Below, piece by piece: positions 1 through 64,000 of a DNA stretch of 64,000 bases. The stretch's first letter is position 1, and each line of letters starts with the position of its first letter. A program made the position numbers and the translations under genes. This DNA comes from Lachnospiraceae bacterium A4 (GTDB lineage Bacteria; Bacillota; Clostridia; Lachnospirales; Lachnospiraceae): NCBI GenBank assembly GCA_000403215.2, contig KE159531.1:18707-82706 (forward strand). Direction: 5' to 3'. A model generated the notes under the pieces. The model was not told the DNA's origin, did not search any database, and saw only the letters and a list, made by a program, of their open reading frames with translations.

Positions 1-117
1 TATGAAATCATTATAACGCAGATGGAAGAATATGGGAATTATATTTCTGTTGCTTTATTGCCGCTCCTAGCCATATTGCAACCGCACAGGTGGAATTATT
101 TTCACAATGCCACATAA
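1..117 (+). CDS. possible 3' end of a gene cut by the window edge
   Basis: Frame 1 is open from the first base to a TAA at 115-117, giving 38 residues with a hydrophobic middle (VALLPLLAIL). It ends just before the left inverted repeat of the IS1380-type element. No family is recognised, and an open frame this short could arise by chance. It may be the tail of an upstream gene whose distal part was displaced by the insertion. Confidence 0.2.
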   Translation, partial: YEIIITQMEEYGNYISVALLPLLAILQPHRWNYFHNAT

Positions 118-141
118 TTCCAGTACTTGTAGCATGTTTTA

Positions 142-1760
142 TAGCCTCAAACTTTGCACCCATTGGGTAAAAAACGGTGCGGCATTTCCTTGTCCGTGGT
201 ATACTGGAGTTAGCAAAAACATACAATTCCGGAGGTCATCATGGGCAAGAACATTATTGTTGAATTAACAAATGAGCGTATTATACCAAGCGGAGGGCTT
301 GCTGTCGTAGGCGCCATCCTCGGAAAAAGCGATTTCGTCAAAAACTGCAACAACATGAAAGTCGACTGCAACCATCCCCAGCATCAGATAAAGAACGGTG
401 ATGTCCTGCTGACATATATCGGCATGCAGTGCATGGGGAAACCCTCCTTTGACGCTGTGCATGAAATGGACGATGATCCGGATTTTTATAAAGCCGCACT
501 TGGCATCTGCTATGGCATCCCTTCTGCGGAGACTTTACGCCAGCGCCTTGACCTGATTGGCAGTTCCATCCGTGTCCGGATTCTGGACGAGAACGTCAGG
601 ATGCTGAAATCCAACGGCATCGTGCCCTCAAAGCTCCCCTGCGGGTATGTCCCGGTCGACATGGACGTCTCGCCTTTCGACAACTCGAATACCAGCAAGG
701 AGGGCGTGTCCCGGACTTATAAAGGCTGCGACGGCTACGCCCCCATGTTCGCCTATATTGGCAGCGAGGGCTACCTTGCCAACCTGGAGCTGAGGGAGGG
801 AAAACAGCACTGCCAGAAAGGCACACCCCGGTTTTTGGATGAGACCATCAACATATGCCGCCAGCTGACGGATGAGCCCCTGCTCTTCCGGCTCGACTCC
901 GGCAACGACTCTGCCGAGAACATCGGGATCCTCCTGGAGAGGGGGTGTTATTTCATCATCAAGCGCAACCTACGCAAGGAAAGCAAAGAGGACTGGCTGC
1001 AGATGGCAAAAGACAACTCCAAGGACATTACCCATCCCCGGGATGGCAAAGCTGTCTATATCGGGAGCGACTGGAAGGAGATCATATACCAGGCAGGGGA
1101 TGGCACCACAAAGCATGCCGTAATCCGCATGGGATATGAGATCATCGAGCGCACCATTGACAAAAAAGGGCAGTTCCTCCTTGTGCCGGACATTGAGACC
1201 AATGTTTGGTGGACTAACACGGGCTTTACAGACCGGGAAGTCATCGGGCATTACCATGCCCACGGGGAAAGCGAGCAGTTCCACAGCGAGCTGAAGTCAG
1301 ACATGGATCTTGAACGCCTCCCGTCCGGAAAGTTCGAGACCAACGAACTGGTGCTGGAGCTTGCCATCCTTTCCTATAACATACTACGCATGATAGGGCA
1401 GGAAACGCTTGGGAAGCGGAATCCCCGCCAGAAACGAGCTGTAAAACGCCGCAGACACAGGACAGTCATCAACAATCTGGTCAATATCGCATGCCATGTG
1501 ACAGAACACGCCCGGAAGCTGATCATAGGTCTGGGGAAGAGTAATGTCTGGCGGGATGTATTCCAGCGTGTGTACTATGCCTTTGAATATTTCGCCCTCT
1601 AGCCCGGCTGACAACAGGATACGTACCAACCAACCCCTGTACGGACAGGGGTTCATGGAGTGATGCCATTTTTATAGAACAACGGCCGTTGCCTCGCAGG
1701 CAGCAATGTCTTACCCCACATTTTTACCGGATAATTTCGTCCGGTTTTAATTTGAGGCTA
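142..1760 (+). mobile_element. IS1380-family insertion sequence, about 1.6 kb
   Basis: The element carries one transposase gene. Its proposed ends are a 10-bp inverted repeat: TAGCCTCAAA at 142-151 and its complement TTTGAGGCTA at 1751-1760. Further inside, both ends carry a similar GGTAAAAA stretch (166-173; on the minus strand near the right end). The 1.6-kb size suits the family. No clean target duplication is visible, so the exact ends may be a few bases off. The right end lies only about 18 bp upstream of a -10 box serving the next gene. Confidence 0.65.
241..1602 (+). CDS. IS1380-family DDE transposase
   Basis: This 453-residue protein has the IS1380 layout. The N-terminal part contains the PSAETLRQRLD segment (about residues 94-104). 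The first catalytic Asp is likely in PVDMDVSPFDNS (about 138-149), the second in FRLDSGNDSAEN (about 216-227), and the Glu in HAHGESEQFHSE near residue 340-350. The frame is uninterrupted and of normal family length, so the enzyme may be active. The ATG follows GGAGG at 230-234. It lies entirely inside the proposed inverted repeats. Confidence 0.9.
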   Translation: MGKNIIVELTNERIIPSGGLAVVGAILGKSDFVKNCNNMKVDCNHPQHQIKNGDVLLTYIGMQCMGKPSFDAVHEMDDDPDFYKAALGICYGIPSAETLRQRLDLIGSSIRVRILDENVRMLKSNGIVPSKLPCGYVPVDMDVSPFDNSNTSKEGVSRTYKGCDGYAPMFAYIGSEGYLANLELREGKQHCQKGTPRFLDETINICRQLTDEPLLFRLDSGNDSAENIGILLERGCYFIIKRNLRKESKEDWLQMAKDNSKDITHPRDGKAVYIGSDWKEIIYQAGDGTTKHAVIRMGYEIIERTIDKKGQFLLVPDIETNVWWTNTGFTDREVIGHYHAHGESEQFHSELKSDMDLERLPSGKFETNELVLELAILSYNILRMIGQETLGKRNPRQKRAVKRRRHRTVINNLVNIACHVTEHARKLIIGLGKSNVWRDVFQRVYYAFEYFAL

Positions 1761-1777
1761 AGCTCACGGATTCAGGT

Positions 1778-1883
1778 TATAATAATGGTAGGAGTTATTG
1801 CAATTTCGGCAAAGAGGGAGAAAGGAGGAGATTACATGTTAAATCTTCAAAGGTATAAGAACGGCGATACTTTTAGGGCATAA
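1778..1883 (+). promoter_or_regulatory. promoter and possible 15-codon leader ORF
   Basis: A perfect -10 hexamer TATAAT lies at 1778-1783, just right of the IS end. No good -35 is seen, so the IS may have displaced native upstream control. A strong Shine-Dalgarno (AAAGGAGG, 821-828 within this kb) stands 7 bases before ATG 1836. That opens a 15-codon frame (MLNLQRYKNGDTFRA) ending at 1883, 39 bases before the secreted-protein gene. It could be a leader peptide or a remnant. The ribosome site is stronger than that of the gene downstream. Confidence 0.4.
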
Positions 1884-1922
1884 ATTGTGTTAAAAAAATT
1901 TTATTGAAAGGAAAATATGCTT

Positions 1923-2732
1923 ATGAAAAGAGTAAAGTTATTAACTACCGTTTTATCAATCGTTTTAGCAATGGGTCTTAGTGTAAATGTGTATGCAACA
2001 GAGTCTGTTGATACTCGTTTAAATTCTGCGCCGGCTGATTATACGCCCAGCGAAAATGGAACAAATACAGTTGCTTCGGAAGAAGATATATTTAGCGTTA
2101 ATGTTAATGGTACTCAGCATGATATTAGGTTGAATAGTGCGCCTGAAGGTTATGTTGCACCATCTACCAGAAGTTCTAATACAGAGCAAGCTGCTTCGGA
2201 TTTCACAGATAATTTGGATTCTGGTATCTTAACACGGGCTAACTTAATGCCGACTGGCGGTGGCGAGTATGTTTATAACCCTACATATTGGAATGATCCA
2301 AAGATTGTATACCGTGCAAATTGTTACGGATATGTATTGAGTTTGATTGCCACTGATACAAGCGATCAGTATGCTGGGTATTTATTTCAACCTGGATATA
2401 AAGCCGGAAAAAAATTTACGGAATTTACTAAAAGTAATATCATAAAGGCAGTCGAGGCTGATATGGGAGTTTTCGGAAGAAGTATCAGAAGTTCAACGTA
2501 CAGTGAAAAGCCTGGCAAAGACGAATATAAAATTGCATTAGTTCTTGCCTCTAACGATTATCATTGGTATAGACAGAATGCGGATGGTTATTGGTCGCAT
2601 AAACCCGGATTAACATCAATAACTGACAAGGATGCTTCGGGTAACCGTATCACTGATCCTCAAACATGTGATCGTAAATATTCTTATGCAAATTACAGCA
2701 CATGGGGAGGCTATTATATTATATCTAAATAA
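1923..2732 (+). CDS. secreted protein with possible Cys-His hydrolase fold
   Basis: The N-terminus is a clear Sec signal peptide (KR, then LLTTVLSIVLAMGLSVNVYA, cut near A/TES). The mature part begins with two imperfect repeats, TRLNSAPADYTPS and IRLNSAPEGYVAPS, about 45 residues apart. The C-terminal half has one Cys in ANCYGYVLSL and one His in DYHWYRQNADG, the order seen in papain-fold (NlpC/CHAP-like) hydrolases. That assignment is inference only. ATG 1923 is preferred over ATG 1917 because it sits at a better distance from AAAGGAAA. The 1609-bp IS lies between this gene and its likely terminator. Confidence 0.7.
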   Translation: MKRVKLLTTVLSIVLAMGLSVNVYATESVDTRLNSAPADYTPSENGTNTVASEEDIFSVNVNGTQHDIRLNSAPEGYVAPSTRSSNTEQAASDFTDNLDSGILTRANLMPTGGGEYVYNPTYWNDPKIVYRANCYGYVLSLIATDTSDQYAGYLFQPGYKAGKKFTEFTKSNIIKAVEADMGVFGRSIRSSTYSEKPGKDEYKIALVLASNDYHWYRQNADGYWSHKPGLTSITDKDASGNRITDPQTCDRKYSYANYSTWGGYYIISK

Positions 2733-2741
2733 GCACTAATG

Positions 2742-4350
2742 CTTGTGAGTTAAAAGTTTGTACCACTAAGAAGCCAGAAAATCCCAGTGTTTTTCTGACT
2801 CTTCCTGTAGCTCATGAATTATCTGTGTTATGTATGATTTAGGCTTTTGCTCCAAAAGGCGGAAAAAATGTTTCCGGAAATAGTGCATAAGGGCTGCTTC
2901 GGAAACCCTTCCTTTGGATGGTGTCCTTTGGTAACGGATCTGACTGGAACAAACCTTTCCAATAAAACGGATGGAAAGGGTCTGTAGTATCCCCATTGCG
3001 ATGCAGGACAGTTCCATATGCACTTCAATGGCACGTACCGTTTTCAGTATTTTTTTACGTGATCTTTCATCCTCCACACGCTCTAAGGGTGTGGGTTCCC
3101 CTTTCTTTTGGTAGTAGCTTAGTTTCGGCATGTGCTTTGACCAAAAGTGATAACAGAATGCGCCTGTCTGCTGTTTCAGTTCACGAAATGTGCATTCGAT
3201 CCGGAAACGGTAGCTGTAAAGCCGGATAATGGATAGCGGATCAAGTGCCAGACTGGTGCTTGCCAGAATGCTCTGGATGCCATCCATTTCTACCAGTACA
3301 AACCGCAGTTCCTGGTACAGCTTCTGCCCCCAAAGAAGATCTATGCTGTAATAGCGTATCGTTTTCTTTTTGCCATAGAGTTCGGTTTCCGTTTCCATGA
3401 ACTGTTCCTTATGGGAGGCGAACAGTCCTTTCAGGTGAACGGCATCCCCCTTTTTGGGCGGCCTGCCCCTGCCAGGTTTTCGGGGACCAGGCTTTTGGAA
3501 CGCGGTACAGGACTTTTTGGCTTTGGTGACGATTTCCATGTGTACTTTCCCGCTGTTGTTTAATTCCCTGAGTTTTTCAAGGGCTGGCACAGTAAGGAAA
3601 TACCTGTCCAGCAGGAGCAGGGAGTCTCCAAAAGTGAGGGCGGCATGATAAGAATCCTCCACCATCTGTACCACATGAGAGGCAGTTGAAACAGATGCGC
3701 CTTTCCATTCCCTGGCAGCCTGGAGCCCGTCATGGAGCCGGATGCTTAAGGGGATGCACGCCCAGCTGCGGAAGTTCCCGGCCAGTATGCCAAGCCCGCC
3801 GAACATATGCCCATGCATGTATTCTGGTTTTGCAGAATTCTCGGATTCCTGGAATAGCTTCTTCACCCCCGGCATACGGCGTCCTTCTTTTGACTGCTTT
3901 ACCCCGTCACCAACAAGGACATGGAAGTTCCCTTCCTTGTAAAGGGGCGCATACAGTCTGACAGCAGAGAACCAGCGTTTTCGGATATCCTCTAATGACC
4001 ATGAGGATGCCCTGAAAAAGTGAAGCATGGAATCATAGCAGCCCGGGGCAAGGGCAAGGTCACGAAGTATGGAAGTGACACCAAGCTTATCCGAACGGAG
4101 CATAAGCCCTGTGATGATGATCACAAACCAACGGAAAGCAGCTTTACGGGAAAAACAGGATTCAAAATGGCATAAAATCTTTTCAATAATATTTAACATA
4201 GTCGTATGGTCATCCGCCAGCAAGTATGATAAACTCATATTTGAAATAACTCTTCTGGTGGATTTATCCTTTTTTATTTTGGCAACTTATAGGATACCAT
4301 AAAACCATATGGAAGGGTTATTTTTTTATTGATAACTTACAACTCACCAG
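2742..4350 (-). mobile_element. 1609-bp IS, copy 1, with 8-bp target duplication
   Basis: The ends are imperfect inverted repeats: CTTGTGAGTTAAAAGTT at the left and, on the other strand, CTGGTGAGTTGTAAGTT at the right. The flanks carry the same 8 bases, CACTAATG, at 2734-2741 and 4351-4358. The matched duplication shows a simple insertion with no later exchange of flanks. A second copy of the same length lies inverted at 36125-37733. The insertion is between a secreted-protein gene and a hairpin that was probably its terminator. Confidence 0.9.
2766..4238 (-). CDS. DDE transposase of the 1609-bp IS (copy 1)
   Basis: This 490-residue transposase is probably of the IS4/IS701 superfamily. A first catalytic Asp is likely in FHVLVGDGVKQSKEG (about residues 104-118), a second in DSLLLLDRYFLT (about 204-215), and the Glu in FRIECTFRELKQQ (about 346-358). 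It differs from the copy at 36237-37709 by a single residue (Pro versus Ser in KPGPRKPGRG), so the two copies are recent relatives. The frame is intact and fills the element between its inverted repeats. Confidence 0.85.
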   Translation of the reverse strand: MSLSYLLADDHTTMLNIIEKILCHFESCFSRKAAFRWFVIIITGLMLRSDKLGVTSILRDLALAPGCYDSMLHFFRASSWSLEDIRKRWFSAVRLYAPLYKEGNFHVLVGDGVKQSKEGRRMPGVKKLFQESENSAKPEYMHGHMFGGLGILAGNFRSWACIPLSIRLHDGLQAAREWKGASVSTASHVVQMVEDSYHAALTFGDSLLLLDRYFLTVPALEKLRELNNSGKVHMEIVTKAKKSCTAFQKPGPRKPGRGRPPKKGDAVHLKGLFASHKEQFMETETELYGKKKTIRYYSIDLLWGQKLYQELRFVLVEMDGIQSILASTSLALDPLSIIRLYSYRFRIECTFRELKQQTGAFCYHFWSKHMPKLSYYQKKGEPTPLERVEDERSRKKILKTVRAIEVHMELSCIAMGILQTLSIRFIGKVCSSQIRYQRTPSKGRVSEAALMHYFRKHFFRLLEQKPKSYITQIIHELQEESEKHWDFLAS

Positions 4351-4363
4351 CACTAATGTTATC

Positions 4364-4402
4364 AAAGGTATGGTTGCGAGTTATTTACAACCATACCTTT
4401 TT
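4364..4402 (+). terminator. rho-independent terminator
   Basis: AAAGGTATGGTTG (4364-4376) pairs perfectly with CAACCATACCTTT (4388-4400), followed by a T run. It lies just beyond the IS and probably terminated the secreted-protein gene at 1923-2732 before the insertion separated them. Confidence 0.8.
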
Positions 4403-4439
4403 ATGTGATATGTAAAAATAATAACAAGTAGGAGATTCT

Positions 4440-4916
4440 ATGTTACCAATAGACAACCATAATTTTATAGAAATCACCCCCGAAAACAAGTGCAGTTCTA
4501 TTGATTATCGGATATTCAAAAATATTGCTACTTATCAATCATATCTTTTTGTTAATGAGCAAATTTTCGAGCTTCCAAATGCTTTTGGCGGTATAGGAAT
4601 AGTTAATGTTACTGATTATTCAAAAAATGGAGAGGATTATCTTCTTTATTCTGTTTTAATAGGGAGCGGAACTTTAAGCTGTAATATCATATTTTTTAAT
4701 CTTGCTACGCTTGAAGAACGAGTAATCTTCTCGTATCGTTGTAATGATTTTTCCGCTTTAGCAGTTATAGGAAATAGCCCTATTAAAGAAATATACAAAT
4801 TTTCACTTAGAGATATGAATTTAAAAATTCCCTTTGAAAAACAAAGTATTGGTCTAACAAAATATGCAGGAATCAGCTTTGAATCCAATATTCCATTTGT
4901 TCAAGTATATTACTAA
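4440..4916 (+). CDS. hypothetical protein, 158 residues
   Basis: The ATG is preceded by AGGAG at a good distance. The protein is AT-rich in codon use, has no signal peptide or strong membrane segment, and alternates short hydrophobic stretches (YQSYLFVNEQIFEL, GIGIVNVTDY, YLLYSVLIGSGTLSCNIIFF). This suggests a soluble mostly-beta protein. I do not recognise the family. It stands alone between two terminator-like hairpins. Its size and position after a secreted protein would fit an immunity-type protein, but nothing in the sequence shows this. Confidence 0.55.
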   Translation: MLPIDNHNFIEITPENKCSSIDYRIFKNIATYQSYLFVNEQIFELPNAFGGIGIVNVTDYSKNGEDYLLYSVLIGSGTLSCNIIFFNLATLEERVIFSYRCNDFSALAVIGNSPIKEIYKFSLRDMNLKIPFEKQSIGLTKYAGISFESNIPFVQVYY

Positions 4917-5576
4917 CCAATAAAAGAATATATTTCTGAATCATACTATAAAATGCATATATGTCCGTTTGTAAGAATTTTAGCAAAAGTGCAAGAAAAG
5001 TTTAAGAAAAAACTTGTCACGTTTTAGTTCCTTTTACGTTGCTTATGAATTTTTTGGAATAAGTATAACTCCCATTTTGTTAGATGAATTTATATACACT
5101 TTAGGAATTGTTTAATTTTATTTAGAACAAAGTCCTTTCACATAGGTATATGTATAACCTATGTGAAAGGACTTTTGCCGTTTTCTGCAAAGGTACTGTT
5201 ATTCTTGGTATGATTTAATCTGTTGTGCAAAAACACAACATAAAACGTATGAAAAGGATTATTTAGATTACACCTGATAACATATAGCTGTTGTTAGGTG
5301 TATATTTTTATGCCATAAATTTTGATGATATATTTTTGCATAGATTTGTATATAGGGGATATATAAAATGGGCAATCCAGTACAATATATTTCTTCAAAC
5401 TGAATACAGCAGCTTACGAGTACCCAAATCGACATGGCAGGTCGATGCGGTGTACTCTTTTTTGTTACTGTCGAAAATTGCTGATTTATCAGGACGTATA
5501 CATACGAAGGTCGAAAAGAGAACCGCCTGCAGATTCTTCATTTCAAAAATAAATATTAAGAATGGAGAATCAGAAA
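4917..5576. other. gene-free stretch with one strong hairpin and promoter-like bases
   Basis: No convincing gene is seen in these 660 bases. They hold a 17-bp perfect hairpin (separate entry). Just after it comes the sequence CCGTTTTCTGCAAAGG (5179-5194), matching one half of the TTCTGCA operator found at 7795 and 25570, and a TATGAT at 5209-5214. A second half-site at the right spacing is absent. A 105-codon frame here has poor composition and no ribosome site and looks spurious. Confidence 0.5.
5131..5177. terminator. 17-bp perfect hairpin, terminator-like
   Basis: AGTCCTTTCACATAGGT (5131-5147) pairs with 5157-5173 without mismatch around a 9-base loop, followed by TTTTG and preceded on the other strand by a shorter T run. 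It may end transcription of the hypothetical gene at 4440-4916. Confidence 0.6.
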
Positions 5577-5911
5577 ATGAAGGATATAAAATATATTATT
5601 GCCGATAACGTGAAATTATACCGGAAAAAGTAGAATTTAACACAATTTGAACTGGCATAGAAAGCGGAGCTTTCAGCTGATTCTATCAAGCGGATCTAAC
5701 ATGGTGGGGCAGAACAATGTCGTTGGAAAACTTCATGAGAACTACAGATGCATTGGCTGTCCCCCTTTCATATCTCTCATATGAAAATCATAATGAAATT
5801 CCCATCACAGAACGTATTCTAAATATCTTAAACAGTAAGAGTGTAAGTCAGCAGAAATATTTAGTACGTATGCTAGAAGAAATGCCTCTTGGATTGGACA
5901 AGTTCTTATAG
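5577..5911 (+). pseudogene. XRE-family regulator, decayed
   Basis: Reading from ATG 5577 gives MKDIKYIIADNVKLYRKK, then a stop, NLTQFELA, another stop, KAELSADSIKRI and a third stop. The frame then shifts and continues as MSLENFMRTTDALAVPLSYL to the end at 5911. Joined together these form a normal XRE helix-turn-helix of about 110 residues. Three in-frame stops and a frameshift make it non-functional. Its presence suggests the neighbourhood once carried another regulated cassette. Confidence 0.8.
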
Positions 5912-6091
5912 CGTATACAGGAAAGACGAAAAAGGTGTATAGGGATTCTATGCGCCTTTATTGGTAAAAAACATTGTAGTATGCAGATTTATAAAAGCAG
6001 TTAAAATATTTCCTGTTTTTGCCAAAAAATGAAACCAAATTCTTACAGATGCCGTATTGATAAAAAATTTGAGCAGATAGGATTTGGAGGA

Positions 6092-6652
6092 ATGGACGAA
6101 AAGAGCATACTAAAGAGGTTACGGAACAGGGATGAAAAAGCATTTGAAGAAATAATTGATTTGTATAGCGCTTATGTCACTGCCATTGTCAGAAACCTAT
6201 TAAGCTCAAAGGGAACAAGGGAAGATGTGGAGGAGGTGGTTACAGACACATTTATATCACTGTGGAATACGGTTGAAAGGATCAATTATGAAGAATACAG
6301 CAGCATCAAGGCATACATAGCGGTTATCGCAAGGAACAAGGCGAAGGACTGGCTGAGAAATGCCAAAATGCAGAACCTGCAGTTAATGGATGATATTCTG
6401 ATAATTGATAACAGCGTGGAACAGCTAGTAGTCCAAAGGGAACAGCAGAGGATTATAGCAAGGATTTTAGAGCAGTTGAAGCCGCTGGACTGGAAGATTT
6501 TTGTGGCGTACTACTATCAGTACAAAAAAGTGAATGAGATTGCCCAGGAGCTTCAGGTGAATCCCCAGACGGTAAAAACCAGACTGCGGCGTGGAAGAGA
6601 GGTGCTAAAAAGATTTCTGATTAAAGAGGGATATGGAAGCAATGCAGATTAG
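6092..6652 (+). CDS. ECF-type RNA polymerase sigma factor
   Basis: The 186-residue protein has sigma region 2 (about residues 10-85, with EEVVTDTFISLWNTVERI for core binding and -10 recognition) and region 4 (about 125-175, with VNEIAQELQVNPQTVKTRLRRGREVLKRFL as the -35-binding helix-turn-helix). I chose ATG 6092 because TTTGGAGG lies immediately upstream; a longer frame to 6029 has no ribosome site. The 3' end overlaps a 57-codon ORF, itself overlapping a hydrolase gene, so the three are translationally coupled. The small ORF is the likely anti-sigma position. Confidence 0.9.
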   Translation: MDEKSILKRLRNRDEKAFEEIIDLYSAYVTAIVRNLLSSKGTREDVEEVVTDTFISLWNTVERINYEEYSSIKAYIAVIARNKAKDWLRNAKMQNLQLMDDILIIDNSVEQLVVQREQQRIIARILEQLKPLDWKIFVAYYYQYKKVNEIAQELQVNPQTVKTRLRRGREVLKRFLIKEGYGSNAD

Positions 6653-6806
6653 GATAAGCGATATGCTTGATAATGCTTCAGTATTGATTGAAGAAAACAG
6701 GGAAGTCAGAAACACAACCAACAATGACAGGATCAAGAAAATGGTATTTTCAGAGATTGACTGTACACCAGAAAATATTGTGAAAAAGAAGGGGGAAGAA
6801 ACATGA
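6633..6806 (+). CDS. small protein, possible remnant or short anti-sigma partner
   Basis: This 57-residue ORF starts inside the end of the sigma gene (ATG 6633) and stops at 6804-6806, overlapping the hydrolase start by an ATGA. It reads MEAMQIRISDMLDNASVLIE onward and is charged and probably helical. Position and opening resemble the cytoplasmic start of anti-sigma proteins that follow ECF genes in Clostridia, but no membrane segment or extracellular domain follows. It may be a truncated anti-sigma factor whose membrane domain was replaced by the hydrolase. Tight overlaps at both ends support it being real. Confidence 0.6.
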   Translation: MEAMQIRISDMLDNASVLIEENREVRNTTNNDRIKKMVFSEIDCTPENIVKKKGEET

Positions 6807-7789
6807 GAAAAAAGATATTGAAAATTATGAAATGGGCAGGCTTGATTTTGCTGGGAACTGCTGCAGCACTGATGGTCTGGAATTTTGTCTGCAGGCAGGC
6901 AGAGCGGCCCAAAATACAAGCTGCATACGGAACGGTTATCGAGGTGCAGGGGCATAATATGGTGGTGGATATAAAGGGAGGGGACAACGAAACAACAATC
7001 ATATTGCTGCCCGGCTGGGGATCGCCCTCACCTGTCCTGGAATTTCTACCGCTGGCGGAAGAACTCTCAAAGGATTTCAGGGTTATAACCATAGAGCCGT
7101 TTGGATACGGGCTTTCCGACAGGGTTGGCACAGAGCGTGAGATTCGTGCTGTGGTGGAAGAACTGCATGAGTGTACCCAAAAATTAGGCTGCAATCAGTA
7201 TTATTTAATGCCACATTCGCTTTCCGGTATGTATTCCCTGTACTGGGCGAATACATACCCGCAGGAAGTAAAGGGTTTTATAGGGATTGATCCGTCTGTT
7301 CCCAAACAGTCCGATGAAGAGCCGCTCCCGATCAGCATGGCAGCACTGAATAAGTTATCAGCATATTTCCAGAAAACAGTAAATGTTTTAGGAATTACCC
7401 GCCTGCTTTCTATTAGGCATCCTGAAAACGCCATTTACGCTGATGCCGTTTATCCATATTCAGAGAGGGAGCTGGAAGTATTCCGCATATTATCCATGGA
7501 TTACGCATACAGCAAAGATATTATGAATGAACTAAAGCATATGGAGGCTGGCCTGGAGTCTGTGAGGGACATGAAATTTCCTGAAACAGTTCCGGTATTA
7601 CAGTTTGTTTCAGGGGATAACTGCGAGCTGCTGGAAACATGGGAAACGCTGCACAGGGAGGTCATTACAGAAACGGATATGAGTGAGGTGCTGCGTCTGG
7701 AGGGCGGACATTATCTGCATTTTGAGAGGAAACAGGAACTTGTTGAAAAAGTAAGGGAATGGGTGCGAAAGGTGGAAGCTGTCATGTGA
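6803..7789 (+). CDS. membrane-anchored alpha/beta hydrolase
   Basis: The protein begins with a short basic stretch and a membrane segment (about residues 12-30, AGLILLGTAAALMVWNFV), so the enzyme is probably extracellular and anchored. The oxyanion-hole motif is LLPGWGSPSP (about 68-77). The nucleophile is likely Ser in MPHSLSGMYS (about 137-146), which has PHSLSG instead of the usual GHSxG. The catalytic His is in LEGGHYLHFE near residue 305. The substrate is unknown. It is the last gene of the sigma operon, so its expression probably answers to that ECF factor. Confidence 0.85.
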   Translation: MRKKILKIMKWAGLILLGTAAALMVWNFVCRQAERPKIQAAYGTVIEVQGHNMVVDIKGGDNETTIILLPGWGSPSPVLEFLPLAEELSKDFRVITIEPFGYGLSDRVGTEREIRAVVEELHECTQKLGCNQYYLMPHSLSGMYSLYWANTYPQEVKGFIGIDPSVPKQSDEEPLPISMAALNKLSAYFQKTVNVLGITRLLSIRHPENAIYADAVYPYSERELEVFRILSMDYAYSKDIMNELKHMEAGLESVRDMKFPETVPVLQFVSGDNCELLETWETLHREVITETDMSEVLRLEGGHYLHFERKQELVEKVREWVRKVEAVM

Positions 7790-7794
7790 ATTTG

Positions 7795-7861
7795 CCTTTT
7801 TCTGCAATATAAAGTCGTTTTCTGCATAGATAGTGTAGTCGGAATGTATTTTTGCTATGAT
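7795..7861 (+). promoter_or_regulatory. TTCTGCA direct-repeat operator and -10 box
   Basis: TTCTGCA occurs at 7800-7806 and again at 7820-7826, a 20-bp period. A TATGAT -10 box begins at 7856, exactly 36 bases after the second repeat starts. The same repeats, spacing and -10 distance recur at 25570-25636. The layout is that of a LytTR-type activator site (two boxes on one helical face, second next to a weak -35). It drives the gene at 8003. Confidence 0.55.
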
Positions 7862-8002
7862 AGATATGTATGCATAGGCTTTGTACATATAGGTTTTCAC
7901 AAGGGTTAAATTGTTTCTATAAAATTCGGTAAGGTTTCAAAACTCATGGTTACGGGAATGTGGCTTGTACACATTACTGGATCGGACGAAGGAGAGAGTG
8001 TG

Positions 8003-8371
8003 ATGGATAAATACAAAGGATTGATAAGTATTTTTTCGGATGTCCTTGAAAAATCAAAGGATTACCATATTGCGTATATCTACCAGGTGGGTTATGTGTC
8101 CCTGGTCGGTTTGTTGAGCAAAGCAGAAGGACAGAACCTGTCAATGATAGTTGATGAAATATTTTCCTCGCCGGAGGTTATGGCGGAAAGCCTGCTTCGC
8201 AACTGGCGCTGGCAGTGGTTTTATGAAAACAGGGAACTGCTCCCGCGAAAAGATTATGATGATATCTGCCGGCTTGATGATGAAGTGCCGGACAGCCTTC
8301 GGGAGCAGTATAAGCGGGAGATTCTAAGCTGGCAGGATAAAATACGGGCTGTATTGCAAAAGGGAAGCTAA
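8003..8371 (+). CDS. hypothetical 122-residue protein beside agr locus 1
   Basis: ATG 8003 is chosen because GAAGGAGAG lies just upstream. The protein (MDKYKGLISIFSDVLEKSKD onward) is predicted soluble, largely helical, and rich in Trp and charged residues near LLRNWRWQWFYENRELL. I do not recognise the family. Its 3' end overlaps the 3' end of agrB1 by 4 bp in convergent orientation. Its promoter carries the TTCTGCA repeats shared with the V8-like protease, so it may belong to the same regulon. Confidence 0.65.
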   Translation: MDKYKGLISIFSDVLEKSKDYHIAYIYQVGYVSLVGLLSKAEGQNLSMIVDEIFSSPEVMAESLLRNWRWQWFYENRELLPRKDYDDICRLDDEVPDSLREQYKREILSWQDKIRAVLQKGS

Positions 8372-8937
8372 GTCTGCCTGTATATCAGACGTCCGATGAG
8401 GGAAGTAGCAGAGATAAAAACAAATACGATTGTCTGAAGCAGCATATATCTTGTATTTTGCATGAAGATGAAAAACAGAGCCAGTAAAAAGCTGACAAAC
8501 ATCGTAAAATAGGTTCTCTTAATGAATGTACGGTTTTCCCGTGCATCTACTTCCCGATTTGGATGGTCAACCGGACCGATGAACAGGATAAGTATGGCAG
8601 CAGACAGATACAGCGTAAAAGAGATCGGAATGGGGACTGTAAAATATTTTACTGCCAGCAGGGAAGCTGTGAGTATGAGGCAGGAGCCTATAAAACAGGC
8701 AAAATATGTTTTCATGTGCAAGCCGCCGCCGTAGGAGCGCATGGGGATGAAAAGCAGGAAAAAGAAGAGGCACTCAGGCAGCATACCTAGAAACAGGGCT
8801 ATTATAATGCTGCATACGGTACTCACAGACAGTTCCAGAAAGCACTGGAAGCCGTACTGGTAAATCTCCGTCATTTCCTCGGTAATAATTTCTTTTTCAC
8901 ATATATAATCTGCTAACCTTTTTGCTAAATGTTCCAT
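8368..8937 (-). CDS. agrB: AgrB-type peptide processing protease (locus 1)
   Basis: AgrB is a membrane endopeptidase that cuts AgrD after the core and forms its thiolactone. This 189-residue protein has the family's length, several membrane segments, and the catalytic pair His74 (RSYGGGLHMKT) and Cys81 (YFACFIGS). A GGAG ribosome site precedes the ATG. It is the last gene of a minus-strand operon xre-RR-HK-agrB, 37 bp after the kinase. Its expected substrate, AgrD1, is encoded divergently at 11629, not beside agrB as in staphylococci. Confidence 0.95.
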   Translation of the reverse strand: MEHLAKRLADYICEKEIITEEMTEIYQYGFQCFLELSVSTVCSIIIALFLGMLPECLFFFLLFIPMRSYGGGLHMKTYFACFIGSCLILTASLLAVKYFTVPIPISFTLYLSAAILILFIGPVDHPNREVDARENRTFIKRTYFTMFVSFLLALFFIFMQNTRYMLLQTIVFVFISATSLIGRLIYRQT

Positions 8938-8974
8938 GACAGCTCCTTCAATAAAATTAAAAATCAGTCATATG

Positions 8975-10285
8975 TTATCCGGCTTTCTCCGAACATGAAC
9001 CATACATGATGATAATGACCTGAAACAGATTGCCATTGTCCGTTATATCCATTTGCCCATGATAATTTACAACGACATGGTTTATGGAAGAAAGTCCAAG
9101 GCCGTGATGTATGTTGTCGTTTTTGGTGGTCAGATAGTGGCCGATATTATCTTTTTTCCGCTTTGCCTGATAGTTGTTTTTTATGCATAGCTGAAAAATG
9201 TCTTTGGCATAGGAAATATCAAGGCATATAACCCCTTTTTCGCCTAGAATATCCCGGCAGGCTTCCAGGGCATTTTCCAGCAGGTTTCCTAAAATTATGG
9301 CCAAATGCCCGCTCTCAAATGGAAGGGATGCGGGTACAAGAACATTGACATCAAACTGTATGTTATCTTTTTGCGCTGCGGCATATGCATTATTGATTAA
9401 GGAATCTATGACGATGTTACCGCTGCGGGAAACTTCCTCCGGACGATTTCCGGCGCCAATATCCAACATTCGCAGTATGTATTCCTCTGCATCGCCGATC
9501 TGCCCCGTCTGAATCATTCCGAGAAGCCCGGAAAGATGGTTTTTCAGATCATGCCGGATTCTGCGGATTTCAAGATAGAGGCTTTCACGTTCTTCTGCCT
9601 GCTGGCTGCAAAGCTCCAGTTGCTGCGCATACAGTCGGTTTTGCTCACGCAGTTCGGCGTTCCGGCTGATCCAGTCGTAGACCTCAAAGATAATATAGTT
9701 TACAATAAGCAGCAGGAAACTCGCTGTGACGGAGAAAATCATATACTCATTATGAACAGCCGCAATAAGGAATATATGGTGCATCACATAAATGCTGCTG
9801 ACTGGTATCAGTAAAATGCTCAAAAAGTAAAGCAGGGGAATTTCGGAATAGTGCTTATCCTTGATGCAGTGGCTTATGATGACTGATAACAGCAGCATAC
9901 ATATTTTAGATATGAAACTTCCGGCATCCTGAAGCGTTCTGGAATCAAAACCGACAAATGCCAGTATCATTATGACAATGACTTCTACTAACATCCATAC
10001 CGTGCATATCAATAAAGAAAATATGCAGTGCTGCTTAATGCTTCTCTTACGGGTAGCCGAGCTGATCATAAATATCAGCAGGACGTTCCCAACCAATAAC
10101 AGATGGGGCGGGAACATGGAACTGATATTGCTTACGAGCAGAAAAACATAATATGCGCCCCACTCTATGTAACCTTTCAAGTTCCGGATCTCCGGTCCCC
10201 AAAATACATTCATGTATTTCCGGATTATGAGGAGATGGAGCAGCGACAGGAACAGTTCTGATATTATCGTTAAATATTCAGTCAT
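8975..10285 (-). CDS. agrC: AgrC-type sensor histidine kinase (locus 1)
   Basis: The N-terminal 200 residues form about six membrane segments, the sensor module that binds extracellular peptide in this family. A coiled linker (about residues 210-240) leads to the phospho-acceptor His in RRIRHDLKNHLSGLLGM. A GHKL ATPase domain follows, with the N box in AIILGNLLENALEA and a G box in HHGLGLSSINHVV. It overlaps the response regulator start by 4 bp. The ligand is predicted to be the thiolactone made from AgrD1 by AgrB1. Confidence 0.92.
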   Translation of the reverse strand: MTEYLTIISELFLSLLHLLIIRKYMNVFWGPEIRNLKGYIEWGAYYVFLLVSNISSMFPPHLLLVGNVLLIFMISSATRKRSIKQHCIFSLLICTVWMLVEVIVIMILAFVGFDSRTLQDAGSFISKICMLLLSVIISHCIKDKHYSEIPLLYFLSILLIPVSSIYVMHHIFLIAAVHNEYMIFSVTASFLLLIVNYIIFEVYDWISRNAELREQNRLYAQQLELCSQQAEERESLYLEIRRIRHDLKNHLSGLLGMIQTGQIGDAEEYILRMLDIGAGNRPEEVSRSGNIVIDSLINNAYAAAQKDNIQFDVNVLVPASLPFESGHLAIILGNLLENALEACRDILGEKGVICLDISYAKDIFQLCIKNNYQAKRKKDNIGHYLTTKNDNIHHGLGLSSINHVVVNYHGQMDITDNGNLFQVIIIMYGSCSEKAG

Positions 10286-11025
10286 TCTTCTATGACCGCC
10301 TTTCCGCCTGCAATTTTACAAAGCTGCTGGCGCACTTCCTTTTGCCGGTCCTCGCTGATTTTCAATTCCAGTTCTTTCCCCATGTAGCTGATAGTAATAT
10401 TGAAAAAATTCATTTTCTTAACATAGTCGTAATTTACCAAAAAGGACTGGTGTATGCGCAGAAAATATTGCCTGCTTGCTGCCAGTTCCTTTTCGACATT
10501 ATTGAGCTTTCCGTAAAAATGTTCATCAGAGCCGTCTTTCAGGTGGATATAAACGATTCTGTTGCTGCTTTCAAAATAAACGATGTTCCTTACGGACACT
10601 TTCCGTATTTCCTTGTTGAATGTAAACTGGTAGAATACTTCCGTCTCATTGATGCGTTTACAGGATTCCTTAAAATAGCGGGCGAACTGGACAGGGTTTA
10701 AAGGCTTAGAGAGAAAGCGGAATGGCTCCACTTCAAACAGTTCCTTTAAATATTTATCATAACCCGATACATAAATCAGTAGTACTGTTCGGTCTATCTC
10801 ACGGATGTGCCTTGCAGCCGTTATTCCGTCTATCTGCTTCATTTCAATGTCAATAAATATAAGTTGATAATGTTCGCCGTCCTGAATACTTTTCAGAAGG
10901 GTTTTGCCGTCAGAGAATACTTCGGTTTCCACACGGATGCCTAACTTCTGGCTTTCCTGAAATACCAGAGCTTCAATTTCTCCGGTAAATTTGGAATCAT
11001 CATCACAGATTGCTATTCTCAGCAT
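10282..11025 (-). CDS. agrA: AgrA-type LytTR response regulator (locus 1)
   Basis: The receiver domain (residues 1-120) has the acidic pair in ICDDDSKF and the phospho-Asp59 in LIFIDIEMKQIDG. A LytTR DNA-binding domain follows (about 135-235), with the usual VRNIVYFESSNRIVYIHLKD and FLRIHQSFLVNYDYVKK segments. LytTR proteins bind paired direct repeats about 21 bp apart and activate promoters with weak -35 boxes. Such pairs stand before agrD1, the Amidase_6 gene and the radical SAM operon, its proposed targets. The start overlaps the xre gene by 23 bp. Confidence 0.93.
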   Translation of the reverse strand: MLRIAICDDDSKFTGEIEALVFQESQKLGIRVETEVFSDGKTLLKSIQDGEHYQLIFIDIEMKQIDGITAARHIREIDRTVLLIYVSGYDKYLKELFEVEPFRFLSKPLNPVQFARYFKESCKRINETEVFYQFTFNKEIRKVSVRNIVYFESSNRIVYIHLKDGSDEHFYGKLNNVEKELAASRQYFLRIHQSFLVNYDYVKKMNFFNITISYMGKELELKISEDRQKEVRQQLCKIAGGKAVIEE

Positions 11026-11401
11026 TCTTATCCACTTCCTTTGCAGATGTTTCTTCGCTTTCCTTTTGCGCCTGCTCTAAGCGCTCAAGTATGCAGCGGA
11101 GTGTCTTTTGGTTGATTTCGGACAATTTCTGGTAACGGAGGACAATATCATAGCACCTATCCATTTCCTGATTCATGCGGTACTGTCCGTTGTAATCACG
11201 TTTTACATCAGAAATTCCAAGTATGTAGTCGGTAGTAACATTAAAGTAGTCTGCCATTTTTATGAGCGATTCAGAAGGAATATCATAAGCGTGATTTTCC
11301 ATTCTGCTTACTGCCTGTTGAGTAGTGTGAATTACTTCCGCAAGGGCTTCTTGCGACATGTTCTGGCTCTTGCGTAGTTCACGAATACGATTGTTTACCA
11401 T
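11003..11401 (-). CDS. XRE-family transcriptional regulator heading agr locus 1
   Basis: Residues 1-60 are a typical XRE helix-turn-helix (IRELRKSQNMSQEALAEVIH, then TTQQAVSRMENHAYDIPSES). A charged C-terminal tail follows (ERLEQAQKESEETSAKEVDK). Start 11401 is preferred because AAAGGAAA lies about 10 bases upstream; the longer frame to 11437 lacks such a site. It is first in the operon and overlaps the response regulator. It faces agrD1 across a 227-bp divergent region, so it may repress its own operon or agrD1. Confidence 0.88.
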   Translation of the reverse strand: MVNNRIRELRKSQNMSQEALAEVIHTTQQAVSRMENHAYDIPSESLIKMADYFNVTTDYILGISDVKRDYNGQYRMNQEMDRCYDIVLRYQKLSEINQKTLRCILERLEQAQKESEETSAKEVDKNAENSNL

Positions 11402-11529
11402 ATGTACAATTTCCTTTCTAGTATTATTTTTACACATGAGTTAGAAATATACTAACAACACCAGTGAATAACTAAATACACATATATGGGTAAAAATGTA
11501 GATAAAATATCGGTATGGGCATTTTTAAG

Positions 11530-11596
11530 GGAAAAATTACAAGCTGTATCGGAATTTCAACATTAAAACTGAATAAGCTGTAGAATAAGGTATACT
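11530..11596 (+). promoter_or_regulatory. agrD1 promoter with two-box operator
   Basis: GGAAAAATTACAAG starts at 11530 and TCGGAATTTCAACATT at 11549. The -10 hexamer TATACT is at 11591-11596, so the boxes begin 61 and 42 bases before it. No good -35 is present, which suits an activator-dependent promoter. The first box recurs at the same distance before the Amidase_6 gene and the radical SAM gene. Confidence 0.6.
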
Positions 11597-11628
11597 TTTA
11601 CTGAAAAATGAAATTGGAGGTGTATTAT

Positions 11629-11775
11629 ATGTCAGGCAACGGAAAGAAAAATATTACAGCTACAATTTTGGAAAAAGTAGCACGTAATTCTGTGAAAGCA
11701 GCAGCCGACAGCAGATGTATGTACTGTCTGCATCAGCCCAAGCAGCCGACTGGGATCAAGAAGTTTTCCCGATAA
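11629..11775 (+). CDS. agrD: AgrD-type autoinducer precursor (locus 1)
   Basis: This 48-residue peptide is preceded by TTGGAGG. It has an amphipathic leader (ITATILEKVARNSVKAAA), a core with Cys30 in SRCMYCLHQPKQP, and a basic tail. By analogy with staphylococcal AgrD (Cys plus four residues, then the cut), AgrB1 would cut after Leu34 and give a ring Cys-Met-Tyr-Cys-Leu with a short N-terminal tail. A second Cys inside the ring is unusual and could allow alternative closure. The HQPKQP recognition segment is shared exactly with AgrD2. It is transcribed divergently from its locus. Confidence 0.9.
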   Translation: MSGNGKKNITATILEKVARNSVKAAADSRCMYCLHQPKQPTGIKKFSR

Positions 11776-11792
11776 AAAAGCGGCATACGGAA

Positions 11793-11843
11793 AAAATACT
11801 GCCATATATGTGAGGAAACTTACATATATGGCAGTATTTTTTT
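11793..11843 (+). terminator. terminator of agrD1
   Basis: AAAATACTGCCATATATGT (11793-11811) pairs with 11822-11840 around a 10-base loop, followed by a run of seven T. It ends agrD1 as a short single-gene transcript. Confidence 0.85.
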
Positions 11844-11911
11844 GAAAAAGTTTTGTTATCACTGTATGCTTCATAAATGTAAACGAGTTTAAAGAAATTG
11901 GAAAATAGATA

Positions 11912-11977
11912 GGAAAAATGACATACAGAGTCGTTTTTTCAACATTTAGTTTAAAAAGTATGAATAAATATTATATT
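11912..11977 (+). promoter_or_regulatory. Amidase_6 gene promoter with two-box operator
   Basis: GGAAAAATGACATA starts at 11912 and TCGTTTTTTCAACATT at 11931. Over 35 bases this matches the agrD1 operator in register, with identical GGAAAAAT, ACA, TCG and TTTCAACATT blocks. A -10 candidate TATATT starts at 11972, 60 bases after the operator start. No clear -35 is seen. Confidence 0.6.
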
Positions 11978-12038
11978 TTTATTGGAGGAGTGGTCAACAC
12001 TCCAAAGTTGCTAATATATCAAAAAAGGAGGAAAAGAA

Positions 12039-13142
12039 ATGCAATTAGCAAAAGTAAAAAGAAAAGTAATGTCGTTTGCTGTAGTAGGTGCGGTTATATT
12101 ATCCTTGATGGTGCCGGGTATGCCAGTCAATGCTGCACAGGAGGTTGCTGTAACAAATGAAATCAGTTTTCTTGGTGAGGAACAGGTCGATGCTATCTGC
12201 AAAGCGGTTGTAGAAAACATTGAGGAAAATTATGAAGGAGTGTATGCATTTGATAATTATGACATAACAGTTCATAACCAGACAGAAGAGGGTGATACAT
12301 TATATGTGGATGTAGATGTTTTGGTAGACATGACATTGATCCGGAATCCAAAGGACAGTCCGTATATGATGGGAATGAAAGCAGCGTTAGATGAGATTGC
12401 AGGCGCAGAAGAAAAGGAAATTGCTCAGCAGGAGTATGATGCGTATCTACAAAAGATTATGCCCTATTACAACCTACCAGTATTAACAGGATTCTTATAT
12501 CGTGTATATGTTCCAACCATAATGGTATTGGATTCAGAAAGTGATTTCAGATTTGATATGTATCACAGAATGGATATAACGGATGAAGAAGTTATTCTGT
12601 CTGAAGTTTTGGAGGATGAACAGTACACTGAAATTGGAGATAATGAGGATGGCAGAAATTATATTAATGAGGTGTTAATCAGTGCGGCAGCCGAATCAAG
12701 CAACACTATATATGATGCATCGAAGGCAGTGGCTTACGCAGTGGCTCATGCTAAAGATATACCAGAATACAGCTCAGCAAATAACAATGGAAGTGACTGT
12801 GCAAATTTTGTTTCCAAATGTATCAATGCAGGCGGGATTCCACAGGATAGAGCCGGAAATTGGTATCAGGGTTCCACAAATTGGATTCGTACAGGATATT
12901 ACAAAAATGGCGGTGTTGTTCCATATCTTACGGGAAAAGGATATTTTAAATCGGTTTCCTCTAGTAGTGGAGCAACAGAAGGTAGTATTATGTATTATAA
13001 TGCAAAGAGCCATGTTGCCATTGTAACGCTGATTGATGGATCTACAATTAAGTATTCGCATCATTCAAATGTACCAAAGGACGCCGTATATTATGTATAT
13101 AACAGTAAAACCGATAATGTAACATTCTATGTACCAAAATAA
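12039..13142 (+). CDS. secreted Amidase_6-domain protein
   Basis: A Sec signal peptide (basic start, then VMSFAVVGAVILSLMVPGMP, cut near VNA/AQE) precedes a poorly conserved acidic region. The C-terminal 145 residues are an Amidase_6 domain: KAVAYAVAHAKDIPEY, then the probable catalytic Cys in NNGSDCANFVSKC and His in AKSHVAIVTLI. Proteins of this family are putative cell-wall or peptide-cleaving amidases acting outside the cell. AAAGGAGG precedes the ATG. Its promoter shares the operator with agrD1, so it is probably a quorum-controlled secreted effector. Confidence 0.85.
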   Translation: MQLAKVKRKVMSFAVVGAVILSLMVPGMPVNAAQEVAVTNEISFLGEEQVDAICKAVVENIEENYEGVYAFDNYDITVHNQTEEGDTLYVDVDVLVDMTLIRNPKDSPYMMGMKAALDEIAGAEEKEIAQQEYDAYLQKIMPYYNLPVLTGFLYRVYVPTIMVLDSESDFRFDMYHRMDITDEEVILSEVLEDEQYTEIGDNEDGRNYINEVLISAAAESSNTIYDASKAVAYAVAHAKDIPEYSSANNNGSDCANFVSKCINAGGIPQDRAGNWYQGSTNWIRTGYYKNGGVVPYLTGKGYFKSVSSSSGATEGSIMYYNAKSHVAIVTLIDGSTIKYSHHSNVPKDAVYYVYNSKTDNVTFYVPK

Positions 13143-13258
13143 ACTGTATCATTTATTACATAGTAAGGGAAACTGTTTGGATAGACGGTTTCCCTATATG
13201 TGTGTCAGGTGAAGTTACAAATAGAAATTGCAATAAATATATAGGTGTAACAATCGTT

Positions 13259-14566
13259 TTAATATTTGTCTTTTGTAAATGGTAGAGAAATTTCAAATGT
13301 GCATCCACCCCCGGAAGTATCAAATAGCTGTATTTCCCCATCCAATTTATTAACTAATTCATTCGCAATACTGAGTCCAAGTCCAAAATGCGATTTATCA
13401 GTGTGGGATTTATCTGCGCAAAAAAAACGGTCAAAAATGTAAGGTTTATCTTCATCAGAGATTCCCTGCCCATGGTCAATGATGGATATATTTATATTTT
13501 TGTGGGAAAGAGATGCCTTGATTTGGATAGCTGTCTTTGTTTTCGAATGTGAAATTGCATTATCCATAAAAATACTTAAAATCTGGAATAGGCATTCCTG
13601 ATCCGTATATATTGTAGGGAAGCAGGTATCCATAAAGTTCACATCTAAAGCCATTCCTTTTTTGTTGCATATTGGCTCATAAGCTTCATAGAGAGTAATC
13701 AGCAAAGTATCGAGATTTACCATTGTTTTATTAATTTTACATGTACCAGAATCTGAAGAAGCTAGAAAAAGCATATCTTTAATTAATTTTGACATTCGCA
13801 TAGATTCTGTATCTATGATGTTTGAAGCTTTTTTAATTTTCGGTATATTATCACTTAAGCTAATTATTTCGTCATTACTGGCTAATATGACTGCGAGTGG
13901 AGTTTTTAGCTCGTGGGAGGCAGAAGCTATAAAATCTTTCTGGCTTTTTAATACTTTTTCAGTTGGCTTCATAGCATGTTTCAGCAAAAAACGGCTGACG
14001 ATTGTGATACAGATTAGAGCGGTAAACCATATTAATGTGTAAAAGGGCAATTGTTTTTTTATCAGTTCAAAAGTCGTCTTTTTCTGATAAAGCAAGTTCA
14101 GATGGAACATAGTTCCGTTTTTGTCAATAATAACAGATGGTATTCCCCAGTATTTATCATGGTAAACACCGGAAAAGGATATAATTCCGTTTTGTGTTGT
14201 AGAGAATGTTTGATTTAAAACTGTGGTAGATTCAAAGTTTAACTTTTCTGTAAATTTTTCCAACAAAAGGTTTATGTCTGTCGGGAATAGGGAATTACCC
14301 TGATAAACCACATTCCCTTGTGTGTCTGTTAGTAAGGCGAAAATGGAATACTGATTTTCATAAGGCTTAATAATTGTCTGAGGATTTTTTTCTGGATTTT
14401 CTAATTCATAAATCATTAGCGTAGAAAGTCGTTGAAAAAAAATACTATCGCTCATCTGTTTATTATCGATAGAATTAATACACAGTACACCGATAATAAC
14501 AGTTATAACAAGCATGATGGAACTGATAAAAATGATAAATATTTTTTTATATAAATTATCCAGCAT
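13259..14566 (-). CDS. two-component sensor histidine kinase
   Basis: Two membrane segments (about residues 8-30 and 165-185) flank an extracellular sensing domain of about 135 residues. The HisKA motif is in DFIASASHELKTPLAVILAS, followed by N, G1 and G2 boxes (MDNAISHS, DHGQGISDED, HFGLGLSIANELV). ATG 14566 is chosen over the frame start at 14596 because GGAGATT lies before it; it still overlaps the regulator gene by 11 bp. The large extracellular loop argues against a BceS-type kinase. It is paired with the ABC system transcribed divergently. Confidence 0.9.
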   Translation of the reverse strand: MLDNLYKKIFIIFISSIMLVITVIIGVLCINSIDNKQMSDSIFFQRLSTLMIYELENPEKNPQTIIKPYENQYSIFALLTDTQGNVVYQGNSLFPTDINLLLEKFTEKLNFESTTVLNQTFSTTQNGIISFSGVYHDKYWGIPSVIIDKNGTMFHLNLLYQKKTTFELIKKQLPFYTLIWFTALICITIVSRFLLKHAMKPTEKVLKSQKDFIASASHELKTPLAVILASNDEIISLSDNIPKIKKASNIIDTESMRMSKLIKDMLFLASSDSGTCKINKTMVNLDTLLITLYEAYEPICNKKGMALDVNFMDTCFPTIYTDQECLFQILSIFMDNAISHSKTKTAIQIKASLSHKNINISIIDHGQGISDEDKPYIFDRFFCADKSHTDKSHFGLGLSIANELVNKLDGEIQLFDTSGGGCTFEISLPFTKDKY

Positions 14567-15245
14567 TTTTAATCTCCAATCTGTAGCCTGAGCCATAAAT
14601 AGTCTTTATTTCGCAAATGCTTCCTATTTCCCTCAACCTTTTCCGAAGAAATGAAATATAGTTATCCACGTTTCCGGGTACGATATCCGTATCAGTTCCC
14701 CATATTTTATAAATTAACTGCTCACGGGACATAAGAACATGGGGATGCTTTATAAAGGCAGATAATACTTCCGCCTCTTTTGCGGTTAAAAGCAGTGATT
14801 TTTTCCCACAGGTCAAAATGCGTCCACTTTGATTGAAAGATAAATCGGAAAAGCAAAGGTTCATTTCCTGCCTGATTTCGGCAGGGCGTCTGGTCAATGC
14901 CCTGATACGGGCAAGTAACTCTGGAATGTGAAAAGGTTTTACCAGATAGTCGTCTGCGCCATTATCCAATCCTTCTATCCGGTCGTTTAGTTCTGACATT
15001 CCCGTAATGATAATAACAGGGATTGAGATTTGTTTCCGGCGCATTGCTTTTATAATTGTCATTCCGTCAATAATAGGAAGCATACGATCAATAACTGCCA
15101 GATCATAGCAGTATTCTAAATTTAATGCGTAAAGCATTCCAGTTTCCCCGTCATTGCAGTAGTCAACGACATATCCGGCTTTTTGTAGTTCGTCTTGTAT
15201 TAAGCCACAAAGATGTAAATCATCTTCAAGTAATAGTATTTTCAT
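14556..15245 (-). CDS. OmpR/PhoB-family response regulator
   Basis: The receiver domain (1-120) has acidic residues in LLLEDDLHLCG and a phospho-Asp in LAVIDRMLPIIDG (about residue 51-53), with Lys in DYLVKPFHI. A winged-helix domain follows (about 130-225; LLLTAKEAEVLSAFIKHPHV, then VDNYISFLRKRLREIG). It precedes and overlaps its kinase. The intergenic region toward the lipoprotein gene holds an inverted repeat that is the best candidate binding site, so the regulator may control itself and the ABC operon. Confidence 0.92.
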   Translation of the reverse strand: MKILLLEDDLHLCGLIQDELQKAGYVVDYCNDGETGMLYALNLEYCYDLAVIDRMLPIIDGMTIIKAMRRKQISIPVIIITGMSELNDRIEGLDNGADDYLVKPFHIPELLARIRALTRRPAEIRQEMNLCFSDLSFNQSGRILTCGKKSLLLTAKEAEVLSAFIKHPHVLMSREQLIYKIWGTDTDIVPGNVDNYISFLRKRLREIGSICEIKTIYGSGYRLEIKNAG

Positions 15246-15300
15246 AATATCAAATCCTTTTCTGTTTATATTCCATTTTAGTATAGCAGATAATTCTATA

Positions 15301-15350
15301 AAAATCCTATAAAAAGAGATGTATTAATTTATTTCGCTTATAGGATTTTT
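15301..15350. promoter_or_regulatory. inverted repeat between the response regulator and the lipoprotein operon
   Basis: AAAATCCTATAA (15301-15312) and TTATAGGATTTT (15339-15350) are perfect complements 26 bp apart in the divergent promoter region. The position suits an operator for the OmpR-type regulator. A hairpin function in the 5' leader of either transcript cannot be excluded. Confidence 0.5.
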
Positions 15351-15404
15351 TTAGGACTTTGCTGTTAATATGAATTTACAAAAAAAAGAAAGGAAATGTT
15401 TATT

Positions 15405-16151
15405 ATGAAAATGAAAAAACAAACAATCTTGAAAGGTCTAATTATTGGTGTGTGTGTATTGACTTTAGCCGGATGCGGCACGAAGCAGGCAGAAGTACAG
15501 GGGGAGAAAGATATGTCTGTAACAGAGTGGTATCAAAATGATATATCTGATTCAGAAGATATGTCATTAAATAAGGATGAAAAGGGTAGTACTGCTCCTG
15601 AAACGTATGATGCGAACGGCAATGATAATGCAGAACAACCTATGCCGAATGACAATAGTAATATAGAACAACCTATGCCGAATGACAATAGTAATACAGA
15701 ACAACCTATGCCGAATGACAATAGTAATACAGAACAACCTATGCCGAATAAAGACACTACGGCAGAGAACCAGAATAATACTACAGCAAATGATATGGGT
15801 GAGAAAGTGGATGCAGACAGTCTGTATGCATCAGCAGCTATGACAGGAAGCGTTGTGGAATTTTCTGATGGTAGCTGTACAGTAAGTGCTGCCGTAACTG
15901 AAGATGATGGAAAAACCGGTGTAGTTGCTGCACCTGGGTATGAAAGTGAGGACACAAATGTAGTGGTGACATATCAGGAGGGCTGTGTGGTTCAGATTGC
16001 AACCATATATACTTCAACCGGGATAGCAGAATTGGAGCAGGCGTCTGTAGCAGACATTAAGAAACAGGCAAGTGTTATTATCTATGGAAGTTTTGAGGAT
16101 ACACATCATGTAACGGCGACAAAAATTATCATATGTCATAGAACAGCCTGA
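15405..16151 (+). CDS. lipoprotein with EQPMPNDNSN repeats
   Basis: A lipoprotein signal (LTLAGCGTK, Cys of the lipobox) anchors the protein outside the membrane. A linker with four copies of an 11-residue repeat (EQPMPNDNSNT; the last partial) leads to a C-terminal domain of about 110 residues (SLYASAAMTGSVVEFSDGSC onward) that looks beta-rich. ATG 15405 is preferred over 15396 for spacing to AAAGG. It is first in an apparent operon with two permeases and an ATPase, so it may be a substrate-binding or sensing accessory. I recognise no family for the C-terminal domain. Confidence 0.75.
   Translation: MKMKKQTILKGLIIGVCVLTLAGCGTKQAEVQGEKDMSVTEWYQNDISDSEDMSLNKDEKGSTAPETYDANGNDNAEQPMPNDNSNIEQPMPNDNSNTEQPMPNDNSNTEQPMPNKDTTAENQNNTTANDMGEKVDADSLYASAAMTGSVVEFSDGSCTVSAAVTEDDGKTGVVAAPGYESEDTNVVVTYQEGCVVQIATIYTSTGIAELEQASVADIKKQASVIIYGSFEDTHHVTATKIIICHRTA
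15632..15752 (+). repeat. 33-bp coding tandem repeat, about 3.7 copies
   Basis: The unit beginning GAACAACCTATGCCGAATGA starts at 15632, 15665, 15698 and 15731, nearly identical in each copy, and encodes EQPMPNDNSNT. Because it is in frame (33 bp), copy-number change would lengthen or shorten the lipoprotein linker without a frameshift. Confidence 0.9.
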
Positions 16152-16167
16152 ACAGGAGGTATTGATT

Positions 16168-17385
16168 TTGAAATTTTATCAGCTTGCATTTCGGTATTTA
16201 TGCCGAAAAAAGTCTAAGACATTTATTTTGCTTTTGGTATTGCTGTTTATAAACAGTATGATTTTGAGTTCTTACATGATTTTACATGCCACAGAAGATA
16301 CTAGGATAACTATGCAGGAAAAGATGGGAACCAAGGTAGTACTGGAAGTGAAGGAGAGCAGTCAGATTATTATAGAAAATGAGATTAGTGCAATTCGAGA
16401 TTTGGATGGAGTGATATATGTCAACCGTCTGACCAGCAACGCTGTTTATCCTGTTAATTTTAACCCTGTTACAAATAGTGATTCTGAGGAAGAAAATAAC
16501 TGGAAAGTAACATTGCTGTCTTATGATGATCTGGATCGTGACAGTGCCTTTAGTGATTTAAGATATCGCTTGATGGAGGGGAACATGATTACGGAGGGCG
16601 CTGAAAAAGGGGCTGTGATCGATTTTGTGTTGGCGGATGCGAATGGTCTTGAAATAGGGGATGAGATGAAAGTCGGAACAGAAACAGGGAATGTGATCAG
16701 CATAAAGATTATAGGTGTTTTTGTTGCGGGAAGTGAGAGAAACCAAATGGATACCCTACCGGCAGTCAACCGTATTGAAAACCAGATTTTTATTGACAAT
16801 GAATCCTATATGGAGCTGTTTGATGATGTGGGTTACCGTAAGATAGCAGTATATACCAAAAATCCGGATCAGATAGATGTTTTGGTACAGGAATTAGAAG
16901 ATTTTTTAGGTAACAGAGTGGAAATCACAACTGCTGATATGTTATATCGTCAGTTGGAGGTACCGCTGAACAGAATAGTCCGTGTAATGAAACTTATGCT
17001 GATATTCACGTTGGTTGCAGGGGTGACAATTACTTCATTATTACTTTGTATGTGGATGCGGTCGAGAAAAAGAGAACTTGCTGTTTTTATCAGTATGGGA
17101 AAAAGAAAAACGGATATTTTTATGCAGATTTTTATGGAAACGGCAGTCGTCTTTTGCATGTCTGTATTTGGTGCCTGTATAATAGGAAGTGGGATGGCAG
17201 GAATTATGAAAAAACTGCTCATGGAAGAAGATACGGCAGTTCTCTTATCAGTTTCCTTACAAGCAAGGGATATTGCAACAATGTTCTTTGCAGGAGGCTG
17301 TATAGCAGTTATTGCTGTCTGTATCTCATTACTGCCTATCTTAAAGGCAAATCCAAAAGATATTTTATCAAAAATGGAGGGATAG
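16168..17385 (+). CDS. ABC transporter permease, FtsX/MacB-like (first)
   Basis: One membrane segment near residue 16-36 is followed by a large extracellular domain (about 40-265), then three C-terminal membrane segments (about 275-400), the FtsX/MacB topology. The C-terminal ILKANPKDILSKMEG is typical of the family. TTG 16168 is chosen because AGGAGGT at 16155-16161 lies 6-7 bases upstream. It likely pairs with the next permease as a heterodimer powered by the ATPase at 18882. Such systems extrude or sense antimicrobial peptides or lipoproteins. Confidence 0.87.
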   Translation: MKFYQLAFRYLCRKKSKTFILLLVLLFINSMILSSYMILHATEDTRITMQEKMGTKVVLEVKESSQIIIENEISAIRDLDGVIYVNRLTSNAVYPVNFNPVTNSDSEEENNWKVTLLSYDDLDRDSAFSDLRYRLMEGNMITEGAEKGAVIDFVLADANGLEIGDEMKVGTETGNVISIKIIGVFVAGSERNQMDTLPAVNRIENQIFIDNESYMELFDDVGYRKIAVYTKNPDQIDVLVQELEDFLGNRVEITTADMLYRQLEVPLNRIVRVMKLMLIFTLVAGVTITSLLLCMWMRSRKRELAVFISMGKRKTDIFMQIFMETAVVFCMSVFGACIIGSGMAGIMKKLLMEEDTAVLLSVSLQARDIATMFFAGGCIAVIAVCISLLPILKANPKDILSKMEG

Positions 17386-17388
17386 TGA

Positions 17389-18831
17389 GTGAATGGTTTT
17401 AGTTTGGCATGGCGTTCTGTTATTAGAAAACCTGTAAAAAGTGTCCTGCTGTTTGTAACCGTATTTACCATCAGCCTGTTACTATTGTCTGGAATGAGTA
17501 GTGGAAAAGCAACTATTCAAATGCAGGATAATACAAGGCAGGCAATCGGGGCAGGGCTTCTGCTGGAAGAAAATGAAGCAGACCGACACCGAAGGATTGA
17601 TGAGTTATCAGGGCAGCTTGATCATAAGGAAGGCAGCGTAGGTGGATACCATCAGGAAAAAATTATAATAAATGGAGTAGAAAGCTGGAGAACATGGACG
17701 GATAATTCTTTTGAAACTCTGTTAGTTGGGGATATTGAAAAAATAGCGAGTACAGAAGGGATTGCTGATTACAATATTTCAACAGTTACAACTGCTGCAA
17801 GACCAGTTGATTTTATCCGTATTGAGGATGAGGATGTGGATCAGTATAGTGATCTTGGGGGTGTGTCGCTGATTGGAAACAAAGATATGTCTATGGACTC
17901 TAATTTTCTTTCGGGTAATGCTTTTATCACGGACGGCAGAATGATAAAAGAAGGCGAAAAAGATGTCTGTGTCATTTCAGTAGAGCTTGCAGATAAAAAT
18001 CAATTAGAAATTGGATACAGAATAACATTTGGTAATTGCCGTGATAAAGAGGATTCTATGACCTATGAAGCAGAAGTTGTTGGCATCTATCAGGTGAACC
18101 AACCAATTGCCCCGTATATGTTTGGAGACACTTACCGATCTGAAAATGTTATTTTTACGGATTTGGATTTCCCTGAAAAGGTGGATGGAAAAGCTGGCGA
18201 TCCATTATATGAGAAGGCATATTTTAAGATTGCAGATGTAAATGATTATGAATCTGTAAAGAAAAGTGTAATGGGGGCAGATATAGCATGGGAACGGTAT
18301 GATCTGATTGACAATAACGGAAATATGAATACCTTGTCCACAAATTTTAATGAAATGGAGAGGTACAGCAGGATTTTAGTATGGGTAATTTCAGGGGCAA
18401 GCCTGATTATCTTGTTCCTTATTTTTCAGTTTTGGATGAAAAGCCGAAATAGGGAAATTGGAATCATGTTGTCAATGGGAACTTCCAAAATTCGGATTTT
18501 GGCTCAGATTATGACAGAAGCACTTATGATTGCAGCAGTAGCTGTGTTCATTTCCTTTTCTGTGGCACCCAAAGTGTCAGGTCTGACGGCGGATTATCTG
18601 GTAGAACAGCAGATGCAGAGTGCGGAAGAACAGGATTTATTGGATGAGGGGAAAGTGGCATTTTCTTACGAAAAGTCAGAGCAGAACGTGGTGGGGGTGC
18701 AGGCAGAAATTACTTCTAGGATGTTAATACAGGATGCCACGGGCATTGCCCTGCTTATTACAATATCTGTATGTGTATCAGGTATTGCCATATTGAAAAG
18801 AAATCCCAAAGATATCTTGCAGGCTCTATAA
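17389..18831 (+). CDS. ABC transporter permease, FtsX/MacB-like (second)
   Basis: This 480-residue protein has the same layout as its neighbour: N-terminal membrane segment (VKSVLLFVTVFTISLLLLSG), an extracellular domain of about 290 residues, and three membrane segments ending in IAILKRNPKDILQAL. It starts with GTG 17389, 3 bp after the first permease's stop, with GGAGG upstream. The extra-long extracellular domain suggests a specific ligand interaction. Together with the lipoprotein and the two-component system it resembles peptide-antibiotic stress modules, but the substrate cannot be read from sequence. Confidence 0.87.
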   Translation: MNGFSLAWRSVIRKPVKSVLLFVTVFTISLLLLSGMSSGKATIQMQDNTRQAIGAGLLLEENEADRHRRIDELSGQLDHKEGSVGGYHQEKIIINGVESWRTWTDNSFETLLVGDIEKIASTEGIADYNISTVTTAARPVDFIRIEDEDVDQYSDLGGVSLIGNKDMSMDSNFLSGNAFITDGRMIKEGEKDVCVISVELADKNQLEIGYRITFGNCRDKEDSMTYEAEVVGIYQVNQPIAPYMFGDTYRSENVIFTDLDFPEKVDGKAGDPLYEKAYFKIADVNDYESVKKSVMGADIAWERYDLIDNNGNMNTLSTNFNEMERYSRILVWVISGASLIILFLIFQFWMKSRNREIGIMLSMGTSKIRILAQIMTEALMIAAVAVFISFSVAPKVSGLTADYLVEQQMQSAEEQDLLDEGKVAFSYEKSEQNVVGVQAEITSRMLIQDATGIALLITISVCVSGIAILKRNPKDILQAL

Positions 18832-18881
18832 ACAGTTTATGTACGTAGGTATTTGGAAATAAATTAAGGAGGACAGTTGAA

Positions 18882-19508
18882 ATGATATTAGAAGCTAAAA
18901 ATGTGGAATATGCATATAAATCTCAAAAAGAAAGGAAAGTTTTAGATAATATTTCTGTTCGGTTTGAAGAAAAAAAGTTTTATACAATTATTGGAGCCAG
19001 CGGAGCAGGAAAAACCACTCTTTTGTCTTTGCTGGCAGGGCTTGACAGTCCAACAGGAGGAACCGTTTTATATGAAGGGGAAGATATCCTTACGAAAGGT
19101 TTGAATTATCACAGAAAGAATCATGTATCCCTAGTTTTTCAGGAATATAATCTGATTGATTATCTTACTACTGAGGAAAATGTAAAATTAGGAGGAACAG
19201 ATAAGCCGGAAGAACTGCTTTCAAAAGTGAATATTCCACAGGAAGCATGGAAAAGAAATGTGATGAAGCTGTCGGGTGGACAACAGCAGCGTGTAGCGAT
19301 TGCAAGAGCACTGGCAAGCAATGCAAAAGTCTTATTGGCAGATGAGCCAACCGGGAATCTGGATGAACAGACGGCAGAGGGAATTATTGAGTTATTAAAG
19401 CAGACTGCACACGAACTGGGAAAATGCGTAATTGTTGTTACGCATAGTAAATATTTAGCAAATGAGGCAGATGAAATTATACAGATAAATGATGGAAAAT
19501 TTGAATGA
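18882..19508 (+). CDS. ABC transporter ATP-binding protein, MacB/LolD-like
   Basis: The protein has Walker A GASGAGKTT (about residues 37-45), Q-loop LVFQEYNLID, signature LSGGQQQRVAIARAL, Walker B VLLADEPTGNLD and the H-loop His in VVTHSKYLA. At 208 residues it is a single ATPase domain that energises the two permeases upstream. GGAGGA precedes the ATG. A hairpin at 19630-19691 follows and probably ends this operon before the RiPP genes. Confidence 0.93.
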   Translation: MILEAKNVEYAYKSQKERKVLDNISVRFEEKKFYTIIGASGAGKTTLLSLLAGLDSPTGGTVLYEGEDILTKGLNYHRKNHVSLVFQEYNLIDYLTTEENVKLGGTDKPEELLSKVNIPQEAWKRNVMKLSGGQQQRVAIARALASNAKVLLADEPTGNLDEQTAEGIIELLKQTAHELGKCVIVVTHSKYLANEADEIIQINDGKFE

Positions 19509-19716
19509 TAAAACATACAAATTACGCTGGTTATTATTGATTGTAAAGATGATAGAGTTCAACAGTAATTTGTTCGGGAAGTTTTGAGTTGACATTTTAG
19601 TTTAAAATGTATATACGGTTGTGCTGTTTAAACGTTTTCGGGATTTTTATGTAGAGAACAATGCTATACATAAGAATCCTTGAAAACGTTTTGTCGTTTA
19701 TATAGAGAAGTAATCT
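19509..19716 (+). promoter_or_regulatory. leader region with palindrome and 25-bp hairpin upstream of the RiPP operon
   Basis: TTGACA (19589-19594) overlaps a near-perfect palindrome, ACATTTTAGTTTAAAATGT (19593-19611), and is followed by TATATA, a plausible promoter. Then 19630-19654 pairs imperfectly with 19664-19691 (ends AAACGTTTTC / GAAAACGTTT), followed by TTGTCGTTT. The hairpin may terminate the ABC operon or attenuate read-through. A similar CATTTAGTTTAAAA stretch lies just after the operator of the Amidase_6 gene. Confidence 0.45.
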
Positions 19717-19783
19717 GGAAAAATTACAAATAAACTCGTAAAAATTACAAGCCGCAAAAAAAGTCAAATTTTGAATGTATTAT
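19717..19783 (+). promoter_or_regulatory. radical SAM operon promoter with two-box operator
   Basis: AAAAATTACAA occurs twice, 21 bp apart, within GGAAAAATTACAAA (from 19717) and TCGTAAAAATTACAAG (from 19736). A -10 candidate TATTAT begins at 19778, 61 bases after the operator start. No -35 is seen. GGAAAAATTACAA and the central TCG are identical in position to the agrD1 operator. Two direct repeats two helical turns apart are the usual LytTR site. Confidence 0.6.
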
Positions 19784-19812
19784 ATGTATAAAAGAATTTG
19801 GAGGATATGCAG

Positions 19813-21378
19813 ATGAATGACGGTTTGAGATTAAGAAAAGAAGAAATAGAAAAGAAATTTTTAGAGATGGTTCCTGATAGGAAATTTGGACGCTTAGGAA
19901 CAGTTTTTAAAACAACAAATAATAAATATTTTTATGATGCAGGTACAGGAAAAGTCTTTTGTTGTGAAGAAGATGAGTATGATGTGTTGAAATATTTATT
20001 AGACAATGAGGATGTTTTTCCTAAAAACACTGATGATATGCACAAAATCGAAAGGTGGTGTGACATATATGAAAAGTTACTGTTTTTATGTGAAAAAGAA
20101 AACATTTTGCAAGCGCCATTAAGGGAGTTCTATAAACTGGAAGATAAAGACTTAGAGGTATTAATAGATAAAGATTTACAGCAGATAATTTTGGAATTAA
20201 CTCAAAAGTGTAATTTGAGATGTAAATATTGTATTTATAATGAATATAATCCTGCATATCGGGATTTTACAAATCAGGATATGGATTGGGATGTGGCAAA
20301 AAGAGCAATTGATTATGCTAGAGAGCATAGCGGTAAAAAAATTGCTGTTACATTTTATGGCGGAGAGCCATTAGTCAGATTTGATTTGTTAAAGAAATGC
20401 ATAGATTACTGTTTAGAAACAATTAAGGATAAGGAACTGACATTTTCATTATCTACGAATTTGACATTGATGACACCCCAAATTGCAGAGTATATTGCCT
20501 CAATAAAGGGATGCAGTGTTTTATGCAGCATTGACGGACCGGATTTTATACATGATGCTTACCGGGTAAGTGCGGATAAAAAAGGAACGCATAAAAAGGC
20601 GATACAAGGATTACGTTATTTGGTTGAAGCTATGGGTGAGAAGGGAAGCAAAAGAATCATAATAAATACTGTAGTTTGTCCGCCATATTCAAAAGCAAAA
20701 TTGGACATGATACAAGATTTTTTTGACAGCTTAGAATGGTTGCCTTCAGAAGTTACAAAAAAGTGTGATTACGTTGAAGGCGGATCTTTGCGAGACGAGG
20801 ATATAGATTTGACATTTCTTGATTCAGAAGAAGACAAAGAAGATTATAAAAAAGGTGAAATCGACTCTATTAGAGCATGGGCTTTGGATAATGTATTGGA
20901 AAAAAACGATAATAGAGGGTATTCATTTGGTGTTGGAAAAGACAATCTGATAAGGATACATAATAGAATACTCTGTGACAAACCAAGTAAATATATACAT
21001 AGAAATGGATGCTGTATACCGGGAAATCGTCGAATATATGTTAAAGTAAACGGAGATTTTTCATTATGTGAAAAAGTAGGCGATTGCCCTGATATTGGCA
21101 ATGTATATGAAGGAGTCGATATTGGAAAAGTAAAAAAATACTATATTGAAGAATATGAAAACAAGTCAATTGGTGATTGTAGTAATTGTTGGGCTGTAAA
21201 TATTTGCGGTGTTTGCTATGCTTCTTGTTGTGATAAAAATGGATTGAATATGGAATATAAAAAAGTTGCATGTGATTATCAAAAAGAGCAGGCGATAGGG
21301 GAATTGATGGCATATCACCAGTTGTTAGAGGATAGACCAGAAGAAATTGAGAAGATAAAAGAAGTTCCTATAATGTGA
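19813..21378 (+). CDS. SPASM radical SAM peptide maturase (CcpM-like)
   Basis: The enzyme is predicted to modify the Cys-rich peptide encoded next to it. Residues 20-110 look like a peptide-recognition region. The radical SAM 4Fe-4S motif CNLRCKYC lies at about 133-140, followed by a GGEPL motif and a TIM-barrel. The C-terminal SPASM domain is Cys-rich (CCIPGNRR, SLCEKVGDCP, then GDCSNCWAVNICGVCYASCC) and can bind auxiliary clusters. Length (521) and layout match clostridial Cys-rich-peptide maturases. ATG 19813 is chosen because GGAGG lies 8 bases upstream. It heads a four-gene operon. Confidence 0.9.
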   Translation: MNDGLRLRKEEIEKKFLEMVPDRKFGRLGTVFKTTNNKYFYDAGTGKVFCCEEDEYDVLKYLLDNEDVFPKNTDDMHKIERWCDIYEKLLFLCEKENILQAPLREFYKLEDKDLEVLIDKDLQQIILELTQKCNLRCKYCIYNEYNPAYRDFTNQDMDWDVAKRAIDYAREHSGKKIAVTFYGGEPLVRFDLLKKCIDYCLETIKDKELTFSLSTNLTLMTPQIAEYIASIKGCSVLCSIDGPDFIHDAYRVSADKKGTHKKAIQGLRYLVEAMGEKGSKRIIINTVVCPPYSKAKLDMIQDFFDSLEWLPSEVTKKCDYVEGGSLRDEDIDLTFLDSEEDKEDYKKGEIDSIRAWALDNVLEKNDNRGYSFGVGKDNLIRIHNRILCDKPSKYIHRNGCCIPGNRRIYVKVNGDFSLCEKVGDCPDIGNVYEGVDIGKVKKYYIEEYENKSIGDCSNCWAVNICGVCYASCCDKNGLNMEYKKVACDYQKEQAIGELMAYHQLLEDRPEEIEKIKEVPIM

Positions 21379-21438
21379 TAATGGTTTAAACACTTTGTGT
21401 TTAAATATAATTCAGTTTTGGTAAAGGAGGTGATTTTT

Positions 21439-21648
21439 ATGAAGATGGTTAATCCTATGGGGAGAACTGCTGAGTCTCTTGAGACAGGCGCAAACTTTGG
21501 AGTAACACCTTTAAGTGGATGCGTATGTTCTGATACTGAGGAACTTGCAAATGCACATAACAAGGGACCGACAAAGTGTGTAGGCTATTGCCTGTATGGC
21601 GAAGAAAACAAGAACGCCAACATGGAAGCAGCGAAGAAACCTCACTAA
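21439..21648 (+). CDS. Cys-rich RiPP precursor peptide
   Basis: This 69-residue peptide follows the very strong site AAAGGAGGTGATTTTT. Residues 1-26 form a plausible leader (MKMVNPMGRTAESLETGANF). The core has four Cys at 28, 30, 47 and 51 in the pattern CxC-x16-CxxxC, with a Gly/Asn-rich tail. Its place directly after a SPASM radical SAM gene and before an exporter is the hallmark of a modified peptide such as a thioether-bridged one. The arrangement resembles clostridial Cys-rich peptide families (Clo7bot/CLI_3235-like), but I cannot assign it to one. Ser, Thr and Asp beside the Cys are possible bridge partners. Confidence 0.85.
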   Translation: MKMVNPMGRTAESLETGANFGVTPLSGCVCSDTEELANAHNKGPTKCVGYCLYGEENKNANMEAAKKPH

Positions 21649-21672
21649 TGAGGTATCCCAGAATCAAAGTGG

Positions 21673-21704
21673 TTACCGCCCTATTAGCAATGATAGGGTG
21701 GTAA
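21673..21704 (+). promoter_or_regulatory. hairpin between precursor and exporter genes
   Basis: TTACCGCCCTA (21673-21683) pairs with TAGGGTGGTAA (21694-21704), including one G-T pair, around a 10-base loop. No T run follows. Its place after the precursor suits a partial terminator or RNA-stabilising hairpin that raises precursor over downstream gene expression. Confidence 0.55.
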
Positions 21705-21729
21705 TTGCTGTTTGAAAGGAAAACATAAA

Positions 21730-23526
21730 ATGCAAAAAATAAAAAAAAGCATAGCAATAATTGTGGGGACATTTAAATTATTATATAAAAGTGCATCATT
21801 TTATATAATAGCAATGTGCATAGCGAATATATTTTCTGGTATACTATTATCTCTTGGAATTGTAATATGGAAGAATATCATAGATTCGGTGCAGGAGTCT
21901 ATAAAATCAGGTCGTTTAGATAATACTATTATATGGTTAGTAATTCATTTTGCAACTATATTACTGCAGGCTTTATTGACTGAAATATGTGCATATTATA
22001 AAAATATATTATCCACTTGCACGAATAAGAATATAACACAAAATGTCTTGGATAAAATTAGTAAAATGGAATTGGAAAAATATGATGATGTATCATTTTA
22101 TGATAAATTAAAAAAAGTTAATGAAGAATCGACAGCTAGAACTATGAGTTTATTAAATTCTGTTGAAATGCTTGTAAAAGGGGTTAGCGTAGCTGTATCT
22201 ACGGCGATGATTTTATTTCGATTTAACCCATTGTTTATGATTTTAAGTATAATTATAAGTATACCGAATTTAATCATAAATATGAAAATAGCAATTATGC
22301 AGTATAATGTTTATTGTGACCGATTTGAGAATAAAAGATATATTGATTCTATTAAAAATTTAATTACAGCACATGAAAATGTGAAAGAGATCAAGATATA
22401 TAATTCAACTCCATATTTTGTATCATACATACTTAACTCCTATAAAAAATATATTGAGGAAGATAAAAAAATAAGGAAGAAATTTGTACTGGAATCGTTC
22501 TCGATGGAGTCATTAGGAAATATTTTTATTTATTTCTTGAAAGCAATAGTATGTTATGAAATAGTGATACAGAAAATGTCTATTGGTAGTTTGACATTGT
22601 ACTTTAGTTCAATAGATAATTTTAGAAGTGCTATGGCAAATATAATTAATGTAATGAGTTCAATGTTTGAAGATGGATTATATGTACAAAGTTATTTTGA
22701 ACTTATGAAAGATACTGAAACAGCAAAGGAGTCTGGCAGAAAGAAAAAATTTGTAAGTGAGTTTCATAAAATTAGGTTTGAAAATGTATGGTTTTCTTAT
22801 CCTGGCACTCAAGATTATGTTTTGAAAGATATAAATTTTGTAATAAATCGAGGAAAAAATTATGCGATAGTTGGACTTAATGGATCTGGAAAAACAACAT
22901 TATTAAAATTATTATTGCGCTTATATAAGCCAACAAAGGGAACTATTTATATTGATGAAATAGATATTAATGAAATAGATATTGATAGTTACTACAAAGA
23001 AATATCTGCGGTATTTCAAGATTTTATAAAATATCCATTAACAATTAAGGACAATATAGGTTTAGGAAATGTTGCTGAAATGAATAATTTAGAGAAGATA
23101 AACAAAGCAGCAGCACAAGGCGGAATACTAGAATTTGTGAATAGCTTGCCTATGGGGATGGAGACTCATTTACAGAAAGAATGGTCAAACTCGGTAGAGT
23201 TGTCTTTAGGTCAATGGCAGAAAGTAGCAATTAGCAGAGCGTTTTTTAAAAATGGTCAGATTATGGTATTAGATGAACCCACCGCATCATTAGATCCTAT
23301 GGCAGAACAGGATTTATTTCAAAAAATTAAGGATTTAACATATGAAAAAACTTGCGTTCTAATTGCACATAGATTTTCTACAGTTAGATTAGCTGATGTA
23401 ATTTATGTAATGAAAAATGGAGAAATTATAGAAAGTGGGAGTCATGATCAATTAATAAATAAAAACGGAGAATATGCATTGCTTTTTTCAGTACAAGCAA
23501 AAGGATACTTTGAGGACTGTGAATAA
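21730..23526 (+). CDS. ABC exporter with fused membrane and ATPase domains
   Basis: Six predicted membrane segments (residues about 15-310) are followed by an ATPase domain (about 340-595): Walker A GLNGSGKTTLLKL, signature LSLGQWQKVAISR, Walker B IMVLDEPTASLD. No N-terminal C39 peptidase domain is present, so leader removal needs another enzyme, plausibly the M16 protein encoded next. It most likely exports the modified peptide as a homodimer. ATG 21730 is preferred since GAAAGGA lies 9 bases upstream. The stop overlaps the following gene's start by one base. Confidence 0.92.
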   Translation: MQKIKKSIAIIVGTFKLLYKSASFYIIAMCIANIFSGILLSLGIVIWKNIIDSVQESIKSGRLDNTIIWLVIHFATILLQALLTEICAYYKNILSTCTNKNITQNVLDKISKMELEKYDDVSFYDKLKKVNEESTARTMSLLNSVEMLVKGVSVAVSTAMILFRFNPLFMILSIIISIPNLIINMKIAIMQYNVYCDRFENKRYIDSIKNLITAHENVKEIKIYNSTPYFVSYILNSYKKYIEEDKKIRKKFVLESFSMESLGNIFIYFLKAIVCYEIVIQKMSIGSLTLYFSSIDNFRSAMANIINVMSSMFEDGLYVQSYFELMKDTETAKESGRKKKFVSEFHKIRFENVWFSYPGTQDYVLKDINFVINRGKNYAIVGLNGSGKTTLLKLLLRLYKPTKGTIYIDEIDINEIDIDSYYKEISAVFQDFIKYPLTIKDNIGLGNVAEMNNLEKINKAAAQGGILEFVNSLPMGMETHLQKEWSNSVELSLGQWQKVAISRAFFKNGQIMVLDEPTASLDPMAEQDLFQKIKDLTYEKTCVLIAHRFSTVRLADVIYVMKNGEIIESGSHDQLINKNGEYALLFSVQAKGYFEDCE

Positions 23527-24677
23527 TGAATGAAATAGAAATGTTATCTATACATAATAGAGAATGTATATGTTATGATGTAAGAGAAGCGCAAGGAACT
23601 TTATTAGTAGGATTGGTTGTTGAAGGCGGCTCTGTTTTAGAAGAAGAGTGCGAAAAAGGGTATACACATTTTTTGGAACATGTGATGTTGAGTTTCTCAA
23701 AAGAAGATAGAAGAATACGGTGTAGAGGATATACTGATTTTTATTACACATATTATATTTTTTCGATAACAAGTGATATGTTTAATGTATGCATGGAATT
23801 GATAGATGAAATTCTTGCTGGAAAATACATAACTACTTATAATGTTGAAAAGGTTAGGAAAGATGTAATAGCTGAGTATAAAGAATTTATTGTATCAAAG
23901 AAGGAATTTAATTATATCTTGGAAGGAACAGATTATATCAATCATTTGGCAATTGGAAAAATAGAAAATATCCAATCTTGCAATTCTTGTGATTTATTTG
24001 ATTTTTTTAAGGAAAAGTATCAATCCCAATTTATTGATATAATTATAATTGGAGATACAAGTAAAATTGATGCAAAAAAATGTATCACTAAAAAACATAA
24101 TTATATAGGGGACAAAAAAGAAATAAGTGTTTTTGGGAAAAAATATGGTGCTATTATAAATGCTCAAATAGCTCTAAATGGTATACATATATTTTTCTAT
24201 AAAAAAAGATGTTATAAAAACAAAATATCATATGTAACGGAAATAGCCATTGAGGAAATACTTTTTTCGTTAATTGAAAGTATTACAAGTTATGAAGTGA
24301 GTAAAATTAATATATCATCTTTAGAACAATTAGTTTGCATAAAATTATCTGATAGCAGTATGTATGGGGATGCTAATGCGTTATTAAATTATATTCAAAA
24401 AAAAATGGATAAAAATATTATTCAAAAATATATACGAGAATATAGAAAACAGTATAAAATGTATATAAGTAAAGGTACAGGGGTTAATTTAGAAAAAGAA
24501 TTACTTAGATGTATAAATGATCTAGTTTATAATGGGGAAATAATTGGTTATAAAGAAATGATGAGTATTATAGAGCAACAACTGGATATCATTAGTATGG
24601 AACAAATATTTGAAGCATATCATTCCATGTTTAATCAAGAGACATATTATGTTGCTATAAAAAATGAAGATAAATAG
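23526..24677 (+). CDS. M16-family zinc peptidase, probable leader peptidase
   Basis: The inverted zinc motif HxxEH is intact as H48-F-L-E51-H52 in YTHFLEHVML. A third ligand is likely E117 in VRKDVIAEYKEF, the family's usual spacing. At 383 residues it is about one M16 unit (two half domains), shorter than pitrilysin, like peptidases found in PQQ and subtilosin operons. With the exporter lacking a C39 domain, the simplest role is removal of the precursor's leader. The start overlaps the exporter stop (TAATG), so the two are coupled. No signal peptide: it acts in the cytoplasm. Confidence 0.85.
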   Translation: MNEIEMLSIHNRECICYDVREAQGTLLVGLVVEGGSVLEEECEKGYTHFLEHVMLSFSKEDRRIRCRGYTDFYYTYYIFSITSDMFNVCMELIDEILAGKYITTYNVEKVRKDVIAEYKEFIVSKKEFNYILEGTDYINHLAIGKIENIQSCNSCDLFDFFKEKYQSQFIDIIIIGDTSKIDAKKCITKKHNYIGDKKEISVFGKKYGAIINAQIALNGIHIFFYKKRCYKNKISYVTEIAIEEILFSLIESITSYEVSKINISSLEQLVCIKLSDSSMYGDANALLNYIQKKMDKNIIQKYIREYRKQYKMYISKGTGVNLEKELLRCINDLVYNGEIIGYKEMMSIIEQQLDIISMEQIFEAYHSMFNQETYYVAIKNEDK

Positions 24678-24875
24678 TAAATCTGTTGGTTGCTTTGCTG
24701 TTTAGTATTTCATGTATGCAAGGAAGTATTTGTTTTATGGAACTGAGGAGGGCAAAATTGATATTTTCAGATTAGGTAAAGGAGTAATGTGGCAGAAATA
24801 TCACGTTACTTTCTGATGTAGATAAGACTTGCAGTTATCAAATAACAGCAGACTATTTGAATTAGCAATATAAGA

Positions 24876-24918
24876 AAAAAACAGCCTGAAACAGCATAAT
24901 TGATTTCAGACTGTTTTT
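24876..24918. terminator. bidirectional terminator after the RiPP operon
   Basis: AAAAACAGCCTGAAA (24877-24891) pairs with TTTCAGACTGTTTTT (24904-24918) with one wobble, with A and T runs on both sides. It can serve the RiPP operon on the plus strand and the small XRE gene on the minus strand. Confidence 0.75.
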
Positions 24919-24919
24919 G

Positions 24920-25147
24920 TTATTGCATATCTGGTGGGACGTACTCCAATAAATCAGCAATGGAACAATCCAATGTCCTGCATATTCGCACAAGCACTTC
25001 CGTATTCAGCCGTGTAATGGTATTATTGATATATCCATTTAGTTGAGAGCGTTGAATTTCTGCTTTTTGGCAGAATTTGTTTTTGCTTAAACCGGACTCT
25101 TTGAGTAGCCGTCCTAAGTGAATCTTAATACTTCCATTTTGGCTCAA
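24920..25147 (-). CDS. small XRE-family regulator
   Basis: The 75-residue protein is a bare XRE helix-turn-helix (IKIHLGRLLKESGLSKNKFC, then QKAEIQRSQLNGYINNTITR, and LVRICRTLDCSIADLLEYVP), the YozG/Cro-like size. A GGAGG ribosome site precedes the ATG. It converges on the RiPP operon and diverges from a small Spo0A_C-like gene. It could repress either its own promoter region or the neighbour, but no operator is evident. Confidence 0.85.
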   Translation of the reverse strand: MSQNGSIKIHLGRLLKESGLSKNKFCQKAEIQRSQLNGYINNTITRLNTEVLVRICRTLDCSIADLLEYVPPDMQ

Positions 25148-25287
25148 TTGTATACCTCCTGTCGAATAGTGTCATAATAAGTAGACACAAATTGTTTGAC
25201 TAATTAAGTATACATTAGTTAAAATTAACATATCAGTTATAGAAAGTTACGGATAAGAAGTTATACCACAAGAAAGGAAAAAGACGA

Positions 25288-25497
25288 ATGAGTGAGAGAG
25301 TAGCCAAAGAAGCAATTAAGAAGATTGCCAAAAGTGAGGGGAAAAGTGAAATCAGAGAGGAAATGGAGCAGGCTATTATGATTGGTTTCTTGAACAAGGG
25401 AACAAGGCATAAGTGGGATAGCCTGTTTGGATCAGGGCGGTTGCCAAGCCCGGAAGAATTTATTACAGTTTTGTCATTGAAGGTTGCAAGAAGATAG
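25288..25497 (+). CDS. small protein resembling a Spo0A C-terminal domain
   Basis: The 69-residue protein reads MSERVAKEAIKKIAKSEGKS onward, then IREEMEQAIMIGFLNKGTRH and KWDSLFGSGRLPSPEEFI. The W-x-x-LFG-x(n)-P-x-x-EFI ending recalls the last part of the Spo0A DNA-binding domain, and free-standing proteins of this type occur in Lachnospiraceae. The match is by eye and partial. AAGAAAGG precedes the ATG. It is divergent from the small XRE gene, and may be a DNA-binding accessory. Confidence 0.55.
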   Translation: MSERVAKEAIKKIAKSEGKSEIREEMEQAIMIGFLNKGTRHKWDSLFGSGRLPSPEEFITVLSLKVARR

Positions 25498-25569
25498 GCA
25501 GAGTAATAATGGCATAGTAATTCAAAGAGAACAGTTTTACCATTAAGTTTGGTAAAGCTGTTTTTATGT

Positions 25570-25636
25570 CCATATTCTGCAATAAAAGGACGCTTTCTGC
25601 AAGGGTTATTGTACTTAAGCCATTGTTTGATATAAT
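25570..25636 (+). promoter_or_regulatory. TTCTGCA direct-repeat operator and -10 box
   Basis: TTCTGCA is at 25575-25581 and 25595-25601 (20-bp period), inside CCATATTCTGCAATA and ACGCTTTCTGCAAGG. The -10 box TATAAT begins at 25631, 36 bases after the second repeat. Spacing and sequence match 7795-7861 closely. It should drive the leader peptide and the V8-like protease. Confidence 0.55.
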
Positions 25637-25655
25637 TGATTTTAGGAGGTTATAT

Positions 25656-25736
25656 ATGGTAATGAATGAATTTGGTAATTGGCTTATTAAGGGTAAACAT
25701 TTATCGACATTCAAATATAAAAGCCGTAGCATTTGA
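25656..25736 (+). CDS. 26-residue peptide ahead of the secreted protease
   Basis: A strong TTAGGAGGTT site precedes ATG 25656. The peptide (MVMNEFGNWLIKGKHLSTFK, then YKSRSI) is basic and amphipathic, and ends 34 bp before the protease gene. It is the first frame on the transcript from the TTCTGCA promoter. It could be a leader peptide, a small signalling or toxin peptide, or incidental. The ribosome site argues that it is translated. No family is recognised. Confidence 0.4.
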   Translation: MVMNEFGNWLIKGKHLSTFKYKSRSI

Positions 25737-25770
25737 AACAAAACATATTTTTTGAAGGGAGAAAACGTAT

Positions 25771-26646
25771 ATGAAAAAAATAATTTCTATTTTTAGCGTA
25801 ATGTTATTACTGTTTAGTGGTATCACTGTATATGCACAGGAAATTCCACAGGATAATGAAGGTGATTCAGTGGTAGCGCAAACAGAACAGCTATTGGAAG
25901 TAGACGTAGTAAATGGTACAGAGAGGGTTATTGATTTGTCTGAGACAGCTACATATTCTATGGTAGCTGATACGGCAGCTTCAGAGACCATTTCGGAAAG
26001 ATCGGTTATAGGAACCGATGAAAGAACGAAGATTACCAATACGACAATCTCTCCTTATTATGCAATAGCATACTTAAGCATTACTATGGAAGACGGACAA
26101 ACTTACAGAGGAACAGGGTTTATGATTTCGCCTAATACTATGCTGACAGCAGGACATTGCCTCAAATCATCTACCAGTAAAGCGAAATCGGTTACAGTAT
26201 ATGCGGGAAGAAATGGCACATCTAAACCTATCACCGCTCATATGACAAAATATTATGTTGACACAAAGTATACTGGCAGCGAAGCTGACTGGGATTATGG
26301 CATAATGGTATTAGACAGTAATATTGGAAATACTACTGGATGGTTTGGACTTCATGGAACCAGTGGCAGCAGCATAGGAACCACAAATATAAGAGTGACA
26401 GGGTATCCGGCTGATTTGGCAGGATATTATATGTGGACTTGCGCTGGAACAGTTAGCAATATTACAACGAACCGCTTTATGCATACAGCGGATACTGCAG
26501 GCGGCGAGAGCGGCTCACCGACATATTTTTACAATGGTACATATGGAAATCAGGCTGTTGGTATCCATACGCACGGTGGCAACTATAGCAGAAGAATTAC
26601 CACTACGTTAGTAAATTGGCTAAAGGATAATGGATATGCAAAGTAA
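25771..26646 (+). CDS. secreted V8-like (S1B) serine protease
   Basis: A Sec signal peptide (KKIISIFSVMLLLFSGITVYA, cut before QEI) precedes a propeptide-like stretch to about residue 85. The trypsin-fold domain shows the full triad: His129 in MLTAGHCLK, Asp175 in DWDYGIMVL and Ser248 in AGGESGSPTYF. The GESGSP motif and late His (IHTHGG) fit glutamyl endopeptidases of the V8 type, which often require propeptide removal. It is secreted, and its promoter carries the TTCTGCA operator. In staphylococci the V8 protease is agr-controlled, a parallel only. Confidence 0.9.
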   Translation: MKKIISIFSVMLLLFSGITVYAQEIPQDNEGDSVVAQTEQLLEVDVVNGTERVIDLSETATYSMVADTAASETISERSVIGTDERTKITNTTISPYYAIAYLSITMEDGQTYRGTGFMISPNTMLTAGHCLKSSTSKAKSVTVYAGRNGTSKPITAHMTKYYVDTKYTGSEADWDYGIMVLDSNIGNTTGWFGLHGTSGSSIGTTNIRVTGYPADLAGYYMWTCAGTVSNITTNRFMHTADTAGGESGSPTYFYNGTYGNQAVGIHTHGGNYSRRITTTLVNWLKDNGYAK

Positions 26647-26965
26647 AAAGAAAATGATGATAGGACTCTCCGTATTCATACTGTTACTAGCAAGTGTACT
26701 GGTGGTGCTGTATGTGAAGATTGGGGCAGGCAATGAAAGCAAAGAAGAAACAATAGTCGGGACGGTTTTGGAAAACAAAGAAAGCAGCATGTTGATACGA
26801 GATGAAACCGGAGCAGAATATGTTGTTTACTTAGAAGCTGATTACAATGGAGAAGAAATTGGAACATTTCCGGAAGGCAGTAGAGTACGGATTTGGTTCT
26901 CTGGAGAGATTGCAGAAACATATCCTATGCAGGTAACGGCATATAGAATTGAAAAAGATTCTTGA
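26636..26965 (+). CDS. membrane-anchored small protein, DUF3221/YobA-like
   Basis: One N-terminal membrane segment (MMIGLSVFILLLASVLVVLY) is followed by a beta-rich domain of about 70 residues (IVGTVLENKESSMLIRDETG to YPMQVTAYRIEKDS). Its end (I-x-x-x-YP-x-Q-V-x-A) resembles DUF3221 proteins. It overlaps the last codons of the protease gene, so the two are co-translated; ATG 26636 suits AAAGGA better than 26630. It may chaperone or regulate the secreted protease. Confidence 0.65.
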   Translation: MQSKKKMMIGLSVFILLLASVLVVLYVKIGAGNESKEETIVGTVLENKESSMLIRDETGAEYVVYLEADYNGEEIGTFPEGSRVRIWFSGEIAETYPMQVTAYRIEKDS

Positions 26966-27035
26966 GGGTAAGTGGTGTACTTTATACAAAAGAGGTACAC
27001 CACTTGCATATTTAAATACATTTTTAATTTTTAAA

Positions 27036-28500
27036 CACGACTTTACAACTTTATAAATGATACCCTTGTTGCTGAATCAACTGTTTTAGGGCATTAATTA
27101 TTGTATTTGATTTTATGCGGGTTTCGATATTTTCCACGAAAGTGGCATAAAATACCTGTTCCCGGATCTGTCCGCTAAGAGCAAACCGAAACTCCTGCAC
27201 GCTTTCTGCGCGGTATTTTGAAAATGCCTCATCCTGATACGGCAGTATTTTCATGGCACAATAGGCCACGTTAATCAGATTGACCAGCATTTCAATCCCT
27301 TTACGGCTCCGCACCATGTAACTGCATAATGACCAGAATGTTTTCTGTTCATAGTAACTGACTTCAATATTCCATCTATATACATATAGAAGCAGTGGGA
27401 TGAACTGCATGCGGTCGCTTCCCGTCCGGTTTAACGGGGATTTTTCCTGCCACGCGCAAAAAATCTGGAGCTGTTCCGGTAAAATTGTGCTAAAAAACAG
27501 GCGCCGGCTGCCAGAATCCTTTTTCGGCGCTGTCACGTATGCCATAACCTCCCTTTTGCCAAATATATTTGTAAGCACCCTGCGTGCAGCCATAAAATAG
27601 TCACCGATTTTTTCATCAGACAGGGTAAAATCATCCTGAATGGACAGCTTTCTTCCATGTGCCGCAGGCCTCCCCTTTTTCCCGGATAGTTCGGGAGCCA
27701 GGTCATAAATGACGGAGTCAGCCCTGACATTGCCAATAAGGTCAAGGTTTTTGTATTCATCCACAAGACATACAAGGTCTTTCTTGACATACCAGCTGTC
27801 ACACAGGATGATAACATTTTTCTTCCTGGCAAGTTCCGGCATTGCCTGGCGTACCATTGATGCAGCAAGCTTCAGTTTGGATTCGCTGCCCAGCCACATA
27901 CGGTAACCCAGCGGGAGGGAAACATAACGGATCCGGTTCTGGTTCCACACAGGCACGCAGAGCATGATGCTTACAAAACAATGCCCGTTGAGATAATTTG
28001 AGCCATTGTGTGCCGCATGGTCAAAAAGTTTTGATACATCCTCAAATTTCTTTCCTGATTTGGGAACCATGGTGTCATCAATACACAGAAAGACCGGCTG
28101 GGAACCGAGATCCAGGGGTATGAGGTTCAGGGCAGTGCGGGCGGTGATGTTCATAAACCTGCTATAATCTATATTTGCGTAGGAACAGGCATAATAAAAA
28201 GCATTCAGCGATTTATCCGTAATTTTTGACAGAAAATGTCTGTAAAGGAAACGGATGGAACCAGCTGATTCCAAAGCGATCACGGCAAGCAGGAAAAGGA
28301 ACAGGTTTCTGGCGGTTGGGGCATAAACAGCAACAAAATAAACAGAAAAATATTTATAAAGTCTACCAATTATGTTGTTTTCATCGTATAATAAGTTTAA
28401 CGTACAAGGTCACTCTCTTTCGTAAGGATTTATTTGCAAACTTATAATACTACGAAATGTGCCTTGTGCGTTACTTTTTTTCAAAAGTTGTAAAGTGGTG
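27036..28500 (-). mobile_element. 1465-bp IS, complete copy (copy A)
   Basis: The ends are CACGACTTTACAACTTT at 27036 and, on the other strand from 28500, CACCACTTTACAACTTT, a 17-bp inverted repeat with one mismatch. The single transposase gene lies between. No clear target duplication is seen. Its right end abuts the 5'-truncated M56-RCC1 gene, so insertion came with loss or displacement of that gene's start. A deleted relative is at 47118-48139. Confidence 0.85.
27051..28283 (-). CDS. DDE transposase of the 1465-bp IS
   Basis: The 410-residue protein has a first catalytic Asp in VFLCIDDTMVPKSGKKF (about residues 64-80), a second in VIILCDSWYVKKDL (about 160-173), and a Glu in YRWNIEVSYYEQKTFW (about 308-323), the IS4/IS701-like order (YRWNIE is the Y-R-x-E motif). 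The frame is intact. ATG 28283 gives the longest frame, and a further upstream start is not evident. Confidence 0.85.
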   Translation of the reverse strand: MIALESAGSIRFLYRHFLSKITDKSLNAFYYACSYANIDYSRFMNITARTALNLIPLDLGSQPVFLCIDDTMVPKSGKKFEDVSKLFDHAAHNGSNYLNGHCFVSIMLCVPVWNQNRIRYVSLPLGYRMWLGSESKLKLAASMVRQAMPELARKKNVIILCDSWYVKKDLVCLVDEYKNLDLIGNVRADSVIYDLAPELSGKKGRPAAHGRKLSIQDDFTLSDEKIGDYFMAARRVLTNIFGKREVMAYVTAPKKDSGSRRLFFSTILPEQLQIFCAWQEKSPLNRTGSDRMQFIPLLLYVYRWNIEVSYYEQKTFWSLCSYMVRSRKGIEMLVNLINVAYCAMKILPYQDEAFSKYRAESVQEFRFALSGQIREQVFYATFVENIETRIKSNTIINALKQLIQQQGYHL

Positions 28501-28547
28501 ACAATATATTAATTCATGATAACTCTATTGCTGCGGATGTTGATATT

Positions 28548-30806
28548 TTGGAGAATCGCTTTTTAGAAGATGATATTTCCGAAAATGTTTTTTCTGATAC
28601 AAATGGACAACAGTTGAACGCCAGGGAGGATATCGGAAATTATAACATTTCTAATACTTATAAGGCAGTTAAAAATGGTGACACGGAAATTCAGGAAAAA
28701 TTGAATAAAAACGATCTACTTAATAACAAAAAAAGATTATTATTGATTATCTGGTGTAGTGGGAGTCTTGTTGTTTCAATTTATTTTCTGACTGGAAGTA
28801 TTCTTGCCTTTCAAAATATTGAAAAGAGAAAAGTCGGGAGGTTTAAACATAAAATTGATGTATATGAAGTCGAGAAATATAATTGTCTTGTTGGTATCTT
28901 CAAGCCAAAAATATTGATCAGTGCACAAGTAATGGAAAATGCAATTGACAGAAAATTTGTATTATTGCATGAATTTGAGCATTATAAGACAAAGGATAAT
29001 CTTTGGTTATTAATTGGTACCATCTGCATTGTTGTTCAATGGTTTAATCCTTTCGTATGGATTGCTTATTTCGATATGCAAGAGGATTGTGAACTGGCTT
29101 GTGATTATAGAGTTCTATCCAGCTTAGGAAAAAATGATAAGAATAACTATGCAGAAACGTTACTACGAATTTTAGAGTCAAGTCAAAGAATGGTATATGG
29201 TATATCTTCAATTGGGGCAAAGAGGGGGATGGAAAAAAGAATGAAAAGTATTTTTAGCAAGAGGAAAAAAAGAGGATTTTTGATTTTAATAATTGTTTTG
29301 TGTTTTGCTACATTGATAACGTTTATTAAACTTACAACTGATGAAAAAGATCAAGGTATAAGTAATATTTCACGACAAGAACAAGCAATTGATTCGGAAA
29401 CAGAAAGCAGTGATATATCAGCTGACAATTATTTTGTGGAAAGCGAAGTTGAATCAGCAGAACATTTATTCTCAGAAGAAGGCGAATTATCTGAGAATGT
29501 TACACAGACTCAAAATATAATTTATGCTGAAAATTTGGAGGATATCAAAACGATAGAGAATTTTCAGATTGCTGATTGTTATGTGACAGATACAATTCGT
29601 GCTAGAAACCATTTTTGGATTGATAACCAGGGGGTGCTTTGGGGAACTGGACATAGTGAATATGGTCAATTAGGAGAACTACGGGAAGACCTGACCACAA
29701 TTAAAGAACCTGTTTTACTTGCAGAAAATGTAAAGCATGTTGATTTTTCCGGTGAATATTTTATGATTTACATTACTGAGGATAACAATCTTTACGGATT
29801 GGGAGGAAATCCGGCAGGCATATTATGTGAAACATCTATGAATGATTTAAACAGTACCTATATGAACGTTATTACAGAACCGATACTTTTGATGGAAAAT
29901 GTGGTTTATGCAAGATGTGGTTATTCTTCCATTATTTTATTGACAGAAAAAGGTGAGGTTTACGAGTTGGGAAATAGAGAGTATGTTCCTTTTGGAAATA
30001 ATACATACCAGAAGCCACACATGGTAATGGAAAATGCCAGGTATGTAACATCGTTTTTAAATACATATGCCGTTATTGATAAGAAAGATAACTTATGGAC
30101 ATGGGGAGATAATCGCTTAGGCCAGTGCGGCGTAGGAAAATACTCTGATCAGTTACAGACACCTCAAAAAGTGTTGGAAAATGTGAAGTGTGCATGGATG
30201 GGGGTTGTAGGGTTTAACAGCACGGCTAAAATTCGTGCTAATGATAATCTGATTGCTCTGACAGAAGATGGGGACTTTTATGGCTGCGGGGAAGGTATTG
30301 GGAACACACATCTGATTGGCGGAATCGATGATTTGGTGGAGGAACAGGAAGTGACTGCATCAGATACGTTTCTAAAGATAATTTTGCAGGAATATGTACC
30401 ACTTTCTGTATCATTAAAGGATGTAGAGTTGTTATGGACGGAGGAAATGTTAAAGCAATTTTTGAATCAATATGAAATTGATTATACAGTCGGACATACA
30501 GATGAAGGAAATTTTTTGATATATCATGCAAATGAATATACTTGGGATTTAATTTTTAATGACCAAGGACAGCTTGCAGTTATTGAAAGCACGAAATGTG
30601 ATGAAATGGCTAAGGATATGTTAGTGGAAGGAGATTCAATAGAAAAAGCAATAGAGTATTATGGAACAAATTATAAGCAATATGATTTAGGGTGGGGTTA
30701 TTTCATAGCTGAGTACGAGGAAGAAGATTATGATTTTCAGATTGGTTTTTATATCGATGATGGATGTGTCCGATTTAGTAAATTTTTAAAAGGGTTTAGA
30801 ATTTGA
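28548..30806 (+). CDS. M56 peptidase-RCC1 fusion, 5' end lost to IS insertion
   Basis: Residues 60-280 correspond to a BlaR1/M56 zinc peptidase: the HExxH motif is HEFEHYKTKD, a third ligand is likely Glu in DCELACDYRVL, and membrane segments lie near 65-90, 153-175 and 244-262. The C-terminal 450 residues, outside the membrane, contain RCC1-type propeller repeats (LWGTGHSEYGQLGE, LYGLGGNPAG, LWTWGDNRLGQCG) instead of the usual penicillin-sensor domain. The frame stays open back into the IS end at 28500 and no N-terminal membrane segment precedes, so the gene is truncated. TTG 28548 is only a nominal start. Confidence 0.75.
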   Translation: MENRFLEDDISENVFSDTNGQQLNAREDIGNYNISNTYKAVKNGDTEIQEKLNKNDLLNNKKRLLLIIWCSGSLVVSIYFLTGSILAFQNIEKRKVGRFKHKIDVYEVEKYNCLVGIFKPKILISAQVMENAIDRKFVLLHEFEHYKTKDNLWLLIGTICIVVQWFNPFVWIAYFDMQEDCELACDYRVLSSLGKNDKNNYAETLLRILESSQRMVYGISSIGAKRGMEKRMKSIFSKRKKRGFLILIIVLCFATLITFIKLTTDEKDQGISNISRQEQAIDSETESSDISADNYFVESEVESAEHLFSEEGELSENVTQTQNIIYAENLEDIKTIENFQIADCYVTDTIRARNHFWIDNQGVLWGTGHSEYGQLGELREDLTTIKEPVLLAENVKHVDFSGEYFMIYITEDNNLYGLGGNPAGILCETSMNDLNSTYMNVITEPILLMENVVYARCGYSSIILLTEKGEVYELGNREYVPFGNNTYQKPHMVMENARYVTSFLNTYAVIDKKDNLWTWGDNRLGQCGVGKYSDQLQTPQKVLENVKCAWMGVVGFNSTAKIRANDNLIALTEDGDFYGCGEGIGNTHLIGGIDDLVEEQEVTASDTFLKIILQEYVPLSVSLKDVELLWTEEMLKQFLNQYEIDYTVGHTDEGNFLIYHANEYTWDLIFNDQGQLAVIESTKCDEMAKDMLVEGDSIEKAIEYYGTNYKQYDLGWGYFIAEYEEEDYDFQIGFYIDDGCVRFSKFLKGFRI

Positions 30807-30900
30807 AAATTATTCGGTAATTTTATTGCTTTACAAAGCAATTTTTGATTTACTGTAAAAGTCCTTTATAATTTGCTTATTTTTGCAAGGTGCAGGTATT

Positions 30901-31947
30901 ATGAAAAAGAAATATATTGTAGTGATATTATTATTATTTATTTTGTGTGGATGTTCTATATATGACAAAGAACTGAAAATAGACTATGAAGCAATAAAGG
31001 AGGAAAAACCGCATGATATTGAGGAAGGCAGCGAAATTCAAAAAGAAGAAACTCTAATTCATAATGAAAATACAGTTGTAAATCAAATGGAAAAACCATA
31101 TGATAACGAAATAAAAAATTATCAGGATTATTCTGGATTTTGGACAGAAGGAGGTATTTCTCACGAGGAACTTCTTCAAAACGGTGGAGTAGAGTTATAT
31201 ATAGAAATTATAAATAATAATGAATTACATGGGTATCTATACGCACAACAGGGAATGACAGAACGTGTCGCTGAGGTAGAGAATATTTTATGTGTAATTG
31301 AAAATGGAAAGTGTCAATACTCATTTTCAGATGATGGTTGGGGAGATAGCGGAACCTTATTTATTCAGTTTGAACAGGAAGAAATTGTGATTGAGGTAAA
31401 GGATTATAAATTGAGTGAAACAAATGTGATTGGTTTTGGGATTGATAGGACATATATTTTGACTCGTGCGCAAAGCAAGGAAATTTTAGAAAATGGATCA
31501 AATTTTTCTGTTTTTGAGTCGCAAACAGCGGAATTAGAACAATATAAGCCGAATTGGACAGAGGAACAGATATTAGAGGAATTTAGTAAAAGAATTAAGT
31601 ATTTTGAAAATTGTGAATATTATGAAGATGTATTACACTATATGGAGGGTGTCAGAGAAGTAACAGATTCAGACCTATATATAAATTCATTATACGCAAC
31701 AGATACAAAGTATTATTCTAAGGAAGATTTTCAAGATGTGCCACCGCTGATCATATATCTTGCTAAAAATGAAATTTACGCACGACATGGATATATTTTT
31801 AAGGATGAAAATTTAAATAATTATTTTAAAGGACAACTTTGGTATATACCATTGATTAGTGCAGAAGAATTTGATGGTAGTATATTTAATGAATACGAGA
31901 GAGAAAATCTAAAACTTTTAGCCGAGATTGACAATTATAGGAAATGA
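30901..31947 (+). CDS. lipoprotein with C-terminal YARHG domain
   Basis: The signal MKKKYIVVILLLFILCGCSI has a lipobox ending at Cys18. An acidic linker and a beta-rich region (about residues 75-190) follow. The last 70 residues form a YARHG domain (KNEIYARHGYIFKDENLNNY, then LWYIPLISAEEFDG and NEYERENLKLLAEID). YARHG is an extracellular domain of unknown role common in Firmicutes. The upstream gene is the M56-RCC1 protein, so the two may form one surface complex. ATG 30901 starts directly at the signal peptide. Confidence 0.82.
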   Translation: MKKKYIVVILLLFILCGCSIYDKELKIDYEAIKEEKPHDIEEGSEIQKEETLIHNENTVVNQMEKPYDNEIKNYQDYSGFWTEGGISHEELLQNGGVELYIEIINNNELHGYLYAQQGMTERVAEVENILCVIENGKCQYSFSDDGWGDSGTLFIQFEQEEIVIEVKDYKLSETNVIGFGIDRTYILTRAQSKEILENGSNFSVFESQTAELEQYKPNWTEEQILEEFSKRIKYFENCEYYEDVLHYMEGVREVTDSDLYINSLYATDTKYYSKEDFQDVPPLIIYLAKNEIYARHGYIFKDENLNNYFKGQLWYIPLISAEEFDGSIFNEYERENLKLLAEIDNYRK

Positions 31948-32282
31948 AATAGAGGATGTGATGATGGCAAAGTCGAGAAAGAATTTTGAGGAAGTATATA
32001 GTACAGCATTGCGCAAATAACAATGAATACAGCAGCTGCTATTTGCACCAGTCCTGCATTGTCGTCAGTCAACAATGCCATCGCATTGCCTCCTTCCTCC
32101 GCCTTGTCCTGTCACAAATATCAGGCACTGTTTTTCACTGTTATTTAGGCAATGCTGTACTAGGATATATAAAAAGATATAACCTCCAAACAGTGTGTTT
32201 TGCCACAGAAGTGTTTGGAGGTTTATCAAATGATAATGATCTAAACTGTTAGGTTCATTATATATTTTCTGTTATTAAAAGT
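31948..32282. other. intergenic stretch with a short ORF and a hairpin
   Basis: A 19-codon frame (MMAKSRKNFEEVYSTALRK, 31961-32020) opens after GAGGATGTG; it looks like the start of a lost gene. The rest has no gene. AACCTCCAAACA (32181-32192) pairs with TGTTTGGAGGTT (32212-32223), a likely terminator between the converging lipoprotein and hydrolase genes. Confidence 0.5.
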
Positions 32283-34502
32283 TTATGCAGGAGTATTAAT
32301 ACCAAAACCTGTTAAACCAGAATCATTTATTGAACGAGTTTTTTGTTTAACTGTGTCATCTTCTGTGTTACCTTCAATAGTTGTATACATATGTGTCTGT
32401 GGATCATAACCTGTAACAATTCCAACGTGAGATGCGCCATTTGATTTTCTGATAAAAATGTCACCTCTTTTGGGCTGATATTCATTCTTATCTCCAAAAC
32501 GATTTTGTTCTTGATAAAAAGATAAATAATCAGCAACACGTACACTTTTGGGAACAATGCCAAGCTGACCAGAAACATTTAATATACCAGCCTTATTTGC
32601 GCACCAAGAAATAAAGCAAGCACACCATGCATTACCTTGATCGCTAGGAAACCATTTGTTATATTTATTGTAATTTTCTTTTCCGCGATCTTCTGCAGCG
32701 AGCCCTTCAAAGCGGTCTGCATTTTCTTCAGCTAGAGCATATAATACCATATTTTCTACAAATGTTGATAAAGATGAGTCAGCTTCATTGGAGTATTTGG
32801 ATACTTTATCATAAACAGTATTACGTCTGGTAGGAAATGCCCCTAATCCTTTCTTTTCGCCATTTTGTATATAAACATCCTGCAATGCATAGTTATGTAT
32901 ATCATCAAGAGATACATTACTCCATTGATTAGTTATCTGCTTACCGATTCTGGAAATTCCACTTGGTGATTGATTGTAACAGTCACTGAAGTATATTAAT
33001 ACCTTTTCGTCAGAAATGCCTAATCTTTTACCATATTCAATGTATTCATTCACATCAGTACGCTTTAAATTATCTTGTGCTTGATGAGATTCTTCTGTAT
33101 CCAGAAGCTGTTTAAGCTTATCTACTTCATCAGAATCGAGAGAAGTAGGTCTTAAAGTGTCGAAAGGAGAAGAATTCTGAGCAATAATGTAATTTCCAAT
33201 AGTAGTTCCTGCCATAATAGCATCAAAACTTTTAGGATTAAGATTTCTGATGTTTAATAGAAGTTCATAAGCTCTTGAAGCACGCCACTGAAGTAATCCA
33301 ATAGAAAGAACATCTGTTTTGTTCATGTCACTGTATGAACCTTCCTGTGCACTAATTACCTCAATTGTAAATTCAAGTAAATTTCCAGTAACAGGAATAG
33401 AAGGAAATATTGGAGCATCAGCAGATCCATCATTTTCTTTTGCATTACTTGAATAAAGTTTTTCCAAAGTATTTTTCCCAGCTATACCATCAGGAGATAA
33501 ATTATTTATTCTTTGAAATTTTATTACCGCCAATTTTGTGCTTCTTCCATAATTCCCGTCAGCACCAGAAGCACCACAATTATAACCAAGAGAGATAAGT
33601 CGTTTTTGTAAAGTAATAACGGCAGAACCAGTAGATCCTTCTCTTAGCAAATCGCTATTACTACCAGATCCCTTTACTGGATTTGCTGAATTAAGCTTGT
33701 TCCAAGTATCATCGCCAACTTTTCCATCAACACGAAGACCATTATTCTTTTGAAAAGCAATAACAGCATTTTTTGTAGCCGTACCAAATTTGCCATCTGC
33801 ACCAGAGACACCACAGTCATATTCTAGTTCTAAAAGACGTTTCTGAAGCCGGATAACAGCTTCTCCAGAACTTCCTAATACTAATAATGGAGTAGTAGTT
33901 GGTGTGGTTGGTGTTGCAGTTTCTAATTTTGCCCATGTATTATTTCCAACTTTTCCGTCAACGCTTAAGCCATTGTTCTGTTGAAACATTCTTACTGCAC
34001 GATAAGTATCATCTCCAAAAATGCCATCTGCACCACCATCACCGCAAGAGTATCCTAGGTTAATAAGTTTAGTTTGAAGCTCAACTACATATGTACCAGT
34101 GCTACCAAGCTGCAGAAGCGGTTTGCTGGAAGTTGAAGCATAAAGTTTATCCAGTGTTCCTTTACCTGCCATTCCATCTGCAGTAAGTCCATTATCTGAT
34201 TGGAATTTAAGTAATGCATTATAAGTTTCATCCCCGGCGACGCCATCTACTGAGCCAGTATAATAACCTTTTTCTTTTAAGGCTGTTTGAATTGGACTGA
34301 TATCAGACTTTAATTTGCTCCATGTTCCATCACCGACCTTACCATCAGAACTTAGATTCCTGGATGTCTGATATCTTTTTACAGCGGAAGTAGTGTTGGA
34401 ATCAAAAACGCCGTCTAATCGTTTGGGATTAAAACATAGTATACGTAGACCATATTGTAAGTATTTGACTTGAGAACCTGTGTTACCTTCAACTAATAAC
34501 AT
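32283..34502 (-). CDS. modular peptidoglycan hydrolase with PG-binding repeats and CHAP domain
   Basis: From ATG 34502 (GAGGAAAA upstream) the protein has five peptidoglycan-binding type 1 repeats in residues 1-370, with conserved G(x)DGxxG and FQxxNGLxxDGxxGxxTWxxL patterns. A linker leads to a helical region that may be lysozyme- or chitosanase-like (EGSYSDMNKTDVLSIGLLQW). The C-terminus is a CHAP amidase/endopeptidase: Cys in GNAWCACFISWC, His in SNGASHVGIVTGY, Glu in IEGNTEDD. No signal peptide is present, as in phage endolysins or proteins released by lysis. It is divergent from the XRE/sigma operon. Confidence 0.85.
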   Translation of the reverse strand: MLLVEGNTGSQVKYLQYGLRILCFNPKRLDGVFDSNTTSAVKRYQTSRNLSSDGKVGDGTWSKLKSDISPIQTALKEKGYYTGSVDGVAGDETYNALLKFQSDNGLTADGMAGKGTLDKLYASTSSKPLLQLGSTGTYVVELQTKLINLGYSCGDGGADGIFGDDTYRAVRMFQQNNGLSVDGKVGNNTWAKLETATPTTPTTTPLLVLGSSGEAVIRLQKRLLELEYDCGVSGADGKFGTATKNAVIAFQKNNGLRVDGKVGDDTWNKLNSANPVKGSGSNSDLLREGSTGSAVITLQKRLISLGYNCGASGADGNYGRSTKLAVIKFQRINNLSPDGIAGKNTLEKLYSSNAKENDGSADAPIFPSIPVTGNLLEFTIEVISAQEGSYSDMNKTDVLSIGLLQWRASRAYELLLNIRNLNPKSFDAIMAGTTIGNYIIAQNSSPFDTLRPTSLDSDEVDKLKQLLDTEESHQAQDNLKRTDVNEYIEYGKRLGISDEKVLIYFSDCYNQSPSGISRIGKQITNQWSNVSLDDIHNYALQDVYIQNGEKKGLGAFPTRRNTVYDKVSKYSNEADSSLSTFVENMVLYALAEENADRFEGLAAEDRGKENYNKYNKWFPSDQGNAWCACFISWCANKAGILNVSGQLGIVPKSVRVADYLSFYQEQNRFGDKNEYQPKRGDIFIRKSNGASHVGIVTGYDPQTHMYTTIEGNTEDDTVKQKTRSINDSGLTGFGINTPA

Positions 34503-34735
34503 AATTTTTCCTCTTTTCTTTTTATGATTGAATTTGCAAATTCGATATGTAAAAAGAAATAAAAAATACAAATGTAAACAAAAATATCTCAATTCTGAAA
34601 AATTTTATATATAAAGTCTGTATAACTATCAATAATACATATATTACTAATAGATATTTCACTAAAAATAATAATCTAAGTATACTTTTATATAACTATT
34701 GGTTATATGTCTAAAACTGCATAGGAGTTGGAAAA

Positions 34736-35086
34736 GTGGATAAAGGATTATTTGGAATACAATTACAAAAATACAGGGAACTGGCAGGATATAGTCAAGA
34801 GGATTTGGCGGAAAAAGTTGATTGCAGCACAATTTTCATTTCTTATATCGAACGCGGACAGAAATCACCGAGTTTGAAAACATTTATAAAGCTTGTCAAT
34901 GCACTGAATGTGCCTGCAGATGTTCTGTTAGGTAATGAGATAGTAAACTATACATCTGAAAAGTTGAAACATATGATAAACCGTCTAGATATTTTGCCTG
35001 CTAAGGAACGGCAAAGAATTTTGGATATTATGGATGAAGCGATTACGATTGAACTAAAATATTACGAAGGACAAGGGGAGAAGTAA
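34736..35086 (+). CDS. XRE-family regulator heading a sigma/anti-sigma operon
   Basis: Residues 1-70 form an XRE helix-turn-helix (LQKYRELAGYSQEDLAEKVD, then CSTIFISYIERGQKSPSLKT). A C-terminal helical part (KHMINRLDILPAKERQRILD) may dimerise. It begins with GTG after GGAG. Its TAA is immediately followed by the sigma gene's ATG, so the genes are coupled. It faces the peptidoglycan hydrolase gene and may control the divergent region. Confidence 0.87.
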   Translation: MDKGLFGIQLQKYRELAGYSQEDLAEKVDCSTIFISYIERGQKSPSLKTFIKLVNALNVPADVLLGNEIVNYTSEKLKHMINRLDILPAKERQRILDIMDEAITIELKYYEGQGEK

Positions 35087-35630
35087 ATGTTACTTTTGGT
35101 ATTTGATACTGAGGAAGAAAAAAATAAGTTCGTTGCATTGTATGAGACTTATGGCAAGACAATTTATTATACATTAAAGCGTTTTCCGATAGATGAATAT
35201 ACGATTGAAGATTTGTCCCAGGATATATACATAAAATTGGCTGATCATTTGGAGAAAATTGATATGAATGATTTAAAAAAAAAACCAAAATTATGTGATA
35301 ACAGTAACCCGGAATTATTGTGTGAGTTTTCTTAGACAAGATAGAAGGAGTCAAGAGGATTTGTTCGAAAATATATCCATGGTAAAAAACGATGAAGAGG
35401 ATATAGAGGATTATGTTATAAACAAGGAACAAATTGCGTGGCTGGCAAGTGAAATTAATCAATTGGATGATATATACAAAGCTGTCCTAGAATTAAAATA
35501 TGTGAATGAATTTACAGATGATGAGATTGCAACATTTTTAAAGATAAAGAAAAAGACAGTACAGATGAGACTTTACAGAGCTAAGATAATGTTGCGTAAA
35601 CGATTAGGAGAACAGGGGTATGAAAGATAA
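35087..35630 (+). pseudogene. sigma-70-like factor frameshifted in a run of ten A
   Basis: Region 2 is encoded from 35087 (YETYGKTIYYTLKRFPIDEY, then EDLSQDIYIKLADHLEKI). The frame is lost at the A10 run 35275-35284. Region 4 continues in another frame (ELKYVNEFTDDEIATFLKIK, then KKTVQMRLYRAKIMLRKRL). Removing one A restores a continuous protein through DLKKNQNYVITVTRNYCVSF. So it is one homopolymer slip from intact and could also be rescued by RNA polymerase slippage. A GTG at 35295 may give a region-4-only fragment. It overlaps the next gene's start. Confidence 0.85.
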
Positions 35631-36124
35631 TTTTAATGATATATGGGAAGCTATGTTAAAGGCAGCTGTTCTTGAAAATTCCTATAATCTAGTGAAGGAT
35701 TATCCATCCGTAGAGGAGATTAATAAGATGAAACTTCCTAGGCAATATGAAATGAAAATGCACAAAGTTATCAGGCATTATCAAAAAAAAATAAAAGTGA
35801 CAAAATTCATAAAATATGCAGGCAGAGTTGCCTCCTTGTTACTTGTTGCTGCAGGTATTATGTTCACTATTTTGCTGCAGTTTGATGAGGTTCGAGCATC
35901 CTGCAAAAATGTTGTTATTCAAATTTACGAAAGATTTATTCAGTATGATTTTAATTCATCTGACGGTGATAAAGAAATTATAGAAGTCGGATTTGTGCCG
36001 GAAGGATATAAGTTGGAATGTGAAGAGATCAAAAGTGATGGTATGAACATCGTATATAAAAATAATATGGAAGACACCATAAGAATATCCTTTTTTAAGG
36101 ATAATAGAACGATATATTTAGATA

Positions 36125-37733
36125 CTGGTGAGTTGTAAGTTATCAATAAAAAAATAACCCTTCCATATGGTTTTATGGTATCCTATAAGTTGCCAAAATA
36201 AAAAAGGATAAATCCACCAGAAGAGTTATTTCAAATATGAGTTTATCATACTTGCTGGCGGATGACCATACGACTATGTTAAATATTATTGAAAAGATTT
36301 TATGCCATTTTGAATCCTGTTTTTCCCGTAAAGCTGCTTTCCGTTGGTTTGTGATCATCATCACAGGGCTTATGCTCCGTTCGGATAAGCTTGGTGTCAC
36401 TTCCATACTTCGTGACCTTGCCCTTGCCCCGGGCTGCTATGATTCCATGCTTCACTTTTTCAGGGCATCCTCATGGTCATTAGAGGATATCCGAAAACGC
36501 TGGTTCTCTGCTGTCAGACTGTATGCGCCCCTTTACAAGGAAGGGAACTTCCATGTCCTTGTTGGTGACGGGGTAAAGCAGTCAAAAGAAGGACGCCGTA
36601 TGCCGGGGGTGAAGAAGCTATTCCAGGAATCCGAGAATTCTGCAAAACCAGAATACATGCATGGGCATATGTTCGGCGGGCTTGGCATACTGGCCGGGAA
36701 CTTCCGCAGCTGGGCGTGCATCCCCTTAAGCATCCGGCTCCATGACGGGCTCCAGGCTGCCAGGGAATGGAAAGGCGCATCTGTTTCAACTGCCTCTCAT
36801 GTGGTACAGATGGTGGAGGATTCTTATCATGCCGCCCTCACTTTTGGAGACTCCCTGCTCCTGCTGGACAGGTATTTCCTTACTGTGCCAGCCCTTGAAA
36901 AACTCAGGGAATTAAACAACAGCGGGAAAGTACACATGGAAATCGTCACCAAAGCCAAAAAGTCCTGTACCGCGTTCCAAAAGCCTGGTTCCCGAAAACC
37001 TGGCAGGGGCAGGCCGCCCAAAAAGGGGGATGCCGTTCACCTGAAAGGACTGTTCGCCTCCCATAAGGAACAGTTCATGGAAACGGAAACCGAACTCTAT
37101 GGCAAAAAGAAAACGATACGCTATTACAGCATAGATCTTCTTTGGGGGCAGAAGCTGTACCAGGAACTGCGGTTTGTACTGGTAGAAATGGATGGCATCC
37201 AGAGCATTCTGGCAAGCACCAGTCTGGCACTTGATCCGCTATCCATTATCCGGCTTTACAGCTACCGTTTCCGGATCGAATGCACATTTCGTGAACTGAA
37301 ACAGCAGACAGGCGCATTCTGTTATCACTTTTGGTCAAAGCACATGCCGAAACTAAGCTACTACCAAAAGAAAGGGGAACCCACACCCTTAGAGCGTGTG
37401 GAGGATGAAAGATCACGTAAAAAAATACTGAAAACGGTACGTGCCATTGAAGTGCATATGGAACTGTCCTGCATCGCAATGGGGATACTACAGACCCTTT
37501 CCATCCGTTTTATTGGAAAGGTTTGTTCCAGTCAGATCCGTTACCAAAGGACACCATCCAAAGGAAGGGTTTCCGAAGCAGCCCTTATGCACTATTTCCG
37601 GAAACATTTTTTCCGCCTTTTGGAGCAAAAGCCTAAATCATACATAACACAGATAATTCATGAGCTACAGGAAGAGTCAGAAAAACACTGGGATTTTCTG
37701 GCTTCTTAGTGGTACAAACTTTTAACTCACAAG
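36125..37733 (+). mobile_element. 1609-bp IS, copy 2, inverted relative to copy 1
   Basis: The ends CTGGTGAGTTGTAAGTT and, on the other strand, CTTGTGAGTTAAAAGTT match copy 1. The flanks repeat TTAGATA at 36118-36124 and 37734-37740. Matched flanks on both copies mean that no inversion between them has been fixed since insertion. It interrupts the DUF4367 gene. Confidence 0.92.
36237..37709 (+). CDS. DDE transposase of the 1609-bp IS (copy 2)
   Basis: This is the same 490-residue enzyme as at 2766-4238, with Ser in place of Pro in KPGSRKPGRGRPPKK. The proposed catalytic residues (VGDGVKQS, LLLDRYFLT, IECTFRELKQQ) are intact. It lies in the same direction as the gene it interrupts. Near identity of the two copies means recent movement within this genome or arrival together. 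Confidence 0.87.
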   Translation: MSLSYLLADDHTTMLNIIEKILCHFESCFSRKAAFRWFVIIITGLMLRSDKLGVTSILRDLALAPGCYDSMLHFFRASSWSLEDIRKRWFSAVRLYAPLYKEGNFHVLVGDGVKQSKEGRRMPGVKKLFQESENSAKPEYMHGHMFGGLGILAGNFRSWACIPLSIRLHDGLQAAREWKGASVSTASHVVQMVEDSYHAALTFGDSLLLLDRYFLTVPALEKLRELNNSGKVHMEIVTKAKKSCTAFQKPGSRKPGRGRPPKKGDAVHLKGLFASHKEQFMETETELYGKKKTIRYYSIDLLWGQKLYQELRFVLVEMDGIQSILASTSLALDPLSIIRLYSYRFRIECTFRELKQQTGAFCYHFWSKHMPKLSYYQKKGEPTPLERVEDERSRKKILKTVRAIEVHMELSCIAMGILQTLSIRFIGKVCSSQIRYQRTPSKGRVSEAALMHYFRKHFFRLLEQKPKSYITQIIHELQEESEKHWDFLAS

Positions 37734-37949
37734 TTAGATAATGAACATTATTTAATTAGCGATGTCCAGTTCAATAATTTAAAAGGGGAATTTTTTGAAG
37801 CTCAATCGGAAGGTTTTAAAAATTATGTTACATGGAGTACCGAAAACGGATGTGTCTATATAGCCTCATGTTTGGATTTCGATACTATGATAAAAATTGC
37901 AGAAAATATAAAATAGTTTGTAGAAAAATAATAATTTGGTGCGTTAATA

Positions 37950-37987
37950 AATACATAGGTAAATAAAAAGTTACCTATGTATTTTTA
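37950..37987 (+). terminator. terminator of the XRE/sigma/anti-sigma operon
   Basis: AATACATAGGTAA (37950-37962) pairs with TTACCTATGTATT (37971-37983) around an 8-base loop, followed by T residues. Confidence 0.82.
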
Positions 37988-38013
37988 TAGAAAGCTGAAA
38001 GGAGAAATTTTTA

Positions 38014-38475
38014 ATGAAATTTAAATCCATTTTTACCATTGTTGCATCTTTTCTCATTGCGACAACAGAATTTATGTCAGGGTCAATAGTATTTGCCGAA
38101 GAAAAACTGAATACTACTCAAATGCAAGAAAATGACTATGGGATAGTTGAAACACTAAGTCCGCGATTTACGTATATAGAAAGTGCTGATATCGGAGTGT
38201 ATCCTAGTGCTTCCGGCGTAACATACTCCATGAATATATGGGGAATTTCAGAAGTTACAGGCGTTTCAGGAACAATGACTCTGTATAAGCAAGATACAAG
38301 TGGTAATTATGATAAAAAGGATTCAGAATATATCAGCCTAAAGGGTAATGAGCTTCAGTATGAAGGTAGTTTCAAGTCATATGGTCCAGGGAACTATAAA
38401 CTTGAATTTTCTGGTACAGTACACGCAAAATCTGGTTCGGAATCTGTTACATTTCGAAATTACAATTCTTATTAA
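38014..38475 (+). CDS. small secreted protein upstream of agr locus 2
   Basis: A Sec signal peptide (MKFKSIFTIVASFLIATTEF, cut near FA/EEK) precedes a mature domain of about 120 residues. That domain is rich in Ser, Gly, Tyr and Thr with alternating beta patterns (GVTYSMNIWGISEVTGVSGT, then YKLEFSGTVHAKSGSESVTF). No Cys is present in the mature part. It resembles small secreted beta-sandwich proteins of Clostridia (possibly DUF6147-like). GAAAGGAG precedes the ATG. It lies 150 bp before the agr2 regulator and may be co-regulated. Confidence 0.72.
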   Translation: MKFKSIFTIVASFLIATTEFMSGSIVFAEEKLNTTQMQENDYGIVETLSPRFTYIESADIGVYPSASGVTYSMNIWGISEVTGVSGTMTLYKQDTSGNYDKKDSEYISLKGNELQYEGSFKSYGPGNYKLEFSGTVHAKSGSESVTFRNYNSY

Positions 38476-38627
38476 AAACTGATTTTTTGATGAGCTCGTT
38501 TCCGGATTTTAGCATGCTATTCTGGAAATGAGCCCAGTAGTCAAAAACTTAGATTCTTATGAACATTAAACTGGATATTGTCAGAACATTGCGAACTTTT
38601 AAGATAAATCAGCGAGGAGGAATGCTT

Positions 38628-39359
38628 ATGATAAAGGTTGCTATTTGTGATGATGAAAACATGATTGCCAGTCAGATTGATAATATGATCTTAACAATAT
38701 GCCAAAAAGAAAATATATCTGTAGACACAGATGTATTTTATGGCGGCAGTTCTTTGGAAAAAGAAATGCTATCGGGGACTAAATACGACTTGATATATCT
38801 TGATATTCAGATGAAAGATGGTGATGGGATAACAATAGCGAAAAATATCAGAAAGATGGATGAAAATGTATTGCTGATTTATGTATCAGGGTATGACAGA
38901 TATTTAATGGATCTTTTCCGGTTAGATGTATTCACGTTTATTAAAAAGCCTATTGATACAGAACTGTTTGCAAATACCTTTCTGGATGCACATAGGAAAA
39001 TAGGAAATAACAGATTTTATTTTGTTTATCGTTATAAGAATATAGAATATAAAATCCCTTGTATAGATATACTTTATTTTGAAAGCAAGGGTAGAAAAGT
39101 CATTTTATATGGCAAAAGTGGGAGTATAGGATTATTTAATGGTAAATTATCAGATGTAGAAATCCAGGTCACAAATGGAAAAATCCCATATTTAAGAATT
39201 CACCAATCATTTCTTGTGAATTATCATCACATAAAATCACGTTCAAGAACTGAAGTAACACTAACAACTGGAACGAAATTACCGATTAGCGAGGATAGAC
39301 AAAAAACTTTTGGAGAACAATACAATAAAATAATAGGAGATGAAGTACATTTTTTATAA
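38628..39359 (+). CDS. agrA: AgrA-type LytTR response regulator (locus 2)
   Basis: The receiver domain has AICDDENM at its start and phospho-Asp59 in LIYLDIQMKDGDG. The LytTR domain (about 135-235) contains CIDILYFESKGRKVILYGKS and LRIHQSFLVNYHHIKSRSRT. ATG 38628 is chosen over 38559 and 38622 because GAGGAGG lies 8 bases upstream. It is colinear with kinase, agrD2 and agrB2. The proposed target is the TTGACAG repeat pair before agrD2. It is clearly paralogous to the locus 1 regulator, so cross-talk is possible. Confidence 0.93.
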   Translation: MIKVAICDDENMIASQIDNMILTICQKENISVDTDVFYGGSSLEKEMLSGTKYDLIYLDIQMKDGDGITIAKNIRKMDENVLLIYVSGYDRYLMDLFRLDVFTFIKKPIDTELFANTFLDAHRKIGNNRFYFVYRYKNIEYKIPCIDILYFESKGRKVILYGKSGSIGLFNGKLSDVEIQVTNGKIPYLRIHQSFLVNYHHIKSRSRTEVTLTTGTKLPISEDRQKTFGEQYNKIIGDEVHFL

Positions 39360-39535
39360 ATGCAGAAAAGAACATGAAAGTAATTTTGACTACAAATTAC
39401 GTATTCTTAGCGGGGAGTGGGAAATATCATATTAGTAACGTATAATTGTGAATTACAGATAATTGAGTTTTTAAAATGACGGTTAGATTAAGAATTATTG
39501 CAGGTGGTCTGATAGGCTGTCATGAGGTTAAGTAG

Positions 39536-40810
39536 ATGAGTAATTACATACTAAATATAGCAATGGTTATAACAACAATGTGGATTGTCAGAAGATTCTG
39601 GGATATATTTTATGAAAAAAAGAAAACTTCGTTTTGGATTGTGATGATATGGATAATCTTTGGATTATTTCAAACTTATTTGCACATAAAACAGGAAGAT
39701 GCAAATATGCTGATGACATTTTGCAATATTATGTTGATTTTGTTGATAGCAATTCTGGGATATCATTGTACTGGAAATCGAAAGTACTTTCTGGTGGTAG
39801 TCTTTTCGGTAGTATGGGCATTAACAGAATTTTTAGTATTTTTTGTTTTATATCTTATTTTGGAACCGACAGAAAGAATGTATAATATGGGGGCAGTCAT
39901 TACTAAAATATTAATGATAATATTTGTATATGTAATATCGTCGTATTGGAATAGACAGAAGGGAGAGTTTGTGCCCAATTATTACTACTTATATTTATTG
40001 TCTTTTCCTATTGGAAGTATTTATATTTCTTTCAGTGTATTTTATTATACGAAAAGTCATACGTTATCCGCAATTGCCATTATGATAATTCTTCTTGTAT
40101 TTAATGTTATGATTTTTGAATTGTATACAAAGATGAACGAAATGTTTATGAATGAGTGTGATAAAGCAGTATATGCACAGCAGATCGACATTATATCTGG
40201 GAATACTGCAGAGCAAAAAAGAATCATGGAAGAATTTTATAATGAAAAACATAATTTGGAAAATAAACTTATCTCACTAAAAGGATATATTGAGAAGGGT
40301 GATATTGATGGTATAATTGAAAATCTGAATATTATTATCAAGAATAACCAATATGCAGAAAAAATTTCCAACAGTGGAAAAAGTACAGTGGATGCTATAA
40401 TAAATTTCAAGTTTGCAGCTGCAAGTAAATTCGATATAAAATTCAGTTTAAAAATATTTATACCAAATGAATTGCCCATAGATATTTGTGATATAGGTAT
40501 TATTCTTGGTAATGCGATAGATAATGCAATCGAGGCTGTAAGGGAGTGCAGATATCAAAAGAAAATAATTGAGATATCAATGGGGGTAAAAAAGGAAGCA
40601 TGGGTTGTTGTAATAAAAAATCCGTATGAGCATAAAATAGAAAAAAACCGGACTGGAATACCCGTTTCTACTAAAAAGGAAAAACAGAGGCACGGTTATG
40701 GCCTAAAATCCATAATGAGAATTGCAGATAAATACCAAGGTGAAGTAGTGATTGAAACGAAAGATGGTATTTTTTCTTTAATAATAGTATTAAATTTCGG
40801 GGAATTTTGA
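39536..40810 (+). CDS. agrC: AgrC-type sensor histidine kinase (locus 2)
   Basis: About six membrane segments fill residues 1-205, followed by a coiled linker, the phospho-acceptor His in FYNEKHNLENKLISLKGYI, and a GHKL ATPase domain (N box IILGNAIDNAIEAV, G box RHGYGLKSIMRIAD). The start has GAGG upstream. The predicted ligand is the CMVFF thiolactone. The gene ends at the start of the agrD2 operator, so agrD2-agrB2 can be transcribed both by read-through and from their own promoter. Confidence 0.92.
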   Translation: MSNYILNIAMVITTMWIVRRFWDIFYEKKKTSFWIVMIWIIFGLFQTYLHIKQEDANMLMTFCNIMLILLIAILGYHCTGNRKYFLVVVFSVVWALTEFLVFFVLYLILEPTERMYNMGAVITKILMIIFVYVISSYWNRQKGEFVPNYYYLYLLSFPIGSIYISFSVFYYTKSHTLSAIAIMIILLVFNVMIFELYTKMNEMFMNECDKAVYAQQIDIISGNTAEQKRIMEEFYNEKHNLENKLISLKGYIEKGDIDGIIENLNIIIKNNQYAEKISNSGKSTVDAIINFKFAAASKFDIKFSLKIFIPNELPIDICDIGIILGNAIDNAIEAVRECRYQKKIIEISMGVKKEAWVVVIKNPYEHKIEKNRTGIPVSTKKEKQRHGYGLKSIMRIADKYQGEVVIETKDGIFSLIIVLNFGEF

Positions 40811-40867
40811 CAGCAATTTTCGGATTATTGACAGTTTGTCTTGAAAATAGTGTAGTAGGTATATACT
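40801..40867 (+). promoter_or_regulatory. agrD2 promoter with TTGACAG direct repeats
   Basis: GGAATTTTGACAG starts at 40801 and CGGATTATTGACAG at 40821. The TTGACAG cores (40807 and 40828) are exactly 21 bp apart. The -10 box TATACT begins at 40862, so the boxes begin 61 and 41 bases before it, the same geometry as at agrD1. It overlaps the kinase stop codon. Confidence 0.65.
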
Positions 40868-40898
40868 AATATAAAAAAGGAAGGGAGGAAGATTTACT

Positions 40899-41045
40899 AT
40901 GAAAACTCAGGATAAAAAAGTAGCAGCAAAGGCATTGACTGTGATTGCCAATCATGCTCTTTCCGTAGCAGCAAACAGCAGGTGTATGGTATTCTTTCAT
41001 CAGCCTAAACAGCCGGATGAAGTAAAGAAATTCAGAAGGTTCTGA
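40899..41045 (+). CDS. agrD: AgrD-type autoinducer precursor (locus 2)
   Basis: This 48-residue peptide follows AAGGGAGGAAG. It has an amphipathic leader (AAKALTVIANHALSVAAN), a core Cys29 in SRCMVFFHQPKQP and a basic tail (VKKFRRF). Cutting after Phe33 by AgrB2 would give a ring Cys-Met-Val-Phe-Phe with the two aromatic residues typical of receptor-binding ends. It shares length, SRCM and HQPKQP with AgrD1 but differs at ring positions 3-5, the pattern expected for two specificity groups. It ends 2 bp before agrB2. Confidence 0.92.
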   Translation: MKTQDKKVAAKALTVIANHALSVAANSRCMVFFHQPKQPDEVKKFRRF

Positions 41046-41047
41046 TT

Positions 41048-41614
41048 ATGGAAAGGACAGCTAAATTTTTAGCAGACTACATAATAAAAAAAGGCACGGT
41101 GGAGGAAACAGATCGAAAAGTATATGAATATGGTTTTCTGGTATCAATGGAACTGGGGCTGTTTGTTTTGTTCTGTATATCCATGTTCCTATATCTGCAT
41201 ATGGTTATAGAAGGCATCCTTTTTTTAGTATTTTTTATACCGCTGAGATCATATGCTGGAGGACTTCATTTAAATAGATTTCATTCCTGTTTTATACTGT
41301 CGTGCCTGACAGTAGGAAGTATTCTGATAATGGTTAAAAACTTTTGTATTCCCATAACTGCCACGCTTCCTATTTTTGGGGTTTTGGTAATATGCGTGTA
41401 TGTTTTGTACCCAATTGATCATATCAACCGAAAAACAGACAGTGAGGAAAACAAATACTTCACAAAAAGACTGCAAAGATTTTTAATTATGCATTTGGCA
41501 ATTACGGCAGGCTTTGCCATTTTAAACTATAGTAGATATTTAGTGTTGATTGACATTACGTATATAGTCGTAGTGATTACTATGGCGATAGCAAAATGTA
41601 AGACTTGCAGATAG
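41048..41614 (+). CDS. agrB: AgrB-type peptide processing protease (locus 2)
   Basis: The 188-residue membrane protease has the catalytic His74 (RSYAGGLHLNR) and Cys81 (FHSCFILS) and the DHINRKTDSEENKYF loop typical of the family. It starts 2 bp after the agrD2 stop, so the two are translationally coupled. It is expected to process AgrD2; since the HQPKQP site is shared it might also process AgrD1. A terminator at 41708-41746 closes the operon. Confidence 0.95.
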   Translation: MERTAKFLADYIIKKGTVEETDRKVYEYGFLVSMELGLFVLFCISMFLYLHMVIEGILFLVFFIPLRSYAGGLHLNRFHSCFILSCLTVGSILIMVKNFCIPITATLPIFGVLVICVYVLYPIDHINRKTDSEENKYFTKRLQRFLIMHLAITAGFAILNYSRYLVLIDITYIVVVITMAIAKCKTCR

Positions 41615-41707
41615 TTATATGAATTGAAATTGCTTGCTGGATAGCACAGTTCTTAATAAAAAAGGTTGTAATAACCATGGTAATTGGTAAATGCTATTCC
41701 AAAAAGA

Positions 41708-41746
41708 AAAATAGGAGATAGGATATTTATACCCGTCTCCTATTTT
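41708..41746 (+). terminator. terminator of agr operon 2
   Basis: AAAATAGGAGA (41708-41718) pairs with TCTCCTATTTT (41736-41746) perfectly, extended by GGG/CCC-like pairs inside. It lies 94 bp after agrB2. An 81-codon frame across this hairpin looks spurious. Confidence 0.7.
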
Positions 41747-41894
41747 AATGGAATTTCTTTTATAAAAAAAGTAGATGATACCTCTATGAAAAATAGTATA
41801 CATTATTTTACAGAAAAAGAAATACCTGAATTGCATCTTTATGGGAGGAAGCTATGGCGGCGTGTTTTGCGAGGGAGACCTAGGAGTAAGGAAC

Positions 41895-42051
41895 GATGGC
41901 GAAAGCAAGTGCCATCATATACAACATAGCTAAAACGGTGAAAGCCAATAACCTGAAACCATATGAATACTTCCTGTCAGAGATCCCAAAGCATTTGGAT
42001 GATATTGACCAGAATTTTTGTGAATACCTGCTCCCGTGGTCGTCAAATTAA
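41895..42051 (+). pseudogene. IS66-family transposase, C-terminal remnant
   Basis: The frame encodes AKASAIIYNIAKTVKANNLK, then PYEYFLSEIPKHLDDIDQNF and LLPWS before a TAA. This matches the very end of IS66 transposases (PYxYF..LL..IP.....LLPW). Only about 50 residues remain, so this is a relic of an IS66 element. Upstream bases show no further recognisable part. Confidence 0.75.
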
Positions 42052-42217
42052 TCGTTTTCTTTCGCATAACTCGCATAATAAGCCATCTTGCAGAATAGAT
42101 AGAGAACATTCTATTTATTCGCAAAAGGATAGTTTAACGAATAATAAAAATATTTGTTATAAAATAACAATAATAAAATTATATTATTCACACACACCAT
42201 AGCCCCAAATTTTGGAT

Positions 42218-42264
42218 AAAAGTGGATTCTAAAAATTGAAATGTTTTTGGAATCCACTTTTTTA
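42218..42264. terminator. bidirectional hairpin
   Basis: AAAAGTGGATTC (42218-42229) pairs with GAATCCACTTTT (42250-42261), with T runs on both strands. It probably ends the Rpn-type gene on the minus strand. Confidence 0.75.
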
Positions 42265-42293
42265 ATAAAATACATATCAAAGTTTTTGTATTG

Positions 42294-43196
42294 TCAGTTC
42301 TTTTTCATTTTTAGCCAATAGTTATATTTTTCCCGAAACTGTTCTATGCTGAGATTTAATTTTTGTGCGCCGCGCTGTTCTGTAAAGTCATTTTCGTAGA
42401 CGCAGGAAAATATTGTCTCGGTGCGTCCCTCAGCGCGTCCCTCGGCGCGTCCCTCGGCGCGTCCTTCATCCTTGAACTTTTCCATAGTCTCTGCTTCATT
42501 GTACTCTGTAATACACATTTGTTTCACCTCCGCTTTATTTGCAATCAAAAGCTCTTTTAATTTAGAATCGTCCGGCATATTGTCCAGCGCACTGTCAATT
42601 GCGGTCTCGATATCCATCGTTTCACTATACCTGCGGATTTCTGCTATGAACCATGCATAATCGGACAGCGGCCTGCATGCTGCCATAAGTTCTTTATTTT
42701 TGCCGTAATTGATGTTAATCATCCGCACACGCACCTGTATGTCCGATTCCGCATCGACTGGCTGTCCATCTTCTGTCAGGAAAGCGTCTTTCAGTTCCAA
42801 AATGCTGTCTTCCATATCCTCACGCCCGTTGTAAAAAGTCACGAGCTTAGGGACAGGGAGACGAACCTGTTTTGTGCTGTAGATGTTCAGTTTGTGGAGA
42901 TGGATATATCGGTCATACATGCGTGCAGCATACATCAACTTGCGTACCGGCATATTTGGGTTGTATGTGGACTGCTGTTCATACATGTTTGCGAGATCCG
43001 TGACAAGGAAGGAGAGATCATTCTTCATCCCCATATAGAGGACATCATCCATTGTCATGAACATAATGTCATCCGGATTGGTGTAGGAAGATCCGTTCAC
43101 GGCATTGTAGAGACTCAGTGTCCATTCCTTCCTTTCGGCGTTTCCAAATATAAATGTAAACAGTCGGTCCTTATACTTTGTGTTGATCATTGTCAT
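42294..43196 (-). CDS. Rpn/PD-(D/E)XK nuclease-family transposase-like protein
   Basis: This 300-residue protein begins with the family signature TKYKDRLFTFIFGNAERKEW, then LSLYNAVNGSSYTNPDDI. The usual nuclease core follows: DDVLYMGMKNDLSFLV (acidic residue) and a downstream region in place of the canonical ExK. Rpn-type proteins are recombination-promoting nucleases spread in many copies. Near the C-terminus it has four tandem EGRA repeats (residues about 243-258), coded by 12-bp GCGCGTCCCTCG repeats at 42424-42465. A remnant of a related gene lies at 46120-46440. Confidence 0.85.
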   Translation of the reverse strand: MTMINTKYKDRLFTFIFGNAERKEWTLSLYNAVNGSSYTNPDDIMFMTMDDVLYMGMKNDLSFLVTDLANMYEQQSTYNPNMPVRKLMYAARMYDRYIHLHKLNIYSTKQVRLPVPKLVTFYNGREDMEDSILELKDAFLTEDGQPVDAESDIQVRVRMININYGKNKELMAACRPLSDYAWFIAEIRRYSETMDIETAIDSALDNMPDDSKLKELLIANKAEVKQMCITEYNEAETMEKFKDEGRAEGRAEGRAEGRTETIFSCVYENDFTEQRGAQKLNLSIEQFREKYNYWLKMKKN

Positions 43197-43220
43197 TCTC
43201 TCCTTATACTGTCTGGTATT

Positions 43221-43337
43221 TTATGGCATTGTGTCTATCGTGGCATCTTCTTCATGGAATGTTTTTGCCATTTCGTTAATTACAATGGATGTGTTCCCGT
43301 TTATCCGCAGACTTCCGTTAATAATCAATACTTTCAT
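43221..43337 (-). pseudogene. flavodoxin-family protein, N-terminal remnant
   Basis: From ATG 43337 the frame reads MKVLIINGSLRINGNTSIVI, then NEMAKTFHEEDATIDTMP and stops after 38 residues. This is the phosphate-binding start of NAD(P)H-dependent FMN reductases (LIINGSxRxxGNTS), with the other 130 or more residues missing. It is therefore a truncated relic. Confidence 0.75.
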
Positions 43338-43457
43338 CTACTGTTTCCTCCCATTCCTGTTGCCAATAGTATAACATATTGATACGGATGCCTGCAACCA
43401 GACTTTAAGAACTAATATCCGACTTTCCATCATTCGGTTAATCCGTATGGCTGTGAC

Positions 43458-43676
43458 TTATGTTGCCTGCTGTTTTTCAGCTCCATCAGTATAATCTGCA
43501 GCTTCACGTGGCATAATGATAAGCTGTCCTTCCTTACATTTAACTGTCAGGGACATTCCGGATTCGAATCCCAGTTCTTTCAGCCAGCTGCCTTTTAGCG
43601 TGATCGTCGGGGTGGGCTTATAATGGTATCCTGACTGGTTGTAAACTTTCATGTATCTGTATTCTTTTTTTAACAT
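43458..43676 (-). CDS. SymE-like toxin
   Basis: The 72-residue protein contains the SymE/AbrB-like core TPTITLKGSWLKELGFESGM, then SLTVKCKEGQLIIMPRE. SymE proteins have an AbrB fold and are linked to nucleoid condensation or RNA cleavage; in E. coli an antisense RNA represses the gene. No clear antisense promoter is visible here. Met 43652 is an alternative start. It sits among transposon relics. Confidence 0.75.
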   Translation of the reverse strand: MLKKEYRYMKVYNQSGYHYKPTPTITLKGSWLKELGFESGMSLTVKCKEGQLIIMPREAADYTDGAEKQQAT

Positions 43677-43739
43677 ATATGTGTCCTAGTATAATAATGA
43701 TATAGCAACAAGAGCTATAGTTAATAAGTTACAAAGACA

Positions 43740-44053
43740 AGTCAAACAGATAGCTGAAGGGGAATATTCCTTCCACCATCAGATGCTGTCAATAAAAAGA
43801 TTTATCATGTCTGAGGTTTCCTTAATGCACCAGACAAAATATTGAGGTATAATCATCGAAGGCAGGATCATTGACGTTTCCTCCTTGGGAACCAGTGGTT
43901 TTCCACTGGCCATACCTCTTAGAAAGTCTGTCAGTCCATTCGGTGGTGATTTATGTTTTGGCTGGTTGGGAAGCCCCAGGCTATACCTGTATAAGCCGCT
44001 AGGTTGTGTATCCGCCTTTTGGAAATGGATGCCTGCCGGAAAGGATATATACC
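43740..44053 (+). ncRNA. structured leader of the IS110 element, candidate bridge RNA
   Basis: About 310 bases between the SymE gene and the IS110 recombinase lack a credible ORF but show strong local pairing, for example CCAGTGG-TTTT-CCACTGG at 43891-43908. IS110-group elements are known to encode a bridge RNA in the non-coding end upstream of the recombinase. The exact RNA ends and target-binding loops cannot be set by eye. Confidence 0.4.
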
Positions 44054-45390
44054 ATGCAATACCAGAAAGTACTTCAGATGCTTAACTGCATACCTTATCT
44101 CTCAGTCGGACTTGATGTCGGCGCAGATTTCACCTGGATGTCCATCATGCTCCCCAATGGCACGCTTACCGGTAAGCCGTTTAAGATCATACATTCCGAT
44201 CCGCAGTCCCGGGAGCTCGCCGTCACAAAAATAAAGGAAGCACAGGAAATGTATTCTCTCAAAAGCCGCTGCTTCCTCGAGTCTACCGGGATATACCACA
44301 TCCCGCTTCTGTGCTTCCTACATGATAAGGGTTTTGACTGCTCCGTCATTAATCCTATCATTACTAATGAATAGCACAAATTCGAACATAAGGAAACTGC
44401 ATAATGATAAATTTGATTCAAAAAAGGCAGCAAGGGTTGGGTTTGATGCTTCTCTTAAGACTTCTATCGTCCCTGATGACGAAATCATCGACCTTCGGAA
44501 CCTGGTGCGCGACTACTATTACTACAAAGATCTGCAGTCTGCTGTTGTCCTGAAACTGAATGCGGAACTTAAGGTGTCCTTTCCCGCATACCTGCAGGTA
44601 TTCAGCAAAATCACGACACTGACTTCCCTTAAACTTCTTGAATCATACCTCCTTGCTACGGACATGCTTGCCGCAGCAAAGGACGAGATTGTCAAAACAA
44701 TCAGGGAAACTGCACATTTTGGTGAAAAATATGTCCTCTCCAAATATGAGGCCATTTTTATCGCTGCAGAAGACGCCGCTGTTTTTGGACGTGCACTCCC
44801 AAGTAATGCCCTCCGAATCAGGCTGTATATAGAAACTTACCGTGAGTACCAGAAACATCTTGATTCCATACTTGAAGAGCTTCATAAAGCAGTGGATGGA
44901 TTACAGGGAAAACCGGTCCATAACCAGATCTGCCTTATCCAGTCCCTGCGGGGTGTAGGTTTCCTGAGCGCAGTTGTGCTGATTGCAGAAATGGGTTCCT
45001 TTGAACTGTTTTCTTCCCCTAAAAAACTTTATGCCTACTTTGGACTGGATCCTGCTGTAAAACAGTCAGGCAAATTCAATGGGGACAGGGTACATATGTC
45101 CAAGAGGGGTTCCAGCCTTGCCAGACGCATCCTGCATATGGCGGCACTCAATAACCTTAAAGTTGATAGGGGTACGAAAATGCCCGTAAACCCAGTCATT
45201 CATAGTTACTATACCGACAAATGCAGGAGCAAGAAAAAAAAATGTGGCTGTCGGGGCTGTGATGCATAAAATCTGCAACATCATTTTTGCCATGCTCAGG
45301 GATAATAAGCCGTTTGAAATGATCACACCACAGGAGCATTGTAAACGCTATGAAGTTGACCATCCTTCAAAACCAGACAATGCAGCCTAA
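44054..45390 (+). pseudogene. IS110-family recombinase with two frameshifts
   Basis: The N-terminal DEDD (RuvC-like) part starts at 44054 (YLSVGLDVGADFTWMS, then FLESTGIYHIPLLCFLHD). At about 44367 a GAAT insertion beside AAT ends the frame. The rest (NSTNSNIRKLHNDKFDSKKA, the Tnp_20 part with LRGVGFLSAVVLIAEMGSFE and the SKRGSSLARRIL motif) is in another frame. A second shift lies in the A9 run near 45234-45242; the true C-terminus (NVAVGAVMHKICNIIFAMLR) then ends at 45390. Two lesions make it inactive unless slippage corrects the second. Confidence 0.88.
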
Positions 45391-45571
45391 ATGCCAGACA
45401 TAATTTTAAATTTCCACACAGGTGGATTTATTAAAGTTACCCTTTTTTAGAAACTGGCACAAATAAATTTTTTTAATAAATTTCTCAAATTACTTATTGA
45501 CATTTCTTAGCTGGACTTTTATTTTGGCAAAATAACGGGCCGCCCGCACTGCAGGCCGCCCTACACCTCTC

Positions 45572-45889
45572 TCAATCTGCAGTTTTTGTACTGATAAATC
45601 CGGGCTGGATTCTCACTTCATCCTGTCCAAGCTCCGCATTCATCTTCGGCCCTCCTATCGCAAGCAGTGTGATAATACTTTCCATCCTCACACCCGGTAT
45701 TTCATCCTGATATGCCTGGATAATGGCATCCTGCACACTGGCGGACACCAGAATTTTACAGCAGTCATACATGGTATCATCCGTTTCTTCATGCCCCGCC
45801 AGCTTTGCCACGCTACGGTAAAAGCCTCCCCATGTCTGCTTTGCCTGCCCGTCCGTCAGAAAAACACTTGTTTCTATTCCGTCTCTCAT
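45572..45889 (-). CDS. hypothetical protein, 105 residues
   Basis: ATG 45889 lies 8 bases after AGGAGG, which itself is inside the end of the upstream small gene. The protein (MRDGIETSVFLTDGQAKQTW onward) is soluble and includes TMYDCCKILVSASVQDAIIQ and a C-terminal IQPGFISTKTAD. I recognise no family. It forms a two-gene unit with 45895-46086. Confidence 0.6.
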   Translation of the reverse strand: MRDGIETSVFLTDGQAKQTWGGFYRSVAKLAGHEETDDTMYDCCKILVSASVQDAIIQAYQDEIPGVRMESIITLLAIGGPKMNAELGQDEVRIQPGFISTKTAD

Positions 45890-45894
45890 CCCGC

Positions 45895-46086
45895 TCATCC
45901 TCCTATTATTTTTGACAGAACATATCCCTGTTCCTGGTAGTCCCACACTTCCTCCATAAGCTCTGCCGGATCGGCATTGCTAAGGAACTTTCCCTGCTCC
46001 GTCCGGATTTCATAGTACCCGTCCCGACTGTACGGAAACCGCCGGAAGGAGCAGACAATGCCGTTTGAAACGGCATCGCTGACCAT
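45895..46086 (-). CDS. hypothetical protein, 63 residues
   Basis: This small acidic protein (MVSDAVSNGIVCSFRRFPYS, then RDGYYEIRTEQGKFLSNADP) ends in YVLSKIIGG, its last codons providing the ribosome site of the next gene. The YYEIRTEQGKFLSNADPAEL segment reads like a small beta-hairpin domain. No family is recognised. It starts close to Rpn-type debris, so it may itself be a truncated gene. Confidence 0.5.
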   Translation of the reverse strand: MVSDAVSNGIVCSFRRFPYSRDGYYEIRTEQGKFLSNADPAELMEEVWDYQEQGYVLSKIIGG

Positions 46087-46119
46087 AAAAGGAACTTGTT
46101 ACTAAACCAATGAAGAATA

Positions 46120-46440
46120 TTATGAAATTTCCAACCACTCCTTTACTGTTTCTACAGCATAGCCTACCCCTTGTGCAATTTTTTCAATCTCCACGCCTAA
46201 TTCATAAAAATTTTATGCATCCTCTTTTGCCTTTCATCAGTCTGCCTGTATTTCTGATTCTGCCCTCATTTCTTTAATTGCCTGACACATATCAACAGTC
46301 ACCCCGCTTTTATCATACTACATTCCCGAATTTATTATTGCCTCAATGACATCCGCTGCTCCTCGTTCTACTACCCGAAAGCGCTTTTCATTAGCCTTCA
46401 AAACTCTGTTTATGTTTACCTGACTGTTACTCCATGCAAT
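46120..46440 (-). pseudogene. Rpn/PD-(D/E)XK transposase-like remnant
   Basis: On the minus strand short frames read NRVLKANEKRFRVVERGAAD, then VIEAIINSGM and a stop, DMCQAIKEMRAESEIQAD and a stop, and finally FYELGVEIEKIAQGVGYAVE to TVKEWLEIS. These are pieces of the C-terminal region of Rpn-family proteins. Several stops and a frameshift separate them. It is a decayed gene. Confidence 0.65.
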
Positions 46441-46463
46441 AACCTACGGTATAAAAAACGAAG

Positions 46464-46504
46464 AATAAAGCCTCCCATCAGTCTTGACTTGGAGGCTTTA
46501 TTTT
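46464..46504. terminator. terminator beside the toxin gene
   Basis: AATAAAGCCTCC (46464-46475) pairs with GGAGGCTTTATT (46491-46502), followed by TT on the plus strand and an A-rich tract on the other. It lies directly after the toxin gene's 3' end on the minus strand. Confidence 0.7.
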
Positions 46505-46512
46505 GACCACAT

Positions 46513-46860
46513 TTATTGATTGTAACTTGAAAAATAGTATACCTTTGTCCCATTCAATATCTTCCGCCAGTTCATCAAATCTTTGATAATACGCAAAACA
46601 TAAACTTCCTGTTTTTCGCTATTGATGATATAAAAAATCAGATAGAATTCATAAACTTTTTTATGTATGAGATATCCACGATACTTAATACCCGAATCTG
46701 CAAACTTCAACGGAAAATCTCCCATATTTTTTACTTCCCGGTTCAGATTATGATATAATTTCTCAGCAGCATCCGGATTGCACAGTTCTGTATGAATGTA
46801 CTGCACAAGTCCAAAGATATCACTAATCGCTTCATCTGCCACCAGCACTCTATAATTCAT
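46513..46860 (-). CDS. RelE/ParE-superfamily toxin
   Basis: The 115-residue protein has the ParE fold signature: YRVLVADEAISDIFGLVQYI (first helix pair), PDAAEKLYHNLNREVKNMGD, then GIKYRGYLIHKKVYEFYLIF and a final VYVLRIIKDLMNWRKIL. Such toxins act on gyrase or ribosome-bound mRNA. It overlaps the upstream antitoxin gene by 11 bp, the usual order (antitoxin first). Confidence 0.85.
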   Translation of the reverse strand: MNYRVLVADEAISDIFGLVQYIHTELCNPDAAEKLYHNLNREVKNMGDFPLKFADSGIKYRGYLIHKKVYEFYLIFYIINSEKQEVYVLRIIKDLMNWRKILNGTKVYYFSSYNQ

Positions 46861-47014
46861 TGTTCATTCTTTCCCTGATAATTTGGAACGCCTCATCTGC
46901 CGTATGCAACCTGTCGGCTTCCATATCATCAATTCCTTTATCAAGATAAGAAAAAAGAGTCTCCATTGCAATCTTCTCATTTACTTCATCTGTTGTCTTA
47001 ACTGCAACTTCCAT
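46850..47014 (-). CDS. antitoxin partner
   Basis: The 54-residue protein (MEVAVKTTDEVNEKIAMETL, then FSYLDKGIDDMEADRLHTAD and EAFQIIRERMNNEL) is short and acidic with a helical C-terminus that would wrap the toxin. ATG 47014 is chosen for spacing to GAAGGGAG; longer frames start at 47023 and 47077. It immediately precedes and overlaps the toxin gene. The upstream region is cut by the IS remnant at 47118. Confidence 0.8.
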   Translation of the reverse strand: MEVAVKTTDEVNEKIAMETLFSYLDKGIDDMEADRLHTADEAFQIIRERMNNEL

Positions 47015-47117
47015 ATCGTTCATCTCCCTTCGTATAAAAATAGTATATCTGATTTTGTAAAAAAAGTATACTCTCAAATCTTATTCTCTAAATTTTCCAG
47101 CTATTTTGGTTTCTTCA

Positions 47118-48139
47118 CACGACTTTACAACTTTATAAATGATACCCTTGTTGCTGAACCAACTGTTTTAGGGCATTAATTATTGTACTTGATTTTATGC
47201 GGGTTTCGATATTTTCCACGGAAATGGCATAAAATACCTGTTCCTGGAGCTATCCGCTAAGAGCAAACCGAAACTCCTGTACGCTTTCTGCGCGGTATTT
47301 TGAAAATGCCTCATCCTAATACGGCAGTATTTTCATGGCACAATAGGCGACGTTAATCAGATTGACCAGCATTTCAATCCCTTTACGGCTCCGCACCATG
47401 TAACTGCATGAGGTCGCTTCCCGTCCGGTTTAACGGGGATTTTTCCTGCCACGCGCAAAAAATCTGGAGCTGTTCCGGCATTGCCTGGCGTACCATTGAT
47501 GCAGCAAGCTTCAGTTTGGATTCGCTGCCCAGCCACATACGGTAACCCAGCGGGAGGGAAACATAACGGATCCGGTTCTGGTTCCACACAGGCACGCAGA
47601 GCATGATGCTTACAAAACAATGCCCGTTGAGATAATTTGAGCCATTGTGTGCCGCATGGTCAAAAAGTTTTGATACATCCTCAAATTTCTTTCCTGATTT
47701 GGGAACTATGGTGTCATCAATACACAGAAAGACCGGCTGGGAACCGAGATCCAGGGGTATGAGGTTCAGGGCAGTGCGGGCGGTGATGTTCATAAACCTG
47801 CTATAATCTATATTTGCGTAGGAACAGGCATAATAAAAAGCATTCAGCGATTTATCCGTAATTTTTGACAGAAAATGTCTGTAAAGGAAACGGATGGAAC
47901 CAGCTGATTCCAAAGCGATCACGGCAAGCAGGAAAAGGAACAGGTTTCTGGCGGTTGGGGCATAAACAGCAACAAAATAAACAGAAAAATATTTATAAAG
48001 TCTACCAATTATGTTGTTTTCATCGTATAATAAGTTTAACGTACAAGGTCACTCTCTTTCGTAAGGATTTATTTGCAAACTTATAATACTACGAAATGTG
48101 CCTTGTGCGTTACTTTTTTTCAAAAGTTGTAAAGTGGTG
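47118..48139 (-). mobile_element. 1465-bp IS, internally deleted copy (copy B, 1022 bp)
   Basis: Both ends of the element at 27036-28500 are present here (CACGACTTTACAACTTT at 47118; its partner ending 48139), but 443 bp are missing in two blocks. In copy A the blocks are bounded by AACTGCAT repeats (83 bp apart) and GTTCCGG repeats (360 bp apart); copy B keeps one of each. The element could move only with transposase from copy A. It truncates the MATE gene. Confidence 0.9.
47133..47922 (-). pseudogene. deleted transposase of IS copy B
   Basis: From 47922 the frame matches the first 152 residues of the copy A transposase (one change, Met to Ile in DDTIVPKSG), then jumps to the EQLQIFCAWQEKSPLNRTGS segment and shifts frame. 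The second catalytic region is lost. The C-terminal remains between 47133 and 47400 hold extra substitutions. It cannot encode an active enzyme. Confidence 0.9.
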
Positions 48140-48839
48140 TTACTAATCTAAAGTTGAAAATGAAATCACGTTTGTTAATTTTTAGTTCATTCATTCTATG
48201 TAATCTAAAATAACAAATAACAACAGAAATTAATTGTGAAACGATTGTTGCATATGCTGGTCCGGAAACACCAAATTTGAATAAAAAAATCAATAATAAA
48301 TCCAATATTATGTTTAATGCAGATGAAACACCTATTGCGAATAAGGGAGTTCTGCTGTCACCCATCCCTCTTAAAATTGATGATAGTAAATTGTATGCTA
48401 CCGTAATGAGCAAACCGCTGAATATAATGTAGCCATAAGTTAAACAATCGTTTAAAAGTTTATCATCCGTTTGTATGATCTGTAAAATTGGTTTTAAAAG
48501 TAATAAACCTACCGCTGAAAAAAGAACCCCAAATACAGCAGATATTTTTATAGATGAAGCAATTATTTCTTTCAGCTTACTTAAATCTTGTTCTCCACAG
48601 GCTTGAGATATATTAACAGAAAAGCCATTTGTTATGCCCATAATAAACCCTGTTAAGAAAAAAGAAAATGTTGTGAAATTACCGACGGCGGCAAGGGAAT
48701 TGTCCCCCAATCCCTTCCCGATAATAACCATGTCTGCCAATGAATATACCTGTTGTAATATATTGGAAAATAACATCGGAAAGAAAAAAATTAAGAATGA
48801 TTTTGTTACTGAACCTTTGGTAAAATCTATTTTATTCAT
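48140..48839 (-). pseudogene. MATE-family efflux pump, C-terminal half missing
   Basis: The protein starts normally (NKIDFTKGSVTKSFLIFFFP, then MLFSNILQQVYSLADMVIIG) and includes the first six of twelve membrane helices. It stops at about residue 233 where the IS copy B begins; a full MATE protein has about 450 residues. The remainder is not found on the far side, so it was deleted. The intact 5' end faces an AraC-type gene divergently. Confidence 0.88.
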
Positions 48840-49003
48840 GATTACACCGTCCTCAAACTAATCTTATTTAGTTTTATCATTAATGATATAGAACTCATAT
48901 CAAAAAGCTTGCTTTTTTGTCAAAATTATGGTGTAATCAAAAATAACTTAAGATTATGCAACCTTATGAATTTAGAATTTGTTATTATATAAAGGAATAT
49001 TTT

Positions 49004-49768
49004 ATGAAAATAAGAATAGAACTTAATAGACAATTATATTTGCAAAAGGTACATGGATATAAAAAAGAATCATACTATTTAAGAGATTCTGTATTTGACG
49101 CAATAGCAGGTGGAGATATAGAAAAATTGAAAATTCTTATTTCCTCGGGAATGATAAAGCTTTCTACTGAAATGAGAGTTTTATCAGAAAATCAATTAAA
49201 TAATATGAAGTATCATTTTGTGATTATTGCAACACTCCTTGCAGAATCAAGTCTGAGCAGCGGATTAGGCCATGATGAAGCTTATATGATAGCAGATATT
49301 TACAGCCAAAAATCGGACAAAGCTGCAACATGTGAGGAGCTGCAGGTATTGCTTGAGGATATGTGTTTGGATTTTGCTAAACGAATATGCGAAATAAAAA
49401 AGGACGACATAATATCAATTCATATCAGAAAATGTATAGATCATATTTATGAAGATCTAAATGCAGATTTATCTACGAAAGGATTAGCTGATTTTACAAA
49501 GCTAAATGTATCCTATCTATCGAAATTATTTAAGCAGGAAACCGGGCAAACTATTAAATCCTATGTTACTGCCGCTAAAATGGATACAGCGCAAAATCTG
49601 TTAAAATATAGTAATTTAAGTTATTTTGAAATTTCTGCATCACTTGGATATTCTTCACAAAGCGCTTTTACATATGCTTTTAGAAAATTTACAGGTATAA
49701 CTCCAAAAAAATACCGCGAAAAAAATTATGAAGTTAATAATTACATTGAAAACAATAACCTTTTCTGA
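49004..49768 (+). CDS. AraC-family transcriptional regulator
   Basis: ATG 49004 has AAAGGA 8 bases upstream. The N-terminal 140 residues are helical (ESYYLRDSVFDAIAGGDIEK) with no cupin signature. The C-terminal 100 residues carry two helix-turn-helix units: LSTKGLADFTKLNVSYLSKLF and LSYFEISASLGYSSQSAFTY followed by FRKFTGITPKKYRE. It diverges from the truncated MATE gene, an arrangement typical of local control of efflux. Its target may now be gone. Confidence 0.88.
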   Translation: MKIRIELNRQLYLQKVHGYKKESYYLRDSVFDAIAGGDIEKLKILISSGMIKLSTEMRVLSENQLNNMKYHFVIIATLLAESSLSSGLGHDEAYMIADIYSQKSDKAATCEELQVLLEDMCLDFAKRICEIKKDDIISIHIRKCIDHIYEDLNADLSTKGLADFTKLNVSYLSKLFKQETGQTIKSYVTAAKMDTAQNLLKYSNLSYFEISASLGYSSQSAFTYAFRKFTGITPKKYREKNYEVNNYIENNNLF

Positions 49769-50182
49769 TTATGACAAGAAATATAAAAGCAACGGATAGT
49801 TCCGGCTGCTTTTTCTATTTCTCCAATCTCATGTTTCATATTCAGTTTTCTTTGTAAATTCTATAATGCCCTGTCAATCATGCTGTTACTGAATAGCACG
49901 GTAGACGCATATCTCTGTTTTCAACAAAAACACCTTGATTTTTTTGTTGAAATAGTACAAAAACAAGCAGCTTGATTAAACTCTAAATATGTTTAAATTT
50001 TGAATTTAAGCAAAAATAATCTCAACTTTTTACTATAAACCTATCTGTTTACAATGTGTTCATAAAGCTTGCGTTTACCGTGGAAAAAGCAAACTTCAAT
50101 TAGTCTTTTGGACAAGTTTTCAAAAATGTGCTATAATAATAGGAAATTTCCATTATATTATATACCAAAGAAGAGGCAGCTC
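49769..50182. other. gene-free stretch after the AraC gene
   Basis: A compact hairpin with a T run (AGCAACGG, then CCGGCTGCTTTTT, 49789-49816) probably terminates the AraC transcript. The remaining 360 bases are AT-rich. I see no gene or repeat in them. Confidence 0.5.
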
Positions 50183-50385
50183 ATGATTCAGATATGTCGA
50201 AAAGATAAGAAAAAGGTTTACGAAGCGATCCGCAAAGGAATAATAGATTCGGCAGAAATGTCCTTCCCCAATCTGATAGATGACATCATCCTTACATTGA
50301 AAAAACGGGGACTTACAGATCTTCTTGTACAGGCTCTGCCGGACAAACGCAGAGATAACAGCCACATTCCTTATGATATCCTTCT
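50183..50385 (+). pseudogene. transposase N-terminal fragment (tentative)
   Basis: From ATG 50183 the frame reads MIQICRKDKKKVYEAIRKGI, then IDSAEMSFPNLIDDIILTLK and a PDKRRDNSHIPYDI segment. This reads like the start of a DDE transposase common in Lachnospiraceae, after which similarity stops and the next bases carry the promoter of the Rep-like gene. The identification is from memory of the family and is uncertain. Confidence 0.4.
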
Positions 50386-50484
50386 GTGCCCATATCCCCG
50401 GGCAGTTTTCCTACTATTTCTTTGCCATTTACCCCAAAAAGGAGTATACTGTAATGGAATATATGAAAAGTCGGAGGTTTTATT

Positions 50485-51993
50485 ATGCCTGCTTACCCAC
50501 AACAGCTTATTACTTCCCTGTGCGAACATTTGGAGGAACGCCTGGTAAGTTTTTTTTCCATAGAGCGCCCGAAATATTTCGGGGAGTACCCGGATTTAAA
50601 CGGATTCGTAGCCGATACCTTATGGAACTACATCAAAAATGAAACCCAGAAAACGGAAATCTACTCCGTTTACAATACACAGGTCAAGACACGGCGCCAA
50701 AAGAGGAACCGCTGGTTTCATAATTACGAAACCTCCTGCGACAAGTATCCCCTAAGCGACAAGAAAAATCCCTATTTTACCATCTGGAACGACCACAACC
50801 AGCTCATGGGGATTTTTTTCCTGAAGCTGTACGACACGTCGGATCTGGATACCGCCATTGAAAACTGCAGGAAGAAAATGGACGAATGGATAAATAATGA
50901 CAAGTCCCTCCTGATTGATTACCCCCTCCTTCCCGGAAGGACGAAAAACCAGGTAAAGACCAGCTTTAAGATTGACCTGATTATCAACCTGATCGAAATC
51001 CTTTTGGAATCCTACGATGGGAATATAGAAAACTACTTTTCAAAAAAACCCGTCCTTCTTTTGGACAAGCCGCTTTTTGCCCCGGCAAAGTTTTCCGTAC
51101 CCTTTAAGGAATCCCTTGACTCCTACGTGGCAGACCTCGTAAACTTTGACAAGGACGACACCACGTTTCAGATGCTCGTCAACTATGATCCGAATGAGTC
51201 GCCTGTGGAAAAACTCCGGGTATTCGATCCGCGGGACAACCAGATCCTGATGACGCTTATCAACCACATCAACCTTGATTTTTACGAAAGCAAACAGATT
51301 ATCCTTGAAGTCGGCTCCATTGCAAAGGTGATCAACAGCCACCCGAACAAACGGCTCTATGACGATGTAAAAAAGCGCCTGCACACCATGGCTCGCACCA
51401 GCTTCCAGATGTACAAAAAAGACAACCCGAACGAGCCAATTTATACCTTTTCCTTCTTTGACAACGTAAGGACCATTTCCAAGGACGGAAAAGAATATAT
51501 GTCTGTTACATTCGGCAATACCTTATACGAAGCGATAACCAAAAAGAAAATGATTTCTGTAACCTCCAGCAACTATAATTCACTGGAACTGGAAATGAGC
51601 AGGCTGCTTTACCACAATCTGCAGAGGGAGCGAATTACACTCTCCTCCTCATCCGTCCCGGATGGAAACGGGTACCTTCACAAAACCTACGACTATTCCT
51701 ATTTCCAGCGTATCGTTCTGTTTAAGAAAAAAAAGAAAGCAGACAACATCCAGTTAATCACGGAAACCTTTCAGGAATTCGTCGAAAAGAAAATAGCCCT
51801 TGCCAGCTTCCACTACGACAAGGGACAGGGACTGTTCCACCTGTACTATTTTCCCTTAAACGATGATGAACGGGCTGACCTGATAAGCACCGGCGATGAT
51901 AAGCGGTCCGGGCGGCTTATGGACCTGACGGAAAATGACCCTTATCTGAAAGCCACAGCCGTCCAGACCACGATAGACTTTTCGGAGGAATAA
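50485..51993 (+). CDS. plasmid-type replication initiator-like protein
   Basis: The 502-residue protein contains a probable winged-helix region near 250-310 (FDPRDNQILMTLINHINLDF, then SIAKVINSHPNKRLYDDVKK), reminiscent of plasmid Rep proteins, followed by a second domain (TFSFFDNVRTISKDGKEYMS onward). A promoter (TTTGCC, 17 bp, TATACT) and GGAGG precede the ATG. Directly downstream lie 14 copies of a conserved repeat, the arrangement of initiator gene plus iterons. The assignment rests on this context and a partial motif match. Confidence 0.6.
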   Translation: MPAYPQQLITSLCEHLEERLVSFFSIERPKYFGEYPDLNGFVADTLWNYIKNETQKTEIYSVYNTQVKTRRQKRNRWFHNYETSCDKYPLSDKKNPYFTIWNDHNQLMGIFFLKLYDTSDLDTAIENCRKKMDEWINNDKSLLIDYPLLPGRTKNQVKTSFKIDLIINLIEILLESYDGNIENYFSKKPVLLLDKPLFAPAKFSVPFKESLDSYVADLVNFDKDDTTFQMLVNYDPNESPVEKLRVFDPRDNQILMTLINHINLDFYESKQIILEVGSIAKVINSHPNKRLYDDVKKRLHTMARTSFQMYKKDNPNEPIYTFSFFDNVRTISKDGKEYMSVTFGNTLYEAITKKKMISVTSSNYNSLELEMSRLLYHNLQRERITLSSSSVPDGNGYLHKTYDYSYFQRIVLFKKKKKADNIQLITETFQEFVEKKIALASFHYDKGQGLFHLYYFPLNDDERADLISTGDDKRSGRLMDLTENDPYLKATAVQTTIDFSEE

Positions 51994-52113
51994 GCCGTGT
52001 GCTGCCTTGACAATATGCTTTAAAATCCAATAGAATGCCATACGGATACCATGCGCCGTATGGCATTTTTATCTGTTTCCTTTCCTGCCGCTTCATAGAC
52101 CGCAGAAATACTC

Positions 52114-53085
52114 CCATATTTCTCGCCTTTTTTACCTTTTTCTCTCTGTCCATACCGTTTTTGTCAAAAATGACACCATTTTCCCCGCCTTTTTGTCCTT
52201 TGCACACTGTTTTTACGAATTTGCCATTTCAAAACAGCGCTCCACTTCTGTCGATTTCTGCTCCAAGCTCCAAAAATGAAACCATATTCTTCGCCTTTTT
52301 CCGTCTTTTCCTGAATATTTACCGAATCCGACGATAATTTGCAAAAATGAAACCATATTTCTCGCCTTTTTTATAGTTTCATTTTTACATCAACACTTTT
52401 AAATTTATTTTTAGGCCTTTGAACCTGTCACTTTACATTTTTTGAAACCATATTCTTCGCCTTTTTTGCAATTATTCGGTTTTATGGAGAAAATTTCAAA
52501 TTATGAAACCATATTTCTCGCCTTTTTTACTGTTTCATTTACATCCGTATCGTTTTTGCAAAAATGAAACCATATTCTTCGCCTTTTTCTGCTTTTTCCA
52601 TTGTTTTTACAATAAGCTGTCTCAAAACATGCCTCAAAATCCGCAGCCCTTTATTGTAAAACCTTAAAATGAAACCATATTCCTCGCCCTTTCCTACTTT
52701 TGCTCCCATATTTCTCGCCTAAAATGAGCATTTTTTTAAATGAAGCCATATTTCTCGCCTTTTTTAAGGATTCATTTTTCAACCTGAAAATTTTTTCAAC
52801 CTTTTTTTCATGCCGTCCTACCCTTAATACTGATTTTTGAAACCATATCCTTCGCCCTTTTTTGTATTTTTACGTTCTGTTGTACAAAATATTACTTTTT
52901 GAAACCATATTCCTCGCCCTTTTATTGGCAAAAAAAATTTTTTTAAACATAAAGTCCTTTAAAAAGCATTGGAACCATGCGGTTTTACATAAAATGCTCC
53001 CATATTTCTCGCCCTTTTTAAAAAGCATCAGAAAGCTGAAAAATATGCGGTTTTACATAAAATGCTCCCATATTCCTCGCCCTTT
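52114..53085 (+). repeat. iteron array, 14 copies of CCATATTTCTCGCC
   Basis: The core CCATATT(T/C)(T/C)TCGCC, usually preceded by GAAA or GCTC and followed by a T run, begins at 52114, 52176 (degenerate), 52282, 52353, 52448, 52509, 52570, 52675, 52706, 52746, 52843, 52905, 53000 and 53068. All copies face the same way. Spacing varies (31-106 bp), often near 61-62 or 95-106. The last two lie in a longer direct repeat beginning ATGCGGTTTTACATAAAATG. No gene lies here. Position beside a Rep-like gene suggests an origin or incompatibility region. Confidence 0.8.
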
Positions 53086-53213
53086 CCTACGCATTTACAA
53101 GAGAAAAATTTATGCTTATAATTACTATCAGGATACCGTATCATGTACTATTTTTCCATAATGGCTACAAGATATATCCATATATCCGAGAATACGGAAA
53201 GGAGGTTTTCGTC

Positions 53214-54428
53214 ATGGAACTGAGCAGTTTTGCCCGTATCGGAAAGGGCACCCTTACAAAAGCCATCGGTCTGCAGAAGAATTACGTTGAAGTCTATTCC
53301 AAAGGACCTGATGTTTTAAATGAATGCAAATCGAACTGCCACGGCTGTATCATCTATCAGAAAAAAGAAGATCTTCGGGCTCTCGGGCTGGATGAAGAAG
53401 CGGACAAGATTCACTGTTTCTGCCATACCTGCCCGTCCTCCGTGTGGGAATTCTCCTATACCGAAGAAAAACGCTATATAAACGAAAAAAACCGCTACGG
53501 CTACCAGCCCACGCTGAAAAGCAATGCGATCAAGCTTCTATTATTATACCACTTCCTCCAGCCGGACGGACACGGGTTTATCAAGGACGTCTGCATCAGG
53601 GAACTGGCAGACATCATCGGCTGTACAGCCGCCACCATAGACGCATGCAACGAAGTGCTTCAGGATTACGGTTACTGTTATTTCTCCAACTCCGGCATCC
53701 ATGACCGCTGCATAAATATTTTCCTGCCCGAATATAAAGATTACCATAAAACTGCGGCCGAAGGCGGACGCGGCTATATCACTATGTCAAAGGACATGCT
53801 GCTTGATCTGTGCGGCATCGGGAGCCTGAACACGCTGCGGTTAAATCTGAAAGGCATTTTAGAGGTTGACAATGCCTCTTATTCTGATGCAAACAGTGAC
53901 ACCCTGTCTCCTGTCACCGCACAATACCAGCGTCTGCGCGGCTTTTTGCCATCCTACTGCAAGCGCGGCGTCATACAAAAGGCTCTGGAGGAAAACGACG
54001 CCATATTTGACCTTGCGTTCGATGACCAGAACGTCACTTTTACAATCCATGAAAAATATGCCCAGAAAAACATGCGTGAAAAAATGCTTGAAGATACGAA
54101 AGACAGCCTGATAAACTATGTTGACCATATCAACACGGTTTTAGAGGAAGCCGCCGGCACGCAGCATCCGGAGGAACGGGAACGGCTCGATTCCATCCTT
54201 TCCACACTGGACATCCACCCGTCCGCAAAATACCCGTATTTAAGCCTTTCACTTTCCGACTACGGGGATCTTGCATCCCTTGCACTCCAGTACGGCCTTC
54301 ACACGGTACATATGGCGGTCAGCCAGATTTACAATAAATACATCCTGCAGAACCATCCGGTTGACAAAATCGGTGCGCTTGCAAGAACCATCATCCGCAA
54401 CAGATCCATCTATTCTGCCGCATCCTGA
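53214..54428 (+). CDS. replication-region protein of unknown function
   Basis: The ATG follows AAAGGAGG. An N-terminal Cys-rich part (ECKSNCHGCIIYQKKEDLRA, then KIHCFCHTCPSSVWEF) has the spacing of a metal-binding element. A helix-turn-helix-like segment follows (IRELADIIGCTAATIDACNE, about 130-150). The C-terminal half is helical with no clear family. It lies just after the iterons on the same strand as the Rep-like gene. The zinc-like N-terminus and helix-turn-helix suggest DNA binding, perhaps in replication control or partition. Confidence 0.6.
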   Translation: MELSSFARIGKGTLTKAIGLQKNYVEVYSKGPDVLNECKSNCHGCIIYQKKEDLRALGLDEEADKIHCFCHTCPSSVWEFSYTEEKRYINEKNRYGYQPTLKSNAIKLLLLYHFLQPDGHGFIKDVCIRELADIIGCTAATIDACNEVLQDYGYCYFSNSGIHDRCINIFLPEYKDYHKTAAEGGRGYITMSKDMLLDLCGIGSLNTLRLNLKGILEVDNASYSDANSDTLSPVTAQYQRLRGFLPSYCKRGVIQKALEENDAIFDLAFDDQNVTFTIHEKYAQKNMREKMLEDTKDSLINYVDHINTVLEEAAGTQHPEERERLDSILSTLDIHPSAKYPYLSLSLSDYGDLASLALQYGLHTVHMAVSQIYNKYILQNHPVDKIGALARTIIRNRSIYSAAS

Positions 54429-54958
54429 CCAGGAGTTTTTTTGTCGTGCCTTTTTTTCTTAATTTTTCTGAAAATTTGCAATCTTTCGTCTAATTTCCCC
54501 TTATTTTCGCCATCAAACTCGTTTTTGGACACAATTTCCATCCTATTTCTTTTTCCACAATAAAAAAATTTTCATCCTTTTTATAAAGTTTTCTTCAACA
54601 CAAGATATTATTTCATCCGCTTTAATGGAAGTTTCATCCATTTTTTTAAATTTCCGTCCACTCCTCTGACAGCTTCATCCACTTTTTTTGCGCCCCGCCC
54701 GGCAGAATTTCCCCAAATGCCCTGTTTCAGCGGATTTCCAGGATTAGGATTTACCAATTACTGAATAATTTCTGATATAATCTCTGATATAATTATGACA
54801 GAATAGATGAATGTATGATGCAGTCCCTTCCTTTCCCATCATTTATGTCAGGAAAAGACCATAATAAGATAATATTTAGATTATACATCCCGCAACATGA
54901 AATAACAATAAAAAAACTTCCCAAAAGATTTTGTATCTTTTGGGAAGTATAACCATGC
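54429..54958. other. gene-free stretch with a minus-strand terminator
   Basis: The first 480 bases are T-rich with scattered TTTCATCC words (54567-54680) and no gene. At 54916-54929 ACTTCCCAAAAGAT pairs with 54935-54948, and the minus strand then runs into seven T, a clear terminator for the minus-strand genes at 54959-55899. Confidence 0.65.
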
Positions 54959-55372
54959 TTATTTTATCTTTATATTTTCCTCACCGCAGATTGCAGCCAG
55001 TTCATATAAGAATGCTTTGCCAAAGCTGACGCTTTTGCTGCCCTGTTTGATCTGCTTCGTGTTTTTCAGGAAAAAACGCAGACTGCCGTTTCCGGGATAT
55101 TTCCGCATACAGGACACAACAGCCCCTTCCTTTTTCTGGTAATCGGCAAAATCAGCAAACTGAAGCCATATTACGGCAGTCTGCTCCCTGTCGAAAAAAT
55201 AAGTGACCGAATCCACCTGCAGGCTTGCATTCTTTGCCTCTTCCTTTTTGACTTTCCCTTTGCAGAACACCATAGCCCCCTCCCTTAAAAAGGACTTGTA
55301 TTTTTCATACTGCTCCGGGAATACCACCACTTCCAAACTTCCAATTAAATCCTCCAGCACAAGGCACGCCAT
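54959..55372 (-). pseudogene. C-terminal OB-fold fragment of a DnaE-like polymerase
   Basis: The frame reads MACLVLEDLIGSLEVVVFPE, then QYEKYKSFLREGAMVFCKGK, the OB-fold region at the end of bacterial DNA polymerase III alpha subunits. The last 70 residues also fit its tail. At 137 residues it lacks all catalytic parts (a full protein exceeds 1000). It overlaps the preceding YhaM-like fragment by 28 bp. It is probably the relic of a plasmid-borne polymerase gene. Confidence 0.6.
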
Positions 55373-55899
55373 CTAAGCTCATACCGGCTTAAAGGTACGG
55401 ATTCCGGAATGCGGCGCATATCAGGACTGGGTGTATATTTCTTTGCAATACCGACTGCATGGAGAAGTGCGCCTGCCGTAAGCAGATCTGCCTGATACGG
55501 GATGCTGCGGGAAGGGTTCATATCATAGTGGCTCAGCGAATGCAGCATATAATTTGCAAGGCACGTGACGCTTGCCGTATAGACCAGAAAACCGCCGCTG
55601 AAATTATGGTGTTTCTTTAAGGATGCGAGGAGCTGGTCCAGTCCGGTAATATCCTTGAAGATGGAGGATACCAGATACCGGTAGCCTTCGTTTTTAATGG
55701 AATTGATGTACTTCCATAGAATTTCCGTGTAGCGTGACCGCTCGGCATCCGTCAGCCCGTTAATATAACCAGCCATCAGGCACTCTTCTGCCGCCTCCAT
55801 CCGGCGTATGACAAGCCGGAAAGCACCCTGCGCGTCTTTGGCGACAAACGCCTTGACAGCTACGACCGTTCCCTTTAAATCCTCATGGCAATCCTCCAT
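55345..55899 (-). CDS. YhaM-like protein, truncated, with degenerate HD motif
   Basis: The N-terminal part resembles the OB region and the middle the HD domain of YhaM 3'-5' exonucleases: KHHNFSGGFLVYTASVTCLA followed by QADLLTAGALLHAVGIAKKY. The metal-binding HD pair is replaced (LLHAVG instead of LLHDIG), so catalysis is unlikely. The C-terminal third is missing and replaced by a short tail. GGGAGG precedes the ATG. Context suggests a plasmid accessory gene in decay. Confidence 0.55.
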   Translation of the reverse strand: MEDCHEDLKGTVVAVKAFVAKDAQGAFRLVIRRMEAAEECLMAGYINGLTDAERSRYTEILWKYINSIKNEGYRYLVSSIFKDITGLDQLLASLKKHHNFSGGFLVYTASVTCLANYMLHSLSHYDMNPSRSIPYQADLLTAGALLHAVGIAKKYTPSPDMRRIPESVPLSRYELRWRALCWRI

Positions 55900-55995
55900 C
55901 AGTTCCTCCCAGATGGTTCCCCACAGAGTCCCGAAGGAATCCTGCAGCAGTATGTCGTAATACTGTTTCTTATTCTCCCGTGTTTTTTTGTGATT

Positions 55996-56409
55996 TCATT
56001 CCGGATAAGCATACGCAAGATCGGGCTTTATCAGGGAACTTTCTACTTTGAGCAGGCTTGAAAAATAAATCTCGCCGCATCTTGCAAAAATTTCCGCCCG
56101 GCGGAAAAAGTATTGGAGATTATATTTGCTTTTTCCGTTCAGCGTACCTTTAATACTCTCATCTAGTCGCTCCATATGTCGCAGGAACGCCTCTTTATAC
56201 AGGACGGTAATCCGGTTGAATGCGACTTCCAGTGACAGATCTCCAAGCTGGTCGTCAATCATATGGAAATACTCATGGACAAATGAGGAAGGGCACCTGA
56301 TGTCAACGCAAAGCGTATGCAGCGACGGATAATACAGGCCGCTTGCCTTATGCTTGCCCAGTCTGTTGGATAGTTGGAATAGGTGAGTTAGAAAATATCC
56401 ATTATTCAA
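55996..56409 (-). pseudogene. zincin-like metallopeptidase fragment
   Basis: The frame holds HEYFHMID, a good HExxH zinc motif, in a context (LHTLCVDIRCPSSFVHEYFH) like domains of large polyvalent plasmid and phage proteins. The 5' end is cut: the frame begins (TTG 56409) inside the end of the serine recombinase gene, so the N-terminus was lost where the transposon joins. No third ligand is obvious. The stop at 55996-55998 lies 96 bp before the YhaM-like start. Confidence 0.5.
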
Positions 56410-58009
56410 AGGTTTCCAATGCCCCTATGAACTTGTAATGGATAGTAAGTCGTTGAATTTTCTGCCCGTCTACCTCTACGGGTTCAGAAACAAGAATTTT
56501 TTCTATAAGTTGGTTGATTATCTTAAAATTGAGTTCCGTTATTCCTGCATAACCGCTTATCTGCTCCGTAAACTGCTCAATGGAAGATAACTGCTCCTTG
56601 TCCGCTATGGCACTTTTTTCAAGTTCCTTTATCTTGGCTGTCAGTTCCTCCTGCTCGCTGTCATATCATGCCGACAGCATTTGGAAACGCTTTTCGGTTA
56701 TCAGTTCCCTTGTCAAATCCTCATACAGTTTGGCATACAGGTTTTCTATTTCCGACACTCGCTGTTTACATTGCCTTAGTTCCTTTTTCTGCTGTTCCTT
56801 ATCCGCAATTTCCGTTACCATTGCTTTCCTGTCCGTCAATGCCTGTCCTGCGTGTTTCTGAATGTCTGCAAGCACAACTTCGTGAACCGTCCTTGCCTCA
56901 ATGGTGTGTGATGAACAACCCTCTTTCCCAAATTTGCGGTATTTGGTACAGCAGTAGAAAGTCTTGTCTAATACGTTGTTCCGCTTTCTTTTCTGCTCGA
57001 CTTTGGCAAGCATGGCACTCTCACAATCAGCGCATTTGATAATCCCCCGAAAAATGTTGTCATATCCGCTTGAACTTTCCCGATAACGGGCGGTCTGCTC
57101 TCCAAAATCTTCTGAACATTGTTCCAGCGTTCTGCTCAATGATCGGCCCATGTGTGCCATAGATAACTTCACGCTCCGCATACGGGATATACTGTCTTTT
57201 CTTGGAACGCATGGTCTTGGTCGGTCTTTCCGCTACGGTAAGGTTTCCTGTATAGACGGGGTCATGCAATATCTTGCTGACATAAGCAGTATCCCAGTCA
57301 TACATTTTTTCCTCGTCAATATACCTCTCAAACATTTCCTTTTTGTGGAAACTCGGCTTTATGACTTTTGCCTTACGCAGGCGGTTACAGATAGTGTGAA
57401 ATCCCACGCCCTCCTCGGCGATTGAGAAAATCAGCTCCACAACGGGGGCGGTCACTTCATCAATGACAAGGTGGTTATGGTCGCTCTCGTCTTTCTTATA
57501 GCCGAATGGGGCGGTAGTAGCCATATACTTGCCCTGTATTTTCCTTGCGTGAAGTGCGCTCTTGATTTTCCTTGACGTGTCCTTTGCGTACATTTCATTG
57601 ATGATGTTGCGGAACGGTGTAATATCCATTTGTGCGTTGTCTATGGAGTCCACCCCGTCATTGATTGCAATGTACCGCACGTTATGATTAGGGAAAAATA
57701 CCTCGATATATGTACCCGTTTCAAGGTAATTACTCCCCAAACATGACAGGTCTTTTGTGATGAGCGTTGACACTTCCCCGTCCTGTATGTCCTCAATAAG
57801 CTGTCGGAAAGCGGGCGGTCGTAGTTTGTACCGCTGTAACCGTCATCAACGTAGAACCGGCAGTTCAGAAAACCGTTGCGCTTTGCATAATCTTTCAGCA
57901 TGGTTTTCTGTGTGCTGATGCTCATGCTCTCGTTGTTCGTGCCGTCGTCTTTGGAAAGCCTGCAATATAAAGCAGTGATTTTGTCGTTATTTAATTTTGC
58001 CCTTTTCAT
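56402..58009 (-). pseudogene. large serine recombinase with several lesions
   Basis: The catalytic domain begins at 58009 (NNDKITALYCRLSKDDGTNN, with the SLSKDD-type nucleophile Ser). The frame is lost near 57800 (NYDRPLSDSL), continues from STLITKDLSCLGSNYLETGT, shifts again near 57130 (PIIEQNAGTMFRR), and continues through the zinc-ribbon part (IKCADCESAMLAK, FYCCTKYRKFGKEGCSSH). A stop at 56666-56668 precedes the last 85 residues. At least two frameshifts and one stop make it inactive. It is the integrase of the mobilizable transposon and marks one of its ends. Confidence 0.88.
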
Positions 58010-58081
58010 TTCGTCCTCCTTGATGAAAAGGGACTTCCTCTTAACTCCTATTATACTATATTCCCTTTTCCGTTTCCAGTG

Positions 58082-58255
58082 CTAATTTACGCTGTTTTCC
58101 GCTATTTCCTTAACCTTTTTTGTTATTTGTTCCTCGGCTATCCGCTTGAATACCGTTTCCATTTTTTCAGTGCCTACATAATGCCTTTCCACGATAATTT
58201 TAGTGGGTGGGTGCTGTCGGGTGGCTCTATGCTGTGCCTTGCTGTCTTTACTCAT
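58082..58255 (-). CDS. small transposon-encoded protein, 57 residues
   Basis: From ATG 58255 (GGAG upstream) the frame reads MSKDSKAQHRATRQHPPTKI, then IVERHYVGTEKMETVFKRIA and a basic end. Small genes of this size directly upstream of the large serine recombinase occur in Tn4451-like mobilizable transposons (TnpW-like). It is 72 bp upstream of the recombinase start on the same strand. Function unknown. Confidence 0.6.
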   Translation of the reverse strand: MSKDSKAQHRATRQHPPTKIIVERHYVGTEKMETVFKRIAEEQITKKVKEIAENSVN

Positions 58256-58354
58256 AAATCTGCTCCTTTACAATAAAATAGAGCGCATAGATTTGTTTTC
58301 TATACGCTCTGACGCTGTGACTTGTTTAATTGTGTAATTCTGAAAAATAAAAAT

Positions 58355-59140
58355 TTATCGTTTTTTAAGTTCAGCAATCGCACCATAATGTAAAATATCA
58401 AATTCATTAGGCGCAATCCGTTCAAGAAGTTTCCTGTGTTCCTGTTCCCACATTGAAATCTCTTTTTCGGTAAGTGAAGCACCAATTCCACGACAAGCCT
58501 TTATTCTTCCGTTCCAACTTTCATGGGTAAATGGTATTTTTAAGGTAAATTCTTCATGGTATACAAGTTCAAATTTTTCTTTGTAGCAGTCGGGTATGTC
58601 TATTTGATGTATTGTTTCTCCTGCACCGCTCCAATTAGGACTATATTTTAATACAAGTTTTTCACTGGCTCCCGCAATTTTGTCCTCAAATGGAAGCCAT
58701 GCCATATATAAGATAAGAATACTTCCCCCTTGTTTAAGCATACGATAAAACTTAGGCATAATAATTTCATGGTCGAAATACCAAAAACACTGACAAGCTG
58801 TAATTACATCAAAGGAATTATCAGAAAAATCTATATCTTCCGTTGATATAGCATAATAATCTATATCCATATCTTTTGAAAGAATTTTGGCTTGCTCAAT
58901 TTGATTTTCTGAAATATCCGTAGCCGTCCATTTTGCTCCATACTGATACATATTTCTCGGAAGAACGCCCGTACCTGTTCCAATATCAAGAACAGATTGT
59001 CCGTCCAAACATAATCTACGGTCAATAATTTTTTGATAAAATTCTTTTGGATATATGTCACGAAATTTTGCATAATCTAAAGAGGTTTTCCCCCAATCAA
59101 AAGGTTTTCCGCTATCTATATTTTTATTTGTTATCTCCAT
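58355..59140 (-). CDS. class I SAM-dependent methyltransferase
   Basis: The 261-residue protein has SAM-binding motif I in SVLDIGTGTGVLPRNMYQYG (about residues 48-67), acidic motif II in ATDISENQIEQA, and ITACQCFWYFDHE as the motif IV region. It belongs to the UbiE/Methyltransf_11 group, whose substrates are small molecules and vary. It is cargo of the transposon, lying between relaxase and recombinase genes. Such a methyltransferase is common in related elements. Confidence 0.85.
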   Translation of the reverse strand: MEITNKNIDSGKPFDWGKTSLDYAKFRDIYPKEFYQKIIDRRLCLDGQSVLDIGTGTGVLPRNMYQYGAKWTATDISENQIEQAKILSKDMDIDYYAISTEDIDFSDNSFDVITACQCFWYFDHEIIMPKFYRMLKQGGSILILYMAWLPFEDKIAGASEKLVLKYSPNWSGAGETIHQIDIPDCYKEKFELVYHEEFTLKIPFTHESWNGRIKACRGIGASLTEKEISMWEQEHRKLLERIAPNEFDILHYGAIAELKKR

Positions 59141-59216
59141 ACTATGCCTCCGTCAAACTCAATTTGTATCTCCAATAGAATACCACAATCACACTCATAT
59201 TTCTATCAGATTTTCA

Positions 59217-59673
59217 TTAAATTTCTTCCTCCCTCCGTTTCGTTTTGTTCTGTTGCCTGTTATGCTGTCGGCTCTCGTTCTGAAGCTCCCTCTCAAGGTT
59301 CTTTTTATTGTAGCTGATTACCTCGGCATACGCTAATTCTGTGGCGGTCTTGGTCTGCTCTTTACTGATACTGTCATACTCGGATTGCAAAGACTGTATC
59401 TCGGCTTTCCACTGTTTCGGCGTTATCTTCTCGCCATTCTGTAAAAGGCTCTGCATACGCTCCTTTAATTCGGGATACTTCGATAAGCTGTCCTTATGCG
59501 CCTTATCGTATTTCATTTTCGCAAATCCTTTAAGTGACTGGCTCTCTGTTGGTATTTCTGTTCCCTATCCGCTGTGAATTTTGCAAGGCTCTCAAAACTG
59601 TCTATCTTCCTTGTCGTGATGAATTTCTCCGCATTGTCGGCTGACTGTAAGGCGGTTCGGTCGGATATTTTTT
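59217..59673 (-). pseudogene. MobA/MobL relaxase, 3' part beyond the IS
   Basis: Next to the IS the frame reads ISDRTALQSADNAEKFITTR, then KIDSFESLAKFTADREQKYQ. It stops at an ATGA where a second frame takes over (KYDKAHKDSLSKYPELKERM onward) to the end at 59217. These are the C-terminal helical parts of MobA/MobL proteins. The 5' half lies at 60971-61740, separated by the ISAzo13-like insertion. The frame change at ATGA may be a lesion or a coupled start. Confidence 0.75.
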
Positions 59674-60970
59674 AGGAACCGTTGATAAATAACTTATGCA
59701 CTGTCAGTAAGGATATATCGTGTAATTCCACTCCCCACAGAATCCATTACGAATGATATTTATTTCCGGAAGTTCCTCATCTGTCACTTTGATTCCGGTT
59801 TTATACTCGGTAAAATCTAATCCGCATTCGATATGCAGACCAGTTTCAGTAGTAGTTGAAGCAATCAGATTTACAATGATTTCCAATGAATCCAGCGGCC
59901 GCGCTCGCCAGTTTTTGCTGATTTGGCTGAACATTCGGTGCTCGATTTTGTTCCATTTGGATGTTCCCGGAGGGAAGTGGGAAACTTCAATCGGAATCCG
60001 CAGTTCGTTAGCCAGACCCTGTAATTGAAGCTTCCACAGTCTGTTCCTGCTTCCATTACTGCCACCGCCATCTGCCGTGATATAGAGCCTGCCTGCTTTT
60101 GGAAATCTCGCCGAACCCATATAGTGCCACCAGCTGCGGATTGAATTCGCGGCAAACACTGCCGTATCTGAGCTGATGCCTACATTCACATATCCTTCAT
60201 TGTGATTAATATCATACACGCCGTATGGGGATGCCTTCCCTTTCCCGGGAATCGGGAAATCATGATCCAGAACTTCAGCAGGACTGCCTTTTGGCGCATA
60301 TTCGGAACCGTTATTTTTGAAGCTGCCAATGTTTTCTTTCTTTTTGCAGTCAACCGATATCACCGGTTCCCCTGTATCAAGATACTGCATGGCTGTTGTG
60401 TTAATGTGTTTGAACTGAGCATCCCTGTCAGGGGATTCTTTACCAACCTGCTTCATTTTTTGATTTTGCTGGAGGCTGTACCCAAGGATTCTGAGGAGAT
60501 CCGCCACTTTATTATATTTTATTTGAAAGCCCTGCGCCTGAAGTTCATTGGCAAGGTTCCTTATGCTTTTTGTCGTGTACCGCAGCGGATTCATTGGATT
60601 CCCATATGTTTCCGGATCAATAATCCGCTCCAGCGCTTCATCAATTCCCGGCTGTGAAACAGTTATGGGTTTTCTTCCACCGCCTACAGCCCGTATCCTG
60701 GCGCCGCTTTCATTAAGGCATGGCGTTTCGGGCAAAGCTTTGATTTCCCTGATTCCAGCAGAAATTGTATTTCTATGCACTCCGGATATGGCGCTAACCT
60801 CTTTGATACCTCCTCGTCCTAATGAGATTGCTTCAGATGCAAGATACTTCCTCAACTGGCTTTCATTCAAATATTGAATATTTGTTTTGATTCTTATTAT
60901 GGTCGATTCTTTCATAAATAAAGTATAACACATTTGACCTTTATACACAAGTTATTTATCAACAGTTCCT
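59674..60970 (-). mobile_element. ISAzo13-like insertion in the relaxase gene
   Basis: The ends are 22-bp inverted repeats with one mismatch: AGGAACCGTTGATAAATAAC at 59674 and, from 60970 on the other strand, AGGAACTGTTGATAAATAAC. Relaxase sequence on both sides (SGKHL before, then KISDRTALQSADN) joins naturally when the element is removed. Both flanks show CTA/TAA next to the ends, too ambiguous to define the target duplication. Confidence 0.88.
59704..60915 (-). CDS. ISAzo13-family transposase
   Basis: The protein has an N-terminal helix-turn-helix (LGRGGIKEVSAISGVHRNTI) and the conserved YTTKSIRNLANELQAQGFQI segment. The DDE core likely uses the Asp in VISVDCKKKENIGSF, an Asp in LYITADGGGSNGSRNRLWKL and the Glu in SKWNKIEHRMFSQISKNWRA, all typical of ISAzo13 (DDE_Rhodopirellula-type). 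ATG 60915 is taken as start; a frame to 60948 adds eleven unlikely residues. The frame is intact. Confidence 0.88.
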   Translation of the reverse strand: MKESTIIRIKTNIQYLNESQLRKYLASEAISLGRGGIKEVSAISGVHRNTISAGIREIKALPETPCLNESGARIRAVGGGRKPITVSQPGIDEALERIIDPETYGNPMNPLRYTTKSIRNLANELQAQGFQIKYNKVADLLRILGYSLQQNQKMKQVGKESPDRDAQFKHINTTAMQYLDTGEPVISVDCKKKENIGSFKNNGSEYAPKGSPAEVLDHDFPIPGKGKASPYGVYDINHNEGYVNVGISSDTAVFAANSIRSWWHYMGSARFPKAGRLYITADGGGSNGSRNRLWKLQLQGLANELRIPIEVSHFPPGTSKWNKIEHRMFSQISKNWRARPLDSLEIIVNLIASTTTETGLHIECGLDFTEYKTGIKVTDEELPEINIIRNGFCGEWNYTIYPY

Positions 60971-61740
60971 TAGGTGCTTTCCGCTGACAATCGGCAAGTC
61001 GAATCTGCCTTTGCGCTCCCTTACTTTTGCAATCATCTCCATGACTTCTATGCCAACTTGTTGGCATTTTTCACGGCTGACCGCCGTATTTTTAATCTGC
61101 GTACTTTTGTACGTTGCGTACTGTGCGCTGTGAAGTTCCTGCTTGGCAAGCATGAGCATTTCTTTTGCCTGCTCCAACAGAATGTTATGCTTGATGATTT
61201 CCCGATTGATGTTGCTCCTCTCGGTCTGTATGCCCTTGCGCTCTAAAGCATTGGCAACTGCCCCGATATGGATTGTCGGCTCTCTGTCAATCCCCTGTTC
61301 CTTAAAAGAGCGGTGTTCCCAATGTAATGCAATCCCCAACTGCTCATTGGTGGCATTGATTGTGTCGGCTAAATCCTTGCGCCACATTTTGGCGTTTTCC
61401 CTGCTGTTCCAGTCGGTGCTGTCGGCGGTGTGGCATTTCCATTGTTTGCGGTTGCGCTTGTCAACTTTCTGCTGACCTGTCCTTTTATCAATCACTGGTA
61501 TCTTCTCGCCGTTTTCGTCAAGGTCATAAATTTTCTTTTGTTGTGCTCCCCATTCCCCGTTTTCAGTAAGAGGGCGCATAGTGAGTAGAACATGGATATG
61601 GAGATTGCGCTGTCCTTTGTCATTCTCGCTGTCATGGATTGCCCAGTCGGCGCACATTCCCTTGTCAACAAAATTCCTCTGCACATAATCCTTCACAACT
61701 TCCTCCGCAGGAGTCCATGCAAGTGAAACTTGCTCCCCGA
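60971..61740 (-). pseudogene. MobA/MobL relaxase, 5'-truncated middle part
   Basis: The frame encodes LAWTPAEEVVKDYVQRNFVD, then CADWAIHDSENDKGQRNLHI and HVLLTMRPL, the relaxase motif with histidines H-x-H that bind metal (NLHIHVLL). The N-terminal third with the catalytic Tyr and first motif is absent; the frame runs into a palindrome and the start of another gene. The 3' end is cut by the ISAzo13-like element. It cannot support mobilization. Confidence 0.85.
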
Positions 61741-61743
61741 AGG

Positions 61744-61782
61744 GCGCACAGATATACCACCTCTGGTGGTATATCTGTGCGC
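61744..61782. repeat. 18-bp perfect inverted repeat with 3-base loop
   Basis: GCGCACAGATATACCACC (61744-61761) pairs perfectly with 61765-61782 around TCT. It sits exactly where the relaxase N-terminus is missing, between the small accessory gene's end and the relaxase remainder. There is no T run. It may be a deletion scar, a small palindromic element, or an extruding hairpin that provoked deletion. Confidence 0.8.
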
Positions 61783-61950
61783 ACCCTGTAAACAGGGTGA
61801 ATACGTTACCTCGGCTTTACGTTTCTTCTCGTTCTGTTTTTTCTTCTCATTGGCTGCACGCTGTTGCGCCTGTTTCAATGCCTGCAATGCCTTTTCTAAG
61901 TTTTTGCTTGTGTCATTTTTGCTCTCAATCATTTCTGATACCTCATTCAT
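61783..61950 (-). pseudogene. small mobilization accessory gene, truncated
   Basis: From ATG 61950 the frame reads MNEVSEMIESKNDTSKNLEK, then ALQALKQAQQRAANEKKKQN and EKKRKAE, a charged coiled-coil start typical of small proteins encoded upstream of MobA/L relaxases. The rest of the frame (VTYSPCLQGAHRY onward) is not plausible protein and runs through the palindrome into relaxase DNA. A deletion joined the two genes. Confidence 0.6.
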
Positions 61951-62085
61951 TCTGTGACTGTGTTAATAGTTTCTGAAAATAAAAAAGGCAGCGGATTGTC
62001 TGTTAAGATAATCGCTACCTAAAGGTAAACAATATTCAGTTCTCATATCATTTTTCTGTCTTGATTTTTTCCGAAAAACTGGAAG

Positions 62086-62409
62086 TTAAGAATATCTTTT
62101 CAAAATTCCTTTATAAAACCTATATGCCAAATAAATCCCAACCGAGCAATCAAACACTAATAATCCAATTCCAGCAATAGGAAAAACTACAAATAAAATC
62201 CCCGTCAATAAGAAGAATAACGCACACTTTTTATATAATCCAGCTATTTCCGTATTATAGCCTTTTACATCTTTAACTTTATCCTTTAGTGAGGTGTCAC
62301 CACTCCAAAAATTAATAGGCTCACTGCTATCTTTATTATAAACACCTATAACAAAGAAAGGAAAAGCACATAATAAACAGCATACCAAAGCTACTATTCT
62401 TCCAACCAA
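62086..62409 (-). CDS. small membrane protein
   Basis: The 107-residue protein has three membrane segments: RIVALVCCLLCAFPFFVIGV, a central pair CALFFLLTGILFVVFPIAGI, and GLLVFDCSVGIYLAYRFY. Between the first two is a polar loop with SSEPINFWSGDTSLKDKVKD. The SEPINFWSG..... pattern is seen in small DUF3784-like membrane proteins of Firmicutes, an uncertain match. It is cargo upstream of the relaxase region. Confidence 0.65.
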   Translation of the reverse strand: MVGRIVALVCCLLCAFPFFVIGVYNKDSSEPINFWSGDTSLKDKVKDVKGYNTEIAGLYKKCALFFLLTGILFVVFPIAGIGLLVFDCSVGIYLAYRFYKGILKRYS

Positions 62410-62482
62410 TATACCAACCTCCTCAAACTCCGATTTTTCCAGTTCTACAAACGGGAATTTATCTTGCGAAATACCGATTATA

Positions 62483-62941
62483 TTATCTAAATAACAGAGT
62501 TCTTCGTTTGTTGCTCTGCATGCGATACAAGTCGTGAAATTTATTAACCACTGACACGTTGCAAAGTCCTGTGCTCACTAAGAATTCATACTTTTTTTGT
62601 GAAAAAGGATATTCCATAACCACCCATTTAGCGTCCTCATTATTCTTAATAATGACCTCCCCCCAATAAACAGACATCATGCTTTCAAATTCTTCTTGTG
62701 TCAATCCCACCTGCTCAAATGATTGTTTTTCATATAAATCAAAATACCATTTTTCTAATTTCTTTAGGCTTTCAATTGTATAGTCAGGAAAAAACACAGA
62801 CGTTTGGGTGATAATCGCTTTTAATCTGTTTAGTAAATTGTCTTTATATGAAATAAAATAATCTTCAGCTTCAGATTTATCATTAAATTCTCTTAAAGTT
62901 TCCCCATATTTAATTGCTATGTTCAAGCTGTATTTAGACAT
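62483..62941 (-). CDS. hypothetical protein, 152 residues
   Basis: The protein (MSKYSLNIAIKYGETLREFN onward) is soluble and helical, with aromatic-rich stretches such as LKKLEKWYFDLYEKQSFEQV and SMMSVYWGEVIIKNNEDAKW. No membrane segment or known motif is visible. It precedes the membrane protein by 73 bp on the same strand and follows the nitroreductase by 54 bp, so the three may be one cargo operon. I recognise no family. Confidence 0.6.
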   Translation of the reverse strand: MSKYSLNIAIKYGETLREFNDKSEAEDYFISYKDNLLNRLKAIITQTSVFFPDYTIESLKKLEKWYFDLYEKQSFEQVGLTQEEFESMMSVYWGEVIIKNNEDAKWVVMEYPFSQKKYEFLVSTGLCNVSVVNKFHDLYRMQSNKRRTLLFR

Positions 62942-62995
62942 CTTTTTTATATCCTTTCTGTAACAACATGACCTGTATTGTAAACAACTTCCGAT

Positions 62996-63745
62996 TTATT
63001 TGCTTGAATAAGTGTATTTTGCAATTAAAGTTTTTTCGATACTATCATCTGATGTATCTGCAAACAAAATTCTGTCGTATGTGTAATTTTCATGTTCAAG
63101 ACAGGTTTCGAGTATAAAAAGAAATATGCCTATATCAATCTTGTTGTAATATCTTACTTTTTGAGCAGGCATAATACCTCTTTTACCAAATTTCTTGTAT
63201 CTGTAAATCATCAAATCGTTGCTATTGTTTTCAACAATCCAAGGTTGAGTATTACATGCACTCGGCGCAAAGCGAACAATTTCCGCAATCCCTAATGTAT
63301 CGCCGTTCCATATTTCGCTCAAAGGTTTTCGCTTTGACTTGAACATATCCTTTCGGAACTTATCTTCGGACACCTTTGCAATGGAAATCATAATAACATA
63401 ATCAAGACCGTTTATTTTCATATCATTGGGTTTACCGATACCAAACCATAAAGCACCTATATTCTGTGATGCAAGATACAAATCAATTTGTTCGCCAATA
63501 TACCCGATATTTCGCAAATATTCATCTTTTGATTCACTATAAAACAAGATACAGTATTGTCCACCTCGTTTGCAGGTAGTTTCACTTTCAGGTACAATAT
63601 GAATTTCGGTTTTAATTTCTGTATTAAGTGGTTTTATGATATTGATAAAATCTTTCAATCGTTGTATTTCATCATCTGTAATTACACCTGTATCTTTAAA
63701 TATATGAAATGATTTTCTTTTGAAAATCTGTTTATAGTAGTCCAT
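62996..63745 (-). CDS. nitroreductase-family protein (TM1586-like)
   Basis: ATG 63745 is preferred because GGAGG lies 6 bases upstream. The protein starts like the family (YYKQIFKRKSFHIFKDTGVI) and has the FMN-site pattern SKRKPLSEIWNGDTLGIAEI, then VRFAPSACNTQPWIVENNSN. It contains two half-domains, as in the putative TM1586 nitroreductases, of about 250 residues. It probably reduces a small molecule with FMN and NAD(P)H in the cytoplasm. It is cargo of the transposon. Confidence 0.82.
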   Translation of the reverse strand: MDYYKQIFKRKSFHIFKDTGVITDDEIQRLKDFINIIKPLNTEIKTEIHIVPESETTCKRGGQYCILFYSESKDEYLRNIGYIGEQIDLYLASQNIGALWFGIGKPNDMKINGLDYVIMISIAKVSEDKFRKDMFKSKRKPLSEIWNGDTLGIAEIVRFAPSACNTQPWIVENNSNDLMIYRYKKFGKRGIMPAQKVRYYNKIDIGIFLFILETCLEHENYTYDRILFADTSDDSIEKTLIAKYTYSSK

Positions 63746-63831
63746 ATTTTCCTCCATAAAATCCCAATTTATTGAATTACTTAACGCCATTATTTTACCA
63801 CAAACACAAACACAATACCAATAAATTTTCC

Positions 63832-64000
63832 TTAATCTTTCTTTGCCCTATTAGCAATCATCATCTGTCTTGCCCGTTCCCTCTGCTCGGTGTTGACCGC
63901 CCTCGGCTTTCGGTAGCTGACATATGACTTCGGAAAGGAATAAGTCTTAGATACCTCGTGCTGCCCTGTCAGCTTGTATGTGTCGGGAAAATCGACAACA
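63832..64000 (-). CDS. partial gene at the window edge, mobile-element protein
   Basis: The minus-strand frame enters from the edge and reads VDFPDTYKLTGQHEVSKTYS, then FPKSYVSYRKPRAVNTEQRE and RARQMMIANRAKKD before a TAA at 63832-63834. The tail is basic. The composition fits transposon or conjugative-element proteins, but I cannot name the family from 55 residues. It is the last gene in the window before the nitroreductase. Confidence 0.5.
   Translation of the reverse strand, partial: VVDFPDTYKLTGQHEVSKTYSFPKSYVSYRKPRAVNTEQRERARQMMIANRAKKD

Follow-up and report, generated by a model that had tools for sequence, protein, structure and literature searches.

Two agr loci beside a ruminococcin C operon

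The DNA analysed here, a stretch of 64 kb (the window), carries two agr loci, a RiPP operon and a gene for an Amidase_6 protein. An AgrD-type precursor, an AgrB peptidase, a GHKL kinase AgrC and a LytTR regulator AgrA were found at both agr loci. Neither has agrBDCA as one operon: agr2 is ordered A-C-D-B and agr1 is split, with agrD1 alone and divergent from HTH-A-C-B. Because gene order varies in the agr loci compared too, this was not treated as excluding. The genes and the terminator are as follows:

8368..8937, minus strand: agrB1 (PF04647, 135.5 bits, cut-off 23)
8975..10285, minus strand: agrC1, GHKL-type sensor kinase (PF14501, 68.3 bits)
10282..11025, minus strand: agrA1, LytTR response regulator (PF04397, 58.6 bits; PF00072, 50.3 bits; Lacrimispora orthologue, 59%)
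11003-11437: XRE-type regulator, between agrA1 and the paired site at 11530
11629..11775, plus strand: agrD1, cyclic lactone autoinducer precursor, 48 aa from ATG 11629 (TIGR04223, 31.1 bits, cut-off 19)
11795..11838, plus strand: intrinsic terminator between agrD1 and the amidase gene (20-bp stem and T run)
12039..13142, plus strand: Amidase_6 protein (PF12671, 51.2 bits, cut-off 23.2)
13259-15245: OmpR-type two-component system, near the rum operon
19813..21378, plus strand: RumMC-type radical SAM sactipeptide maturase (NF035951, 947.8 bits, cut-off 720; ORF 19798-21378)
21439..21648, plus strand: RumC-type sactipeptide precursor (NF035950, 99.1 bits, cut-off 40; ORF 21397-21648)
21712..23526, plus strand: ABC transporter (many ABC-family matches, 0 of the 25 listed above a curated cut-off)
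23526..24677, plus strand: M16 peptidase (PF00675, 39.1 bits)
38559..39359, plus strand: agrA2, LytTR response regulator (PF04397, 53.1 bits; coordinates of the ORF, homology from residue 24)
39536..40810, plus strand: agrC2 (PF14501, 86.4 bits)
40899..41045, plus strand: agrD2 (TIGR04223, 39.8 bits, cut-off 19)
41048..41614, plus strand: agrB2 (PF04647, 103.8 bits, cut-off 23)

AgrA1 and AgrA2 are 41% identical, and their scores against the narrow NCBIfam AgrA equivalog (30.5 and 24 bits) lie so far under its cut-off of 400 that we regard them as AgrA-like proteins, not staphylococcal AgrA. The Amidase_6 protein, with an N terminus that looks signal-like by eye, is probably secreted. IS copies are present in the region, and an Rfam scan of the window returned nothing at gathering scores.

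With a RumMC maturase above its curated cut-off and a RumC precursor containing four cysteines, the RiPP operon is, by its family matches, a ruminococcin C system with a predicted thioether-bridged antibacterial product. The maturase most plausibly starts at ATG 19813, which sits after GGAGG. The ABC transporter is probably the peptide exporter, and the M16 peptidase is a candidate leader peptidase. The gene content resembles that given for Ruminococcus gnavus ruminococcin C in the part of PMC6779426 drawn on here (RumMC maturase, RumC precursor, proteases, ABC transporter); the operon here has one RumMC and one RumC gene, R. gnavus two and five respectively. The words quorum and two-component are absent from the main text of that paper. 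A search of viral contigs for RumMC found nothing. A strong hairpin lacking a T run lies at about 19630-19692, before the paired site of the RiPP operon.

Four paired sites with a common geometry

Each of the sites at 11530, 11912, 19717 and 40801 consists of two copies of a 13-bp half-site whose ACA cores repeat with a period of 21 bp; a -10 hexamer stands 60-61 bases past the start of box 1. The first-pass annotation, made from the letters of the window, had placed two boxes at these four positions, and all of its coordinates proved correct; the 21-bp period that it described at 19717 and 40801 holds and extends to 11530 and 11912.

11530..11563, plus strand: predicted two-box operator of agrD1, GGAAAAATTACAA / GGAATTTCAACAT, cores 21 bp apart (matrix rank 3, 20.5 bits)
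11591..11596, plus strand: -10 of agrD1, TATACT, +61 from box 1
11912..11945, plus strand: predicted two-box operator of the Amidase_6 gene (matrix rank 6, 17.0 bits)
From 11972, plus strand: -10 of the amidase gene, TATATT, +60 from box 1
19717..19750, plus strand: predicted two-box operator of the ruminococcin C operon, GGAAAAATTACAA / GTAAAAATTACAA (matrix rank 1, 22.2 bits)
19778..19783, plus strand: -10 of the rum operon, TATTAT, +61 from box 1
40801..40834, plus strand: predicted two-box operator of agrD2, GGAATTTTGACAG / GGATTATTGACAG (matrix rank 2, 20.8 bits); its first ten bases overlap the end of agrC2
40862..40867, plus strand: -10 of agrD2, TATACT, +61 from box 1

A direct repeat of about 21-bp period upstream of a promoter, as expected of a LytTR/AgrA operator, is present at each site, and none has a good -35 (best matches of 3, 4, 2 and 2 of 6). 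The two half-sites agree at 12/13 positions at 19717 and 11/13 at 40801, falling to 7/13 at 11530 and 5/13 at 11912, where box 2 copies box 1 poorly, which counts against the operator reading. Half-site 1 is identical at rumMC and agrD1 (13/13); a half-site of the GGAAAAATKACA type is common to agrD1, the amidase gene, rumMC and Lacrimispora agrD, from which that of agrD2, GGAATTTTGACAG, differs. The gapless alignment of the 11530 and 11912 sites over 35 bases noted earlier has 26 identical positions. Since the terminator at 11795..11838 separates agrD1 from the amidase gene, 11912 probably marks a separate promoter.

Across the 6.96 Mb genome, the pattern GGAAWWWTKACA-N7-TCGNNWWWWYNACA is matched exactly at the four window sites and nowhere else. 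Allowing up to 3 mismatches gave 19 matches, against 3 for a reversed control pattern; these counts are partly circular, the pattern having been derived from the four sites. A looser pattern gave 21 matches in the same genome against 9 for its control and only the four sites were exact, so we claim no fifth member. The near-matches in this genome (L007 and L008 at 2 mismatches, others at 3) are mostly coding-looking, judged by eye from 70 downstream bases.

A non-circular test used a matrix built from 11 agrD-upstream pairs, all outside the window; 9 of the 30 agrD loci in the upstream collection had no usable upstream stretch. On both strands of the 64 kb, the window sites rank 1, 2, 3 and 6. 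Six matches reach at least 17.0 bits, against a mean of 0.265 in 200 block-wise dinucleotide shuffles, and three reach at least 20.5 bits, against a mean of 0.02 (4 of the 200 shuffles have one); a match of at least 22.2 bits appears in 1 of the 200. The first-pass annotation would have given up its reading had the pattern been equally frequent at random intergenic positions, and the pattern count, the matrix and the shuffles all speak against such equality.

The site class in other genomes and its AgrA group

The same two-box site precedes agrD in other genera. Across 397 genomes of the family, 14 places outside the window match at no more than 1 mismatch, six of them adjoining agr genes, and the sites recur in Lacrimispora, G025, G319 and G321 as well as at agr2. 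At 20/20 sites the -10 hexamer lies at +60 to +62, and 14 have it at +61 itself, compared with an average of 1.07 for each position elsewhere; six further direct-repeat agrD sites divide into four with a -10 in this range and two without, giving 24/26 of the sites examined overall. The copy-2 operon in G025 and G319 encodes one protein without a Pfam match and one with a weak transposase-like match under cut-off.

Conservation extends to a second rumMC promoter. The RumMC promoter of Lacrimispora algidixylanolytica has the same operator (21.8 bits, -10 at +60), on a different contig from the agr genes. Between the rumMC promoters of the window and Lacrimispora, 25/34 operator positions are identical, against 44/135 outside the operator and the -10. 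The Lacrimispora AgrA1 orthologue (59%) adjoins an agrD whose operator is exact (25.6 bits), and none of the other Lacrimispora matches listed to AgrA1 exceeds 37%. Upstream of 3/4 Lacrimispora agrDs nothing scores over 12 bits; another strong match in the Lacrimispora genome, L155 (18.1 bits), is intragenic and was excluded.

Several results weigh against the agr reading. The site is missing from many of the family's agrD genes: 9 of the 24 rows surveyed score at most 4.4 bits, in a survey that omitted several loci (e.g. L105, L129, L132, L135, L137, L138, L145, L146 and L150) and in which the best match of L100 is shifted in register (offset 20) relative to its 21-bp site. Two more agr-adjacent RiPP clusters of the same genome (L100 and L102) have no convincing operator. 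Seven RumMC-like upstream stretches from six genomes (G173, G106, G087, two in G386, G082 and Coprococcus catus) score at most 5.5 bits. Coprococcus catus is a counter-example, since L053 (C. catus), with the operator class before agrD, and G025:C33 are one sequence: its RumMC-like gene scores 2.9 bits upstream, with no operator. That gene is more distant (51% identical over the best segment) and in two pieces.

In the AgrA tree, a 16-row clade (support 95/92) contains 13/14 of the AgrAs with a direct-repeat operator; the tree omits 7 of 37 rows (three L103/L106 near-duplicates, three of L111 and one of L112). AgrAs of the TCG class do not form one clade (3 changes on the tree). AgrA1, AgrA2 and the other TCG-class AgrAs have RIHQS and IS(E/D)DR loops in common (one has RVHQS), and AgrA1 and AgrA2 both carry GKL, RIHQS and ISEDRQK. 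Residues H200 and N201 of AgrA, taken from the part of PMC4227749 used here, appear to map onto the RIHQS loop; the PDB matches listed by phmmer for AgrA1 all fall within the receiver domain. Operator presence tracks AgrA phylogeny, and by this comparison the two-box site behaves as the operator of a group of AgrA/LytTR regulators.

Probable control by agr and the alternatives

We consider it likely that agr1 activates agrD1, the secreted amidase gene and the ruminococcin C operon through an AgrA operator. The earlier proposal that agr quorum sensing controls the RiPP operon thereby gains support from four sequence comparisons: the operator before agrD in other genera, the Lacrimispora RumMC promoter with agr on other contigs, the rumMC footprint, and the association of the operator with an AgrA group and its conserved loops. 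The AgrA (LytTR) operator would consist of a direct repeat, about 13 bp in length, with the core WWWTKACA, cores 21 bp (two helical turns) apart, TCG before box 2 and a -10 60-62 bp past the start of box 1, without a good -35. AgrB1 would process AgrD1 to a cyclic peptide, and AgrC1 would sense it and phosphorylate AgrA1. An AgrA1 dimer bound to the repeat would then activate agrD1 in a feedback loop, together with the secreted Amidase_6 and the rumMC-rumC-ABC-M16 operon, such that a ruminococcin-C-type sactipeptide would be made at high density. The agr2 system would use the same operator class, at agrD2. Because the rum promoter shares its paired site with agr genes, the antimicrobial is probably made as the organism's own signal peptide accumulates.

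It is possible, if clearly less probable, that AgrA2 of agr2, alone or with AgrA1, controls the rum and amidase promoters, with two peptide signals converging on one operator class. The architecture at agrD2 and the identity and loops shared by the two regulators fit this, but the agrD2 half-site is unlike the type found at agrD1, the amidase gene, rumMC and Lacrimispora agrD, and Lacrimispora combines the rumMC operator with an orthologue of AgrA1. AgrA1 would be the likeliest binder of the sites at 11530, 11912 and 19717.

We think it unlikely that AgrA plays a minor part and that some other promoter or signal is the main driver of the rum operon, for example the OmpR-type two-component system or, as for ruminococcin A, a host-protease cue. 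A TTGACA at 19589, seen by eye 15 bases before TATATA at 19610, would suit this reading, as would the hairpin upstream and the Coprococcus catus gene without an operator; however, a promoter scanner reported none with 16-18 spacing on the plus strand of 19480-19860, and the conserved footprint and -10 position favour the 19717 promoter. That the boxes are bound by a different protein, such as the XRE-type regulator encoded between agrA1 and the 11530 site, is very improbable, given that the sites recur at agr2 and in other genomes, that their presence tracks AgrA, and that direct repeats of 21-bp period are typical of LytTR regulators in the part of PMC6193735 consulted. We give as little credence to the idea that promoter duplication or shuffling by mobile elements left the similarity behind as a relic with no regulatory role: 11530 and 11912 do lie within 382 bp of each other in a region with IS copies, but the boxes are better conserved than their flanks between two genera.

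C. difficile RgaR and C. perfringens VirR belong to the LytTR class, and some LytTR bacteriocin systems of streptococci and lactic acid bacteria respond to linear peptide signals. Control of bacteriocins by LytTR regulators is already known; our literature search did not find agr control of ruminococcin C. In the sections of PMC4227749 used here, the Staphylococcus aureus AgrA dimer binds two direct repeats upstream of agr P2/P3. Our agr1 reading shares with P2/P3 the paired direct repeats, suboptimal -35/-10 spacing and self-control of agr, and differs in its WWWTKACA core with TCG, in agrD1 standing alone and divergent from HTH-agrA1-C1-B1, and in its target, a sactipeptide operon in place of a regulatory RNA. 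Streptococcal and lactic acid bacterial LytTR regulators recognise direct repeats of 9 bp that precede bacteriocin promoters, in most cases with 12 bp between them (period 21), and some of the signals there are unknown (PMC6193735, in the part used); the systems are alike in regulator class and period, and unlike in that here the signal would be a cyclic peptide of AgrD type and the product a radical-SAM sactipeptide. RgaR and VirR likewise use direct repeats of period 21 (critical bases at -51 and -72) tied to agr, and the portion of PMC10602386 drawn on suggests that clostridial agr systems are generally not autoregulatory. Unlike that picture, the agrD promoters here carry the same operator as the targets.

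On balance we lean, with some reserve, towards a broader proposal, in which an AgrA group in the family owns a distinct operator class (WWWTKACA repeat, TCG, -10 at +61) and governs autoregulatory agr regulons in which a sactipeptide is coupled to secreted hydrolases. Ruminococcin C would be coupled to Amidase_6 here and to GH48 and GH10 enzymes in Lacrimispora. If true, such regulons would contradict the suggestion that clostridial agr is generally not autoregulatory. Should agr switch ruminococcin C on, silent clusters might be inducible with a synthetic cyclic peptide, and one could test for signal interference between strains. The family's agr regulons may also be searched for with the operator definition, which combines the core, the 21-bp period, the constant distance to the -10 and the matching AgrA loops.

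Two-box sites of the window

Gene calls and profile searches place two agr systems in the window (G000:C5:18707-82706 of a 6.96 Mb assembly), with a RiPP operon between them:

minus strand: agr1 genes agrB1, agrC1, agrA1 and an HTH gene
11629-11775: agrD1, divergent from the other agr1 genes
19813-24677: rum operon (RumMC maturase, RumC precursor, ABC transporter, M16 peptidase), between agr1 and agr2
38559-41614: agr2, in the order agrA2-agrC2-agrD2-agrB2

From profile matches to its RumMC maturase (947.8 bits, cut-off 720) and RumC precursor (99.1 bits, cut-off 40), what the first-pass annotation had called a RiPP operon is predicted to be a ruminococcin C-type sactipeptide operon. Much of the region lies between two almost identical copies of an IS701-like transposase of 490 aa (136.1 bits, cut-off 170), at 2766-4238 and 36237-37709, and an IS701 transposase lies at 27051-28283 (320.4 bits, cut-off 170), with a partial copy at 47383-47922.

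Inspection of the sequence located all of the boxes annotated at 11530 (agrD1), 11912 (Amidase_6 gene), 19717 (rum operon) and 40801 (agrD2), and the claimed distance of 60-61 bases to the -10 box agrees with starts at +61, +60, +61 and +61, respectively, counted from the start of box 1. An exact 21-bp core spacing, previously claimed for 19717 and 40801, is found at all four sites when the ACA motifs are aligned. The best -35 matches are poor, at 3, 4, 2 and 2 of 6 bases in the same order. A terminator with a 20-pair stem stands between agrD1 and the amidase gene, which suggests that 11912 is the amidase gene's own promoter. Immediately 5' of the rum operator, a long imperfect inverted repeat (19630-19692) would form a strong hairpin (-27.4 kcal/mol, z -5.3) without a T run.

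The spacing to the -10 box was followed in 20 sites chosen without regard to the -10 (seven from this genome, four of them inside the window; five from Lacrimispora algidixylanolytica; eight from another five genomes). A -10-like hexamer (at least 4/6 matches, A2 and T6 required) starts exactly at +61 in 14 sites and within +60 to +62 in all 20, while the mean outside +58 to +64 is 1.07 per position and the best other 3-base interval reaches 7/20; a stricter hexamer (at least 5/6) is present in 13/20. Six further direct-repeat agrD sites keep the -10 rule in four cases and break it in two.

Chance expectation and association with AgrA

Searched across the 6.96 Mb genome, as the first-pass annotation had proposed, the pattern derived from the four sites has no further exact match; with up to 3 mismatches allowed, it matched 19 times and the reversed control 3 times. 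Because a pattern taken from these sites is a partly circular test, a half-site matrix was built from 11 pairs located upstream of agrD genes beyond the window (two further agrD genes of this genome, on contigs C13 and C7, and nine loci in other genomes), themselves picked for showing such a repeat. In a scan of the window on both strands, the top three scores of this matrix fall, in order, to 19717 (22.2 bits), 40801 (20.8) and 11530 (20.5), and the amidase site 11912 comes sixth (17.0); in between stand the 19717 site read on the minus strand (fourth) and a match of 18.2 bits inside agrA2 (fifth). Over 200 shuffled sequences, matches averaged 0.265 from 17.0 bits upward and 0.02 from 20.5 upward, and a single shuffle reached 22.2 bits or above. 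Independently of the selected training pairs, the repeat's link to agrD promoters is indicated by a core pair spaced 20-22 bp in 6 of 21 agrD upstream stretches, against 0.32 expected from shuffles.

Among 397 family genomes, the strict pattern with at most one mismatch occurs at 18 places in 13 genomes, this one included (reversed control, 3 places). Beyond the window there are 14 such places, six of which adjoin agr genes (G022, G025 twice, G319 twice, G321); the others comprise one intergenic place before an unknown gene (G060), six within coding sequence and one ambiguous case (G005). When each training locus was omitted from its own matrix, 13 of 24 agrD upstream rows scored at least 18.5 bits (two of them, L103 and L106, being identical sequence from two genomes), two were intermediate (13.0 and 9.7) and nine scored 4.4 or less.

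Operator presence tracks the AgrA encoded next to it. Of the 14 AgrAs with a direct-repeat operator among the 30 rows of a tree, 13 fall in one clade of 16 rows (95/92), together with three that lack it; the operator labels as a whole require 7 changes, and 0/200 shuffles needed so few. The seven TCG-class AgrAs do not form one clade (3 changes); one loop reads RIHQS in six and RVHQS in one, another reads ISEDR in six and ISDDR in one, and RIHQS occurs outside the class in a single AgrA (L133). In G025 (Coprococcus catus) and G319 (L103, at 7177 and 14675, and L106), the agrA-agrC unit and operator are duplicated 7.5 kb apart, one unit standing before agrD-agrB and the other before an unrelated operon. 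At L056 (1501-1650), the AgrD-like peptide encoded behind a one-mismatch operator is very short (MSKMYILHQPKGIKELCK) and may represent a signal gene that has degenerated; agrA- and agrC-like genes lie after it. Another agr system of this genome lies near a CLI_3235-type RiPP precursor (L100, G000:C13:62001-82000, at 3605-19012), with a second, similar operator at 18285, 3' of agrB (-10 at +62).

Ruminococcin C operons of other genomes

A RumMC scan of species genomes, confined to close relatives, returned four loci. That of Lacrimispora algidixylanolytica encodes a RumMC with 61% identity over the best segment (958.4 bits) and a RumC precursor (105.1 bits), with M16-like and ABC genes recognized by eye downstream. 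Its rumMC promoter carries GTGATAATGACATGTAAAATCGTATAAATTACAT (21.8 bits, the top score of its 21.5 kb locus) with TATAAT at +60, and when the two rumMC promoters are aligned on the operator they are identical at 25/34 operator positions versus 44/135 outside the operator and -10. All four agrD matches in the Lacrimispora genome lie on contigs other than that of rumMC, as does the closest AgrA1 relative (59%, no other among the matches listed exceeding 37%), which adjoins an agrD with an exact-pattern promoter (25.6 bits). With these agr genes off its contig, the rumMC operator would act in trans. The other three Lacrimispora agrD promoters hold nothing above 12 bits.

Among the RumMC proteins collected that exceed the curated cut-off, both (window and Lacrimispora) have the operator. 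Upstream of RumMC-like genes in seven stretches from six genomes (G173, G106, G087, G386 twice, G082 and C. catus), scores do not exceed 5.5 bits. The counter-example that matters most is C. catus, in which the operator class is present before agrD and the RumMC-like gene (51% identical, found in two pieces) has just 2.9 bits upstream. Operator control of RumC clusters is thus not universal. A further agr set of this genome (agrA-like, agrB and an agrD-like gene ending IWGDPPLCIGIGHQPKRPKRK, named by eye) lies directly 5' of a CcpM-type RiPP cluster (637.3 bits, cut-off 500; L102, G000:C5:3001-22900, at 2163-14025). The cluster's maturase stops 6 kb short of the window, and a matrix scan of this locus found no two-box operator.

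Proposed regulation

LytTR control of bacteriocins is of an already-known kind. It is established that 9-bp repeats, mostly 12 bp apart, stand before bacteriocin and regulator promoters (PMC6193735), and that AgrA/LytTR regulators bind as dimers to direct repeats located 5' of promoters whose spacing is suboptimal (PMC4227749). The sites of C. difficile RgaR and C. perfringens VirR carry direct repeats whose critical bases lie at -51 and -72 (period 21), and they have a link to agr signalling (PMC10602386). We hypothesize that the AgrD1 peptide would signal through AgrC1 to AgrA1, which would activate agrD1, the amidase gene and the rum operon. As putative regulator of the rum operon, AgrA1 is favoured over AgrA2 on two grounds: rumMC and agrD1 share the same first half-site (13/13), agrD2 carrying the variant GGAATTTTGACAG instead, and the Lacrimispora rumMC operator is paired with an AgrA1 relative. 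AgrA1 and AgrA2 may cross-talk, a reading against which both of these observations count.

Judged by title and opening abstract, and in a literature with few subscription journals, none of the papers listed treats control of ruminococcin C or sactipeptides by agr/AgrA, whether the search was on these peptides, on agr in this family or on agr with RiPP clusters; in the available text of PMC7872077, 'agr' occurs just as a journal abbreviation.

Agr regulation may reach further in Lacrimispora, where a pattern scan found strong sites before GH48 (22.4 bits), GH10 (19.2) and a lipoprotein-like gene (17.1), along with one match inside a gene (18.1). The first three sites look like a wider secretion regulon, and the operators at loci L160, L162 and L159 suggest putative agr control of polysaccharide hydrolases. 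Clostridial agr has been suggested to be generally non-autoregulatory (PMC10602386); for this family, the predicted agrD operators described here argue otherwise.
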